From: Tupaia tana
Lineage: Eukaryota; Chordata; Mammalia; Scandentia; Tupaiidae
Direction of reading: 5' to 3'
Assembly (NCBI GenBank): GCA_026018925.1
Contig: JAKSZU010000212.1
Location: forward strand, 1-64,000
Length of the DNA stretch: 64,000 bases
Part shown: piece after piece, positions 1 to 64,000 of the stretch
How the letters are laid out: each line of letters starts with the position of its first letter
Numbering within the stretch: position 1 is the stretch's first letter
The notes under the pieces: generated by a model
Told to the model about the DNA's origin: nothing
What the model saw: the letters and a program-made list of their open reading frames with translations, nothing else
The model's database searches: none
Position numbers and translations under genes: made by a program

Positions 1-941
1 AGCTTTGCTTCCTGGAGTCTGAATTATGAGTAGAAAATCTTCATTTCGCCTGTGCCCTGAAATATTTAATTCCCAATATCCATGTGGAAACTTCTCAGAG
101 AATGGCTCAACTCTCCTGCCTGGGAGAAAGGAGCAGAAGGGCTTATTAACAAAACAAAAGATGGAGCTGAGAGCCAGAGAGAAATTCTACCTTTAAAAAA
201 ATTGTAAAAAGGAAAAATTACCAAAAAATTGAGGAGACTGGAGCAGAGAGAGACACAGACCTCAGACACACAGACACAGGGATAGAAGGCCAGAGGGGCT
301 CCCTACCACACAAACTTTGCTTGCTGGAGGCTGAATTATGAGTAGAAAATCTTCATTTCGCCTGTGCCCTGAAATATCTAGTTCCCAGTATCCATGTGGA
401 AACTTCTCAGAGAATGGCTCAACTCTCCTGCCTGGAAGAAAGGAGCAGAAGGGCTTATGAACAAAACAAAAGATGGAGCTGAGAGCCAGAGAGAAATTCT
501 ACCTTTAAAAAAATCGTAAATAGGAAAAATTACCAAAAAAATATGAGGAGACAGGAGCAGAGAGAGACAGAGACCTCAGAGACACAGAGACAGGGATAGA
601 AGGCCAGAGGGGCTCCCTACCACACTAGCTTTGCTTGCTGGAGGCTGAATTATGAGTAGAAAATCTTCATTTCACCTGTGCTCTGAAATATCTAGTTCCT
701 AGTATCCATGTGGAATCTTCTCAGAGAATGGCTCAACTCTCCTGCCTGGGAGAAAGGAGCAGAAGGGCTTATTAACAAAACAAAAGATGGAGTTGAGAGC
801 CAGAGAGAAATTCTACCTTTAAAAAAATCGTAAAAAGTAAAAATTAACAAAAAAAAAATGAGGAGACAGGAGCAGAGAGCGACAGAGACCTCAGAGACAG
901 AGAGACAGGGATAGAAGGCCAGAGGGGCTCCCTACCACACT
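1..941 (+). repeat. Satellite block: three mixed monomers at left edge
   Basis: Monomers start at 1, 313 and 627. The first is type f: 'atttaattcccaatatcc', 'gactggag', 'gacacacagacacag', and an end that passes into 'acaaactttg' instead of 'actagctttg'. The second has 'aaatagg' and 'atatgagg', as in type c. The third has 'gctctgaaat', 'gttcctag', 'gagttgag' and 'gagcgacag'; its closest relative by eye is the monomer at 27938. Confidence 0.9.
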
Positions 942-2812
942 AGCTTTGCTTGCTGGAGGCTGAATTATGAGTAGAAAATCTTCCTTTCGCCTGTGCCCTG
1001 AAATATCTAGTTCCCAGTATCCATGTGGAATCTTCTCAGAGAATGGCTCAACTCTCCTGCCTGGGTGAAAGGAGCAGAAGGGCTTATTAACAAAACAAAA
1101 GATGGAGCTGAGAGCCAGAGAGAAACTCTACCTTTAAAAAAATTGTAAAAAGAAAAATTAACAAAAAAAATGAGGAGACAGGAGCAGAGAGAGACAGAGA
1201 CCTCAGAAACACAGAGACAGGTATAGAAGGCCAGAGGGGTTCCCTACCACACTAGCTTTGCTTGCTGGAGGCTGAGTTATGAGTAGATAATCTTCATTTG
1301 GCCTGTGCCCTGAAATATCTAGTTCCCAGTAGCCATGTGGAATCTTCTCAGAGAATGGCTCAACTCTCCTGCCTGGGAGAAAGGAGCAGAAGGGCTTATT
1401 AAAGAAACAAAAATGGAGCTGAGAGCCAGAGATAAATTCTACCTTTAAAAAAATCGTAAAAAGGAAAAATTACGAAAAAAATGAGGTGACAGGAGCAGAG
1501 AGAGACAGAGACCTCAGAGACACAGAGACAGGGATAGAAGGCCAGAGGGGCTCCCTACCACACAAGCTTTGCTTGCTGGAGGCTGAATTATGAGTAGAAA
1601 ATCTTCATTGCGCCTGTGCCCTGAAATATCTATTTCCCAGTATCCATGTGGAATCTTCTCAGAGAATGGCTCAACTCTCCTGCCTGGGAGAAAGGAGCAG
1701 AAGGGCTTATTAACAAAACAAAAGATGGAGCTGAGAGCCAGAGAGAAATTCTACCTTTAAAAAATCGTAAATAGGAAAAATTACCAAAAAAATATGAGGA
1801 GACAGGAGCAGAGAGAGACAGAGACCTCAGAGACACAGAGAAAGGGATACAAGGACAGAAGGGCTCCCTACCACACTAGCTTTGCTTTCTGGAGGCTGAA
1901 TTATGAGTAGAAAATCTTCATTTCGCCTCTGCCCTGAAATATCTAGTTCCCAGTATCCATGTGGAATCTTCTCAGAGAATGGCTCAACTCTCCTGCCTGG
2001 GAGAAAGGAGCAGGAGGGCTTATTAACAAAACAAAAGATGGAGCTGAGAGCCAGAGAGAAATTCTACGTTTAAAAAAATCGTAAAAAGGAAAAATTACCA
2101 AAAAAAAATGAGGAGACAGGAGCAGAGAGAGACAGAGACCTCAGAGACACAGAGACAGGGATAGAAGGCCCGAGGGGCTCCCTACCACACTAGCTTTGCT
2201 TGCTGGAGGCTGAATTATGAGTAGAAAATCTTCATTTCGCCTGTGCCCTGAAATATCTAGTTCCCAGTATCCATGTGGAATCTTCTCAGAGAATGGCTCA
2301 ACTCTCCTGCCTGGGAGAAAGGAGCAGAAGGGCTTATTAACAAAACAAAAGAAGGACCTCAGAGCCAGAGAGAAACTCTACCTTTAAATAATTATAAAAA
2401 GAAAAATTAACAAAAAAATGAGGAGACAGGAGCAGAGAGAGACAGAGACCTCAGAAACACAGAGACAGGTATAGAAGGCCAGAGGGGTTCCCTACCACAC
2501 TAGCTTTGCTTGCTGGAGGCTGAGTTATGAGTAGATAATCTTCATTTGGCCTGTGCCCTGAAATATCTAGTTCCCAGTAGCCATGTGGAATCTTCTCAGA
2601 GAATGGCTCAACTCTCCTGCCTGGGAGAAAGGAGCAGAAGGGCTTATTAAAGAAACAAAAATGGAGCTGAGAGCCAGAGATAAATTCTACCTTTAAAAAA
2701 ATCGTAAAAAGGAAAAATTACGAAAAAAATGAGGTGACAGGAGCAGAGAGAGACAGAGACCTCAGAGACACAGAGACAGGGATAGAAGGCCAGAGGGGCT
2801 CCCTACCACACT
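942..2812 (+). repeat. Partial 9-mer HOR: monomers a-b-c-d-a-b
   Basis: Monomers start at 942 (a), 1254 (b), 1565 (c), 1878 (d), 2192 (a) and 2502 (b). Type a has 'gaaactctacc', 'cagaaacacag' and 'ggggttccc'. Type b has 'gagtagataatcttcatttg' and 'acgaaaaaaatgaggtgac'. Type c has 'cattgcgcc' and 'taaatagg'. Type d has 'gctttctgg', 'ctacgttt' and 'gcccgagg'. This is the order of the first six monomers of the complete units at 7789 and 10606. Confidence 0.85.
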
Positions 2813-3753
2813 AGCTTTGCTTGCTGGAGGCTGAATTATGAGTAGAAAATCTTCATTTCGCCTGTGCCCTGAAATATCTAGTTCCCAGTATCCATGTGGA
2901 ATCTTCTCAGAGAATGGCTCAACTCTCCTGCCTGGGAGAAAGGAGCAGTAGGGCTTATTAACAAAACAAAAGATGGAGCTGAGAGCCAGTGAGAAATTCT
3001 ACCTTTAAAAAAATCGTAAAATGAAAAATTACCAAAAAAATAGGAGGAGACAGGAGCAGAGAGAGAAAGAGACCTCAGAGACACAGAGACACGGATAGAA
3101 GGCCAGAGGGGCTCCCTACCACACTAGCTTTGCTTGCTGGAGGCTGAATTATGAGTAGAAAATCTTCATTTCGCCTGTGTCCTGAAATATCTGGTTCCAA
3201 GTATCCATGTGGAATCTTCTCGGAGAATGGTTCAACTCTGCTGCCTGGGAGAAAGGAGCAGAAGGGCTTATTAACAAAACAAATGATGGACCTGAGAGCC
3301 AGAGAGAAATTCTACCTTTAAAAAATCGTAAAAAGAAAAAATTACCAAAAATGAATGACGAGACAGGAGCAGAGTGAGACAGAGACCTCAGAGACACAGA
3401 GACAGGGATAGAATGCCAGAGGGGCTCCCTACCACACTAGCTTTGCTTTCTGGAGGCTGAATTATGAGTAGAAAATCTTCATTTCGCCTCTGCCCTGAAA
3501 TATCTAGTTCCCAGTATCCATGTGGAATCTTCTCAGAGAATGGCTCAACTCTCCTGCCTGGGAGAAAGGAGCAGAAGGGCTTATTAACAAAACAAAAGAT
3601 GGAGCAGAGAGCCAGAGAGAAATTCTACGTTTAAAAAAATCGTAAAAAGGAAAAATTACCAAAAAAAAAATGAGGAGAAAGGAGCAGAGAGAGACAGAGA
3701 CCTCAGAGACACAGAGACAGGGATAGAAGGCCAGAGGGGCTCCCTACCACACT
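2813..3753 (+). repeat. Three satellite monomers interrupting the first HOR copy (g, h, d)
   Basis: Monomers start at 2813, 3126 and 3439. The first has type g marks ('gccagtgag', 'ataggagg', 'agaaagag'). The second has type h marks ('gtgtcctgaaatatctgg', 'gatggacctgag', 'gaatgacgag', 'cagagtgagac'). The third has type d marks ('gctttctgg', 'ctacgttt'). They stand between the b monomer at 2502 and the e monomer at 3754, which are adjacent in the complete HOR. Confidence 0.8.
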
Positions 3754-4693
3754 AGCTTTGCTTGCTGGAGGCTGAATTATGAGTAGAAAATCTTCATTTC
3801 GCCTGTGCCCTGAAATATCTAGTTCCCAGTAGCCATGTGGAATCTTCTCAGAGAATGGCTCAACTCTCCTGCCTGGGAGAAAGGAGCAGAAGGGCTTATT
3901 AACCAAACAAAAGATGGAGCTGAGAGCCAGAGAGAAATTCTACCTTTAAAAGAATCGTAAAAAGGAAAAATTACCAAAAATAAATGAGGAGACAGGAGCA
4001 GAGAGAGACAGAGACCTCAGAGAAACAGAGACAGGGATAGAAGGTCAGAGGGGCTCCCTATCACACTAGCTTTGCTTGCTGGAGGCTGAATTATGAGTAG
4101 AAAATCTTCATTTCGCCTGTGCCCTGAAATATTTATTTCCCAATATCCATGTGGAAACTTCTCAGAGAATGGCTCAACTCTCCTGCCTGGGAGAAAGGAG
4201 CAGAAGGGCTTATTAACAAAACAAAAGATGGAGCTGAGAGCCAGAGAGAAATTCTACCTTTAAAAAAATTGTAATAAGGAAAAATTACCAAAAAATTGAG
4301 GAGACTGGAGCAGAGAGAGACACAGACCTCAGACACACAGACACAGGGATAGAAGGCCAGAGGGGCTCCCTACCACACAAACTTTGCTTGCTGGAGGCTG
4401 AATTATGAGTAGAAAATCTTCATTTCGCCTGTGCCCTGAAATATCTAGTTCCCAGTATCCATGTGGAAACTTCTCAGAGAATGGCTCAACTCTCCTGCCT
4501 GGGAGAAAGGAGCAGAAGGGCTTATTAACAAAACAAAAGATGGAGCTGAGAGCCAGTGAGAAATTCTACCTTTAAAAAAATCGTAAAAATGAAAAATTAC
4601 CAAAAAAATAGGAGGAGACAGGAGCAGAGAGAGAAAGAGACCTCAGAGACACAGAGACAGAGATAGAAGGCCAGAGGGGCTCCCTACCACACT
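3754..4693 (+). repeat. Partial 9-mer HOR: monomers e-f-g
   Basis: Monomers start at 3754 (e), 4068 (f) and 4380 (g). Type e has 'cagtagccatg', 'aaccaaac', 'aaaagaatcg', 'agaaacag' and 'cctatcacac'. Type f has 'cccaatatcc', 'gactggag' and the 'cacaaactttg' end. Type g has 'gccagtgag', 'aaaatgaaaaatt' and 'aggaggag'. This order closes the complete 9-mer. The g monomer is also the first monomer of the duplicated block that follows. Confidence 0.82.
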
Positions 4694-5006
4694 AGCTTTG
4701 CTTGCTGGAGGCTGAATTATGAGTAGAAAATCTTCATTTCGCCTGTGTCTTGAAATATCTGGTTCCAAGTATCCATGTGGAATCTTCTCGGAGAATGGCT
4801 CAACTCTGCTGCCTGGGAGAAAGGAGCAGAAGGGCTTATTAACAAAACAAATGATGGACCTGAGAGCCAGAGAGAAATACTACCTTTAAAAAATCGTAAA
4901 AAGAAAAAATTACCAAAAATGAATGACGAGACATGAGCAGAGTGAGACAGAGACCTCAGAGACACAGAGACAGGGATAGAAGGCCAGAGGGGCTCCCTAC
5001 CACACT

Positions 5007-5325
5007 AGCTTTGCTTGCTGGAGGCTGAATTATGAGTAGAAAACCTTCATTTCGCCTCTGCCCTGAAATATCTTGTTCCCAGTAGCCATGTGGAAACTTC
5101 TCAGAGAATGGCTTCACAAACTCTCCTGCCTGGGAGAAAGGAGCAGAAGGGCTTATTAACAAAACAAAAGATGGAGCTGAGAGCCAGTGAGAAATTCTAC
5201 CTTTAAAAGAATCGTAAAAAGGAAAAAATTACCAAAAATAAATTTGGAGACAGGAGCAGAGAGAGACAGAGACCTCAGAGACACAGAGACAGGGATAGAA
5301 GGCCAGAGGGGCTCCGTACCACACG
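5007..5325 (+). repeat. Satellite monomer with a private insertion (319 bp)
   Basis: At about 5110-5122 the usual 'atggctcaactctcc' reads 'atggcttcacaaactctcc', a gain of about 4-5 bases, and the A-tract zone has one extra A. Its duplicate at 14361-14674 lacks the insertion, so the insertion probably arose after the 9.35-kb duplication. It marks this copy uniquely within the window. Confidence 0.8.
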
Positions 5326-5727
5326 AGCTTTGCTTGCTGGAGGCTGAATTATGAGTAGAAAACCTTCATTTCGCCTGTGCCCTGAAATATCTAGTTCCCA
5401 GTATCCATGTGGAATCTTCTCAGAGAATGGCTCAACTCTCCTGCCTGGGAGAAAGGAGCAGAAGGGCTTATTAACAAAACAAAAGATGGAGCTGAGAGTC
5501 AGAGAGAAATTCTGCCTTTTAAAAAATCGTAAAAAGAAAAATTACCAAAAAAATGAGGAGACAGGAGCAGAGAGAGACAGAGACCTCAGAGACACAGTGA
5601 GAGGGATAGAAGGCCAAAGGGTCTCCCTACCACACTAGCTTTGCTTGCTGGAGGCTGAATTATAAGTAGAAAATCTTCATTTCGCCTGTTCCCTGAAATA
5701 TCTAGTTCCCAGTATCCATGTGGAATC

Positions 5728-5763
5728 TTCTCAGAGAATGGCTCAACTCTCCTGCCTGGGAGA
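5728..5763 (+). other. Representative pair of short inverted repeats inside the monomer
   Basis: TTCTC-A-GAGAA at 5728-5738 is a perfect 5-bp inverted repeat around one base. TCTCC-TGCCTG-GGAGA at 5748-5763 is a 5-bp stem with a 6-base loop. Both are in the consensus and recur in most monomers. The stems are too short to claim a function. Confidence 0.6.
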
Positions 5764-6141
5764 AAGGAGCAGAAGTGCTTATTAACAAAACAAAAGATGG
5801 AGCTGAGAGCCAGAGAGAAATTCTACCTTTAAAAAAATCGTAAAAAGGAAAAATTACCAAAAATTGAGGAGACAGGAGCAGAGAGAGACAGAGACCTCAG
5901 AGACACAGAGACAGGGATAGAAGGCCAGAGGGACTCCCTACCACACTACCTTTGCTTGCTGGAGGCTGAATTATGAGTAGAAAATCTTCATTTCGCCTGT
6001 GACCTGAAATATCTAGTTCCCAGTATCCATGTGGAATCTTCTCAGAGAATGGCTCAACTCTCCTGCCTGGGAGAAAGGAGCAGAAGGGCTTATTAATAAA
6101 ACAAAAGATGGAGCTGAGAGCCAGAGAGAAATTCTACCTTT

Positions 6142-6159
6142 AAAAAAATCGTAAAAAGG
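6142..6159 (+). repeat. Target-site duplication, 5' copy, of SINE 1
   Basis: The 18-bp 'aaaaaaatcgtaaaaagg' stands immediately before the SINE and again after its A tail at 6421-6438. Uninterrupted monomers have it once, followed by 'aaaaattacc'. It is preceded by 'cttt', so first-strand nicking fits TTT/AAAA, the LINE-1 endonuclease type of site. The tail merges with the A run of the duplication, so the 3' boundary could shift by several A. Confidence 0.85.
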
Positions 6160-6420
6160 GGAACCAGCAGTTAGTGTAATGGTTATGTCGCTGGACTCCC
6201 ACGTAGTCGACCGCGGTTCGCGTTTCGGACCCGGTGGCTTACAACTCACGCCGGGCGCGAGTGCGTGAGTGCCCAGGATCCCGAGAGGAGAATGGAGGAG
6301 AAGGGATTGCGGCATGACCATCACCCCTGGGGGGTGATTTCTCGCTTTCTGTCTCTATGTCTCTCTCTGTCTGTCTGGCGAGCGCACGCGCCCTATAGCG
6401 AAAAAACCTCTCCAAAAAAA
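6160..6420 (+). mobile_element. tRNA-derived SINE, copy 1
   Basis: A 261-bp insertion, GC- and CpG-rich against an A-rich satellite. The 5' third is tRNA-like. It has an A box, TAGTGTAATGG (6172-6182), and a B box, GGTTCGCGTTT (6215-6225), 43 bp apart. Between them a possible anticodon arm GACT-CCCACGT-AGTC can pair 4 bp with a 7-base loop. The middle part is tRNA-unrelated ('cttacaactcacgccggg', 'gaggagaatggaggag'). The 3' part is CT-rich ('tctctatgtctctctctgtc'), followed by 'cctctcc' and the A tail. There is no ORF, no AATAAA and no internal T4 terminator. Private changes are 'ggttatg' for 'ggctatg' and 'cgtttcgg' for 'cgtctcgg'. tRNA-Arg-like features around 'taatgg' and 'ctggact' are a weak hint of the parent tRNA. 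I do not recognise the family. Confidence 0.92.
6172..6225 (+). promoter_or_regulatory. Internal RNA polymerase III promoter (A and B boxes) of SINE 1
   Basis: TAGTGTAATGG fits the A-box consensus TRGYNNARNNG at every position. GGTTCGCGTTT fits the GGTTCG core of the B box, with departures at A7 and at the final pyrimidines. The spacing is normal for tRNA genes and SINEs. The other nine copies have the same arrangement, usually with GGTTCGCGTCT. Copy 8 alone has a changed first B-box base. Confidence 0.75.
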
Positions 6421-7788
6421 AAAAAAATCGTAAAAAGGAAAAATTACCAAAAAATGAGGAGACAGGAGCAGAGAGAGACAGAGACGTCAGAGACACAGAG
6501 ACAGGGATAGGAGGCCAGAGGGGCTCCCTACCACACTAGCTTTGCTTGCTGGAGGCTGAATTATGAGTAGAAAATCTTCATTTCGCCTGTGCCCTGAAAT
6601 ATCTAGTTCCCAGTAGCCATGTGGAAACTTCTCAGAGAATGGCTCAACTCTGCTGCCTGGGAGAAAGGAGCAGAAGGGCTTATTAACAAAACAAATGATG
6701 GAGCTGAGAGCCAGAGAGAAATTCTACCTTTAAAAAATCGTAAAAAGAAAAAATTACCAAAAATGAATGACGAGACAGGAGCAGAGAGAGACAGAGACCT
6801 CAGAGACACAGAGACAGGGATAGAAGGCCAGAGGGGCTCCCTACCACACTAGCTTTGCTTGCTGGAGGCTGAATTATGAGTAGAAAATCTTCATTTCGCC
6901 TGTGCCCTGAAATATCTAGTTCCCAGTAGCCATGTGGAATCTTCTAAGAGAATGGCTCAACTCTCCTGCCTGGGAGAAAGGAGCAGAAGGGCTTATTAAC
7001 AAAACAAAAGATGGAGCTGAGAGCCAGAGAGAAATTCTACCTTTAAAAAAATCATGAAAAGGAAAAATTACCAAAAAAATGAGGAGACAGGGCAGAGAGA
7101 GACAGAGACCTCAGAGACACAGAGAAAGGGATAGAAGGCCAGAGGGGCTCCCTACCACACTAGCTTTGCTTGCTGGAGGCTGAATTATGAGTAGAAAATC
7201 TTCATTGCGCCTGTGCCCTGAAATATCTAGTTCCCAGTATCCATGTGGAATCTTCTCAGAGAATGGCTCAACTCTCCTGCCTGGGAGAAAGGAGCAGAAG
7301 GGCTTATTAACAAAACAAAAGATGGAGCTGAGAGCCAGAGAGAAATTCTACCTTTAAAAAATCGTAAATAGGAAAAATTACCAAAAAAATATGAGGAGAC
7401 AGGAGCAGAGAGAGACAGAGACCTCAGAGACACAGAGAAAGGGATAGAAGGCCAGAGGGGCTCCCTACCACACTAGCTTTGCTTTCTGGAGGCTGAATTA
7501 TGAGTAGAAAATCTTCATTTCGCCTGTGCCCTGAAATATCTAGTTCCCAGTATCCATGTGGAATCCTCTCAGAGAATGGCTCAACTCTCCTGCCTGGGAG
7601 AAAGGAGCAGAAGGGCTTATTAACAAAACAAAAGATGGAGCTGAGAGCCAGAGAGAAATTCTACGTTTAAAAAAATCGTAAAAAGGAAAAATTACCAAAA
7701 AAAAATGAGGAGACAGGAGCAGAGAGAGACAGAGACCTCAGAGACAAAGAGACAGGGATAGAAGGCCCGAGGGGCTCCCTACCACACT

Positions 7789-10605
7789 AGCTTTGCTTGC
7801 TGGAGGCTGAATTATGAGTAGAAAATCTTCATTTCGCCTGTGCCCTGAAATATCTAGTTCCCAGTATCCATGTGGAATCTTCTCAGAGAATGGCTCAACT
7901 CTCCTGCCTGGGAGAAAGGAGCAGAAGGGCTTATTAACAAAACAAAAGATGGAGCTGAGAGCCAGAGGGAAACTCTACCTTTAAAAAAATTGTAAAAAGA
8001 AAAATTAACAAAAAAAATGAGGAGACAGGAGCAGAGAGAGACAGAGACCTCAGAAACACAGAGACAGGTATAGAAGGCCAGAGGGGTTCCCTACCACACT
8101 AGCTTTGCTTGCTGGAGGCTGAGTTATGAGTAGATAATCTTCATTTGGCCTGTGCCCTGAAATATCTAGTTCCCAGTAGCCATGTGGAATCTTCTCAGAG
8201 AATGGCTCAACTCTCCTGCCTGGGAGAAAGGAGCAGAAGGGCTTATTAAGGAAACAAAAATGGAGCTGTGAGCCAGAGATAAATTCTACCTTTAAAAAAA
8301 TCGTAAAAAGGAAAAATTACGAAAAAAATGAGGTGACAGGAGCAGAGAGAGACAGAGACCTCAGAGACACAGATACAGGGATAGAAGGCCAGAGGGGCTC
8401 CCTACCACACTATCTTTGCTTGCTGGAGGCTGAATTATGAGTAGAAAATCTTCATTGCGCCTGTGCCCTGAAATATCTAGTTCCCAGTATCCATGTGGAA
8501 TCTTCTCAGAGAATGGCTCAACTCTCCTGCCTGGGAGAAAGGAGCAGAAGGGCTTATTAACAAAACAAAAGATGGAGCTGACAGCCAGAGAGAAATTCTA
8601 CCTTTAAAAAATCGTAAATAGGAAAAATTACCAAAAAAATATGAGGAGACAGGAGCAGAGAGAGACAGAGACCTCAGAGACACAGAGAAAGGGATAGAAG
8701 GCCAGAAGGGCTCCCTACCACACTAGCTTTGCTTTCTGGAGGCTGAATTATGAGTAGAAAATCTTCATTTCGCCTCTGCCCTGAAATATCTAGTTCCCAG
8801 TATCCATGTGGAATCTTCTCAGAGAATGGCTCAACTCTCCTGCCTGGGAGAATGGAGCAGAAGGGGCTTATTAACAAAACAAAAGATGGAGCTGAGAGCC
8901 AGAGAGAAATTCTACGTTTAAAAAAATCGTAAAAAGGAAAAATTACCAAAAAAAAATGAGGAGACAGGAGCAGAGAGAGACAGAGACCTCAGAGACACAG
9001 AGACAGGGATAGAAGGCCCGAGGGGCTCCCTACCACACTAGCTTTGCTTGCTGGAGGCTGAATTATGAGTAGAAAATCTTCATTTCGCCTGTGCCCTGAA
9101 ATATCTAGTTCCCAGTATCCATGTGGAATCTTCTCAGAGAATGGCTCAACTCTCCTGCCTGGGAGAAAGGAGCAGAAGGGCTTATTAACAAAGCAAAAGA
9201 TGGAGCTCAGAGCCAGAGAGAAACTCTACCTTTAAAAAAATTATAAAAAGAAAAATTAAAAAAAAAAAATGAGGAGACAGGAGCAGAGAGAGACAGAGAC
9301 CTCAGAAACACAGAGACAGGTATAGAAGGCCAGAGGGGTTCCCTACCACACTAGCTTTGCTTGCTGGAGGCTGAGTTATGAGTAGATAATCTTCATTTGG
9401 CCTGTGCCCTGAAATATCTAGTTCCCAGTAGCCATGTGGAATCTTCTCAGAGAATGGCTCAACTCTCCTGCCTGGGAGAAAGGAGCAGAAGGGCTTATTA
9501 AAGAAACAAAAATGGAGCTGAGAGCCAGAGATAAATTCTACCTTTAAAAAAATCGTAAAAAGGAAAAATTACGAAAAAAATGAGGTGACAGGAGCAGAGA
9601 GAGACAGAGAACTCAGAGACACAGAGACAGGGATAGAAGGCCAGAGGGGCTCCCTACCACACTAGCTTTGCTTGCTGGAGGCTGAATTATGAGTAGAAAA
9701 TCTTCATTTCGCCTGTGCCCTGAAATATCTAGTTCCCAGTAGCCATGTGGAATCTTCTCAGAGAATGGTTCAACTCTCCTGCCTGGGAGAAAGGAGCAGA
9801 AGGGCTTATTAACCAAACAAAAGATGGAGCTGAGAGCCAGAGAGAAATTCTACCTTTAAAAGAATCGTAAAAAGGAAAAATTACCAAAAATAAATGAGGA
9901 GACAGGAGCAGAGAGAGACAGAGACCTCAGAGAAACAGAGACAGGGATAGAAGGTCAGAGGAGCTCCCTATCACACTAGCTTTGCTTGCTGGAGGCTGAA
10001 TTATGAGTAGAAAATCTTCATTTCGCCTGTGCCCTGAAATATTTAATTCCCAATATCCATGTGGAAACTTCTCAGAGAATGGCTCAACTCTCCTGCCTGG
10101 GAGAAAGGAGCAGAAGGGCTTATTAACAAAACAAAAGATGGAGCTGAGAGCCAGGAGAGAGAATTATACCTTTAAAAAAATTGTAAAAAGGAAAAATTAC
10201 CAAAAAATTGAGGAGACTGGAGCAGAGAGAGACACAGAACTCAGACACACAGACACAGGGATAGAAGGCCAGAGGGGCTCCCTACCACACAAACTTTGCT
10301 TGCTGGAGGCTGAATTATGAGTAGAAAATCTTCATTTCGCCTGTGCCCTGAAATATCTAGTTCCCAGTATCCATGTGGAAACTTCTCAGAGAATGGCTCA
10401 ACTCTCCTGCCTGGGAGAAAGGAGCAGAAGGGCTTATTAACAAAACAAAAGATGGAGCTGAGAGCCAGTGAGAAATTCTACCTTTAAAAAAATCGTAAAA
10501 ATGAAAAATTACCAAAAAAATAGGAGGAGACAGGAGCAGAGAGAGAAAGAGACCTCAGAGACACAGAGACAGGGATAGAAGGCCAGAGGGGCTCCCTACC
10601 ACACT
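7789..10605 (+). repeat. 9-monomer higher-order repeat (2.82 kb), unit 1
   Basis: Monomers in order a-b-c-d-a'-b-e-f-g start at 7789, 8101, 8412, 8725, 9040, 9353, 9664, 9978 and 10292. Every monomer matches its partner in the next unit 2,811-2,817 bp downstream. Shared marks include 'ggagctgtgagcc', 'agatacaggg' and 'actatctttgc' in b, 'gagaatggagcag' in d, and 'aaagcaaaag' with 'gagctcag' in a'. Private marks here are an extra G in 'aaggggctt' of the d monomer and a disturbed 'gccaggagagagaattat' in f. Confidence 0.9.
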
Positions 10606-13419
10606 AGCTTTGCTTGCTGGAGGCTGAATTATGAGTAGAAAATCTTCATTTCGCCTGTGCCCTGAAATATCTAGTTCCCAGTATCCATGTGGAATCTTCT
10701 CAGAGAATGGCTCAACTCTCCTGCCTGGGAGAAAGGAGCAGAAGGGCTTATTAACAAAACAAAAGATGGAGCTGAGAGCCAGAGAGAAACTCTACCTTTA
10801 AAAAAATTGTAAAAAGAAAAATTAACAAAAAAAATGAGGAGACAGGAGCAGAGAGAGACAGAGACCTCAGAAACACAGAGACAAGTATAGAAGGCCAGAG
10901 GGGTTCCCTACCACACTAGCTTTGCTTGCTGGAGGCTGAGTTATGAGTAGATAATCTTCATTTGGCCTGTGCCCTGAAATATCTAGTTCCCAGTAGCCAT
11001 GTGGAATCTTCTCAGAGAATGGCTCAACTCTCCTGCCTGGGAGAAAGGAGCAGAAGGGCTTATTAAGGAAACAAAAATGGAGCTGTGAGCCAGAGATAAA
11101 TTCTACCTTTAAAAAAATCGTAAAAAGGAAAAATTACGAAAAAAATGAGGTGACAGGAGCAGAGAGAGACAGAGACCTCAGAGACACAGATACAGGGATA
11201 GAAGGCCAGAGGGGCTCCCTACCACACTATCTTTGCTTGCTGGAGGCTGAATTATGAGTAGAAAATCTTCATTGCGCCTGTGCCCTGAAATATCTTGTTC
11301 CCAGTATCCATGTGGAATCTTCTCAGAGAATGGCTCAACTCTCCTGCCTGGGAGAAAGGAGCAGAAGGGCTTATTAACAAAACAAAAGATGGAGCTCAGA
11401 GCCAGAGAGAAATTCTACCTTTAAAAAATCGTAAATAGGAAAAATTACCAAAAAAATATGAGGAGACAGGAGCAGAGAGAGACAGAGACCTCAGAGACAC
11501 AGAGAAAGGGATAGAAGGCCAGAAGGGCTCCCTACCACACTAGCTTTGCTTTCTGGAGGCTGAATTATGAGTAGAAAATCTTCATTTCGCCTCTGCCCTG
11601 AAATATCTAGTTCCCAGTATCCATGTGGAATCTTCTCAGAGAATGGCTCAACTCTCCTGCCTGGGAGAATGGAGCAGAAGGGCTTATTAACAAAACAAAA
11701 GATGGAGCTGAGAGCCAGAGAGAAATTCTACGTTTAAAAAAATCGTAAAAAGGAAAAATTACCAAAAAAAATGAGGAGACAGGAGCAGAGACAGACAGAG
11801 ACCTCAGAGACACAGAGACAGGGATAGAAGGCCCGAGGGGCTCCCTACCACACTAGCTTTGCTTGCTGGAGGCTGAATTATGAGTAGAAAATCTTCATTT
11901 CGCCTGTGCCCTGAAATATCTAGTTCCCAGTATCCATGTGGAATCTTCTCAGAGAATGGCTCAACTCTCCTGCCTGGGAGAAAGGAGCAGAAGGGCTTAT
12001 TAACAAAGCAAAAGATGGAGCTCAGAGCCAAAGAGAAACTCTACCTTTAAAAAAATTATAAAAAGAAAAATTAACAAAAAAAATGAGGAGACAGGAGCAG
12101 AGAGAGACAGAGACCTCAGAAACACAGAGACAGGTATAGAAAGCCAGAGGGGTTCCCTACCACACTAGCTTTGCTTGCTGGAGGCTGAGTTATGAGTAGA
12201 TAATCTTCATTTGGCCTGTGCCCTGAAATATCTAGTTCCCAGTAGCCATGTGGAATCTTCTCAGAGAATGGCTAAACTCTCCTGCCTGGGAGAAAGGAGC
12301 AGAAGGGCTTATTAAAGAAACAAAAATGGAGCTGAGAGCCAGAGATAAATTCTACCTTTTAAAAAATCGTAAAAAGGAAAAATTACGAAAAAAATGAGGT
12401 GACAGGAGCAGAGAGAGACAGAGAACTCAGAGACACAGAGACAGGGATAGAAGGCCAGAGGGGCTCCCTACCACACTAGCTTTGCTTGCTGGAGGCTGAA
12501 TTATGAGTAGAAAATCTTCATTTCGCCTGTGCCCTGAAATATCTAGTTCCCAGTAGCCATGTGGAATCTTCTCAGAGAATGGTTCAACTCTCCTGCCTGG
12601 GAGAAAGGAGCAGAAGGGCTTATTAACCAAACAAAAGATGGAGCTGAGAGCCAGAGAGAAATTCTACCTTTAAAAGAATCGTAAAAAGGAAAAATTACCA
12701 AAAATAAATTTGGAGACAGGAGCAGAGAGAGACAGAGACCTCAGAGAAACAGAGACAGGGATAGAAGGTCAGAGGAGCTCCCTATCACACTAGCTTTGCT
12801 TGCTGGAGGCTGAATTATGAGTAGAAAATCTTCATTTCGCCTGTGCCCTGAAATATTTAATTCCCAATATCCATGTGGAAACTTCTCAGAGAATGGCTCA
12901 ACTCTCCTGCCTGGGAGAAAGGAGCAGAAGGGCTTATTAACAAAACAAAAGATGGAGCTGAGAGCCAGAGAGAAATTCTACCTTTAAAAAAATTGTAAAA
13001 AGGAAAAATTACCAAAAAATTGAGGAGACTGGAGCAGAGAGAGACACAGACCTCAGACACACAGACACAGGGATAGAAGGCCCAGAGGGGCTCCCTACCA
13101 CACAAACTTTGCTTGCTGGAGGCTGAATTATGTGTAGAAAATCTTCATTTCGCCTGTGCCCTGAAATATCTAGTTCCCAGTATCCATGTGGAAACTTCTC
13201 AGAGAATGGCTCAACTCTCCTGCCTGGGAGAAAGGAGCAGAAGGGCTTATTAACAAAACAAAAGATGGAGCTGAGAGCCAGTGAGAAATTCTACCTTTAA
13301 AAAAATCGTAAAAATGAAAAATTACCAAAAAAAATAGGAGGAGACAGGAGCAGAGAGAGAAAGAGACCTCAGAGACACAGAGACAGGGATAGAAGGCCAG
13401 AGGGGCTCCCTACCACACT
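10606..13419 (+). repeat. 9-monomer higher-order repeat (2.81 kb), unit 2
   Basis: Monomers a-b-c-d-a'-b-e-f-g start at 10606, 10918, 11229, 11542, 11855, 12167, 12478, 12792 and 13105. The unit directly follows unit 1 in the same phase. Its monomers also match the unit at 18699-21510 with an offset of 8,092-8,093 bp. Private marks include 'caagtatag' in a, 'atcttgttcc' in c and 'attatgtgtag' in g. Confidence 0.9.
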
Positions 13420-13733
13420 AGCTTTGCTTGCTGGAGGCTGAATTATGAGTAGAAAATCTTCATTTCGCCTGTGCCCTGAAATATCTATTTCCCAGTATCC
13501 ATGTGGAATCTTCTCGGAGAATGGCTCAACTCTGCTGCCTGGGAGAAAGGAGCAGAAGGGCTTATTAACAAAACAAATGATGGACCTGAGAGCCAGAGAG
13601 AAATTCTACCTTTAAAAAAATCGTAAAAAGGAAAAATTACCAAAAATGAATGACGAGACAGGAGCAGAGTGAGACACAGACCTCAGAGACACAGAGACAG
13701 GGATAGAAGGCCAGAGGGGCTCCCTACCACACT
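13420..13733 (+). repeat. Single linker monomer (type h variant) between HOR and duplicated block
   Basis: One 314-bp monomer with 'ttctcggagaatgg', 'gatggacctgag' and 'gaatgacgag' of type h, but with 'gtgccctg' and 'atctatttcc' and a longer A tract. It separates HOR unit 2 from copy 2 of the 10-monomer block. Confidence 0.78.
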
Positions 13734-16700
13734 AGCTTTGCTTGCTGGAGGCTGAATTATGAGTAGAAAACCTTCATTTCGCCTGTGCCCTGAAATATCT
13801 TGTTCCCAGTATCCATGTGGAAACTTCTCAGAGAATGGCTCAACTCTCCTGCCTGGGAGAAAGGAGCAGAAGGGCTTATTAACAAAACAAAAGATGGAGC
13901 TGAGAGCCAGTGAGAAATTCTACCTTTAAAAAAATCGTAAAAATGAAAAATTACCAAAAAAATAGGAGGAGACAGGAGCAGAGAGAGAAAGAGACCTCAG
14001 AGACACAGAGACAGGGATAGAAGGCCAGAGGGGCTCCCTACCACACTAGCTTTGCTTGCTGGAGGCTGAATTATGAGTAGAAAATCTTCATTTCGCCTGT
14101 GTCTTGAAATATCTGGTTCCAAGTATCCATGTGGAATCTTCTCGGAGAATGGCTCAACTCTGCTGCCTGGGAGAAAGGAGCAGAAGGGCTTATTAACAAA
14201 ACAAATGATGGACCTGAGAGCCAGAGAGAAATTCTACCTTTAAAAAATCGTAAAAAGAAAAAATTACCAAAAATGAATGACGAGACATGAGCAGAGTGAG
14301 ACAGAGACCTCAGAGACACAGAGACAGGGATAGAAGGCCAGAGGGGCTCCCTACCACACTAGCTTTGCTTGCTGGAGGCTGAATTATGAGTAGAAAACCT
14401 TCATTTCGCCTCTGCCCTGAAATATCTTGTTCCCAGTAGCCATGTGGAAACTTCTCAGAGAATGGCTCAACTCTCCTGCCTGGGAGAAAGGAGCAGAAGG
14501 GCTTATTAACAAAACAAAAGATGGAGCTGAGAGCCAGTGAGAAATTCTACCTTTAAAAGAATCGTAAAAAGGAAAAATTACCAAAAATAAATTTGGAGAC
14601 AGGAGCAGAGAGAGACAGAGACCTCAGAGACACAGAGACAGGGATAGAAGGCCAGAGGGGCTCCGTACCACACGAGCTTTGCTTGCTGGAGGCTGAATTA
14701 TGAGTAGAAAACCTTCATTTCGCCTGTGCCCTGAAATATCTAGTTCCCAGTATCCATGTGGAATCTTCTCAGAGAATGGCTCAACTCTCCTGCCTGGGAG
14801 AAAGGAGCAGAAGGGCTTATTAACAAAACAAAAGATGGAGCTGAGAGTCAGAGAGAAATTCTGCCTTTTAAAAAATCGTAAAAAGAAAAATTACCAAAAA
14901 AATGAGGAGACAGGAGCAGAGAGAGACAGAGACCTCAGAGACACAGTGAGAGGGATAGAAGGCCAAAGGGTCTCCCTACCACACTAGCTTTGCTTGCTGG
15001 AGGCTGAATTATAAGTAGAAAATCTTCATTTCGCCTGTTCCCTGAAATATCTAGTTCCCAGTATCCATGTGGAATCTTCTCAGAGAATGGCTCAACTCTC
15101 CTGCCTGGGAGAAAGGAGCAGAAGTGCTTATTAACAAAACAAAAGATGGAGCTGAGAGCCAGAGAGAAATTCTACCTTTAAAAAAATCGTAAAAAGGAAA
15201 AATTACCAAAAATTGAGGAGACAGGAGCAGAGAGAGACAGAGACCTCAGAGACACAGAGACAGGGATAGAAGGCCAGAGGGACTCCCTACCACACTACCT
15301 TTGCTTGCTGGAGGCTGAATTATGAGTAGAAAATCTTCATTTCGCCTGTGACCTGAAATATCTAGTTCCCAGTATCCATGTGGAATCTTCTCAGAGAATG
15401 GCTCAACTCTCCTGCCTGGGAGAAAGGAGCAGAAGGGCTTATTAATAAAACAAAAGATGGAGCTGAGAGCCAGAGAGAAATTCTACCTTTAAAAAAATCG
15501 TAAAAAGGGGAACCAGCAGTTAGTGTAATGGCTATGTCGCTGGACTCCCACGTAGTCGACCGCGGTTCGCGTCTCGGACCCGGTGGCTTACAACTCACGC
15601 CGGGCGCGAGTGCGTGAGTGCCCAGGATCCCGAGAGGAGAATGGAGGAGAAGGGATTGCGGCATGACCATCACCCCTGGGGGGTGATTTCTCGCTTTCTG
15701 TCTCTATGTCTCTCTCTGTCTGTCTGGCGAGCGCACGCGCCCTATAGCGAAAAAACCTCTCGAAAAAAAAAAAATCGTAAAAGGAAAAATTACCAAAAAA
15801 ATGAGGAGACAGGAGCAGAGAGAGACAGAGACGTCAGAGACACAGAGACAGGGATAGAAGGCCAGAGGGGCTCCCTACCACACTAGCTTTGCTTGCTGGA
15901 GGCTGAATTATGAGTAGAAAATCTTCATTTCGCCTGTGCCCTGAAATATCTAGTTCCCAGTAGCCATGTGGAAACTTCTCAGAGAATGGCTCAACTCTGC
16001 TGCCTGGGAGAAAGGAGCAGAAGGGCTTATTAACAAAACAAATGATGGAGCTGAGAGCCAGAGAGAAATTCTACCTTTAAAAAATCGTAAAAAGAAAAAA
16101 TTACCAAAAATGAATGACGAGACAGGAGCAGAGAGAGACAGAGACCTCAGAGACACAGAGACAGGGATAGAAGGCCAGAGGGGCTCCCTACCACACTAGC
16201 TTTGCTTGCTGGAGGCTGAATTATGAGTAGAAAATCTTCATTTCGCCTGTGCCCTGAAATATCTAGTTCCCAGTAGCCATGTGGAATCTTCTAAGAGAAT
16301 GGCTCAACTCTCCTGCCTGGGAGAAAGGAGCAGAAGGGCTTATTAACAAAACAAAAGATGGAGCTGAGAGCCAGAGAGAAATTCTACCTTTAAAAAAATC
16401 ATGAAAAGTAAAAATTACCAAAAAAATGAGGAGACAGGGCAGAGAGAGACAGAGACCTCAGAGACACAGAGAAAGGGATATAAGGCCAGAGGGGCTCCCT
16501 ACCACACTAGCTTTGCTTGCTGGAGGCTGAATTATGAGTAGAAAATCTTCATTGCGCCTGTGCCCTGAAATATCTAGTTCCCAGTATCCATGTGGAATCT
16601 TCTCAGAGAATGGCTCAACTCTCCTGCCTGGGAGAAAGGAGCAGAAGGGCTTATTAACAAAACAAAAGATGGAGCTGAGAGCCAGAGAGAAATTCTACCT

Positions 16701-17135
16701 TTAAAAAATCGTAAATAGGAAAAATTACCAAAAAAATATGAGGAGACAGGAGCAGAGAGAGACAGAGACCTCAGAGACACAGAGAAAGGGATAGAAGGCC
16801 AGAGGGGCTCCCTACCACACTAGCTTTGCTTTCTGGAGGCTGAATTATGAGTAGAAAATCTTCATTTCGCCTGTGCCCTGAAATATCTAGTTCCCAGTAT
16901 CCATGTGGAATCCTCTCAGAGAATGGCTCAACTCTCCTGCCTGGGAGAAAGGAGCAGAAGGGCTTATTAACAAAACAAAAGATGGAGCTGAGAGCCAGAG
17001 AGAAATTCTACGTTTAAAAAAATCGTAAAAAGGAAAAATTACCAAAAAAAAATGAGGAGACAGGAGCAGAGAGAGACAGAGACCTCAGAGACAAAGAGAC
17101 AGGGATAGAAGGCCCGAGGGGCTCCCTACCACACT
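13734..17135 (+). repeat. 10-monomer duplicated block, copy 2 (contains SINE 2)
   Basis: Monomers start at 13734, 14048, 14361, 14675, 14986, 15297 (SINE, 588 bp), 15885, 16198, 16509 and 16822. They match 4380-7788 in order with offsets of 9,347-9,354 bp. Differences I can see include loss of the private insertion of 5007, 'aaaagtaaaaatt' at 16198, 'gatataagg' at 16198 and a one-base-shorter 3' target duplication. After 17135 the partner changes: the next monomer (17136) matches 9040 and not 7789. That marks a duplication breakpoint inside the HOR. Confidence 0.88.
15509..15767 (+). mobile_element. tRNA-derived SINE, copy 2
   Basis: Same element and same monomer position as copy 1, 9,349 bp downstream. 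The 5' target duplication is at 15491-15508; the 3' copy at 15768-15784 has lost one A. The 3' end reads 'ctctcg' before a 12-A run where the others have 'ctctcc'. A box TAGTGTAATGG and B box GGTTCGCGTCT are intact. It belongs to the group with 'gcgtgagtgccc' and 'gcggcatgacc'. Confidence 0.92.
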
Positions 17136-18698
17136 AGCTTTGCTTGCTGGAGGCTGAATTATGAGTAGAAAATCTTCATTTCGCCTGTGCCCTGAAATAT
17201 CTAGTTCCCAGTATCCATGTGGAATCTTCTCAGAGAATGGCTCAACTCTCCTGCCTGGGAGAAAGGAGCAGAAGGGCTTATTAACAAAGCAAAAGATGGA
17301 GCTCAGAGCCAGAGAGAAACTCTACCTTTAAAAAAATTATAAAAAGAAAAATTAAAAAAAAAAATGAGGAGACAGGAGCAGAGAGAGACAGAGACCTCAG
17401 AAACACAGAGACAGGTATAGAAGGCCAGAGGGGTTCCCTACCACACTAGCTTTGCTTGCTGGAGGCTGAGTTATGAGTAGATAATCTTCATTTGGCCTGT
17501 GCCCTGAAATATCTAGTTCCCAGTAGCCATGTGGAATCTTCTCAGAGAATGGCTCAACTCTCCTGCCTGGGAGAAAGGAGCAGAAGGGCTTATTAAAGAA
17601 ACATAAATGGAGCTGAGAGCCAGAGATAAATTCTACCCTTTAAAAAAATCGTAAAAAGGAAAAATTACGAAAAAAATGAGGTGACAGGAGCAGAGAGAGA
17701 CAGAGAACTCAGAGACACAGAGACAGGGATAGAAGGCCAGAGGGGCTCCCTACCACACTAGCTTTGCTTGCTGGAGGCTGAATTATGAGTAGAAAATCTT
17801 CATTTCGCCTGTGCCCTGAAATATCTAGTTCCCAGTAGCCATGTGGAATCTTCTCAGAGAATGGTTCAACTCTCCTGCCTGGGAGAAAGGAGCAGAAGGG
17901 CTTATTAACCAAACAAAAGATGGAGCTGAGAGCCAGAGAGAAATTCTACCTTTAAAGAATCGTAAAAAGGAAAAATTACCAAAAATAAATGAGGAGACAG
18001 GAGCAGAGAGAGACAGAGACCTCAGAGAAACAGAGACAGGGATAGAAGGTCAGAGGAGCTCCCTATCACACTAGCTTTGCTTGCTGGAGGCTGAATTATG
18101 AGTAGAAAATCTTCATTTCGCCTGTGCCCTGAAATATTTAATTCCCAATATCCATGTGGAAACTTCTCAGAGAATGGCTCAACTCTCCTGCCTGGGAGAA
18201 AGGAGCAGAAGGGCTTATTAACAAAACAAAAGATGGAGCTGAGAGCCAGAGAGAAATTCTACCTTTAAAAAAATTGTAAAAAGGAAAAATTACCAAAAAA
18301 TTGAGGAGACTGGAGCAGAGAGAGACACAGACCTCAGACACACAGACACAGGGATAGAAGGCCAGAGGGGCTCCCTACCACACAAACTTTGCTTGCTGGA
18401 GGCTGAATTATGAGTAGAAAATCTTCATTTCGCCTGTGCCCTGAAATATCTAGTTCCCAGTATCCATGTGGAAACTTCTCAGAGAATGGCTCAACTCTCC
18501 TGCCTGGGAGAAAGGAGCAGAAGGGCTTATTAACAAAACAAAAGATGGAGCTGAGAGCCAGTGAGAAATTCTACCTTTAAAAAAATCGTAAAAATGAAAA
18601 ATTACCAAAAAAATAGGAGGAGACAGGAGCAGAGAGAGAAAGAGACCTCAGAGACACAGAGACAGGGATAGAAGGCCAGAGGGGCTCCCTACCACACT
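17136..18698 (+). repeat. Shortened HOR unit: a'-b-e-f-g (1.56 kb)
   Basis: Monomers start at 17136, 17448, 17760, 18073 and 18385. They match 9040-10605 at an offset of 8,093-8,096 bp. The a' monomer has 'aaagcaaaag', 'gagctcag' and 'attataaaaag' like 9040. The a-b-c-d half of the 9-mer is absent, so this unit lacks four monomers. The join with the preceding block is in register. Confidence 0.88.
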
Positions 18699-21510
18699 AG
18701 CTTTGCTTGCTGGAGGCTGAATTATGAGTAGAAAATCTTCATTTCGCCTGTGCCCTGAAATATCTAGTTCCCAGTATCCATGTGGAATCTTCTCAGAGAA
18801 TGGCTCAACTCTCCTGCCTGGGAGAAAGGAGCAGAAGGGCTTATTAACAAAACAAAAGATGGAGCTGAGAGCCAGAGAGAAACTCTACCTTTAAAAAAAT
18901 TGTAAAAAGAAAAATTAACAAAAAAAATGAGGAGACAGGAGCAGAGAGAGACAGAGACCTCAGAAACACAGAGACAGGTATAGAAGGCCAGAGGGGTTCC
19001 CTACCACACTAGCTTTGCTTGCTGGAGGCTGAGTTATGAGTAGATAATCTTCATTTGGCCTGTGCCCTGAAATATCTAGTTCCCAGTAGCCATGTGGAAT
19101 CTTCTCAGAGAATGGCTCAACTCTCCTGCCTGGGAGAAAGGAGCAGAAGGGCTTATTAAGGAAACAAAAATGGAGCTGTGAGCCAGAGATAAATTCTACC
19201 TTTAAAAAAATCGTAAAAAGGAAAAATTACGAAAAAAATGAGGTGACAGGAGCAGAGAGAGACAGAGACTTCAGAGACACAGATACAGGGATAGAAGGCC
19301 AGAGGGGCTCCCTACCACACTATCTTTGCTTGCTGGAGGCTGAATTATGAGTAGAAAATCTTCATTGCGCCTATGCCCTGAAATATCTAGTTCCCAGTAT
19401 CCATGTGGAATCTTCTCAGAGAATGGCTCAACTCTCCTGCCTGGGAGAAAGGAGCAGAAGGGCTTATTAACAAAACAAAAGATGGAGCTCAGAGCCAGAG
19501 AGAAATTCTACCTTTAAAAAATCGTAAATAGGAAAAATTACCAAAAAAATATGAGGAGACAGGAGCAGAGAGAGACAGAGACCTCAGAGACACAGAGAAA
19601 GGGATAGAAGGCCAGAAGGGCTCCCTACCACACTAGCTTTGCTTTCTGGAGGCTGAATTATGAGTAGAAAATCTTCATTTCGCCTCTGCCCTGAAATATC
19701 TAGTTCCCAGTATCCATGTGGAATCTTCTCAGAGAATGGCTCAACTCTCCTGCCTGGGAGAATGGAGCAGAAGGGCTTATTAACAAAACAAAAGATGGAG
19801 CTGAGAGCCAGAGAGAAATTCTACGTTTAAAAAAATCGTAAAAAGGAAAAATTACCAAAAAAAATGAGGAGACAGGAGCAGAGAGAGACAGAGACCTCAG
19901 AGACACAGAGACAGGGATAGAAGGCCCGAGGGGCTCCCTACCACACTAGCTTTGCTTGCTGGAGGCTGAATTATGAGTAGAAAATCTTCATTTCGCCTGT
20001 GCCCTGAAATATCTAGTTCCCAGTATCCATGTGGAATCTTCTCAGAGAATGGCTCAACTCTCCTGCCTGGGAGAATGGAGCAGAAGGGCTTATTAACAAA
20101 GCAAAAGATGGAGCTCAGAGCCAGAGAGAAACTCTACCTTTAAAAAAATTATAAAAAGAAAAATTAACAAAAAAAATGAGGAGACAGGAGCAGAGAGAGA
20201 CAGAGACCTCAGAAACACAGAGGCAGGTATAGAAGGCCAGAGGGGTTCCCTACCACACTAGCTTTGCTTGCTGGAGGCTGAGTTATGAGTAGATAATCTT
20301 CATTTGGCCTGTGCCCTGAAATATCTAGTTCCCAGTAGCCATGTGGAATCTTCTCAGAGAATGGCTCAACTCTCCTGCCTGGGAGAAAGGAGCAGAAGGG
20401 CTTATTAAAGAAACAAAAATGGAGCTGAGAGCCAGAGATAAATTCTACCTTTAAAAAAATCGTAAAAAGGAAAAATTACGAAAAAAATGAGGTGACAGGA
20501 GCAGAGAGAGACAGAGAACTCAGAGACACAGAGACAGGGATAGAAGGCCAGAGGGGCTCCCTACCACACTAGCTTTGCTTGCTGGAGGCTGAATTATGAG
20601 TAGAAAATCTTCATTTCGCCTGTGCCCTGAAATATCTAGTTCCCAGTAGCCATGTGGAATCTTCTCAGAGAATGGTTCAACTCTCCTGCCTGGGAGAAAG
20701 GAGCAGAAGGGCTTATTAACCAAACAAAAGATGGAGCTGAGAGCCAGAGAGAAATTCTACCTTTAAAAGAATCGTAAAAAGGAAATATTACCAAAAATAA
20801 ATGAGGAGACAGGAGCAGAGAGAGACAGAGACCTCAGAGAAACAGAGACAGGGATAGAAGGTCAGAGGAGCTCCCTATCACACTAGCTTTGCTTGCTGGA
20901 GGCTGAATTATGAGTAGAAAATCTTCATTTCGCCTGTGCCCTGAAATATTTAATTCCCAATATCCATGTGGAAACTTCTCAGAGAATGGCTCAACTCTCC
21001 TGCCTGGGAGAAAGGAGCAGAAGGGCTTATTAACAAAACAAAAGATGGAGCTGAGAGCCAGAGAGAAATTCTACCTTTAAAAAAATTGTAAAAAGGAAAA
21101 ATTACCAAATAATTTCGGAGACTGGAGCAGAGAGAGACACAGACCTCAGACACACAGACACAGGGATAGAAGGCCAGAGGGGCTCCCTACCACACAAACT
21201 TTGCTTGCTGGAGGCTGAATTATGAGTAGAAAATCTTCATTTCGCCTGTGCCCTGAAATATCTAGTTCCCAGTATCCATGTGGAAACTTCTCAGAGAATG
21301 GCTCAACTCTCCTGCCTGGGAGAAAGGAGCAGAAGGGCTTATTAACAAAACAAAAGATGGAGCTGAGAGCCAGTGAGAAATTCTACCTTTAAAAAAATCG
21401 TAAAAATGAAAAATTACCAAAAAAATAGGAGGAGACAGGAGCAGAGAGAGAAAGAGACCTCAGAGACACAGAGACAGTGATAGAAGGCCAGAGGGGCTCC
21501 CTACCACACT
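18699..21510 (+). repeat. 9-monomer higher-order repeat (2.81 kb), unit 3
   Basis: Complete a-b-c-d-a'-b-e-f-g order, starting at 18699, 19011, 19322, 19635, 19948, 20260, 20571, 20885 and 21197. It matches unit 2 at 10606-13419. Private changes include 'gagacttcag' in b, 'gcctatgccc' in c, 'gagaatggagcag' also in a', 'gaggcagg' at about 20219 and 'aataatttcggag' in f. Confidence 0.9.
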
Positions 21511-22764
21511 AGCTTTGCTTGCTGGAGGCTGAATTATGAGTAGAAAATCTTCATTTCGCCTGTGTCCTGAAATATCTAGTTCCCAGTATCCATGTGGAAT
21601 CTTCTCGGAGAATGGCTCAACTCTGCTGCCTGGGAGAAAGGAGCAGAAGGGCTTATTAACAAAACAAATGATGGAGCTGAGAGCCAGAGAGAAATTCTAC
21701 CTTTAAAAAATCGTAAAAAGAAAAAATTACCAAAAATGAATGACGACACAGGAGCAGAGTGAGACAGAGACCTCAGAGACACAGAGACAGGGATAGAAGG
21801 CCAGAGGGGCTCCCTACCACACTAGCTTTGCTTGCTGGAGGCTGAATTATGAGTAGAAAACCTTCATTTCGCCTCTGCCCTGAAATATCTTGTTCCCAGT
21901 AGCCATGTGGAAACTTCTCAGAGAATGGCTCAACTCTCCTGCCTGGGAGAAAGGAGCAGAAGGGCTTATTAACAAAACAAAAGATGGAGCTGAGAGCCAG
22001 AGAGAAATTCTACCTTTAAAAGAATCGTAAAAAACCAAAAATTACCAAAAATAAATTTGGAGACAGGAGCAAAGAGAGACAGAGACCTCAGAGACACAGA
22101 GACAGGGATAGAAGGCCAGAGGGGCTCCGTACCACACGAGCTTTGCTTGCTGGAGGCTGAATTATGAGTAGAAAATCTTCATTTCGCCTGTGCCCTGAAA
22201 TATCTAGTTCCCAGTATCCATGTGGTATCTTCTCAGAGAATGGCTCAACTCTCCTGCCTGGGAGAAAGGAGCAGAAGGGCTTATTAACAAAACAAAAGAT
22301 GGAGCTGAGAGCCATAGCGAAATTCTACCTTTAAAAAAATTGTAAAAAGGAAAAATTACCAAAAAATTGAGGAGACTGGAGAAGAGAGAGACACAGACCT
22401 CAGAGACACAGAGACAGGGATAGAAGGCCAGAGGGGCTCCCTACCACACAAGCTTTGCTTGCTGGAGGCTGAATTATGAGTAGAAAATCTTCATTTCGCC
22501 TGTGCCCTGAAATATCTAGTTCCCAGTATCCATGTGGAATCTTCTCAGAGAATGGCTCAACTCTCCTGCCTGGGAGAAAGGAGCAGAAGGGCTTATTAAC
22601 AAAACAAAAGATGGAGCTGAGAGCCAGAGAGAAATTCTACCTTTAAAAAAATCGTAAAAATGAAAAATTACCAAAAAAATAGGAGGAGACAGGAGCAGAG
22701 AAAGACAGAGACCTCAGAGACATAGAGACAGGGATAGAAGGCCAGAGGGGCTCCCTACCACACT
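21511..22764 (+). repeat. Satellite block: type h and partial third copy of the duplicated block
   Basis: Monomers start at 21511, 21824, 22139 and 22451. The one at 21511 is an h type with a changed 'gagctgag'. The one at 21824 matches 14361 ('aaaccttcatttcgcctc', 'atcttgttcc', 'aatttggag', and an end passing into 'cacgagctttg'), with a private 'aaaaccaaaaatt'. The one at 22139 has 'tgtggtatc' and the f-like 'gactggag'. The one at 22451 is g-like. The order g-h-(14361 type) repeats the start of the 10-monomer block. Confidence 0.8.
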
Positions 22765-23287
22765 AGCTTTGCTTGCTGGAGGCTGAATTATGAGTAGAAA
22801 ACCTTCATTTCGCCTGTACCCTGAAATATCTAGTTCCCAGTATCCATGTGGAATCTTCTCAGAGAATGGCTCAACTCTCCTGCCTGGGAGAAAGGAGCAG
22901 AAGGGCTTATTAACAAAACAAAAGATGGAGCTGAGAGCCAGAGAGAAATTCTACCTTTAAAAAAATCGTAAAAAGGAAAAATTACCAAAAATTGAGGAGA
23001 CAGGTGCAGAGAGAGACAGAGACCTCAGAGACACAGAGACAGGGATAGAAGGCCAGAGGGACTCCCTACCACACTAGCTTTGCTTGCTGGAGGCTGAATT
23101 ATGAGTAGAAAATCTTCATTTCGCCTGTGCCCTGAAATATCTAGTTCCCAGTATCCATGTGGAATCTTCTCAGAGAATGGCTCAACTCTCCTGCCTGGGA
23201 GAAAGGAGCAGAAGGGCTTATTAATAAAACAAAAGATGGAGCTGAGAGCCAGAGAGAAATTCTACCTTTAAAAAAATCGTAAAAAGG

Positions 23288-23547
23288 GGAACCAGCAGTT
23301 AGTGTAATGGCTATGTCGCTGGACTCCCACGTAGTCGACCGCGGTTCGCGTCTCGGACCCAGTGGCTTACAACTCACGCCGGGCGCGAGTGCGTGAGTGC
23401 CCAGGATCCCGAGAGGAGAATGGAGGAGAAGGGATTGCGGCATGACCATCACCCCTGGGGGGTGATTTCTCGCTTTCTGTCTCTATGTCTCTCTCTGTCT
23501 GTCTGGCGAGCGCACGCGCCCTATAGCGAAAAAACCTCTCCAAAAAA
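23288..23547 (+). mobile_element. tRNA-derived SINE, copy 3
   Basis: Target duplications are at 23270-23287 and 23548-23565. It shares 'gacccagtgg' (others 'gacccggtgg', a CpG-to-CpA change) only with copy 5. The monomer tail after it has 'aagttcagagg', also shared with copy 5. The A run is 13 long including the target-site A. A and B boxes are intact. Confidence 0.92.
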
Positions 23548-24500
23548 AAAAAAATCGTAAAAAGGAAAAATTACCAAAAAAATGAGGAGACAGGAGCAGA
23601 GAGAGACAGAGACGTCAGAGACACAGAGACAGGGATAGAAGTTCAGAGGGGCTCCCTACCACACTAGCTTTGCTTGCTGGAGGCTGAATTATGAGTAGAA
23701 AATCTTCATTTCGCCTGTGCCCTGAAATATCTAGTTCCCAGTATCCATGTGGAATCTTCTCAGAGAATGGCTCAACTCTCCTGCCTGGGAGAAAGGAGCA
23801 GAAGGGCTTATTAACAAAACAAAAGATGGAGCTGAGAGCCAGAGAGAAATTCTACCTTTTAAAAAATCGTAAAAAGAAAAATTACCAAAAAAATGAGGAG
23901 ACAGGAGCAGAGAGAGACAGAGACCTCAGAGACACAGTGAGAGGGATAGAAGGCCAGAGGGTCTCCCTACCACACTAGCTTTGCTTGCTGGAGGCTGAAT
24001 TGTAAGTAGAAAATCTTCATTTCGCCTGTTCCCTGAAATATCTACTTCCCAGTATCCATGTGGAATCTTCTCAGAGAATGGCTCAACTCTCCTGCCTGGG
24101 AGAAAGGAGCAGAAGTGCTTATTAACAAAACAAAAGATGGAGCTGAGAGCCAGAGAGAAATTCTACCTTTAAAAAAATCGTAAAAAGGAAAAAATTACCA
24201 AAAATTGAGGAGACAGGTGCAGAGAGAGACAGAGACCTCAGAGACACAGAGACAGGGATAGAAGGCCAGAGGGACTCCCTACCACACTAGCTTTGCTTGC
24301 TGGAGGCTGAATTATGAGTAGAAAATCTTCATTTCGCCTGTGCCCTGAAATATCTAGTTCCCAGTATCCATGTGGAATCTTCTCAGAGAATGGCTCAACT
24401 CTCCTGCCTGGGAGAAAGGAGCAGAAGGTCTTATTAATAAAACAAAAGATGGAGCTGAGAGCCAGAGAGAAATTCTACCTTTAAAAAAATCGTAAAAAGG

Positions 24501-24761
24501 GGAACCAGCAGTTAGTGTAATGGCTATGTCGCTGGACTCCCACGTAGTCGACCGCGGTTCGCGTCTCGGACCCGGTGGCTTACAACTCACGCCGGGCGCG
24601 AGTGCGTGAGTGCCCAGGATCCCGAGAGGAGAATGGAGGAGAAGGGATTGCGGCATGACCATCATCCCTGGGGGGTGATTTCTCGCTTTCTGTCTCTATG
24701 TCTCTCTCTGTCTGTCTGGCGAGCGCACGCGCCCTATAGCGAAAAAACCTCTCCAAAAAAA
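24501..24761 (+). mobile_element. tRNA-derived SINE, copy 4
   Basis: Target duplications are at 24483-24500 and 24762-24779. The private change is 'catcatccctgg' for 'catcacccctgg'. The host monomer has 'cagaaggtcttatt' upstream, a mark shared only with the host of copy 6. A and B boxes are intact. Confidence 0.92.
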
Positions 24762-25402
24762 AAAAAAATCGTAAAAAGGAAAAATTACCAAAAAAATGAG
24801 GAGACAGGAGCAGAGAGAGACAGAGACGTCAGAGACATAGAGACAGGGATAGAAGGCCAGAGGGGCTCCCTACCACACTAGCTTTGCTTGCTGGAGGCTG
24901 AATTATGAGTAGAAAACCTTCATTTCGCCTGTACCCTGAAATATCTAGTTCCCAGTATCCATGTGGAATCTTCTCAGAGAATGGCTCAACTCTCCTGCCT
25001 GGGAGAAAGGAGCAGAAGGGCTTATTAACAAAACAAAAGATGGAGCTGAGAGCCAGAGAGAAATTCTACCTTTAAAAAAATCGTAAAAAGGAAAAATTAC
25101 CAAAAATTGAGGAGACAGGTGCAGAGAGAGACAGAGACCTCAGAGACACAGAGACAGGGATAGAAGGCCAGAGGGACTCCCTACCACACTAGCTTTGCTT
25201 GCTGGAGGCTGAATTATGAGTAGAAAATCTTCATTTCGCCTGTGCCCTGAAATATCTAGTTCCCAGTATCCATGTGGAATCTTCTCAGAGAATGGCTCAA
25301 CTCTCCTGCCTGGGAGAAAGGAGCAGAAGGGCTTATTAATAAAACAAAAGATGGAGCTGAGAGCCAGAGAGAAATTCTACCTTTAAAAAAATCGTAAAAA
25401 GG

Positions 25403-25662
25403 GGAACCAGCAGTTAGTGTAATGGCTATGTCGCTGGACTCCCACGTAGTCGACCGCGGTTCGCGTCTCGGACCCAGTGGCTTACAACTCACGCCGGGCG
25501 CGAGTGCGTGAGTGCCCAGGATCCCGAGAGGAGAATGGAGGAGAAGGGATTGCGGCATGACCATCACCCCTGGGGGGTGATTTCTCGCTTTCTGTCTCTA
25601 TGTCTCTCTCTGTCTGTCTGGCGAGCGCACGCGCCCTATAGCGAAAAAACCTCTCCAAAAAA
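25403..25662 (+). mobile_element. tRNA-derived SINE, copy 5
   Basis: Target duplications are at 25385-25402 and 25663-25680. It has 'gacccagtgg' like copy 3, which sits 2,115 bp upstream. The following tail has 'gacagacacgtcag', a private change. A and B boxes are intact. Confidence 0.92.
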
Positions 25663-26404
25663 AAAAAAATCGTAAAAAGGAAAAATTACCAAAAAAATGA
25701 GGAGACAGGAGCAGAGAGAGACAGACACGTCAGAGACACAGAGACAGGGATAGAAGTTCAGAGGGGCTCCCTACCACACTAGCTTTGCTTGCTGGAGGCT
25801 GAATTATGAGTAGAAAATCTTCATTTCGCCTGTGCCCTGAAATATCTAGTTCCCAGTATCCATGTGGAATCTTCTCAGAGAATGGCTCAACTCTCCTGCC
25901 TGGGAGAAAGGAGCAGAAGGGCTTATTAACAAAACAAATGTTGGAGCTGAGAGCCAGAGAGAAATTCTACCTTTAAAAAATCGTAAAAAGGAAAAATTAC
26001 CAAAAATGAATGACGAGACAGGAGCAGAGAAAGACAGAGACCTCAGAGACACAGAGACAGGTATAGAAGGCCAGAGGGGCTCCCTACCACACTAGCTTTG
26101 CTTGCTGGAGGCTGAATTATGAGTAGAAAATCTTCATTTCGCCTGTGCCCTGAAATATCTAGTTCCCAGTATCCATGTGGAATCTTCTCAGAGAATGGCT
26201 CAACTCTCCTGCCTGGGAGAAAGGAGCAGAAGGGCTTATTAACAAAACAAAAGATGGAGCTGAGAGCCAGAGAGAAATTCTACCTTTTAAAAAATCGTAA
26301 AAAGAAAAATTACCAAAAAAATGAGGAGACAGGAGCAGAGAGAGACAGAGACCTCAGAGACACAGTGAGAGGGATAGAAGGCCAGAGGGTCTCCCTACCA
26401 CACT

Positions 26405-26998
26405 AGCTTTGCTTGCTGGAGGCTGAATTGTAAGTAGAAAATCTTCATTTCGCCTGTTCCCTGAAATATCTAGTTCCCAGTATCCATGTGGAATCTTCTC
26501 AGAGAATGGCTCAACTCTCCTGCCTGGGAGAAAGGAGCAGAAGGTCTTATTAATAAAACAAAAGATGGAGCTGAGAGCCAGAGAGAAATTCTACCTTTAA
26601 AAAAAATCGTAAAAAGGGGAACCAGCAGTTAGTGTAATGGCTATGTCGCTGGACTCCCACGTAGTCGACCGCGGTTCGCGTCTCGGACCCGGTGGCTTAC
26701 AACTCACGCCGGGCGCGAGTGCGTGAGTGCCCAGGATCCCGAGAGGAGAATGGAGGAGAAGGGATTGCGGCATGACCATCACCCCTGGGGGGTGATTTCT
26801 CGCTTTCTGTCTCTATGTCTCTCTCTGTCTGTCTGGCGAGCGCACGCGCCCTATAGCGAAAAAACCTCTCCAAAAAAAAAAAAAAAATCGTAAAAAGGAA
26901 AAATTACCAAAAAAATGAGGAGACAGGAGCAGAGAGAGACAGAGACGTCAGAGACACAGAGACAGGGATAGAAGGCCAGAGGGGCTCCCTACCACACT
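26405..26998 (+). repeat. Chimeric SINE-bearing monomer
   Basis: The 5' part has 'gaattgtaagtag' and 'gcctgttccctg', marks of the SINE-free monomer at 23977. The 3' part has 'cagaaggtcttattaataaa', the mark of the SINE monomer at 24289. In the donor region these are neighbours. The chimera is what unequal exchange between the two would leave, with one monomer length lost. The crossover lies between the 'cctgttccc' mark (about 26453) and the 'aaggtctt' mark (about 26541). Confidence 0.82.
26618..26880 (+). mobile_element. tRNA-derived SINE, copy 6
   Basis: Target duplications are at 26600-26617 and 26881-26898; the 5' A run has one extra A. It has the longest A run of the ten (16 including the target A). 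Otherwise it is the standard 'gcggcatgacc' form with A and B boxes intact. It lies in the chimeric monomer 26405-26998. Confidence 0.92.
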
Positions 26999-28877
26999 AG
27001 CTTTGCTTGCTGGAGGCTGAATTATGAGTAGAAAATCTTCATTTCACCTGTGCCCTGAAATATCTAGTTCCCAGTATCCATGTGGAATCTTCTCAGAGAA
27101 TGGCTCAACTCTCCTGCCTGGGAGAAAGGAGCAGAAGGGCTTATTAACAAAACAAAAGATGGAGCTGAGAGCCAGAGAGAAATTCTACCTTTAAAAAATT
27201 CGTAAAAAGGAAAAATTACCAAAAAAATGAGGAGACAGGAGCAGAGAGAGACAGAGACCTCAGAGACACAGAGACAGGGCTAGAAGGCCAGAGGGACCCC
27301 CTACCACAGTAGCTTTGCTTGCTGGAGGCTGAATTATGAGTAGAAAATCTTCATTTCGCCTGTGTCCTGAAATATCTGGTTCCAAGTATCCATGTGGAAT
27401 CTTCTCGGAGAATGGCTCAACTCTCCTGCCTGGGAGAAAGGAGCAGAAGGGCTTATTAACAAAACAAATGATGGACCTGAGAGCCAGAGAGAAATTCTAC
27501 CTTTAAAAAATCGTAAAAAGAAAAAATTACGAAAAATGAATGACGAGACAGGAGCAGAGTGAGACAGAGACCTCAGAGACACAGAGACAGGGATAGAAGG
27601 CCAGAGGGGCTCCCTACCACACTAGCTTTGCTTGCTGGAGGCTGAATTATGAATAGAAAATCTTCATTTTGCCTGTGCCCTGAAATATCTAGTTCCCAGT
27701 ATCCATGTGGAATCTTCTCAGAGAATGGCTCAACTCTCCTGCCTGGGAGAAAGGAGCAGAAGGGCTTATTAACAAAACAAAAGATGGAGCTGAGTGCCAG
27801 AGAGAAATTCTACCTTTAAAAAAATCGTAAATAGGAAAAATTACCAAAAAAATATGAGGAGACAGGAGCAGAGATATACAGAGACCTCAGAGACACAGAG
27901 ACAGGGATAGAAGGCCAGAGAGGCTCCCTACCACACTAGCTTTGCTTGCTGGAGGCTGAATTATGAGTAGAAAATCTTCATTTCGCCTGTGCTCTGAAAT
28001 ATCTAGTTCCTAGTATCCATGTGGAATCTTCTCAGAGAATGGCTCAACTCTCCTGCCTGGGAGAAAGGAGCAGAAGGGCTTATTAACAAAACAAAAGATG
28101 GAGTTGAGAGCCAGAGAGATATTCTACCTTTAAAAAAATCGTAAAAAGGAAAAATTACCAAAAACAAAATGAGGAGACAAGAGCAGAGAGCGACAGAGAA
28201 CTCAGAGACAGAGAGACAGGGATAGAAGGCCAGAGGGGCTCCCTATCACACTAGCTTTGCTTGCTGGAGGCTGAATTATGAGTAGAAAATCTTCATTTCG
28301 CCTGTGCCCTGAAATATCTAGTTCCCAGTATCCATGTGGAATCTTCTCAGAAAATGGCTCAACTCTCCTGCCTGGGAGAAAGGAGCAGAAGGGCTTATTA
28401 ACAAAACAAAAGATGGAGCTGAGAGAAAGAGAGAAATTCTACCTTTAAAAAAATCGAAAAAATGAAAAATTACCAAAAAAATAGGAGGAGACAGGAGCAG
28501 AGAGAGACAGAGACCTCTGAGACACAGAGACAGGGATAGAAGGCCAGGGGCGCTCCCTACCACACTAGCTTTGCTTGTTGGAGGCTGAATTATGAGTAGA
28601 AAATCTTCATTTCGCCTGTACCCTGAAATATCTATTTCCCAGTATCCATGTGGAATCTTCTCAGAGAATGGCTCAACTCTCCTGCCTGGGAGAAAGGAGC
28701 AGAAGGGCTTATTAACAAAACAAAAGATGGAGCTGAGAGCCAGAGAGAAATTCTACCTTTTAAAAAATCGTAAAAAGAAAAATTACCAAAAAAATGAGGA
28801 GACAGGAGCAGAGAGAGACAGAGACCTCAGAGACACAGAGACAGGGATAGAAGGCCAGAGGGACTCCCTACCACACT
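26999..28877 (+). repeat. Six mixed satellite monomers
   Basis: Monomers start at 26999, 27311, 27624, 27938, 28253 and 28567. The one at 27311 is type h. The one at 27624 has 'gctgagtgcc' and 'aaatagg'. The one at 27938 resembles 627 ('gctctgaaat', 'gttcctag', 'gagcgacag'). The one at 28253 is g-like with 'gagagaaagagag' and 'ccaggggcgc'. The one at 28567 has 'gcctgtaccc' and 'taccttttaaa'. Confidence 0.85.
27193..27298 (+). other. Representative A-tract cluster plus purine-rich tail of the monomer
   Basis: A runs of 6, 5, 5 and 7 start at 27193, 27204, 27211 and 27221, spacing 11, 7 and 10 bp, close to one helical turn. Such phased A-tracts are known to bend DNA. The next ~70 bp (27229-27298) is almost free of T and is built of GAGACAG- and CAGAGA-like words. 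The same arrangement recurs in nearly every monomer, with A-tract lengths varying by 1-3. Confidence 0.7.
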
Positions 28878-29469
28878 AGCTTTGCTTGCTGGAGGCTGAA
28901 TTATGAGTAGAAAATCTTCATTTCGCCTGTGCCCTGAAATATCTAGTTCCCAGTATCCATGTGGAATCTTCTCAGAGAATGGCTCAACTCTCCTGCCTGG
29001 GAGAAAGGAGCAGAAGGGCTTATTAACAAAACAAAAGATGGAGCTGAGAGCCAGAGAGAAATTCTACCTTTAAAAAAATCGTAAAAAGGGGAACCAGCAG
29101 TTAGTGTAATGGCTATGTCGCTGGACTCCCACGTAGTCGACCGCGGTTCGCGTCTCGGACCCGGTGGCTTACAACTCACGCCGGGCGCGAGTGTGTGCGT
29201 GCCCAGGATCCCGAGAGGAGAATGGAGGAGAAGGGATTGCGGCGTGACCATCAACACTGGGGGGTGATTTCTCGCTTTCTGTCTCTATGTCTCTCTCTGT
29301 CTGTCTGGCGAGCGCACGCGCCCTATAGCGAAAAAACCTCTCCAAAAAAAAAAAAAAATCGTAAAAAGGAAAAATTACCAAAAAAATGAGGAGACTGGAG
29401 CAGAGAGAGACAGAGACCTCAGAGACACAGAGACAGGTATAGAAGGCCAGAGGGGCTCACTACCACACT
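28878..29469 (+). repeat. SINE-bearing satellite monomer hosting SINE 7
   Basis: A 592-bp monomer. Its tail has 'gagactggag' and 'caggtatag', unlike the SINE hosts upstream. Its 3' neighbours at 29470 and 29782 are the v and w monomer types seen again at 32603, 34487 and 41340. Confidence 0.88.
29090..29351 (+). mobile_element. tRNA-derived SINE, copy 7
   Basis: Target duplications are at 29072-29089 and 29352-29369. First copy of the second SINE group, which has 'gcggcgtgacc' where copies 1-6 have 'gcggcatgacc', and 'gcgtgccc' for 'gagtgccc'. Private changes are 'gagtgtgtgcg' and 'catcaacactgg'. A and B boxes are intact. Confidence 0.92.
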
Positions 29470-30410
29470 AGCTTTGCTTGCTGGAGGCTGAATTATGAGT
29501 AGAAAATCTTCATTTTGCCTGTGCCCTGAAATATCTAGTTCCCAGTATCCATGTGGAATCTTCTCAGAGAATGGCTCAACTCTCCTGCCTGGGAGAAAGG
29601 AGCAGAAGGGCTTATTAAAGAAACAAAAGATGGAGCTGAGAGCCAGAGAGAAATTCTACCTTTAAAAAAATTGTAAAAAGGAAAAATTATTAAAAAAATG
29701 AGGAGACAGGAGCAGAGAGAGACAGAGACCTCAGAGTCACAGAGACAGGAATAGAAGGCCAGAGGGGCTCCCTACCACACTAGCTTTGCTTGCTGGAGGC
29801 TGAATTATGAGTGGAAAATCTTCATTTCGCCTGTGACCTGAAATATCTTGTTCCCAGTATCCATGTGGAATCTTCTCAGAGAATGGCTCAACTCTTCTGC
29901 CTGGGAGAAAGGAGCAGAAGGGCTTATTAACAAAACAAATGATGGAGCTGAGAGCCAGAGAGAAATTCTACCTTTAAAAAATCGTAAAAAGAAAAAATTA
30001 CCAAAAATGAATGACGAGACAGGAGCAGAGAGATACAGAGACCTCAGAGACACAGAGACAGGGATAGAAGGCCAGAGGGGCTCCCTACCACACTAGCTTT
30101 GCTTGCTGGATGCTGAATTATGAGTAGAAAATCTTCATTTCGCCTGTGCTCTGAAATATCTAGTTCCCAGTATCCATGTGGAATCTTCTCAGAGAATGGC
30201 TCAACTCTCCTGCCTGGGAGAAAGGAGCAGAAGGGCTTATTAACAAAACAAAAGATGGAGCTGAGAGCCAGAGAGAAATTCTACCTTTAAAAAAAATCGT
30301 AATTAGGAAAAAATTACCAAAAAAATATGAGGAGACAGGAGCAGAGAGAGACAGAGACCTCAGAGACACAGAGACAGGGATAGAAGGCCAGAGGGGCTTC
30401 CTACCACACT
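29470..30410 (+). repeat. Three mixed satellite monomers (v, w, and 'aattagg' type)
   Basis: Monomers start at 29470, 29782 and 30095. The first has 'ttaaagaaac' and 'attattaaaa'. The second has 'gagtggaaaatc' and 'gcctgtgacctg', as in 32915. The third has 'gtaattagg', as in 33545, and 'ggatgctg' at the anchor. Confidence 0.83.
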
Positions 30411-31660
30411 AGCTTTGCTTGCTGGAGGCTGAATTATGAGTACAAAATCTTCATTTCGCCTGTGCCCTGAAATATCTAGTTCCCAGTATCCATGTTGGAT
30501 CTTCTCAGAGAATGGCTCAACTCTCCTACCTGGGAGAAAGGAGCAGAAGGGCTTATTAACAAAACGAATGATGGAGCTGAGAGCCAGAGAGAAATTCTAC
30601 CTTTAAAAAATCGTAAAAAGAAAAATTACCAAAAATGAATGACGAGACAGGAGCAGAGAGAGACAGAGACTTCAGAGACACAGAGACAGTGATAGAAGGC
30701 CAGAGGCGCTCCCTACCACACTAGCTTTGCTTGCTGGAGGCTGAATTATGAGTAGAAAATCTTCATTTCACCTGTGCCCTGAAATATCTAGTTCCCAGTA
30801 GCCATGTGGAATCTTCTCAGAGAATGGCTCAACTCTCCTGTCTGGGAGAAAGGAACAGAAGTGCTTATTAACAAAACAAAGATGGAGCTGAGAGCCAGAG
30901 AGAAATTCTACGTTTAAAAGAATCGTAAAAAGGAAAAATTACCAAAAATAAATTTGGAGACAGGAGCAGAGAGAGACAGAGACCTCAGTGAGACAGAGAC
31001 AGGGATAGAAGTTCAGAGGGGCTCCCTACCACACTAGCTTTGCTTGCTGGAGACTGAATTATGAGTAGAAAATCTTCATTTCGCCTGTGCCCTGAAATAC
31101 CTAGTTCCCAGTGTCCATGTGGAATCTTCTCAGAGAATGGCTCAACTCTCCTACCTGGGAGAAAGGAGCAGAAGGGCTTATTAACAAAACGAATGATGGA
31201 GCTGAGAGCCAGAGAGAAATTCTACCTTTAAAAAATCGTAAAAAGAAAAATTACCAAAAATGAATGATGAGACAGGAGCAGAGAGAGACAGAGACTTCAG
31301 AGACACAGAGACAGTGATAGAAGGCCAGAGGCGCTCCCTACCAGACTAGCTTTGCTTGCTGGAGGCTGAATTATGAGTAGAAAATCTTCATTTCACCTGT
31401 GCCCTGAAATATCTAGTTCCCAGTAGCCATGTGGAATCTTCTCAGAGAATGGCTCAACTTTCCTGCCTGGGAGAAAGGAGCAGAAGTGCTTATTAAGAAA
31501 ACAAAGATGGAGCTGAGAGCCAGAGAGAAATTCTACCTTTAAAAGAATCGTAAAAAGGAAAAATTACCAAAAATAAATTTGGAGACAGGAGCAGAGAGAG
31601 ACAGAGACCTCAGAGGCACAGAGACAGGGATAGAAGTTCAGAGGGTCTCCCTACCACACT
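30411..31660 (+). repeat. Tandem duplication of a 625-bp monomer dimer
   Basis: Dimer 1 is 30411-31035 (monomers 30411, 30723); dimer 2 is 31036-31660 (31036, 31348). First members share 'cctacctggg', 'aaaacgaatgatgg', 'agtgatagaag' and 'gaggcgctcc'. Second members share 'tttcacctg', 'cagtagccatg', 'gaagtgctt', 'aatttggag' and 'aagttcagagg'. Several private changes in each dimer make this duplication look older than the 41-54-kb repeats. Confidence 0.85.
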
Positions 31661-34600
31661 ACCTTTGCTTGCTGGAGGCTGAATTATGAGTAGAAAATCT
31701 TCATTTCTCCTGTGCCCTGAAATATCTAGTTCCCAGTGTCCATGTGGAATCTTCTCAGAGAATGGCTCAACTCTCCTGCCTGGGAGAAAGGAGCAGAAAG
31801 GCTTATTAACAAAACAAAAGATGGAGCTGAGAGCCAGAGAGAAATTCTACCTTTAAAAAAAATCGTAAAAATGAAAAATTACCAAAAAAAATAGGAGGAG
31901 ACAGGAGCAGAGAGAGACAGAGACCTCAGAGACACAGAGACAGGGATAGAAGGTCAGAGGGGCTCCCTACCACACTAGCTTTGCTTGCTGGAGGCTGAAT
32001 TATGAGTAGAAAATCTTCATTTCGCCTGTGCCCTGAAATATCTAGTTCCCAGTATCCATGTGGAATCTTCTCAGAGAATGGCTCAACTCTCCTGCCTGGG
32101 AGAAAGGAGCAGAAGGGCTTATTAACAAAACAAAAGATGGAGCTGAGAGCCAGAGAGAAATTCTACCTTTAAAAAAATCGTAAAAATGAAAAATTACCAA
32201 AAAAATAGGAGGAGACAGGAGCAGAGAGAGACAGAGACCCCAGAGACAAAGAGACAGGGATAGAATGTCAGAGGGGCTCCCTACCACACAAGCTTTGCTT
32301 GCTGGAGGCTGAATTATGAGTAGAAAATCTTCATTTCGCCTGTGCCCTGAAATATCTAGTTCCCAGTATCCATGTGGAATCTTCTCAGAGAATGGCTCAA
32401 CTCTCCTGCCTGGGAGAAAGGAGCAGAAGGGCTTATTAACAAAACAAAAGATGGAGCTGAGAGCCAGAGAGAAATTCTAAATTTAAAAAAATTGTAAAAA
32501 GAAAAATTAACAAAAAAAATGAGGAGACAGGAGCAGAGAGAGACAGAGAACTCAGAAACACAGAGACAGGTATAGAAGGCCAGAGGGGCTCCCTACCACA
32601 CTAGCTTTGCTTGCTGGAGGCTGATTTATGAGTAGATAATCTTCATTTGGCCTGTGCCCTGAAATATCTAGTTCCCAGTATCCATGTGGAATCTTCTCAG
32701 AGAATGGCTCATCTCTCCTGCCTGGGAGAAAGGAGCAGAAGGGCTTATTAAAGAAACAAAAGATGGAGCTGAGAGCCAGAGAGAAATTCTACCTTTAAAA
32801 AAATCGTAAAAAGGAAAAATTACCAAAAAAATGAGGAGAAAGGAGCAGAGAGAGACAGAGACCTCAGAGACACAGAGACAGGAATAGAAAGCCAGAGGGG
32901 CTCCCTACCACACTAGCTTTGCTTGCTGGAGGCTGAATTATGAGTGGAAAATCTTCATTTCGCCTGTGACCTGAAATATCTTGTTCCCAGTATCCATGTG
33001 GAATCTTCTCAGAGAATGGCTCAACTCTCCTGCCTGGGAGAAAGGAGCAGAGGGGGCTTATTAACAAAACAAATGATGGAGCTGAGAGCCAGAGAGAAAT
33101 TCTACCTTTAAAAAATCGTAAAAAGAAAAAATTACCAAAAATGAATGACGAGACAGGAGCAGAGAGAGACAGAGACCTCAGAGACACAGAGACAGGGATA
33201 GAAGGCCAGAGGGGCTCCCTACCACACTAGCTTTGCTTGCTGGAGGAAGAATTATGAGTAGAAAATCTTCATTTCGCCTCTGCCCTGAAATATCTATTTC
33301 CCAGTATACATGTGGAAACTTCTCAGAGAATGGCTCAACTCTCCTGCCTGGGAGAAAGGAGCAGAAGGGCTTATTAACAAAACAAAAGATGGAGCTGAGA
33401 GCCAGAGAGAAATTCTACCTTTAAAAAAATCGTAAAAAGGAAAAATTACCAAAAAAAAAATGAGGAGACAGGAGCAGAGAGAGACAGAGACCTCAGAGAC
33501 ACAGAGACAGGGATAGAAGGCCCCGAGGGGCTAACTACCACACTAGCTTTGCTTGCTGGAGCCCTGAATTATGAGTAGAAAATCTTCATTTCGCCTGTGC
33601 TCTGAAATATCTAGTTCCCAGTATCCATGTGGAATCTTCTCAGAGAATGGCTCAACTCTCCTGCCTGGGAGAAAGGAGCAGAAGGGCTTATTAACAAAAC
33701 AAAAGATGGAGCTGAGAGCCAGAGAGAAATTCTACATTTAAAAAAAATCGTAATTAGGAAAAATTACCAAAAAAATATGAGGAGACAGGAGCAGAGAGAG
33801 ACAGAGACCTCAGAGACACAGAGACAGGGATAGAAGGCCAGAGGGGCTTCCTACCACACTAGCTTTGCTTGCTGGAGGCTGAATTATGAGTAGAAAATCT
33901 TCATTTCGCCTGTGCCCTGAAATATCTAGTTCCCAGTATCCATGTGGAAACTTCTCAGAGAATGGCTCAACTCTCCTACCTGGGAGAAAGGAGCAGAAGG
34001 GCTTATTAACAAAACGAATGATGGAGCTGAGAGCCAGAGAGAAATTCTACCTTTAAAAAATCGTAAAAAGAAAAAATTACCAAAAGTGAATGATGAGACA
34101 GGATCAGAGAGAGACAGAGACCTTAGAGACACAGAGACAGGGATCGGAGGCCAGAGGGGCTCCCTACCACACTAGCTTTGCTTGCTGGAGGCTGAATAAT
34201 GAGTAGAAAGTCTTCATTTCGCCTGTGCCCTGAAATATCTAGTTCCCAGTATCCATGTGGAATCTTCTCAGAGAATGGCTCAACTCTCCTGCCTGGGAGA
34301 AAGGAGCAGAAGGGCTTATTAACAAAACAAAAGATGGAGCTGAGAGCCAGAGAGAAATTCTAAAATTTAAAAAAATTGTAAAAAAAAAAATTAACAAAAA
34401 AAATGAGGAGACAGGAGCAGAGAGAGACAGAGACCTCAGAAACACAAAGACAGGTATAGAAGGCCAGAGGGGCTCCCTACCACACTAGCTTTGCTTGCTG
34501 GAGGCTGAATTATGAGTAGATAATCTTCATTTGGCCTGTGCCCTGAAATATCTAGTTCCCAGTATCCATGTGGAATCTTCTCAGAGAATGGCTCAACTCT

Positions 34601-36055
34601 CCTGCCTGGGAGAAAGGACCAGAAGGGCTTATTAAAGAAACAAAAGATGGAGCTGAGAACCAGAGGGAAATTCTACCATTAAAAAAAATCGTAAAAAGGA
34701 AAAATTACCAAAAAAATGAGGAGACAGGAGCAGAGAGAGACAGAGACCTCAGAGACACAGAGACAGGGATAGAAGGCCAGAGGGGGCTCCCTACCACACT
34801 AGCTTTGCTTGCTGGAGGCTGAATTATGAGTGGAAAATCTTCATTTCGCCTGTGCCCTGAAATGTCTAGTTCCCAGTATCCATGTGGAACCTTCTCAGAG
34901 AATGGCTCAACTCTGCTGCCTGGGAGAAAGGAGCAGAAGGGCTTATTAACAAAACAAATGATGGAGCTGAGAGCCAGAGAGAAATTCTACCTTTAAAAAA
35001 TCGTAAAAAGAAAAAATTACCAAAAATGAATGACGAGACAGGAGCAGAGAGAGACAGAGACCTCAGAGACAAAGAGAAAGGGATAGAAGGCCAGAGGGGC
35101 TGACTACCACACGAGCCTTGCTTTCTGGAGGCTGAATTATGAGTAGAAAATCTTCATTTCGCCTGTGCCCTGAAATATCTAGTACCCAGTATCCATGTGG
35201 AATCTTCTCAGAGAATGGCTCAACTCTCCTGCCTGGGAGAAAGGAGCAGAAGGGCTTATTAACAAAACAAAAGATGGAGCTGAGAGCCAGAGAGAAATTC
35301 TACGTTTAAAAAAATCGTGAAAAGGAAAAATTACCAAAAAAAATGAGGAGACAGGAGCAGAGAGAGACAGAGACCTCAGAGACACAGAGACAGGGATAGA
35401 AGGTCCGAGGGGCTCCCTACCACACTAGCTTTGCTTGCTGGAGGCTGAATTATGAGTAGAAAATCTTCATTTCGCCTGTGCCCTGAAATATCTAGTTCCC
35501 AGTATCCATGTGGAAACTTCTCAGAGAATGGCTCAACTCTCCTGCCTGGGAGAAAGGAGCAGAAGGGCTTATTAACAAAACAAAAGATGGAGCTGAGAGC
35601 CAGAGAGAAATTCTACCTTTAAAAAAAATCGTAAAAATGAAAAATTACTAAAAAAATAGGATGAGACAGGAGCAGAGAGATACAGAGACCTCAGAGACAC
35701 AGAGACAGGGGTAGAAGGCCAGAGGGGCTCCCTACCACACTAGCTTTGCTTGCTGGAGGCTGAATTATGAGTAGAAAATCTTCATTACGCCTGTGCCCTG
35801 AAATATCTAGTTCCCAGTATCCATGTGGAATCTTCTCAGAGAATGGCTCAACTCTCCTGCCTGGGAGAAAGGAGCAGAAGGGCTTATTAACAAAACAAAA
35901 GATGGAGCTGAGAGCCAGAGAGAAATTCTACCTTTAAAAAAATCGTAAATAGGAAAAATTACCAAAAAGAAATGAGGAGACAGGAGTAGAGAGAGACAGA
36001 GACCTCAGAGACACAGAGACAGGGATAGAAGGCCAGAGGGGCTCCCTACCACACT
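31661..36055 (+). repeat. Fourteen diverged satellite monomers, with two u-v-w trimers
   Basis: Monomers start at 31661, 31977, 32291, 32603, 32915, 33229, 33545, 33861, 34174, 34487, 34801, 35114, 35427 and 35742. A u-v-w trimer occurs at 32291-33228 and 34174-35113, and again at 41028 and 45062. Type u has 'ttctaaatttaaaaaaattg' or a close variant. Type v has 'gagtagataatc' with 'ttaaagaaac'. Type w has 'gagtggaaaatc' with 'gaatgacgag'. The monomer at 33861 has the 'cctacctggg' and 'aaaacgaatg' marks of 30411. No SINE is present here. Confidence 0.85.
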
Positions 36056-37933
36056 AGATTTGCTTGCTGGAGGCTGAATTATGAGTAGAAAATCTTCATT
36101 TCGCCTCTGCCCTGAAATATCTAGTTCCCAGTATCCATGTGGAATCTTCTCAGAGAATGGCTCAACTCTCCTGCCTGGGAGAAAGGAGCAGAAGGGCTTA
36201 TTAACAAAACAAAAGATGGAGCTGAGGGTCAGAGAGAAATTCTACCTTTAAAAAAATTGTAAAAACAAAAATTAACAAAAAAAAATGAGGAGACAGGAGC
36301 AGAGAGAGACAGAGACCTTAGAAACACAGAGACAGGTATAGAAGGCCAGAGGGGTTCCCTACCACACTAGCTATGCTTTCTGGAGGCTGAATTATGAGTA
36401 GATAATCTTCATTTGGCCTGTGCCCTGAAATATCTAGTTCCCAGTAGCCATGTGGAATCTTCTCAGAGAATGGCTCAACTCTCCTGCCTGGGAGAAAGGA
36501 GCAGAAGGGCTTATTAAAGAAACAAAAATGGAGCTGAGAGCCAGAGATAAATTCTACCTTTAAAAAAATCGTAAAAATGAAAAATTACGAAAAAAAATGA
36601 GGTGACAGGAGCAGAGAGAGACAGAGACCTCAGAGACACAGAGACAGGGATAGAAGGCCAGCGGGGCTCCCTACCACACTAGCTTTGCTTGCTGGAGGCT
36701 GAATTATGAGTAGAAAATCTTCATTTCGCCTGTGCCCTGAAATATCTAGTTCCCAGTAGCCATGTGGAAACTTCTCAGAGAATGGCTCAACTCTCCTGCC
36801 TGGGAGAAAGGAGCAGAAGGGCTTATTAACCAAACAAAAGATGGAGCTGAGAGCCAGAGAGAAATTCTACCTTTAAAAGAATCTTAAAAAGGAAAAATTA
36901 CCAAAAATAAATGAGGAGACAGGAGCAGAGAGAGACAGAGACCTCAGAGAAACAGAGACAGGGATAGATGGTCAGAGGGGCTCCCTATCACACTAGCTTT
37001 GCTTGCTGGAGGCTGAATTATGAGTAGAAAATCTTCATTTCGCCTGTGCCCTGAAATATCTAGTTCACAATATCCATGTGGAAACTTCTCAGAGAATGGC
37101 TCAACTCTCCTGCCTGGGAGAAAGGAGCAGAAGGGCTTATTAACAAAACAAAAGATGGAGCTGAGAGCCAGAGAGAAATTCTACCTTTAAAAAAATTGTA
37201 AAAAGGAAAAATTACCAAAAAATAGAGGAGACTGGAGCAGAGAAAGACACAGACCTCAGAGACACAGAGACAGGGATTGAAGGCCAGAGCGGCTCCCTAC
37301 CACACAAACTTTGCTTGCTGGAGGCTGAATTATGAGTAGAAAATCTTCATTTCGCCTGTGCCCTGAAATATCTAGTTCCCAGTATCCATGTGGAAACTTC
37401 TCAGAGAATGGCTCAACTCTCCTGCCTGGGAGAAAGGAGCAGAAGGGCTTATTAACAAAACAAAAGATGGAGCTGAGAGCCAGAGAGAAATTCTACCTTT
37501 AAAAAAATCGTAAAAATGAAAAATTACCAAAAAAATAGGAGGAGACAGGAGCAGAGAGAGAAAGAGACCTCAGAGACACAGAGACAGGGATAGAAGGCCA
37601 GAGGGGCTCCCTACCACACTAGCTTTGCTTGCTGGAGGCTGAATTATGAGTAGAAAATCTTCATTTCGCCTGTGTCCTGAAATATCTGGTTCCAAGTATC
37701 CATGTGGAATCTTCTCGGAGAATGGCTCAACTCTCCTGCCTGGGAGAAAGGAGCAGAAGGGCTTATTAACAAAACAAATGATGGACCTGAGAGCCAGAGA
37801 GAAATTCTACCTTTAAAAAATCGTAAAAAGAAAAAATTACCAAAAATGAATGACGAGACAGGAGCAGAGTGAGACAGAGACCTCAGAGACACAGAGACAG
37901 GGATAGAAGGCCAGAGGGGCTCCCTACCACACT
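36056..37933 (+). repeat. Partial 9-mer HOR: a-b-e-f-g-h (1.88 kb), distant copy
   Basis: Monomers start at 36056, 36369, 36681, 36995, 37307 and 37621. The order and marks repeat the a'-b-e-f-g half of the HOR at 9040-10605 and 17136-18698, followed by h. More private changes are visible than among the left-hand copies, such as 'gctatgctttc', 'agttcacaatatcc', 'aatcttaaaaagg' and 'cagggattgaagg'. That suggests an older separation. Confidence 0.83.
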
Positions 37934-39183
37934 AGCTTTGCTTGCTGGAGGCTGAATTATGAGTAGAAAATCTTCATTTCGCCTGTGCCCTGAAATATCT
38001 ATTTCCCAGTATCCATGTGGTAACTTCTCAGAGAATGGCTCAACTCTCCTGCCTGGGAGAAAGGAGCAGAAGGGCTTATTAACAAAACAAAAGATGGAGC
38101 TGAGAGCCAGAGAGAAATTCTAAATTTAAAAAAATTGTAAAAAGAAAAATTAACAAAAAAAATGAGGAGACAGGTGCAGAGAGAGACAGAGACCTCAGAA
38201 ACACAAAGACAGGTATAGAAAGCCAGAGGGGCTCCCTACCACACTAGCTTTGCTTGCTGGAGGCTGAATTATGAGTAGATAATCTTCATTTGGCCTGTGC
38301 CCTGAAATATCTAGTTCCCAGTATCCATGTGGTATCTTCTCAGAGAATGGCTCAACTTCTCCTGCCTGGGAGAAAGGAGCAGAAGGGCTTATTAACAAAA
38401 CAAAAGATGGAGCTGAGAGCCAGAGAGAAATTCTACCTTTAAAAAAATTGTAAAAAGGAAAAATTACCAAAAAATTGAGGAGACTGGAGCAGAGAGAGAC
38501 ACAGACCTCAGAGACACAGAGACAGGGTTAGAAGGCCAGAGGGGCTCCCTACCACACAAGCTTTGCTTGCTGGAGGCTGAATTATGAGTAGAAAATCTTC
38601 ATTTCGCCTGTGCCCTGAAATATCTAGTTCCCAGTATCCATGTGGAATCTTCTCAGAGAATGGCTCAACTCTCCTGCCTGGGAGAAAGGAGCAGAAGAGC
38701 TTATTAACAAAACAAAAGATGGAGCTGAGAGCCAGAGAGAAATTCTACCTTTAAAAAAATCGTAAAAATGAAAAATTACCAAAAAAATAGGAGGAGACAG
38801 GAGCAGAGAGAGACAGAGACCTCAGAGACACAGAGACAGGGATAGAAGGCCAGGGGCGCTCCCTACCACACTAGCTTTGCTTGCTGGAGGCTGAATTATG
38901 AGTAGAAAATCTTCATTTCGCCTGTTCCCTGAAATATCTAGTTCCCAGTATCCATGTGGAACCTTCTCAGAGAATGGCTCAACTCTCCTGCCTGGGAGAA
39001 AGGAGCAGAAGTGCTTATTAACAAAACAAAAGATGGAGCTGAGAGCCAGAGAGAAATTCTACCTTTAAAAAAATCGTAAAAAGAAAAATTACCAAAAAAA
39101 TGAGGAGACAGGAGCAGAGAGAGACAGAGACCTCAGAGACACAGAGACAGGGATAGAAGGCCAGAGGGACTCCCTACCACACT
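37934..39183 (+). repeat. Four satellite monomers including a b/f chimera
   Basis: Monomers start at 37934, 38246, 38559 and 38873. The first is a u type. The one at 38246-38558 starts as b/v ('gagtagataatcttcatttg') and ends as f ('aaaattgtaaaaagg', 'aattgaggagactggag', 'agacacagacc'). The one at 38559 is g-like. The one at 38873 has 'gcctgttccc' and 'gaagtgctt'. Confidence 0.8.
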
Positions 39184-39775
39184 AGCTTTGCTTGCTGGAC
39201 GCTGAATTATGAGTAGAAAATCTTCATTTCGCCTGTGCCCTGAAATATCTAGTTCCCAGTATCCATGTGGAATCTTCTCAGAGAATGGCTCAACTCTCCT
39301 GCCTGGGAGAAAGGAGCAGAAGGGCTTATTAATAAGACAAAAGATGGAGCTGAGAGCCAGAGAGAAATTCTACCTTTAAAAAAATCGTAAAAAGGGGAAC
39401 CAGCAGTTAGTGTAATGGCTATGTCGCTGGACTCCCACGTAGTCGACCGCTGTTCGCGTCTCGGACCCGGTGGCTTACAACTCACGCCGGGCGCGAGTGC
39501 GTGCATGCCCAGGATCCCAAGAGGAGAATGGAGGAGAAGGGATTGCGGCGTGACCATCACCCCTGGGGGGTGATTTCTCGCTTTCTGTCTCTATGTCTCT
39601 CTCTGTCTGTCTGGCGAGCGCACGCGCACTATAGCGAAAAAACCTCTCCAAAAAAAAAAAATAATCGTAAAAAGGAAAAATTACCAAAAAAATGAGGAGA
39701 CAGGAGCAGAGAGAGACAGAGACGTCAGAGACACAGAGACAGGGATAGAAGGCCAGAGGGGCTCCCTACCACACT
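39184..39775 (+). repeat. SINE-bearing satellite monomer hosting SINE 8
   Basis: A 592-bp monomer, isolated from the other SINE hosts by about 10 kb to the left and 18 kb to the right. It has 'ggacgctg' at the anchor and 'taataagacaaaag', related to the 'taataaaac' mark of SINE hosts 1-6. Confidence 0.88.
39396..39657 (+). mobile_element. tRNA-derived SINE, copy 8 (altered B box)
   Basis: Target duplications are at 39378-39395 and 39658-39675; the 3' one has a T inside its A run. Group two ('gcggcgtgacc'). The B box has lost its first G ('cgctgttcgcg' for 'cgcggttcgcg'). Other private changes are 'gcgtgcatgccc', 'gatcccaagagg' and 'gcgcactatag'. It is the copy least likely to support Pol III initiation. 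Confidence 0.91.
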
Positions 39776-41027
39776 AGCTTTGCTTGCTGGAGGCTGAATT
39801 ATGAGTAGAAAATCTTCATTTCACCTGTGCCCTGAAATATCTAGTTCCCAGTATCCATGTGGAATCTTCTCAGAGAATGGCTCAACTCTCCTGCCTGGGA
39901 GAAAGGAGCAGAAGGGCTTATTAACTAAACAAATGTTGGAGCTGAGAGCCAGAGAGAAATTCTACCTTTAAAATATCGTAAAAAGGAAAAATTACCAAAA
40001 ATGAATGACGAGACAGGAGCAGAGAAAGACAGAGACCTCAGAGACACAGAGACAGGGAAAGAAGGCCAGAGGGGCTCCCTACCACACTAGCTTTGCTTGC
40101 TGGAGGCTAAATTATGAGTAGAAAATCTTCATTTCGCCTGTGCCCTGAAATATCTAGTTCCCAGTATCCATGTGGAATCTTCTCAGAGAATGGCTCAACT
40201 CTCCTGCCTGGGAGAAAGGAGCAGAAGGGCTTATTAACAAAACAAAAGATGGAGCTGAGTGCCAGAGAGAAATTCTACCTTTAAAAAAATCGTAAATAGG
40301 AAAAATTACCAAAAAAATATGAGGAGACAGGAGCAGAGAGATACAGAGACCTCAGAGACACAGAGACAGGGATAGAAGGCCAGAGGGGCTCCCTACCACA
40401 CTAGCTTTGCTTGCTGGAGGCTGAATTATGAGTAGAAAATCTTCATTTCGCCTGTGCCCTGAAATATCTAGTTCCCAGTATCCATGTGGAATCTTCTCAG
40501 AGAATGGCTCAACTCTCCTGCCTGGGAGAAAGGAGCAGAAGGGCTTATTAACAAAACAAAAGATGGAGTTGAGAGCCAGAGAGAAATTCTACCTTTAAAA
40601 AAATCGTAAAAAGGAAAAATTACCAAAAATTGAGGAGACTGGAGCAGAGAGAGACAGAGACATCAGAGACACAGAGACAGGGATAGAAGGCCAGATGGGC
40701 TCCCTACCACACTAGCTTTGCTTGCTGGAGGCTGAATTATGAGTAGATAATCTTCATTTGTCTTGTGCCCTGAAATATCTAGTTCCCAGTATCCATGTGA
40801 AATCTTCTCAGAGAATGGCTCAACTCTCCTGCCTGGGAGAAAGGAGCAGAAGGGCTTATTAACAAAACAAATGATGGAGCTGAGAGCCAGAGAGAAATTC
40901 TACCTTTAAAAAATTCGTAAAAAGGAAAAATTAACAAAAAAAAATGAGGAGACAGGAGCAGAGAGCGACAGAGACCTCAGAGACAGAGAGACAGGGATAG
41001 AAGGCCAGAGGGGCTCCCTACCACACT
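39776..41027 (+). repeat. Four mixed satellite monomers
   Basis: Monomers start at 39776, 40089, 40403 and 40714. The one at 39776 resembles 25781 ('aaatgttgg', 'gagaaagac'). The one at 40089 resembles 27624 ('gctgagtgcc'). The one at 40403 has 'gagttgag' and 'aattgaggagactgg'. The one at 40714 begins as b/v ('gtagataatc') with 'tgtcttgtg' and ends with 'gagcgacag'. Confidence 0.83.
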
Positions 41028-42275
41028 AGCTTTGCTTGCTGGAGGCTGAATTATGAGTAGAAAATCTTCATTTAGCCTGTGCCCTGAAATATCTAGTTCC
41101 CAGTATCCATGTGGAATCTTCTCAGAGAATGGCTCAACTCTCCTGCCTGGGAGAAAGGAGCAGAAGGGCTTATTAACAAAACAAAAGATGGAGCTGAGAG
41201 CCAGAGAGAAATTCTAAATTTAAAAAAATTGTAAAAAGAAAAATTAACAAAAAAAATGAGGAGACAGGAGCAGAGAGAGACAGAGACCTCAGAAACACAA
41301 AGACAGGTATAGAAGGCCAGAGGGGTTCCCTACCACACTAGCTTTGCTTGCTGGAGGCTGAATTATGAGTAGATAATCTTCATTTGGCCTGTGCCCTGAA
41401 ATATCTAGTTCCCAGTATCCATGTGGAATCTTCTCAGAGAATGGCTCAACTCTCCTGCCTGGGAGAAAGGACCAGAAGGGCATATTAAAGAAACAAAAGA
41501 TGGAGCTGAGAGCCAGAGAGAAATTCTACAATTAAAAAAATCGTAAAAAGGAATAATTACCAAAAAAATGAGGAGACAGGAGCAGAGAGAGACAGAGACC
41601 TCAGAGACACAGAGACAGGGATAGAAGGCCAGAGGGGCTCCCTACCACACTAGCTTTGCTTGCTGGAGTTTGAATTATGAGTGGAAAATCTTCATTTCGC
41701 CTGTGCCCTGAAATGTCTAGTTCCCAGTATCCATGTGGAACCTTCTCAGAGAATGGCTCAACTCTCCTGCCTGGGAGAAAGGAGCAGAAGGGCTTATTAA
41801 CAAAACAAATGATGGAGCTGAGAGCCAGAGAGAAATTCTACCTTTAAAAAATCGTAAAAAGAAAAAATTACCAAAAATGAATGACGAGACAGGAGCAGAG
41901 AGAGACAGAGACCTCAGAGACACAGAGACAGGGATAGAAGGCCAGAGGGGCTCCCTACCACACTAGCTTTGCTTGCTGGAGGCTGAATTATGAGTAGAAA
42001 ATCTTCATTTCGCCTGTGCCCTGAAATATCTAGTTCCCAGTAGCCATGTGGAATCTTCTCAGAGAATGGCTCAACTCTCCTGCCTGGGAGAAAGGAGCAG
42101 AAGGGCTTATTAACAAAACAAAAGATGGAGCTGAGAGCCAGAGAGAAATTCTACCTTTTAAAAAATCATAAAAAGGAAAAATTACCAAAAAAATGAGGAG
42201 ACTGGGCAGAGAGAGACAGAGACCTCAGAGACACAGAGATAGGGATAGAAGGCCAGAGGGGCTCCCTACCACACT
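41028..42275 (+). repeat. 4-monomer block u-v-w-x, copy 1
   Basis: Monomers start at 41028, 41340, 41652 and 41965. They are copied at 45062-46309 with a constant offset of 4,034 bp. Shared marks include 'tttagcctgtg', 'gaccagaagggcatatt', 'ctacaatta', 'ggaataatt', 'ggagtttgaatt', 'gaaatgtctag', 'aatcataaaaagg' and 'gagactgggcag'. I saw no difference between the two copies in the parts I compared. Confidence 0.9.
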
Positions 42276-42902
42276 AGCTTTGCTTGCTGGAGGCTGAATT
42301 ATGAGTAGAAAATCTTCATTTCGCCTGTGCCCTGAAATATCTAGTTCCCAGTATCCATGTGGAATCTTCTCAGAGAATGGCTCAACTCTCCTGCCTGGGA
42401 GAAAGGAGCAGAAGGGCTTATTAACAAAACAAAAGATGGAGCTGAGAGCCAGAGAGAAATTCTACCTTTAAAAAAATCGTAAAAATGAAAAATTACTAAA
42501 AAAATAGGAGGAGACAGGAGCAGAGAGATACAGAGACCTCAGAGACACAGAGACAGGGGTAGAAGGCCAGAGGGGCCCCTACCACACTAGCTTTGCTTGC
42601 TGGAAGCTGAATTATGAGTAGAAAATCTTCATTTCGCCTGTGCCCTGAAATATCTAGTTCCCAGTATCCATGTGGAATCTTCTCAGAGAATGGCTCAACT
42701 CTCCTGCCTGGGAGAAAGGAGCAGAAGGGCTTATTAACAAAACAAAAGATGGAGCTGAGAGCCAGAGAGAAATTCTACCTTTAAAAAAATCGTAAAAATG
42801 AAAAATTACAAAAAAAATAGGAGGAGACAGGAGCAGAGAGAGAAAGAGACCTCAGAGACACAGAGACAGGTATCGAAGTCCAGAGGGGCTCCCTACCACA
42901 CT
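42276..42902 (+). repeat. 2-monomer block t-y, copy 1
   Basis: Monomers start at 42276 and 42589. Marks are 'attactaaaaaaatagg', 'caggggtagaagg' and 'aggggcccctac' in the first; 'ctggaagctg', 'attacaaaaaaaatagg' and 'gtatcgaagtcc' in the second. Copies are at 46937-47563 and 53168-53794. Confidence 0.9.
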
Positions 42903-43497
42903 AGCTTTGCTTGCTGGAGGCTGAATTATGAGTAGAGAATCTTCATTTCGCCTGTGCCCTGATATAACTAGTTCTCAGTATCCATGTGGAATCTTCTCAG
43001 AGAATGGCTCAACTCTCCTGCCTGGGAGAAAGGAGCAGAAGGGCTTATTAACAAAACAAATGATGGAGCTGAGAGCCAGAGAGAAATTCTACCTTTAAAG
43101 AATCGTAAGAAGAAAAAATTACCAAAAATGAATGACGAGACAGGAGCAGAGAGAGACAGAGACCTCAGAGACACAGAGACAGGGATAGAAGGCCAGAGGG
43201 GCTCCCTTATGAGTAGAAAATCTTCATTTCGCCTGTGCCCTGAAATATCTAGTTCCCAGTAGCCATGTGGAATCTTCTCAGAGAATGGCTCAACTCTCCT
43301 GCCTGGGAGAAAGGAGCAGAAGGGCTTATTAATAAAACAAAAGATGGAGCTGAGAGCCAGAGAGAAATTCTACCTTTAAAAGAATCCTAAAAAGGAAAAA
43401 TTACCAAAAATAAATGAGGAGAAAGGAGCAGAGAGAGACAGAGACCTCAGAGACACAGAGACAGGGATAGAAGGACAGAGGGGCTCCCTACCACACT
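42903..43497 (+). repeat. Fused monomer pair m/n with 32-bp deletion at the monomer junction, copy 1
   Basis: At 43207/43208 'gctccct' runs directly into 'tatgagtag'. The 32 bases that end one monomer and begin the next, including the 'agctttgctt' anchor, are missing, giving 595 bp for two monomers. The same junction is at 47868/47869 and 54099/54100. Intact partners at 49723-50349 and 51914-52540 keep the junction. Confidence 0.93.
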
Positions 43498-45061
43498 AGC
43501 TTTGCTTGCTGGAGGCTGAATTATGAGTAGAAAATCTTCATTTCGCCTGTGCCCTGAAATATCTAGTTCCCAGTATCCATGTGGAATCTTCTCAGAGAAT
43601 GGCTCAACTCTCCTGCCTGGGAGAAAGGAGCAGAAGTGCTTATTAACAAAACAAAAGATGGAGCTGAGAGCCAGAGAGAAATTCTACCTTTAAAAAATCG
43701 TACATAGGAAAAATTACCAAAAAAATATGAGGAGACAGGAGCAGAGAGAGACAGAGACCTCAGAGACACAGAGACAGGGATAGAAGGCCCGAGGGGCTCC
43801 CTACCACACTAGCTTTGCTTGCTGGAGGCTGAATTATGAGTATAAAATCTTCATTTCGCCTGTGCCCTGAAATATCTAGTTCCCAGTATCCATGTGGAAT
43901 CTTCTCAGAGAATAGCTCAACTCTCCTGCCTGGGAGAAAGGAGCAGAAGGGCTTATTAACAAAACAAAAGATGGAGCTGAGAGCCAGAGAGAAATTCTAC
44001 CTTTAAAAAAATCGTAAATAGGAAAAATTACCAAAAAAATATGAGGAGACAGGAGCAGAGAGCGACAGAGACCTCAGAGACAGAGAGACAGGGTAGAAGG
44101 CCAGAGGGGCTCCCTACCACACTAGCTTTCCTTGCTGGAGGCTGAGTTATGAGTAGAAAATCTTCATTTCGACTGTGCCCTGAAACATCTAGTTCCCAGT
44201 ATCCATGTGGAACCTTCTCAGAGAATGGCTCAACTCTCGTGCCTGGGAGAAAGGAGCAGAAGGGCTTATTAACAAAACAAAAGATGGAGCTGAGAGCCAG
44301 CGAGAAATTCTACCTTTAAAAAAATTGTAAAAACAAAAATTAACAAAAAAAATGAGGAGACAGGAGCAGAGAGAGACAGAGACCTCAGAAACACAGAGAC
44401 AGGTATAGAAGGCCAGAGGGGTTCCCTACCACACTAGTTTTGCTTGCGGGAGGCTGAATTATGAGTAGATAATCTTCATTTGGCCTGTGCCCTGAAATAT
44501 CTAGTTCCCAGTAGCCATGTGGAATCTTCTCAGAGAATGGCTCAACTCTCCTGCCTGGGAGAAAGGAGCAGAAGGGCTTATTAACAAAACAAAAGATGGA
44601 GCTGAGAGCCAGAGAGAAATTCTACCTTTAAAAAAATTGTAAAAAGGAAAAATTACCAAAAAATTGAGGAGACTGGAGCAGAGAGAGACACAGACCTCAG
44701 AGACACAGAGACAGGTATAGAAGGCCAGAGGGGCTCCCTACCACACAAACTTTGCTTGCTGGAGGCTGAATTATGAGTAGAAAATCTTCATTTCGCCTGT
44801 GCCCTGAAATATTTAGTTCCCAGTATCCATGTGGAATCTTCTCAGAGAATGGCTCATCTCTCCTGCCTGGGAGAAAGGAGCAGAAGGGCTTATTAACAAA
44901 ACAAAAGATGGAGCTGAGAGCCAGTGAGAAATTCTACCTTTAAAAAAATCGTAAAAATGAAAAATTACAAAAAAAATATGAGGAGACAGGAGCAGAGAGA
45001 GAAAGAGACCTCAGAGACACAGAGACAGGTATCGAAGTCCAGAGGGGCTCCCTACCACACT
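42903..45061 (+). repeat. 7-mer HOR (m-n-o-p-q-r-s), copy 1, with 32-bp deletion (2,159 bp)
   Basis: m and n are fused at 42903-43497; the others start at 43498 (o), 43811 (p), 44124 (q), 44436 (r) and 44748 (s). Marks: m 'gtagagaatc', 'gatataactagttctcag'; n 'ttaataaaac', 'aaagaatcctaaaaagg'; o 'cgtacatagg'; p 'gagaatagctc', 'cagggtagaagg'; q 'agctttccttg', 'ttcgactg', 'ctctcgtgcc'; r is a b/f chimera with 'gcgggagg'; s 'atttagttcc', 'ggctcatctc'. Private changes are 'gaaacatctag' and 'gagtataaaatc'. Confidence 0.9.
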
Positions 45062-46309
45062 AGCTTTGCTTGCTGGAGGCTGAATTATGAGTAGAAAATC
45101 TTCATTTAGCCTGTGCCCTGAAATATCTAGTTCCCAGTATCCATGTGGAATCTTCTCAGAGAATGGCTCAACTCTCCTGCCTGGGAGAAAGGAGCAGAAG
45201 GGCTTATTAACAAAACAAAAGATGGAGCTGAGAGCCAGAGAGAAATTCTAAATTTAAAAAAATTGTAAAAAGAAAAATTAACAAAAAAAATGAGGAGACA
45301 GGAGCAGAGAGAGACAGAGACCTCAGAAACACAAAGACAGGTATAGAAGGCCAGAGGGGTTCCCTACCACACTAGCTTTGCTTGCTGGAGGCTGAATTAT
45401 GAGTAGATAATCTTCATTTGGCCTGTGCCCTGAAATATCTAGTTCCCAGTATCCATGTGGAATCTTCTCAGAGAATGGCTCAACTCTCCTGCCTGGGAGA
45501 AAGGACCAGAAGGGCATATTAAAGAAACAAAAGATGGAGCTGAGAGCCAGAGAGAAATTCTACAATTAAAAAAATCGTAAAAAGGAATAATTACCAAAAA
45601 AATGAGGAGACAGGAGCAGAGAGAGACAGAGACCTCAGAGACACAGAGACAGGGATAGAAGGCCAGAGGGGCTCCCTACCACACTAGCTTTGCTTGCTGG
45701 AGTTTGAATTATGAGTGGAAAATCTTCATTTCGCCTGTGCCCTGAAATGTCTAGTTCCCAGTATCCATGTGGAACCTTCTCAGAGAATGGCTCAACTCTC
45801 CTGCCTGGGAGAAAGGAGCAGAAGGGCTTATTAACAAAACAAATGATGGAGCTGAGAGCCAGAGAGAAATTCTACCTTTAAAAAATCGTAAAAAGAAAAA
45901 ATTACCAAAAATGAATGACGAGACAGGAGCAGAGAGAGACAGAGACCTCAGAGACACAGAGACAGGGATAGAAGGCCAGAGGGGCTCCCTACCACACTAG
46001 CTTTGCTTGCTGGAGGCTGAATTATGAGTAGAAAATCTTCATTTCGCCTGTGCCCTGAAATATCTAGTTCCCAGTAGCCATGTGGAATCTTCTCAGAGAA
46101 TGGCTCAACTCTCCTGCCTGGGAGAAAGGAGCAGAAGGGCTTATTAACAAAACAAAAGATGGAGCTGAGAGCCAGAGAGAAATTCTACCTTTTAAAAAAT
46201 CATAAAAAGGAAAAATTACCAAAAAAATGAGGAGACTGGGCAGAGAGAGACAGAGACCTCAGAGACACAGAGATAGGGATAGAAGGCCAGAGGGGCTCCC
46301 TACCACACT
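45062..46309 (+). repeat. 4-monomer block u-v-w-x, copy 2
   Basis: Monomers start at 45062, 45374, 45686 and 45999, each 4,034 bp after its partner in 41028-42275. After the x monomer the partner series stops: copy 1 continues into t (42276), copy 2 into c (46310). That places a recombination boundary at or near 46310. Confidence 0.9.
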
Positions 46310-47563
46310 AGCTTTGCTTGCTGGAGGCTGAATTATGAGTAGAAAATCTTCATTGCGCCTGTGCCCTGAAATATCTAGTTCCCAGTATCCAGGGGGAATC
46401 TTCTCAGAGAATGGCTCAACTCTCCTGCCTGGGAGAAAGGAGCAGAAGGGCTTATTAACAAAACAAAAGATGGAGCTGAGAGCCAGAGAGAAATTCTACC
46501 TTTAAAAAATCGTAAATAGGAAAAATTACCAAAAAAATATGAGGAGACAGGAGCAGAGAGAGACAGAGACCTCAGAGACACAGAGAAAGGGATAGAAGGC
46601 CAGAGGGGCTCCCTACCACACTAGCTTTGCTTTCTGGAGGCTGAATTATCAGTAGAAAATCTTCATTTCGCCTCTGCCCTGAAATATCTAGTTCCCAGTA
46701 TCCATGTGGAATCTTCTCAGAGAATGGCTCAACTCTCCTGCCTGGGAGAAAGGAGCAGAAGGGCTTATTAACAAAACAAAAGATGGAGCTGAGAGCCAGA
46801 GAGAAATTCTACGTTTAAAAAAATCGTAAAAAGGAAAAATTACCAAAAAAAAATGAGGAGACAGGAGCAGAGAGAGACAGAGACCTCAGAGACACAGGGA
46901 CAGGGATAGAAGGCCAGAGGGGCTCCCTACCACACTAGCTTTGCTTGCTGGAGGCTGAATTATGAGTAGAAAATCTTCATTTCGCCTGTGCCCTGAAATA
47001 TCTAGTTCCCAGTATCCATGTGGAATCTTCTCAGAGAATGGCTCAACTCTCCTGCCTGGGAGAAAGGAGCAGAAGGGCTTATTAACAAAACAAAAGATGG
47101 AGCTGAGAGCCAGAGAGAAATTCTACCTTTAAAAAAATCGTAAAAATGAAAAATTACTAAAAAAATAGGAGGAGACAGGAGCAGAGAGAGACAGAGACCT
47201 CAGAGACACAGAGACAGGGGTAGAAGGCCAGAGGGGCCCCTACCAAACTAGCTTTGCTTGCTGGAAGCTGAATTATGAGTAGAAAATCTTCATTTCGCCT
47301 GTGCCCTGAAATATCTAGTTCCCAGTATCCATGTGGAATCTTCTCAGAGAATGGCTCAACTCTCCTGCCTGGGAGAAAGGAGCAGAAGGGCTTATTAACA
47401 AAACAAAAGATGGAGCTGAGAGCCAGAGAGAAATTCTACCTTTAAAAAAATCGTAAAAATGAAAAATTACAAAAAAAATAGGAGGAGACAGGAGCAGAGA
47501 GAGAAAGAGACCTCAGAGACACAGAGACAGGTATCGAAGTCCAGAGGGGCTCCCTACCACACT
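46310..47563 (+). repeat. 4-monomer block c-d-t-y, copy 1
   Basis: Monomers start at 46310 (c, with 'tatccagggggaatc'), 46623 (d, with 'attatcagtag' and 'cacagggacagg'), 46937 (t) and 47250 (y). The series recurs at 52541-53794, 6,231 bp downstream. The t-y half also matches 42276-42902. Private changes are 'accaaactagc' and 'gagagagacagag' in t. Confidence 0.9.
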
Positions 47564-49722
47564 AGCTTTGCTTGCTGGAGGCTGAATTATGAGTAGAGAA
47601 TCTTCATTTCGCCTGTGCCCTGATATAAATAGTTCGCAGTATCCATGTGGAAACTTCTCAGAGAATGGCTCAACTCTCCTGCCTGGGAGAAAGGAGCAGA
47701 AGGGCTTATTAACAAAACAAATGATGGAGCTGAGAGCCAGAGAGAAATTCTACCTTTAAAGAATCGTAAGAAGAAAAAATTACCAAAAATGAATGACGAG
47801 ACAGGAGCAGAGAGAGACAGAGACCTCAGAGACACAGAGACAGGGATAGAAGGCCAGAGGGGCTCCCTTATGAGTAGAAAATCTTCATTTCGCCTGTGCC
47901 CTGAAATATCTAGTTCCCAGTAGCCATGTGGAATCTTCTCAGAGAATGGCTCAACTCTCCTGCCTGGGAGAAAGGAGCAGAAGGGCTTATTAATAAAACA
48001 AAAGATGGAGCTGAGAGCCAGAGAGAAATTCTACCTTTAAAAGAATCCTAAAAAGGAAAAATTACCAAAAATAAATGAGGAGAAAGGAGCAGAGAGAGAC
48101 AGAGACCTCAGAGACACAGAGACAGGGATAGAAGGACAGAGGGGCTCCCTACCACACTAGCTTTGCTTGCTGGAGGCTGAATTATGAGTAGAAAATCTTC
48201 ATTTCGCCTGTGCCCTGAAATATCTAGTTCCCAGTATCCATGTGGAATCTTCTCAGAGAATGGCTCAACTCTCCTGCCTGGGAGAAAGGAGCAGAAGTGC
48301 TTATTAACAAAACAAAAGATGGAGCTGAGAGCCAGAGAGAAATTCTACCTTTAAAAAATCGTACATAGGAAAAATTACCAAAAAAATATGAGGAGACAGG
48401 AGCAGAGAGAGACAGAGACCTCAGAGACACAGAGAAAGGGATAGAAGGCCCGAGGGGCTCCCTACCACACTAGCTTTGCTTGCTGGAGGCTGAATTATGA
48501 GTAGAAAATCTTCATTTCGCCTGTGCCCTGAAATATCTAGTTCCCAGTATCCATGTGGAATCTTCTCAGAGAATAGCTCAACTCTCCTGCCTGGGAGAAA
48601 GGAGCAGAAGGGCTTATTAACAAAACAAAAGATGGAGCTGAGAGCCAGAGAGAAATTCTACCTTTAAAAAAATCGTAAATAGGAAAAATTACCAAAAAAA
48701 TATGAGGAGACAGGAGCAGAGAGCGACAGAGACCTCAGAGACAGAGAGACAGGGTAGAAGGCCAGAGGGGCTCCCTACCACACTAGCTTTCCTTGCTGGA
48801 GGCTGAGTTATGAGTAGAAAATCTTCATTTCGACTGTGCCCTGAAATATCTAGTTCCCAGTATCCATGTGGAACCTTCTCAGAGAATGGCTCAACTCTCG
48901 TGCCTGGGAGAAAGGAGCAGAAGGGCTTATTAACAAAACAAAAGATGGAGCTGAGAGCCAGCGAGAAATTCTACCTTTAAAAAAATTGTAAAAACAAAAA
49001 TTAACAAAAAAAATGAGGAGACAGGAGCAGAGAGAGACAGAGACCTCAGAAACACAGAGACAGGTATAGAAGGCCAGAGGGGTTCCCTACCACACTAGTT
49101 TTGCTTGCGGGAGGCTGAATTATGAGTAGATAATCTTCATTTGGCCTGTGCCCTGAAATATCTAGTTCCCAGTAGCCATGTGGAATCTTCTCAGAGAATG
49201 GCTCAACTCTCCTGCCTGGGAGAAAGGAGCAGAAGGGCTTATTAACAAAACAAAAGATGGAGCTGAGAGCCAGAGAGAAATTCTACCTTTAAAAAAATTG
49301 TAAAAAGGAAAAATTACCAAAAAATTGAGGAGACTGGAGCAGAGAGAGACACAGACCTCAGAGACACAGAGACAGGTATAGAAGGCCAGAGGGGCTCCCT
49401 ACCACACAAACTTTGCTTGCTGGAGGCTGAATTATGAGTAGAAAATCTTCATTTCGCCTGTGCCCTGAAATATTTAGTTCCCAGTATCCATGTGGAATCT
49501 TCTCAGAGAATGGCTCATCTCTCCTGCCTGGGAGAAAGGAGCAGAAGGGCTTATTAACAAAACAAAAGATGGAGCTGAGAGCCAGTGAGAAATTCTACCT
49601 TTAAAAAAATCGTAAAAATGAAAAATTACAAAAAAAATATGAGGAGACAGGAGCAGAGAGAGAAAGAGACCTCAGAGACACAGAGACAGGTATCGAAGTC
49701 CAGAGGGGCTCCCTACCACACT
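47564..49722 (+). repeat. 7-mer HOR, copy 2, with 32-bp deletion (2,159 bp)
   Basis: m and n are fused at 47564-48158; the others start at 48159, 48472, 48785, 49097 and 49409. The offset to copy 1 is 4,661 bp. The m monomer has private 'gatataaatagttcgcag' and 'tgtggaaac'. From 48159 on it looks nearly identical to copy 3 at an offset of 2,191 bp. Confidence 0.92.
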
Positions 49723-51913
49723 AGCTTTGCTTGCTGGAGGCTGAATTATGAGTAGAGAATCTTCATTTCGCCTGTGCCCTGATATAACTAGTTCTCAGTA
49801 TCCATGTGGAATCTTCTCAGAGAATGGCTCAACTCTCCTGCCTGGGAGAAAGGAGCAGAAGGGCTTATTAACAAAACAAATGATGGAGCTGAGAGCCAGA
49901 GAGAAATTCTACCTTTAAAGAATCGTAAAAAGAAAAAATTACCAAAAATGAATGACGAGACAGGAGCAGAGAGAGACAGAGACCTCAGAGACACAGAGAC
50001 AGGGATAGAAGGCCAGAGGGGCTCCCTACCACAGAAGCTTTGCTTGCTGGAGGCTGAATTATGAGTAGAAAATCTCCATTTCGCCTGTGCCCTGAAATAT
50101 CTAGTTCCCAGTAGCCATGTGGAATCTTCTCAGAGAATGGCTCAACTCTCCTGCCTGGGAGAAAGGAGCAGAAGGGCTTATTAATAAAACAAAAGATGGA
50201 GCTGAGAGCCAGAGAGAAATTCTACCTTTAAAAGAATCCTAAAAAGGAAAAATTACCAAAAATAAATGAGGAGAAAGGAGCAGAGAGAGACAGAGACCTC
50301 AGAGACACAGAGACAGGGATAGAAGGACAGAGGGGCTCCCTACCACACTAGCTTTGCTTGCTGGAGGCTGAATTATGAGTAGAAAATCTTCATTTCGCCT
50401 GTGCCCTGAAATATCTAGTTCCCAGTATCCATGTGGAATCTTCTCAGAGAATGGCTCAACTCTCCTGCCTGGGAGAAAGGAGCAGAAGTGCTTATTAACA
50501 AAACAAAAGATGGAGCTGAGAGCCAGAGAGAAATTCTACCTTTAAAAAATCGTACATAGGAAAAATTACCAAAAAAATATGAGGAGACAGGAGCAGAGAG
50601 AGACAGAGACCTCAGAGACACAGAGAAAGGGATAGAAGGCCCGAGGGGCTCCCTACCACACTAGCTTTGCTTGCTGGAGGCTGAATTATGAGTAGAAAAT
50701 CTTCATTTCGCCTGTGCCCTGAAATATCTAGTTCCCAGTATCCATGTGGAATCTTCTCAGAGAATAGCTCAACTCTCCTGCCTGGGAGAAAGGAGCAGAA
50801 GGGCTTATTAACAAAACAAAAGATGGAGCTGAGAGCCAGAGAGAAATTCTACCTTTAAAAAAATCGTAAATAGGAAAAATTACCAAAAAAATATGAGGAG
50901 ACAGGAGCAGAGAGCGACAGAGACCTCAGAGACAGAGAGACAGGGTAGAAGGCCAGAGGGGCTCCCTACCACACTAGCTTTCCTTGCTGGAGGCTGAGTT
51001 ATGAGTAGAAAATCTTCATTTCGACTGTGCCCTGAAATATCTAGTTCCCAGTATCCATGTGGAACCTTCTCAGAGAATGGCTCAACTCTCGTGCCTGGGA
51101 GAAAGGAGCAGAAGGGCTTATTAACAAAACAAAAGATGGAGCTGAGAGCCAGCGAGAAATTCTACCTTTAAAAAAATTGTAAAAACAAAAATTAACAAAA
51201 AAAATGAGGAGACAGGAGCAGAGAGAGACAGAGACCTCAGAAACACAGAGACAGGTATAGAAGGCCAGAGGGGTTCCCTACCACACTAGTTTTGCTTGCG
51301 GGAGGCTGAATTATGAGTAGATAATCTTCATTTGGCCTGTGCCCTGAAATATCTAGTTCCCAGTAGCCATGTGGAATCTTCTCAGAGAATGGCTCAACTC
51401 TCCTGCCTGGGAGAAAGGAGCAGAAGGGCTTATTAACAAAACAAAAGATGGAGCTGAGAGCCAGAGAGAAATTCTACCTTTAAAAAAATTGTAAAAAGGA
51501 AAAATTACCAAAAAATTGAGGAGACTGGAGCAGAGAGAGACACAGACCTCAGAGACACAGAGACAGGTATAGAAGGCCAGAGGGGCTCCCTACCACACAA
51601 ACTTTGCTTGCTGGAGGCTGAATTATGAGTAGAAAATCTTCATTTCGCCTGTGCCCTGAAATATTTAGTTCCCAGTATCCATGTGGAATCTTCTCAGAGA
51701 ATGGCTCATCTCTCCTGCCTGGGAGAAAGGAGCAGAAGGGCTTATTAACAAAACAAAAGATGGAGCTGAGAGCCAGTGAGAAATTCTACCTTTAAAAAAA
51801 TCGTAAAAATGAAAAATTACAAAAAAAATATGAGGAGACAGGAGCAGAGAGAGAAAGAGACCTCAGAGACACAGAGACAGGTATCGAAGTCCAGAGGGGC
51901 TCCCTACCACACT
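49723..51913 (+). repeat. 7-mer HOR, copy 3, intact junction (2,191 bp)
   Basis: Monomers start at 49723 (m), 50036 (n), 50350 (o), 50663 (p), 50976 (q), 51288 (r) and 51600 (s). The m/n junction is present and reads 'accacagaagctttgc', with 'aatctccattt' in n. Those two marks recur only at 51914-52540. The unit is directly tandem with copy 2 and with the m-n pair that follows. Confidence 0.92.
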
Positions 51914-52540
51914 AGCTTTGCTTGCTGGAGGCTGAATTATGAGTAGAGAATCTTCATTTCGCCTGTGCCCTGATATAACTAGTTCTCAGTATCCATGTGG
52001 AATCTTCTCAGAGAATGGCTCAACTCTCCTGCCTGGGAGAAAGGAGCAGAAGGGCTTATTAACAAAACAAATGATGGAGCTGAGAGCCAGAGAGAAATTC
52101 TACCTTTAAAGAATCGTAAAAAGAAAAAATTACCAAAAATGAATGACGAGACAGGAGCAGAGAGAGACAGAGACCTCAGAGACACAGAGACAGGGATAGA
52201 AGGCCAGAGGGGCTCCCTACCACAGAAGCTTTGCTTGCTGGAGGCTGAATTATGAGTAGAAAATCTCCATTTCGCCTGTGCCCTGAAATATCTAGTTCCC
52301 AGTAGCCATGTGGAATCTTCTCAGAGAATGGCTCAACTCTCCTGCCTGGGAGAAAGGAGCAGAAGGGCTTATTAATAAAACAAAAGATGGAGCTGAGAGC
52401 CAGAGAGAAATTCTACCTTTAAAAGAATCCTAAAAAGGAAAAATTACCAAAAATAAATGAGGAGACAGGAGCAGAGAGAGACAGAGACCTCAGAGACACA
52501 GAGACAGGGATAGAAGGACAGAGGGGCTCCCTACCACACT
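51914..52540 (+). repeat. 7-mer HOR, partial copy 4: m-n only, intact junction
   Basis: Monomers start at 51914 and 52227, 2,191 bp after 49723 and 50036, with the same 'cacagaagctttg' junction and 'aatctccattt'. After n the series switches to the c-d-t-y block and not to o. Confidence 0.9.
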
Positions 52541-53794
52541 AGCTTTGCTTGCTGGAGGCTGAATTATGAGTAGAAAATCTTCATTGCGCCTGTGCCCTGA
52601 AATATCTAGTTCCCAGTATCCAGGGGGAATCTTCTCAGAGAATGGCTCAACTCTCCTGCATGGGAGAAAGGAGCAGAAGGGCTTATTAACAAAACAAAAG
52701 ATGGAGCTGAGAGCCAGAGAGAAATTCTACCTTTAAAAAATCGTAAATAGGAAAAATTACCAAAAAAATATGAGGAGACAGTAGCAGAGAGAGACAGAGA
52801 CCTCAGAGACACAGAGAAAGGGATAGAAGGCCAGAGGGGCTCCCTACCACACTAGCTTTGCTTTCTGGAGGCTGAATTATCAGTAGAAAATCTTCATTTC
52901 GCCTCTGCCCTGAAATATCTAGTTCCCAGTATCCATGTGGAATCTTCTCAGAGAATGGCTCAACTCTCCTGCCTGGGAGAAAGGAGCAGAAGGGCTTATT
53001 AACAAAACAAAAGATGGAGCTGAGAGCCAGAGAGAAATTCTACGTTTAAAAAAATCGTAAAAAGGAAAAATTACCAAAAAAAAATGAGGAGACAGGAGCA
53101 GAGAGAGACAGAGACCTCAGAGACACAGGGACAGGGATAGAAGGCCAGAGGGGCTCCCTACCACACTAGCTTTGCTTGCTGGAGGCTGAATTATGAGTAG
53201 AAAATCTTCATTTCGCCTGTGCCCTGAAATATCTAGTTCCCAGTATCCATGTGGAATCTTCTCAGAGAATGGCTCAACTCTCCTGCCTGGGAGAAAGGAG
53301 CAGAAGGGCTTATTAACAAAACAAAAGATGGAGCTGAGAGCCAGAGAGAAATTCTACCTTTAAAAAAATCGTAAAAATGAAAAATTACTAAAAAAATAGG
53401 AGGAGACAGGAGCAGAGAGATACAGAGACCTCAGAGACACAGAGACAGGGGTAGAAGGCCAGAGGGGCCCCTACCACACTAGCTTTGCTTGCTGGAAGCT
53501 GAATTATGAGTAGAAAATCTTCATTTCGCCTGTGCCCTGAAATATCTAGTTCCCAGTATCCATGTGGAATCTTCTCAGAGAATGGCTCAACTCTCCTGCC
53601 TGGGAGAAAGGAGCAGAAGGGCTTATTAACAAAACAAAAGATGGAGCTGAGAGCCAGAGAGAAATTCTACCTTTAAAAAAATCGTAAAAATGAAAAATTA
53701 CAAAAAAAATAGGAGGAGACAGGAGCAGAGAGAGAAAGAGACCTCAGAGACACAGAGACAGGTATCGAAGTCCAGAGGGGCTCCCTACCACACT
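52541..53794 (+). repeat. 4-monomer block c-d-t-y, copy 2
   Basis: Monomers start at 52541, 52854, 53168 and 53481, with 'tatccagggggaatc', 'attatcagtag', 'aggggcccctac' and 'gtatcgaagtcc' as in 46310-47563. Private changes in c are 'cctgcatggg' and 'gacagtagcag'. Confidence 0.9.
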
Positions 53795-54389
53795 AGCTTT
53801 GCTTGCTGGAGGCTGAATTATGAGTAGAGAATCTTCATTTCGCCTGTGCCCTGATATAACTAGTTCTCAGTATCCATGTGGAATCTTCTCAGAGAATGGC
53901 TCAACTCTCCTGCCTGGGAGAAAGGAGCAGAAGGGCTTATTAACAAAACAAATGATGGAGCTGAGAGCCAGAGAGAAATTCTACCTTTAAAGAATCGTAA
54001 GAAGAAAAAATTACCAAAAATGAATGACGAGACAGGAGCAGAGAGAGACAGAGACCTCAGAGACACAGAGACAGGGATAGAAGGCCAGAGGGGCTCCCTT
54101 ATGGGTAGAAAATCTTCATTTCGCCTGTGCCCTGAAATATCTAGTTCCCAGTAGCCATGTGGAATCTTCTCAGAGAATGGCTCAACTCTCCTGCCTGGGA
54201 GAAAGGAGCAGAAGGGCTTATTAATAAAACAAAAGATGGAGCTGAGAGCCAGAGAGAAATTCTACCTTTAAAAGAATCCTAAAAAGGAAAAATTACCAAA
54301 AATAAATGAGGAGAAAGGAGCAGAGAGAGACAGAGACCTCAGAGACACAGAGACAGGGATAGAAGGACAGAGGGGCTCCCTACCACACT
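53795..54389 (+). repeat. Fused monomer pair m/n with 32-bp deletion, copy 3
   Basis: Same deletion at 54099/54100 as in 42903-43497 and 47564-48158, here followed by 'tatgggtag', a private base change. The neighbouring y monomer is also shared with copy 2, so the deletion travels with the t-y block. Confidence 0.92.
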
Positions 54390-56580
54390 AGCTTTGCTTG
54401 CTGGAGGCTGAATTATGAGTAGAAAATCTTCATTTCGCCTGTGCCCTGAAATATCTAGTTCCCAGTATCCATGTGGAATCTTCTCAGAGAATGGCTCAAC
54501 TCTCCTGCCTGGGAGAAAGGAGCAGAAGTGCTTATTAACAAAACAAAAGATGGAGCTGAGAGCCAGAGAGAAATTCTACCTTTAAAAAATCATAAACAGG
54601 AAAAATTACCAAAAATGAATGACGAGACAGGAGCAGAGCAAGACAGAGACCTCAGAGACACAAAGACAGGGATAGAAGTCCAGAGGGGCTCCCTACCACA
54701 CTACCTTTGCTTGCTGGAGGCTGAATTATGAGTCGAAAATCTTCATTTCGCCTGTGCCCTGTAATATCTAGTTCCCAGTATCCATGTGGTACCTTCTCAG
54801 AGAATGGCTCAACTCTCCTGCCTGGGAGAAAGGAGCAGAAGGGCTTATTAACAAAACAAAAGATGGAGCTGAGAGCCAGAGAGAAATTCTACGTTTAAAA
54901 AAATCGTAAAAAGGAAAAATTACCAAAAAAAATGAGGAGAGAGGAGCAGAGAGAGACAGAGACCTCAGAGACACAGAGAAAGGGATAGAAGTCCCGAGGG
55001 GCTCCCTACCACACTAGCTTTGCTTGCTGGAGGCTGAATTATGAGTAGAAAATCTTCATTTCGCCTGTGCCCTGAAATATTTAGTTCCCAGTATCCATGT
55101 GGAATCTTCTCAGAGAATGGCTCATCTCTCCTGCCTGGGAGAAAGGAGCAGAAGGGCTTATTAACAAAACAAAAGATGGAGCTGAGAGCCAGTGAGAAAT
55201 TCTACCTTTAAAAAAATCGTAAAAATGAAAAATTACCAAAAAAATAGGAGGAGACAGGAGCAGAGAGAGAAAGAGACCTCAGAGACACAGAGACAGGGAT
55301 AGAAGGCCAGAGGGGCTCCAAACCACACGAGCTTTTCTTGCTGGAGGCTGAATTATGAGTAGAAAATCTTCATTTCGCCTGTGCCCTGAAATATCTAGTT
55401 CCCAGTATCCATGTGGTATCTTCTCAGAGAATGGCTCAACTCTCCTGCCTGGGAGAAAGGAGCAGAAGGGCTTATTAACAAAACAAAAGATGGAGCTGAG
55501 AGCCAGAGAGAAATTCTACCTTTAAAAAAATCGTAAAAAGGAAAAATTACCAAAAAAATGAGGAGACAGGAGCAGAGAGAGACAGAGACCTCAGAGACAC
55601 AGAGACAGGTATCGAAGTCCAGAGGGGCTCCCTACCACACTAGCTTTCCTTGCTGGAGGCTGAATTATGAGTAGAGAATCTTCATTTCGCCTGTGCCCTG
55701 AAATAACTAGTTCTCAGTATCCATGTGGAATCTTCTCAGAGAATGGCTCAACTCTCCTGCCTGGGAGAAAGGAGCAGAAGGGCTTATTAACAAAACAAAT
55801 GATGGAGCTGAGAGCCAGAGAGAAATTCTACCTTTAAAGAATCGTAAAAAAAAAAATTACCAAAAATGAATGACGAGACAGGAGCAGAGAGAGACAGAGA
55901 CCTCAGAGACACAGAGACAGGGATAGAAGGCCAGAGGGGCTCCCTACCACACTAGCTTTGCTTGCTGGAGGCTGAATTATGAGTAGAAAATCTTCATTTC
56001 GCCTGTGCCCTGAAATATCTAGTTCCCAGTAGCCATGTGGAATCTTCTCAGAGAATGGCTCAACTCTCCTGCCTTGGAGAAAGGAGCAGAAGGGCTTATT
56101 AATAAAACAAAAGATGGAGCTGAGAGCCAGAGAGAAATTCTACCTTTAAAAGAATCCTAAAAAGGAAAAATTACCAAAAATAAATGAGGAGACAGGAGCA
56201 GAGAGAGACAGAGACCTCAGAGACACAGAGACAGGGATAGAAGGACAGAGGGGCTCCCTACCACACTAGCTTTGCTTGCTGGAGGCTGAATTATGAGTAG
56301 AAAATCTTCATTTCGCCTGTGCCCTGAAATATCTAGTTCCCAGTATCCATGTGGAATCTTCTCAGAGAATGGCTCAACTCTCCTGCCTGGGAGAAAGGAG
56401 CAGAAGTGCTTATTAACAAAACAAAAGATGGAGCTGAGAGCCAGAGAGAAATTCTATCTTTAAAAAATCATAAACAGGAAAAATTACCAAAAATGAATGA
56501 CGAGACAGGAGCAGAGAAAGACAGAGACCTCAGAGACACAAAGACAGGGATAGAAGGCCAGAGGGGCTCCCTACCACACT
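54390..56580 (+). repeat. Seven satellite monomers with a 1,878-bp spaced duplication
   Basis: Monomers start at 54390, 54703, 55016, 55330, 55642, 55954 and 56268. 54390 and 56268 are copies ('aatcataaacagg', 'cacaaagacagg'). The 5' half of 54703 matches that of 56581 ('gagtcgaaaatc', 'tgtggtacc'). 55642 and 55954 are m and n types with an intact junction. 55016 is an s-like monomer, and its end has 'ggctccaaaccacacgagc'. Confidence 0.83.
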
Positions 56581-58109
56581 AGCTTTGCTTGCTGGAGGCT
56601 GAATTATGAGTCGAAAATCTTCATTTCGCCTGTGCCCTGAAATATCTAGTTCCCAGTATCCATGTGGTACCTTCTCAGTGAATGGCTCAACTCTCCTGCC
56701 TGGGAGAAAGGAGCAGAAGGGCTTATTAACAAAACAAAAGATGGAGCTGAGAGCCAGAGAGAAATTCTACCTTTAAAAAAATTTTAAAAAGGAAAAATTA
56801 CCAAAAAATTGAGGAGACTGGAGCAGAGAGAGACACAGACCTCAGAGACACAGAGACAGGGATAGAAGGCCAGAGGGGCTCCCTACGACACAAGCTTTCC
56901 TTGCTGGAGGCTGAATTATGAGTAGAAAATCTTCATTTCGCCTGTGCCCTGAAATATCTAGTTCCCAGTATCCATGTGGAATCTTCTCAGAGAATGGCTC
57001 AACTCTCCTGCCTGGGAGAAAGGAGCAGAAGGGCTTATTAACAAAACAAAAGATGGAGCTGAGAGCCAGAGAGAAATTCTACCTTTAAAAAAATCGTAAA
57101 AATGAAAAATTACCAAAAAAATAGGAGGAGACAGGAGCAGAGAGAGACAGAGACCTCAGAGACACAGTGAGAGGGATAGGAGACCAGAGGGTCTCCCTAC
57201 CACACTAGCTTTGCTTGCTGGAGGCTGAATTATGAGTAGAAAATCTTCATTTCGCCTGTGCCCTGAAATATCTAGTTCCCAGTATCCATGTGGAATCTTC
57301 TCAGAGAATGGCTCAACTCTCCTGCCTGGGAGAAAGGAGCAGAAGGGCTTATTAAAAAAACAAAAGATGGAGCTGAGAGCCAGAGAGAAATTCTACCTTT
57401 AAAAAAATCGTAAAAAGGGGAACCAGCAGTTAGTGTAATGGCTATGTCGCTGGACTCCCACGTAGTCGACCGCGGTTCGCGTCTCGGACCCGGTGGCTTA
57501 CAACTCACGCCGGGGGCGAGTGCGTGCGTGCCCAGGATCCCGAGAGGAGAATGGAGGAGAAGGGATTGCGGCGTGACCATCACCCCTAGGGGGTGATTTC
57601 TCGCTTTCTGTCTCTATGTCTCTCTCTGTCTCTCTGGCGAGCGCACGCGCCCTATAGCGAAAAATCCTCTCCAAAAAAAAAAAAAATCGTAAAAAGGAAA
57701 AATTACCAAAAAAATGAGGAGACAGGAGCAGAGAGAGACAGAGACGTCAGAGACACAGAGACAGGGATAGAAGGCCAGAGGGGCTCCCTACCACACTAGC
57801 TTTCCTTGCTGGAGGCTGAATTATGAGTAGAAAATCTTCATTTCGCCTGTGCCCTGAAATATCTAGTTCCCAGTATCCATGTGGAATCTTCTCAGAAAAT
57901 GGCTCAACTCTCCTGCCTGGGAGAAAGGAGCAGGAGGGCTTATTAACAAAACAAAAGATGGAGCTGAGAGCCAGAGAGAAATTCTACCTTTAAAAAATTC
58001 GTAAAAAGGAAAAATTACCAAAAAAATGAGGAGACAGGAGCAGAGAGAGACAGAGACCTCAGAGACACAGAGACAGGTATAGAAGGCCAGAGGGGCTCCC
58101 TACCACACT
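56581..58109 (+). repeat. 1.53-kb duplicated block, copy 1 (contains SINE 9)
   Basis: Monomers start at 56581, 56893, 57207 (SINE) and 57798. They recur at 59672-61201 with an offset of 3,090-3,092 bp. Shared marks are 'aaaattttaaaaagg', 'ccctacgacacaagc', 'gtgagagggatagg', 'gggtctccc', 'tattaaaaaaacaaaag' (one more A in copy 2), 'agctttccttg' and 'cttctcagaaaatgg'. The following monomer, 58110, has no counterpart after copy 2. Confidence 0.9.
57419..57679 (+). mobile_element. tRNA-derived SINE, copy 9
   Basis: Target duplications are at 57401-57418 and 57680-57697. With copy 10 it forms a subgroup having 'ccgggggcgag' for 'ccgggcgcgag' and a substituted 3' end ('gaaaaatcctctcc'). Private changes are 'cccctaggggg' and 'tgtctctctgg'. 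A and B boxes are intact. Confidence 0.92.
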
Positions 58110-59671
58110 AGCTTTGCTTGCTGGAGGCTGAATTATGAGTAGAAAATCTTCATTTCGCCTGTGCCCTGAAATATCTAGTTCCCAGTATCCATGTGGAAAC
58201 TTCACAGAGAATGGCTCAACTCTCCTGCCTGGGAGAAAGGAGCAGAAGGGCTTATTAACAAAACAAAAGATGGAGCTGAGTGCCAGAGAGAAATTCTACC
58301 TTTAAAAAATCGTAAATAGGAAAAATTACCAAAAAAATATGAGGAGACAGGAGCAGAGAGATACAGAGACCTCAGAGACACAGAGACAGGGATAGAAGGC
58401 CAGAGGGGCTCCCTACCACACTAGCTTTGCTTGCTGGAGGCTGAATTATGAGTAGAAAATCTTCATTTCGCCTGTGCCCTGAAATATCTAGTTCCCAGTA
58501 TCCATGTGGAATCTTCTCAGAGAATGGCTCAGCTCTCCTGTCTGGGAGAAAGGAGCAGAAGGGCTTATAAACAAAACATAAGATGGAGTTGAGAGCCAGA
58601 GAGAAATTCTACCTTTAAAAAAATCGTAAAAAGGAAAAATTACCAAAAAAAATGAGGAGACAGGAGCAGAGAGAGACAGAGACATCAGAGACACAGAGAC
58701 AGGGATAGAAGGCCAGAGGGGCTCCCTACCACACTAGCTTTGCTTGCTGGAGGCTGAATTATGAGTAGATAATGTTCATTTGGCCTGTGCCCTGAAATAT
58801 CTAGTTCCCAGTATCCATGTGGAATCTTCTCAGAGAATGGCTCAACTCTCCTGCCTGGGAGAAAGGAGCAGAAGGGCTTATTAACAAAACAAATGATGGA
58901 GCTGAGAGCCAGAGAGAAATTCTACCTTTAAAAAATCGTAAAAAGAAAAAATTACCAAAAATGAATGATGAGACAGGAGCAGAGAGGGACAGAGACCACA
59001 GAGACACAGAGACAGGGATAGAAGGCCAGAGAGGCTCCCTACCACACTAGCTTTGCTTGCTGGAGGCTGAATTATGAGTAGAAAATCTTCATTTCGCCTA
59101 TGCCCTGCAATATCTAGTTCCCAGTATCCATGTGGAATCTTCTCAGAGACTGGCTCAACTCTCCTGCCTGGGAGAAAGGAGCAGAAGGGCTTATTAACAA
59201 AACAAAAGATGGAGCTGAGAGCCAGAGAGAAATTCTACCTTAAAAAAATCGTAAATAGGAAAAATTACCAAAAAAATATGAGGAGACAGGAGCAGAGAGA
59301 TACAGAGACCTCAGACACAGAGACAGGTATAGAAGGACAGAGGGGCTCCCTACCACACTAGCTTTGCTTGCTGGAGGCTGAATTATGAGTAGATAATCTT
59401 CATTTGGCCTGTGCCCTGAAATATCTAGTTCCCCGTATCCATGTGTAATCTTCTCACATAATGGCTCAACTCTCCTGCTTAGGAGAAAGGAGCAGAAGGG
59501 CTTATTAATAAAACAAAAGATGGAGCTGAGAGCCAGAGAGAAATTCTACCTTTAAAAAAATCGTAAAAAGGAAAAATTACCAAAAAAATGAGGAGACAGG
59601 AGCAGAGAGAGACAGAGACGTCAGAGACACAGAGACAGGGATCGAAGTCCAGAGGGGCTCCCTACCACAAT
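58110..59671 (+). repeat. Five mixed satellite monomers
   Basis: Monomers start at 58110, 58423, 58736, 59049 and 59360. 58110 has 'acttcacagag' and 'gctgagtgcc'. 58423 has 'cctgtctggg'. 58736 begins as b/v ('gtagataatg') and ends as w ('gaatgatgag'). 59049 has 'ccctgcaatat'. 59360 has 'cccccgtatcc', 'cttctcacataatgg' and 'gcttaggag', making it one of the more altered monomers here. Confidence 0.83.
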
Positions 59672-61201
59672 AGCTTTGCTTGCTGGAGGCTGAATTATGA
59701 GTAGAAAATCTTCATTTCGCCTGTGCCCTGAAATATCTAGTTCCCAGTATCCATGTGGTAGCTTCTCAGAGAATGGCTCAACTCTCCTGCCTGGGAGAAA
59801 GGAGCAGAAGGGCTTATTAACAAAACAAAAGATGGAGCTGAGAGCCAGAGAGAATTCTACCTTTAAAAAAATTTTAAAAAGGAAAAATTACCAAAAAATT
59901 GAGGAGACTGGAGCAGAGAGAGACACAGACCTCAGAGACACAGAGACAGGGATAGAAGGCCAGAGGGGCTCCCTACGACACAAGCTTTGCTTGCTGGAGG
60001 CTGAATTATGAGTAGAAAATCTTCATTTCGCCTGTGCCCTGAAATATCTAGTTCCCAGTATCCATGTGGAATCTTCTCAGAGAATGGCTCAACTCTCCTG
60101 CCTGGGAGAAAGGAGCAGAAGGGCTTATTAACAAAACAAAAGATGGAGCTGAGAGCCAGAGAGAAATTCTACCTTTAAAAAAATCGTAAAAATGAAAAAT
60201 TACCAAAAAAATAGGAGGAGACAGGAGCAGAGAGAGACAGAGACCTCAGAGACACAGTGAGAGGGATAGGAGGCCAGAGGGTCTCCCTACCACACTAGCT
60301 TTGCTTGCTGGAGGCTGAATTATGAGTAGAAAATCTTCATTTCGCCTGTGCCCTGAAATATCTAGTTCCCAGTATCCATGTGGAATCTTCTCAGAGAATG
60401 GCTCAACTCTCCTGCCTGGGAGAAAGGAGCAGAAGGGCTTATTAAAAAAAACAAAAGATGGAGCTGAGAGCCAGAGAGAAATTCTACCTTTAAAAAAATT
60501 GTAAAAAGGGGAACCAGCAGTTAGTGTAATGGCTATGTCGCTGGACTCCCACGTAGTCGACCGCGGTTCGCGTCTCGGACCCGGTGGCTTACAACTCACG
60601 CCGGGGGCGAGTGCGTGCGTGCCCAGGATCCCGAGAGGAGAATGGAGGAGAAGGGATTGCGGCGTGACCATCACCCCTGGGGGGTGATTTCTCGCTTTCT
60701 GTCTCTATGTCTCTCTCTGTCTGTCTGGCGAGCGCACGCGCCCTATAGCGAAAAATACTCTCCAAAAAAAAAAAAAAATCGTAAAAAGGAAAAATTACCA
60801 AAAAAATGAGGAGACAGGAGCAGAGAGAGACAGAGACGTCAGAGACACAGAGACAGGGATAGAAGGCCAGAGGGGCTCCCTACCACACTAGCTTTCCTTG
60901 CTGGAGGCTGAATTATGAGTAGAAAATCTTCATTTCGCCTGTGCCCTGAAATATCTAGATCCCAGTATCCATGTGGAAACTTCTCAGAAAATGGCTCAAC
61001 TCTCCTGCCTGGGAGAAAGGAGCAGAAGGGCTTATTAACAAAACAAAAGATGGAGCTGAGAGCCAGAGAGAAATTCTACCTTTAAAAAATTCGTAAAAAG
61101 GAAAAATTACCAAAAAAATGAGGAGACAGGAGCAGAGAGAGACAGAGACCTCAGAGACACAGAGACAGGGATAGAAGGCCCGAGGGGCTCCCTACCACAC
61201 T
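59672..61201 (+). repeat. 1.53-kb duplicated block, copy 2 (contains SINE 10)
   Basis: Monomers start at 59672, 59983, 60297 (SINE) and 60890, matching 56581-58109. Private changes are 'tgtggtagc', 'gagagaattctacc', a C-to-T change in the 5' target duplication of the SINE, and 'tctagatccc' at 60890. Confidence 0.9.
60510..60771 (+). mobile_element. tRNA-derived SINE, copy 10
   Basis: Target duplications are at 60492-60509 (here 'aaaaaaattgtaaaaagg') and 60772-60789 (unchanged). It shares 'ccgggggcgag' with copy 9. Its 3' end reads 'gaaaaatactctcc'. A and B boxes are intact. The one-base mismatch between the two target duplications is the expected decay of a CpG. Confidence 0.92.
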
Positions 61202-64000
61202 AGCTTTGCTTGCTGGAGGCTGAATTATGAGTATAAAATCTTCATTTCGCCTGTGCCCTGAAATATCTAGTTCCCAGTATCCATGTGGAATCTTCTCAGA
61301 GAATGGCTCATCTCTCCTGCCTGGGAGAAAGGAGCAGAAGTGCTTATTAACAAAACAAAAGATGGAGCTGAGAGCCAGTGAGAAATTCTACCTTTAAAAA
61401 AATCGTAAAAATGAAAAATTACCAAAAAAATAGGAGGAGACAGGAGCAGAGAGAGAAAGAGACCTCAGAGACACAGAGACAGGGATAGAAGGCCAGAGGG
61501 GCTCCCTACCACAATAGCTTTGCTTGCTGGAGGCTGAATTATGAGTAGAAAATCTTCATTTCACCTGTGTCCTGAAATATCTGGTTCCAAGTATCCATGT
61601 GGAATCTACTCGGAGAATGGCTCAACTCTGCTGCCTGGGAGAAAGGAGCAGAAGGGCTTATTAACAAAACAAATGATGGACCTGAGAGCCAGAGAGAAAT
61701 TCTACCTTTAAAAAATCGTAAAAAGAAAAAATTACCAAAAATGAATGACGAGACAGGAGCAGAGTGAGACAGAGAACTCAGAGACACAGAGACAGGGATA
61801 GAAGGCCAGAGGGGCTCCCTACCACACGAGCTTTGCTTGCTGGAGGCTGAATTATGAGTAGAAAATCTTCATTTCGCCTGTGCCCTGAAATATCTAGTTC
61901 CCAGTATCCATGTGGTATCTTCTCAGAGAATGGCTCAACTCTCCTGCCTGGGAGAAAGGAGCAGAAGGGCTTATTAACGAAACAAAAGATGGAGCTGAGA
62001 GCCAGAGAGAAATTCTACCTTTAAAAAAATCGTAAAAAGGAAAAATTACCAAAAATAAATTTGGAGACAGGAGCAGAGAGAGACAGAGACCTCAGAGACA
62101 CAGAGACAGGTATCGAAGTCCAGAGGGGCTCCCTACCACACTAGCTTTGCTTGCTGGAGGCTGAATTATGAGTAGAGAATCTTCATTTCGCCTGTGCCCT
62201 GAAATAACTAGTTCTCAGTATCCATGTGGAATCTTCTCAGAGAATGGCTCAACTCTCCTGCCTGGGAGAAAGGAGCAGAAGGGCTTATTAACAAAACAAA
62301 TGATGGAGCTGAGAGCCAGAGAGAAATTCTACCTTTAAAAAACCGTAAAAAGAAAAAATTACCAAAAATGAATGACGAGACAGGAGCAGAGAGAGACCGA
62401 GACCTCAGAGACACAGAGACAGGGATAGAAGGCCAGAGGGGCTCCCTACCACACTAGCTTTGCTTGCTGGAGGCTGAATTATGAGTAGAAAATCTTCATT
62501 TCGCCTGTGCCCTGAAATATCTAGTTCCCAGTATCCATGTGGAATCTTCTCAGAGAATGGCTCAATTCTCCTGCCTGGGAGAAAGGAGCAGAAGGGCTTA
62601 TTAACGAAACAAAAGATGGAGCTGAGAGCCAGTGAGAAATTCTACCTTTAAAAAAATCGTAAAAATGAAAAATTACCAAAAAAATAGGAGGAGACAGGAG
62701 CAGAGAGAGAAAGAGACCTCAGAGACACAGAGACAGGGATAGAAGGCCAGAGGGGCTCCCTACCACACTAGCTTTGCTTGCTGGAGGCTGAATTATGAGT
62801 AGAAAATCTTCATTTTGCCTGTGTCCTGAAATATATAGTTCCAAGTATCCATGTGGAGTCTTCTCAGAGAATGGCTCAACTCTGCTGCCTGGGAGAAAGG
62901 AGCAGAAGGGCTTATTAACAAAACAAATGATGGAGCTGAGAGCCAGAGAGAAATTCTACCTTTAAAAAATCGTAAAAAGAAAAAATTACCAAAAATGAAT
63001 GACGAGACAGGAGCAGAGTGAGACAGAGACCTCAGAGACACAGAGACAGGGATAGAAGGCCAGAGGGGCTCCCTACCACACTAGCTTTGCTTGCTGGAGG
63101 CTGAATTATGAGTAGAAAATCTTCATTTCGCCTGTGTCCTGAAATATATAGTTCCCAGTATCCATCTGGTATCTTCTCAGAGAATGGCTCAACTCTCCTG
63201 CCTGGGAGAAAGGAGCAGAAGGGCTTATTAACAAAACAAAAGATGGAGCTGAGAGCCAGAGAGAAATTCTACCTTTAAAAAAATTGTAAAAAGGAAAAAT
63301 TACCAAAAAATTGAGGAGACTGGAGCAGAGAGAGACACAGACCTCAGAGACACAGAGACAGGGATAGAAGGCCAGAGGGGCTCCCTAACACACAAGCTTG
63401 GCTTGCTGGAGGCTGAATTATGAGTAGAAAATCTTCATTTCGCCTGTGCCCTGAAATATCTAGTTCCCAGTATCCATGTGGAATCTTCTCAGAGAATGGC
63501 TCAACTATCCTGCCTGGGAGAAAGGAGCAGAAGGGCTTATTAACAAAACAAAGGTGGAGCTGAGAGCCAGAGAGAAATTCTACCTTTAAAAAAATTTTAA
63601 AAAGGAAAAATTACCAAAAAATTGAGGAGACAGGAGCAGAGAGAGACACAGAACTCAGAGACACAGAGACAGGGACAGAAGGCCAGAGGGGCTCCCTCCG
63701 ACACAAGCTTTGCTTGCTGGAGACTGAATTATGAGTAGAAAATCTTCATTTCGCCTGTGCCCTGAAATATCTTGTTCCCAGTATCCATGTGGAAACTTCT
63801 CAGAGAATGGCTCAACTCTCCTGCCTGGGAGAAAGGAGCAGAAGGGCTTATTAACAAAACAAAAGATGGAGCTGAGAGCCAGAGAGAAATTCTACCTTTC
63901 AAAAAATCGTAAAATTGAAAAATTACCAAAAAAATAGGAGGAGACAGGAGCAGAGAGAGACAGAGAACTCAGAGACACAGTGAGAGGGATAGGAGGCCAG
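61202..64000 (+). repeat. Nine satellite monomers to the right edge (last one cut)
   Basis: Monomers start at 61202, 61516, 61829, 62143, 62456, 62770, 63083, 63395 and 63706. 61516 and 62770 are type h. 62143 is type m ('gtagagaatc', 'aactagttctcag'). 62456 is g-like. 63083, 63395 and 63706 have 'acacaagctt' or similar anchors that create HindIII sites. The last monomer ends at base 295 of its unit, so the array continues beyond the window. Confidence 0.88.

What the first reader, a model, noticed from the sequence alone, without database searches (positions are those of the whole stretch)
5948..60889. One SINE insertion captured and amplified to ten copies by satellite expansion
All ten SINEs lie in the same orientation at the same base of the 312-bp monomer, each with the same 18-bp target duplication. 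Independent insertions would not do this, so a single insertion was multiplied by array growth. The 590-bp monomer is now a minority member of the array. This gives a dated internal marker for satellite turnover, because SINE divergence records time since capture.
Basis: seen in the sequence. Interest (0 to 1): 0.8.

Follow-up and report, generated by a model that had tools for sequence, protein, structure and literature searches.

The report
One SINE copied by satellite growth
A short mobile element landed once in one unit of a long tandem-repeat array and was copied along with it, but other elements sit at the same landing spot elsewhere in the genome, so the shared spot alone does not prove a single landing.

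Summary
In detail: ten SINEs, one strand, one monomer base, flanked by AAAAAAATCGTAAAAAGG (17-18 bp). The array is larger: C323:1-239128 has 736 monomers, 34 with the SINE, none with another insert of 30 bp or more; at least 27 copies with the same diagnostic motif lie on C243.

Forty array SINEs form one clade (98/92) among dispersed young-subfamily copies. A flank change 48 bp away marks 30 of 34 SINE-bearing and 2 of 702 empty monomers.

'Independent insertions would not do this' is contradicted. The monomer has one exact TT|AAAA, at the duplication start, and other arrays carry SINEs with other 5' ends at that base.

SINE divergence dates coalescence, not capture, and SINE and flank distances do not correlate.

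In passing: substitutions in this array are transversion-rich and clustered.

Verdict: a new member of a known kind, useful as a satellite-turnover marker.

The parts
1..64000 (+). Part of a ~312-bp satellite array that runs to C323:239128 (736 monomers cut there); the window is the first 64 kb of that contig
6160..6420 (+). SINE copy 1 with A tail; target duplications 6142-6159 and 6421-6438
15509..15766 (+). SINE copy 2; duplications 15491-15508 and 15767-15784 (3' copy one A short near its end)
23288..23547 (+). SINE copy 3; duplications 23270-23287 and 23548-23565
24501..24761 (+). SINE copy 4; duplications 24483-24500 and 24762-24779
25403..25662 (+). SINE copy 5; duplications 25385-25402 and 25663-25680
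26618..26880 (+). SINE copy 6; duplications 26599-26617 (one extra A) and 26881-26898
29090..29351 (+). SINE copy 7; duplications 29072-29089 and 29352-29369; its 3' flank has C, not the linked G
39396..39657 (+). SINE copy 8; duplications 39378-39395 and 39658-39675 (one A>T in the 3' copy)
57419..57679 (+). SINE copy 9; duplications 57401-57418 and 57680-57697
60510..60771 (+). SINE copy 10; duplications 60492-60509 (one C>T) and 60772-60789
6139..6159 (+). Target site in copy 1: TTT|AAAAAAATCGTAAAAAGG. Exact TTAAAA occurs once in the 312-bp consensus, both strands counted (near matches: GTAAAA 11 bp on, TTAAAG on the other strand); taken as the first-strand nick (nick rule recalled)
   Evidence: sequence
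6486..6486 (+). Flank variant linked to the SINE (C>G, alignment column 246): 30 of 34 SINE-bearing monomers, 2 of 702 empty ones
6097..6097 (+). Second flank variant (C>T, column 135): T in 53% of SINE-bearing and 4% of empty monomers; most copies of another SINE subclade have A here

Best explanation
A young, polyA-tailed SINE inserted once into one monomer of the genome's large 312-bp satellite by target-primed reverse transcription, with the nick at the only exact TT|AAAA in the monomer. The resulting ~590-bp monomer was then copied many times by duplication of blocks of monomers (unequal exchange; blocks of up to 18 monomers and steps of about 21 kb are visible). This gave 34 copies on C323 and at least 27 on C243, ten of them in the window. 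Exchange with empty monomers later reshuffled the flanks. Because most monomers offer the same nick site, other SINEs landed at the same base in other arrays and were multiplied there. Shown: shared site, one clade, linked flank variant, duplicated blocks, other SINE 5' ends at the same base. Inferred: the nicking enzyme, unequal exchange as the copying process, and that the other arrays' SINEs are separate insertions.
For: Same site and strand in 34 of 34 copies, no other insert of 30 bp or more in 239 kb. Forty array SINEs (34 from C323, 6 from C243) form one clade, support 98/92, among 21 dispersed copies of a young subfamily and 20 other dispersed copies. Position 117 is G in 34 of 34 against 1 of 21; position 164 is A in 34 of 34 against 0 of 21. 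SINE-bearing monomer flanks differ by 0.0199 on average against 0.0469 among empty ones; 0 of 5000 random sets as low. Flank G at column 246: 30 of 34 against 2 of 702. Flank tree with 110 of 702 empty monomers: 4 label changes against 31 shuffled. Neighbours of SINE monomers resemble one another at offsets -1, +1, +2 and +3 (z -5.4, -3.3, -2.8, -2.1); the longest shared blocks are 18, 16, 13, 13 and 12 monomers. Five SINE positions from 202065 to 208804 recur 21.0-21.3 kb on. SINE distance grows weakly with distance along the array (rank r 0.10, p 0.02). Nick site. Other SINE 5' ends at the same base.
Against: SINE and flank distances do not correlate overall (Mantel r 0.036, p 0.38; rank r -0.04, p 0.6), so a clean shared history is not seen, except that the 20 SINE pairs with at most one difference have flanks of 0.0094 against 0.0205. 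Four of 34 SINE-bearing monomers lack the linked G. In the 21-kb repeat the fifth pair agrees in position but not in SINE type: 230135 is closest to 214402, not to 208804. Position 164 A is not private: its exact 26-mer occurs 572 times, of which 28 are on C323 and 18 on C243. The exact parent copy was not found.
Confidence: 0.83

Rival explanations
1. The SINE spread between monomers mainly by gene conversion (copying the SINE-bearing allele into empty monomers) rather than by duplication of blocks.
For: SINE and flank distances are not correlated; four-gamete violations in 63 of 230 left-flank/SINE site pairs and 49 of 276 SINE/right-flank pairs, and also in 23 of 253 pairs within the SINE; neighbour similarity fades within about four monomers, and 409 of 561 pairs of copies share only the SINE monomer itself.
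Against: Immediate neighbours of SINE monomers are alike (z -5.4 and -3.3), and blocks of up to 18 monomers with matching SINE positions are duplicated. Conversion of single monomers would not carry neighbours.
Confidence: 0.2
2. The ten copies are independent insertions at a hotspot.
For: One exact TT|AAAA per monomer; SINEs with other 5' ends occupy the same base in other arrays.
Against: The array SINEs form one clade, and most of their host monomers share a rare flank variant that independent hits would not bring.
Confidence: 0.03
3. All SINEs at this base in all arrays descend from one old insertion, later diversified or overwritten by dispersed SINEs.
For: Same base, same strand relative to the monomer and nearly the same duplication in the listed arrays.
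Against: 5' ends differ at subfamily positions (GGGACC..TTAGCG, GGGAACC..TTAGCG, GGGAACC..TTAGTG). With a common-type body C852 scores best and C230 is not among the 40 scored hits; with the L060 body C230 scores best and C852 is not among them. This is suggestive only: flanks and length of the two queries also differ, only 40 candidates were scored each time, and C511 scores about the same with both (691, 694 bits). The window's SINE belongs to a young dispersed subfamily.
Confidence: 0.1
4. Extrachromosomal circles carrying SINE-bearing monomers were re-inserted at several places.
For: Copies of the same type lie on two contigs, with one equal spacing (9349 bp on C323, 9348 bp on C243).
Against: All 34 copies on C323 have one orientation and several SINE subclades are local. 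C243 and C323 may be parts of one array. Circle junctions were not searched for.
Confidence: 0.07
5. Assembly artefact that repeats one read.
For: The contig starts inside the satellite.
Against: Copies differ in SINE, flanks and neighbours; their spacing runs from 592 to 30292 bp.
Confidence: 0.02

Closest known systems
Bovine satellites 1.711b and 1.709 with captured inserted elements (recalled; passages of PMC7644632 seen speak only of their monomer lengths)
   Same: A mobile element sits inside a satellite monomer and is multiplied with it
   Different: As recalled, the composite unit there is a satellite in its own right; here the 590-bp unit is under 5% of the array
TE insertions in divergent alpha-satellite layers (PMC9549924; passages, sections 2.8 and 2.9 read)
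   Same: Insertions mark older, less homogenised satellite, and the age of inserted L1s is used to date layers
   Different: Here one insertion was itself multiplied, and other SINE types occupy the same base elsewhere
SINE-derived satellites of scaled reptiles (PMC10702118; abstract and outline seen)
   Same: SINE sequence in tandem arrays
   Different: There parts of SINEs are the tandem repeat; here the SINE is a passenger in an older monomer
tRNA-derived SINEs mobilised by L1 (recalled)
   Same: A tail, target duplications, TT|AAAA site, tRNA-like 5' end by eye
   Different: No family name was found; Rfam and ARAGORN gave no match

Membership tests
L1-mobilised SINE insertion | Target duplication on both sides and A tail | tested here: met
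   Ten of ten in the window, 8 of 10 exact on either side; 34 of 34 on the contig by inspection, several with point changes
L1-mobilised SINE insertion | Nick at TT|AAAA | tested here: met
   One exact TTAAAA in the consensus, both strands counted, at the duplication start; near matches GTAAAA and TTAAAG also exist. The rule is recalled
L1-mobilised SINE insertion | Many dispersed copies with other flanks | tested here: met
   9734 exact matches of the 5' 21-mer with a base other than T at one flank place; 20 copies read
tRNA-derived SINE | Recognisable tRNA gene fold or RNA family | tested here: not met
   ARAGORN 0 genes in the window, Rfam 0 matches up to E 1 for 5900-7000. A degenerate tRNA part would escape both, so a tRNA origin is by eye only
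Captured-element (composite) satellite | Same element at one fixed position in many monomers, from one insertion | tested here: met
Captured-element (composite) satellite | Composite unit has become the main monomer or a regular higher-order unit | tested here: not met
   34 of 736 monomers; spacing on C323 irregular and not different from random in spread (1837 of 5000). On C199 and C472 some spacings do look regular

The most novel reading that the evidence does not exclude
The captured SINE is a reporter of a satellite-specific mutation process. Counted from the own consensus, SINEs in the array carry more transversions and fewer transitions than dispersed copies of the same subfamily (1.29 and 1.29 against 0.81 and 2.81 per copy), and satellite substitutions are nearly uniform over base types and clustered, as error-prone DNA synthesis might leave. 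With several SINE captures at one base in different arrays, the proposed hypermutability of divergent satellite layers becomes testable within one genome.
Probability: 0.33. Interest if true: 0.7.

Novelty: new member of a known kind. Interest (0 to 1): 0.5.

Why it matters
It gives a countable tag inside a major satellite, so that block size, exchange with untagged monomers and spread along an array can be measured. It also warns that a fixed insertion base does not prove a single insertion when each monomer carries one preferred nick site. If the transversion-rich pattern holds up, the tag allows a direct test of whether divergent satellite DNA mutates by a different process.

Tried and rejected
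Rejected: independent insertions for the window copies; assembly repetition; a centromere-protein B box in the array (0 exact matches on either strand of C323:1-239128; motif recalled); position 164 as a private mark (572 exact matches of its 26-mer), which I had first taken it for.

Led nowhere: Rfam and ARAGORN on the SINE. Paper searches for precedents: 44 and 65 returned no paper; the four titles and abstract starts speak of no SINE inserted in a satellite. For the others only listings were seen, apart from passages of PMC9659126, PMC7767330 and PMC7644632, the abstract and outline of PMC10702118 and passages and two sections of PMC9549924. These were strict word combinations in one library and do not show that such a case is unpublished. 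The species was not identified.

Results against a simple reading: the Mantel tests.
Full report
Setting. The window is the first 64 kb of contig C323 (324,175 bp) of an unnamed 2.95-Gb genome in 1198 contigs. It is one satellite array of ~312-bp monomers. I fetched C323 from 64,001 to 264,000. The array ends at 239,128 against non-satellite DNA; 737 monomer starts were found, cut into 736 units.

Observation. The ten SINEs are real, on one strand, at one base and full length. The array on this contig holds 34 such copies; two further SINE matches, at 239,440 and 248,714 (74.5% and 79.5% identity), lie outside the array. All 34 are at the same site; several have point changes at the junction, e.g. 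202658, 223676, 114164, 116939 and 208804. In 17 of 20 dispersed copies the SINE begins GGGAACC, so the duplication is 17 or 18 bp. A 22-mer across the empty site occurs 166,164 times exactly in the genome, so the satellite is at least about 52 Mb if each match is one monomer. On C323 only 179 of 737 monomers hold that exact 22-mer, so the true size is probably larger and is not fixed by this count.

One insertion for the window copies. Compared with 20 dispersed copies, the 40 array SINEs read (34 on C323, 6 on C243) agree on T66, C83, A101, G117 and A164; the 20 have T66 in 3, C83 in 4 and none of the other three. A motif with C83 and A101 has 66 exact matches: 17 on C323, 19 on C243, 30 elsewhere, on many contigs. 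I read 21 of those 30 (20, one): T66 in 19, G117 in 1 and A164 in 0 of 21, against 34 of 34 array copies on C323 each. A motif with A101 and G117 has 74 exact matches: 28 on C323, 27 on C243, 19 elsewhere; those 19 are of mixed type. A164 is not private: its exact 26-mer occurs 572 times, 28 on C323 and 18 on C243. In a maximum-likelihood tree of 81 rows the 40 array SINEs are one clade, support 98/92, among copies of the young subfamily; the tool notes that its bootstrap had not fully settled.

The host monomers tell the same. With the SINE cut out in the script, SINE-bearing monomers differ by 0.0199 per site on average, empty ones by 0.0469; none of 5000 random sets of 34 from the 736 was as close. 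G at alignment column 246 is in 30 of 34 SINE-bearing and 2 of 702 empty monomers; column 135 T is in 53% against 4%. On a flank tree with 110 of 702 empty monomers sampled, the SINE label needs 4 changes against 31 in shuffles; left flank alone 10 against 28, right flank alone 7 against 30. So the label is strongly clustered but not one clade.

How it was copied. Monomers beside SINE copies resemble one another at -1 (z -5.4), +1 (-3.3), +2 (-2.8) and +3 (-2.1), weakly at -2 and +4 (-1.6, -1.4), and not beyond. The longest shared blocks are 18, 16, 13, 13 and 12 monomers; 409 of 561 pairs of copies share only the SINE monomer itself at the threshold used. The positions 202065, 202658, 205119, 207276, 208804 recur at 223084, 223676, 226450, 228607, 230135, steps of 21.0-21.3 kb; four of the five pairs also fall together in the SINE tree, while 230135 goes with 214402. 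Several SINE subclades are local: 6160-26618, 57419-140948 (without 106069) and 171240-191518; SINE distance rises weakly with distance along the array (rank r 0.10, p 0.02). This fits repeated block duplication by unequal exchange, which is inference.

What does not fit a simple picture. SINE and flank distances do not correlate (r 0.036, p 0.38; rank r -0.04, p 0.6), and left and right flanks do not correlate positively either (rank r -0.23). Only the 20 SINE pairs with at most one difference have closer flanks, 0.0094 against 0.0205. Four of 34 lack the linked G. Flanks must therefore have exchanged with empty monomers, or been converted by them.

The same base carries other SINEs elsewhere. 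The consensus monomer holds one exact TTAAAA, both strands counted, where the duplication begins; GTAAAA 11 bp on and TTAAAG on the other strand are near matches. A junction pattern with up to 2 mismatches has 133 matches; the 100 listed include C199, C230, C236, C260, C360, C506, C852 and C1197 besides C243 and C323. A pattern for the GGGACC..TTAGCG type with up to 1 mismatch has 72 matches, among them 24 on C199, 13 on C230 and 11 on C472; some of the 72 are single hits on large contigs that need not be satellite. A wildcard junction pattern has 137 exact matches. The 5' ends thus differ at subfamily positions. Evidence on the bodies is indirect. With C323-type flanks and the L060 body, C230 scores best (696 bits) and C852 is not among the 40 scored hits; with consensus flanks and a common-type body, C852 scores best (749) and C230 is not among them. 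C511 scores about alike (691, 694), the two queries differ in flanks and length, and only 40 candidates are scored, so this is suggestive. Each is an exact match, so any other change would also remove it. As a control, SINE starts 2-14 bases after AAGGAAAA (the neighbouring near-match site) are absent from C199, C230, C236 and C243, whose first 100 of 726 matches run in contig order past them, whereas the canonical junction has 23, 11, 8 and 25 there. Different SINE 5' ends at one base point to several insertions; how many is open, as the bodies could not be read.

Dating. Non-CpG divergence from the own consensus is 0.0070 (46/6596) for array SINEs and 0.0087 (35/4012) for the 21 dispersed subfamily members; at CpG sites 0.0390 (61/1564) and 0.0417 (42/1006). 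So the array copies coalesced about when, or after, the subfamily was active. The 21 were picked by exact motifs, which lowers their divergence a little. No years are given because species and rate are unknown.

An unexpected pattern. In 171 clean alignment columns (near A runs and the GA-rich part left out) there are 115 transition and 220 transversion alleles, nearly equal rates per possible allele (1.14 and 1.05). Dispersed SINEs show 65 to 50 at non-CpG sites; Fisher p 4e-5 (alleles against cells, so approximate). Within the SINE itself, as distinct alleles outside positions 73-103, the array has 24 transitions to 23 transversions and the dispersed subfamily 42 to 14 (p 0.014); at non-CpG sites alone 12:17 against 17:12, not significant. 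Per copy the array has 1.29 and 1.29, the dispersed set 2.81 and 0.81, one dispersed copy alone bringing 13 transitions. Rare substitutions in one monomer cluster: 26 pairs at distance 1 and 21 at distance 2, against 6-11 at distances 3-10 and a mean of 3.0 at 20-99; 4 of 22 distinct adjacent changes look like shifted AG/GA and may be alignment effects, and pairs shared by descent are counted more than once. A neighbouring 28-bp minisatellite also leans to transversions (201:263 cells). Human segmental duplications show a much milder shift (Ti/Tv 1.78 against 2.06; PMC10172114, passages seen), and a review reports a proposed hypermutability of divergent alpha-satellite layers through error-prone synthesis (PMC9549924, sections 2.8-2.9). 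The link is inference.

Noticed in passing
C323:1-239128 including window 1-64000: Satellite substitutions are nearly uniform over base types (115 transition to 220 transversion alleles in clean columns) and clustered at distances 1-2, unlike dispersed SINEs of the same genome.
   Followed up: partly
C199:279693-290460 and C472:7617-29537: SINE junctions recur at 2150-2157 bp (five steps on C199) and often near 3085 bp (four of seven steps on C472), as if a SINE-bearing monomer had become part of a higher-order repeat there.
   Followed up: no
C323:202065-208804 and 223084-230135: A run of five SINE positions is repeated with a 21.0-21.3-kb step; 21.7-kb steps occur on C243.
   Followed up: partly
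C323 array, last monomers before 239128: Shortened 125-bp monomers stand in tandem at the array edge (3 spacings of 125 bp).
   Followed up: no
C323:250620-259239 and 259247-263793: The flank holds an 8.6-kb 28-bp minisatellite followed by a long, degenerate TGTCATTT/GACACGTG repeat.
   Followed up: no
C2 and C3 (whole genome): The exact empty-site motif is much denser on these contigs than on C323 (51 matches in 24 kb and 49 in 19 kb, against 179 in 239 kb), so C323 looks like a more divergent part of the same satellite.
   Followed up: no
C1197:106.7-107.4 Mb: Four SINE-satellite junctions lie in the middle of a 163.7-Mb contig, a possible centromere or pericentromere.
   Followed up: no
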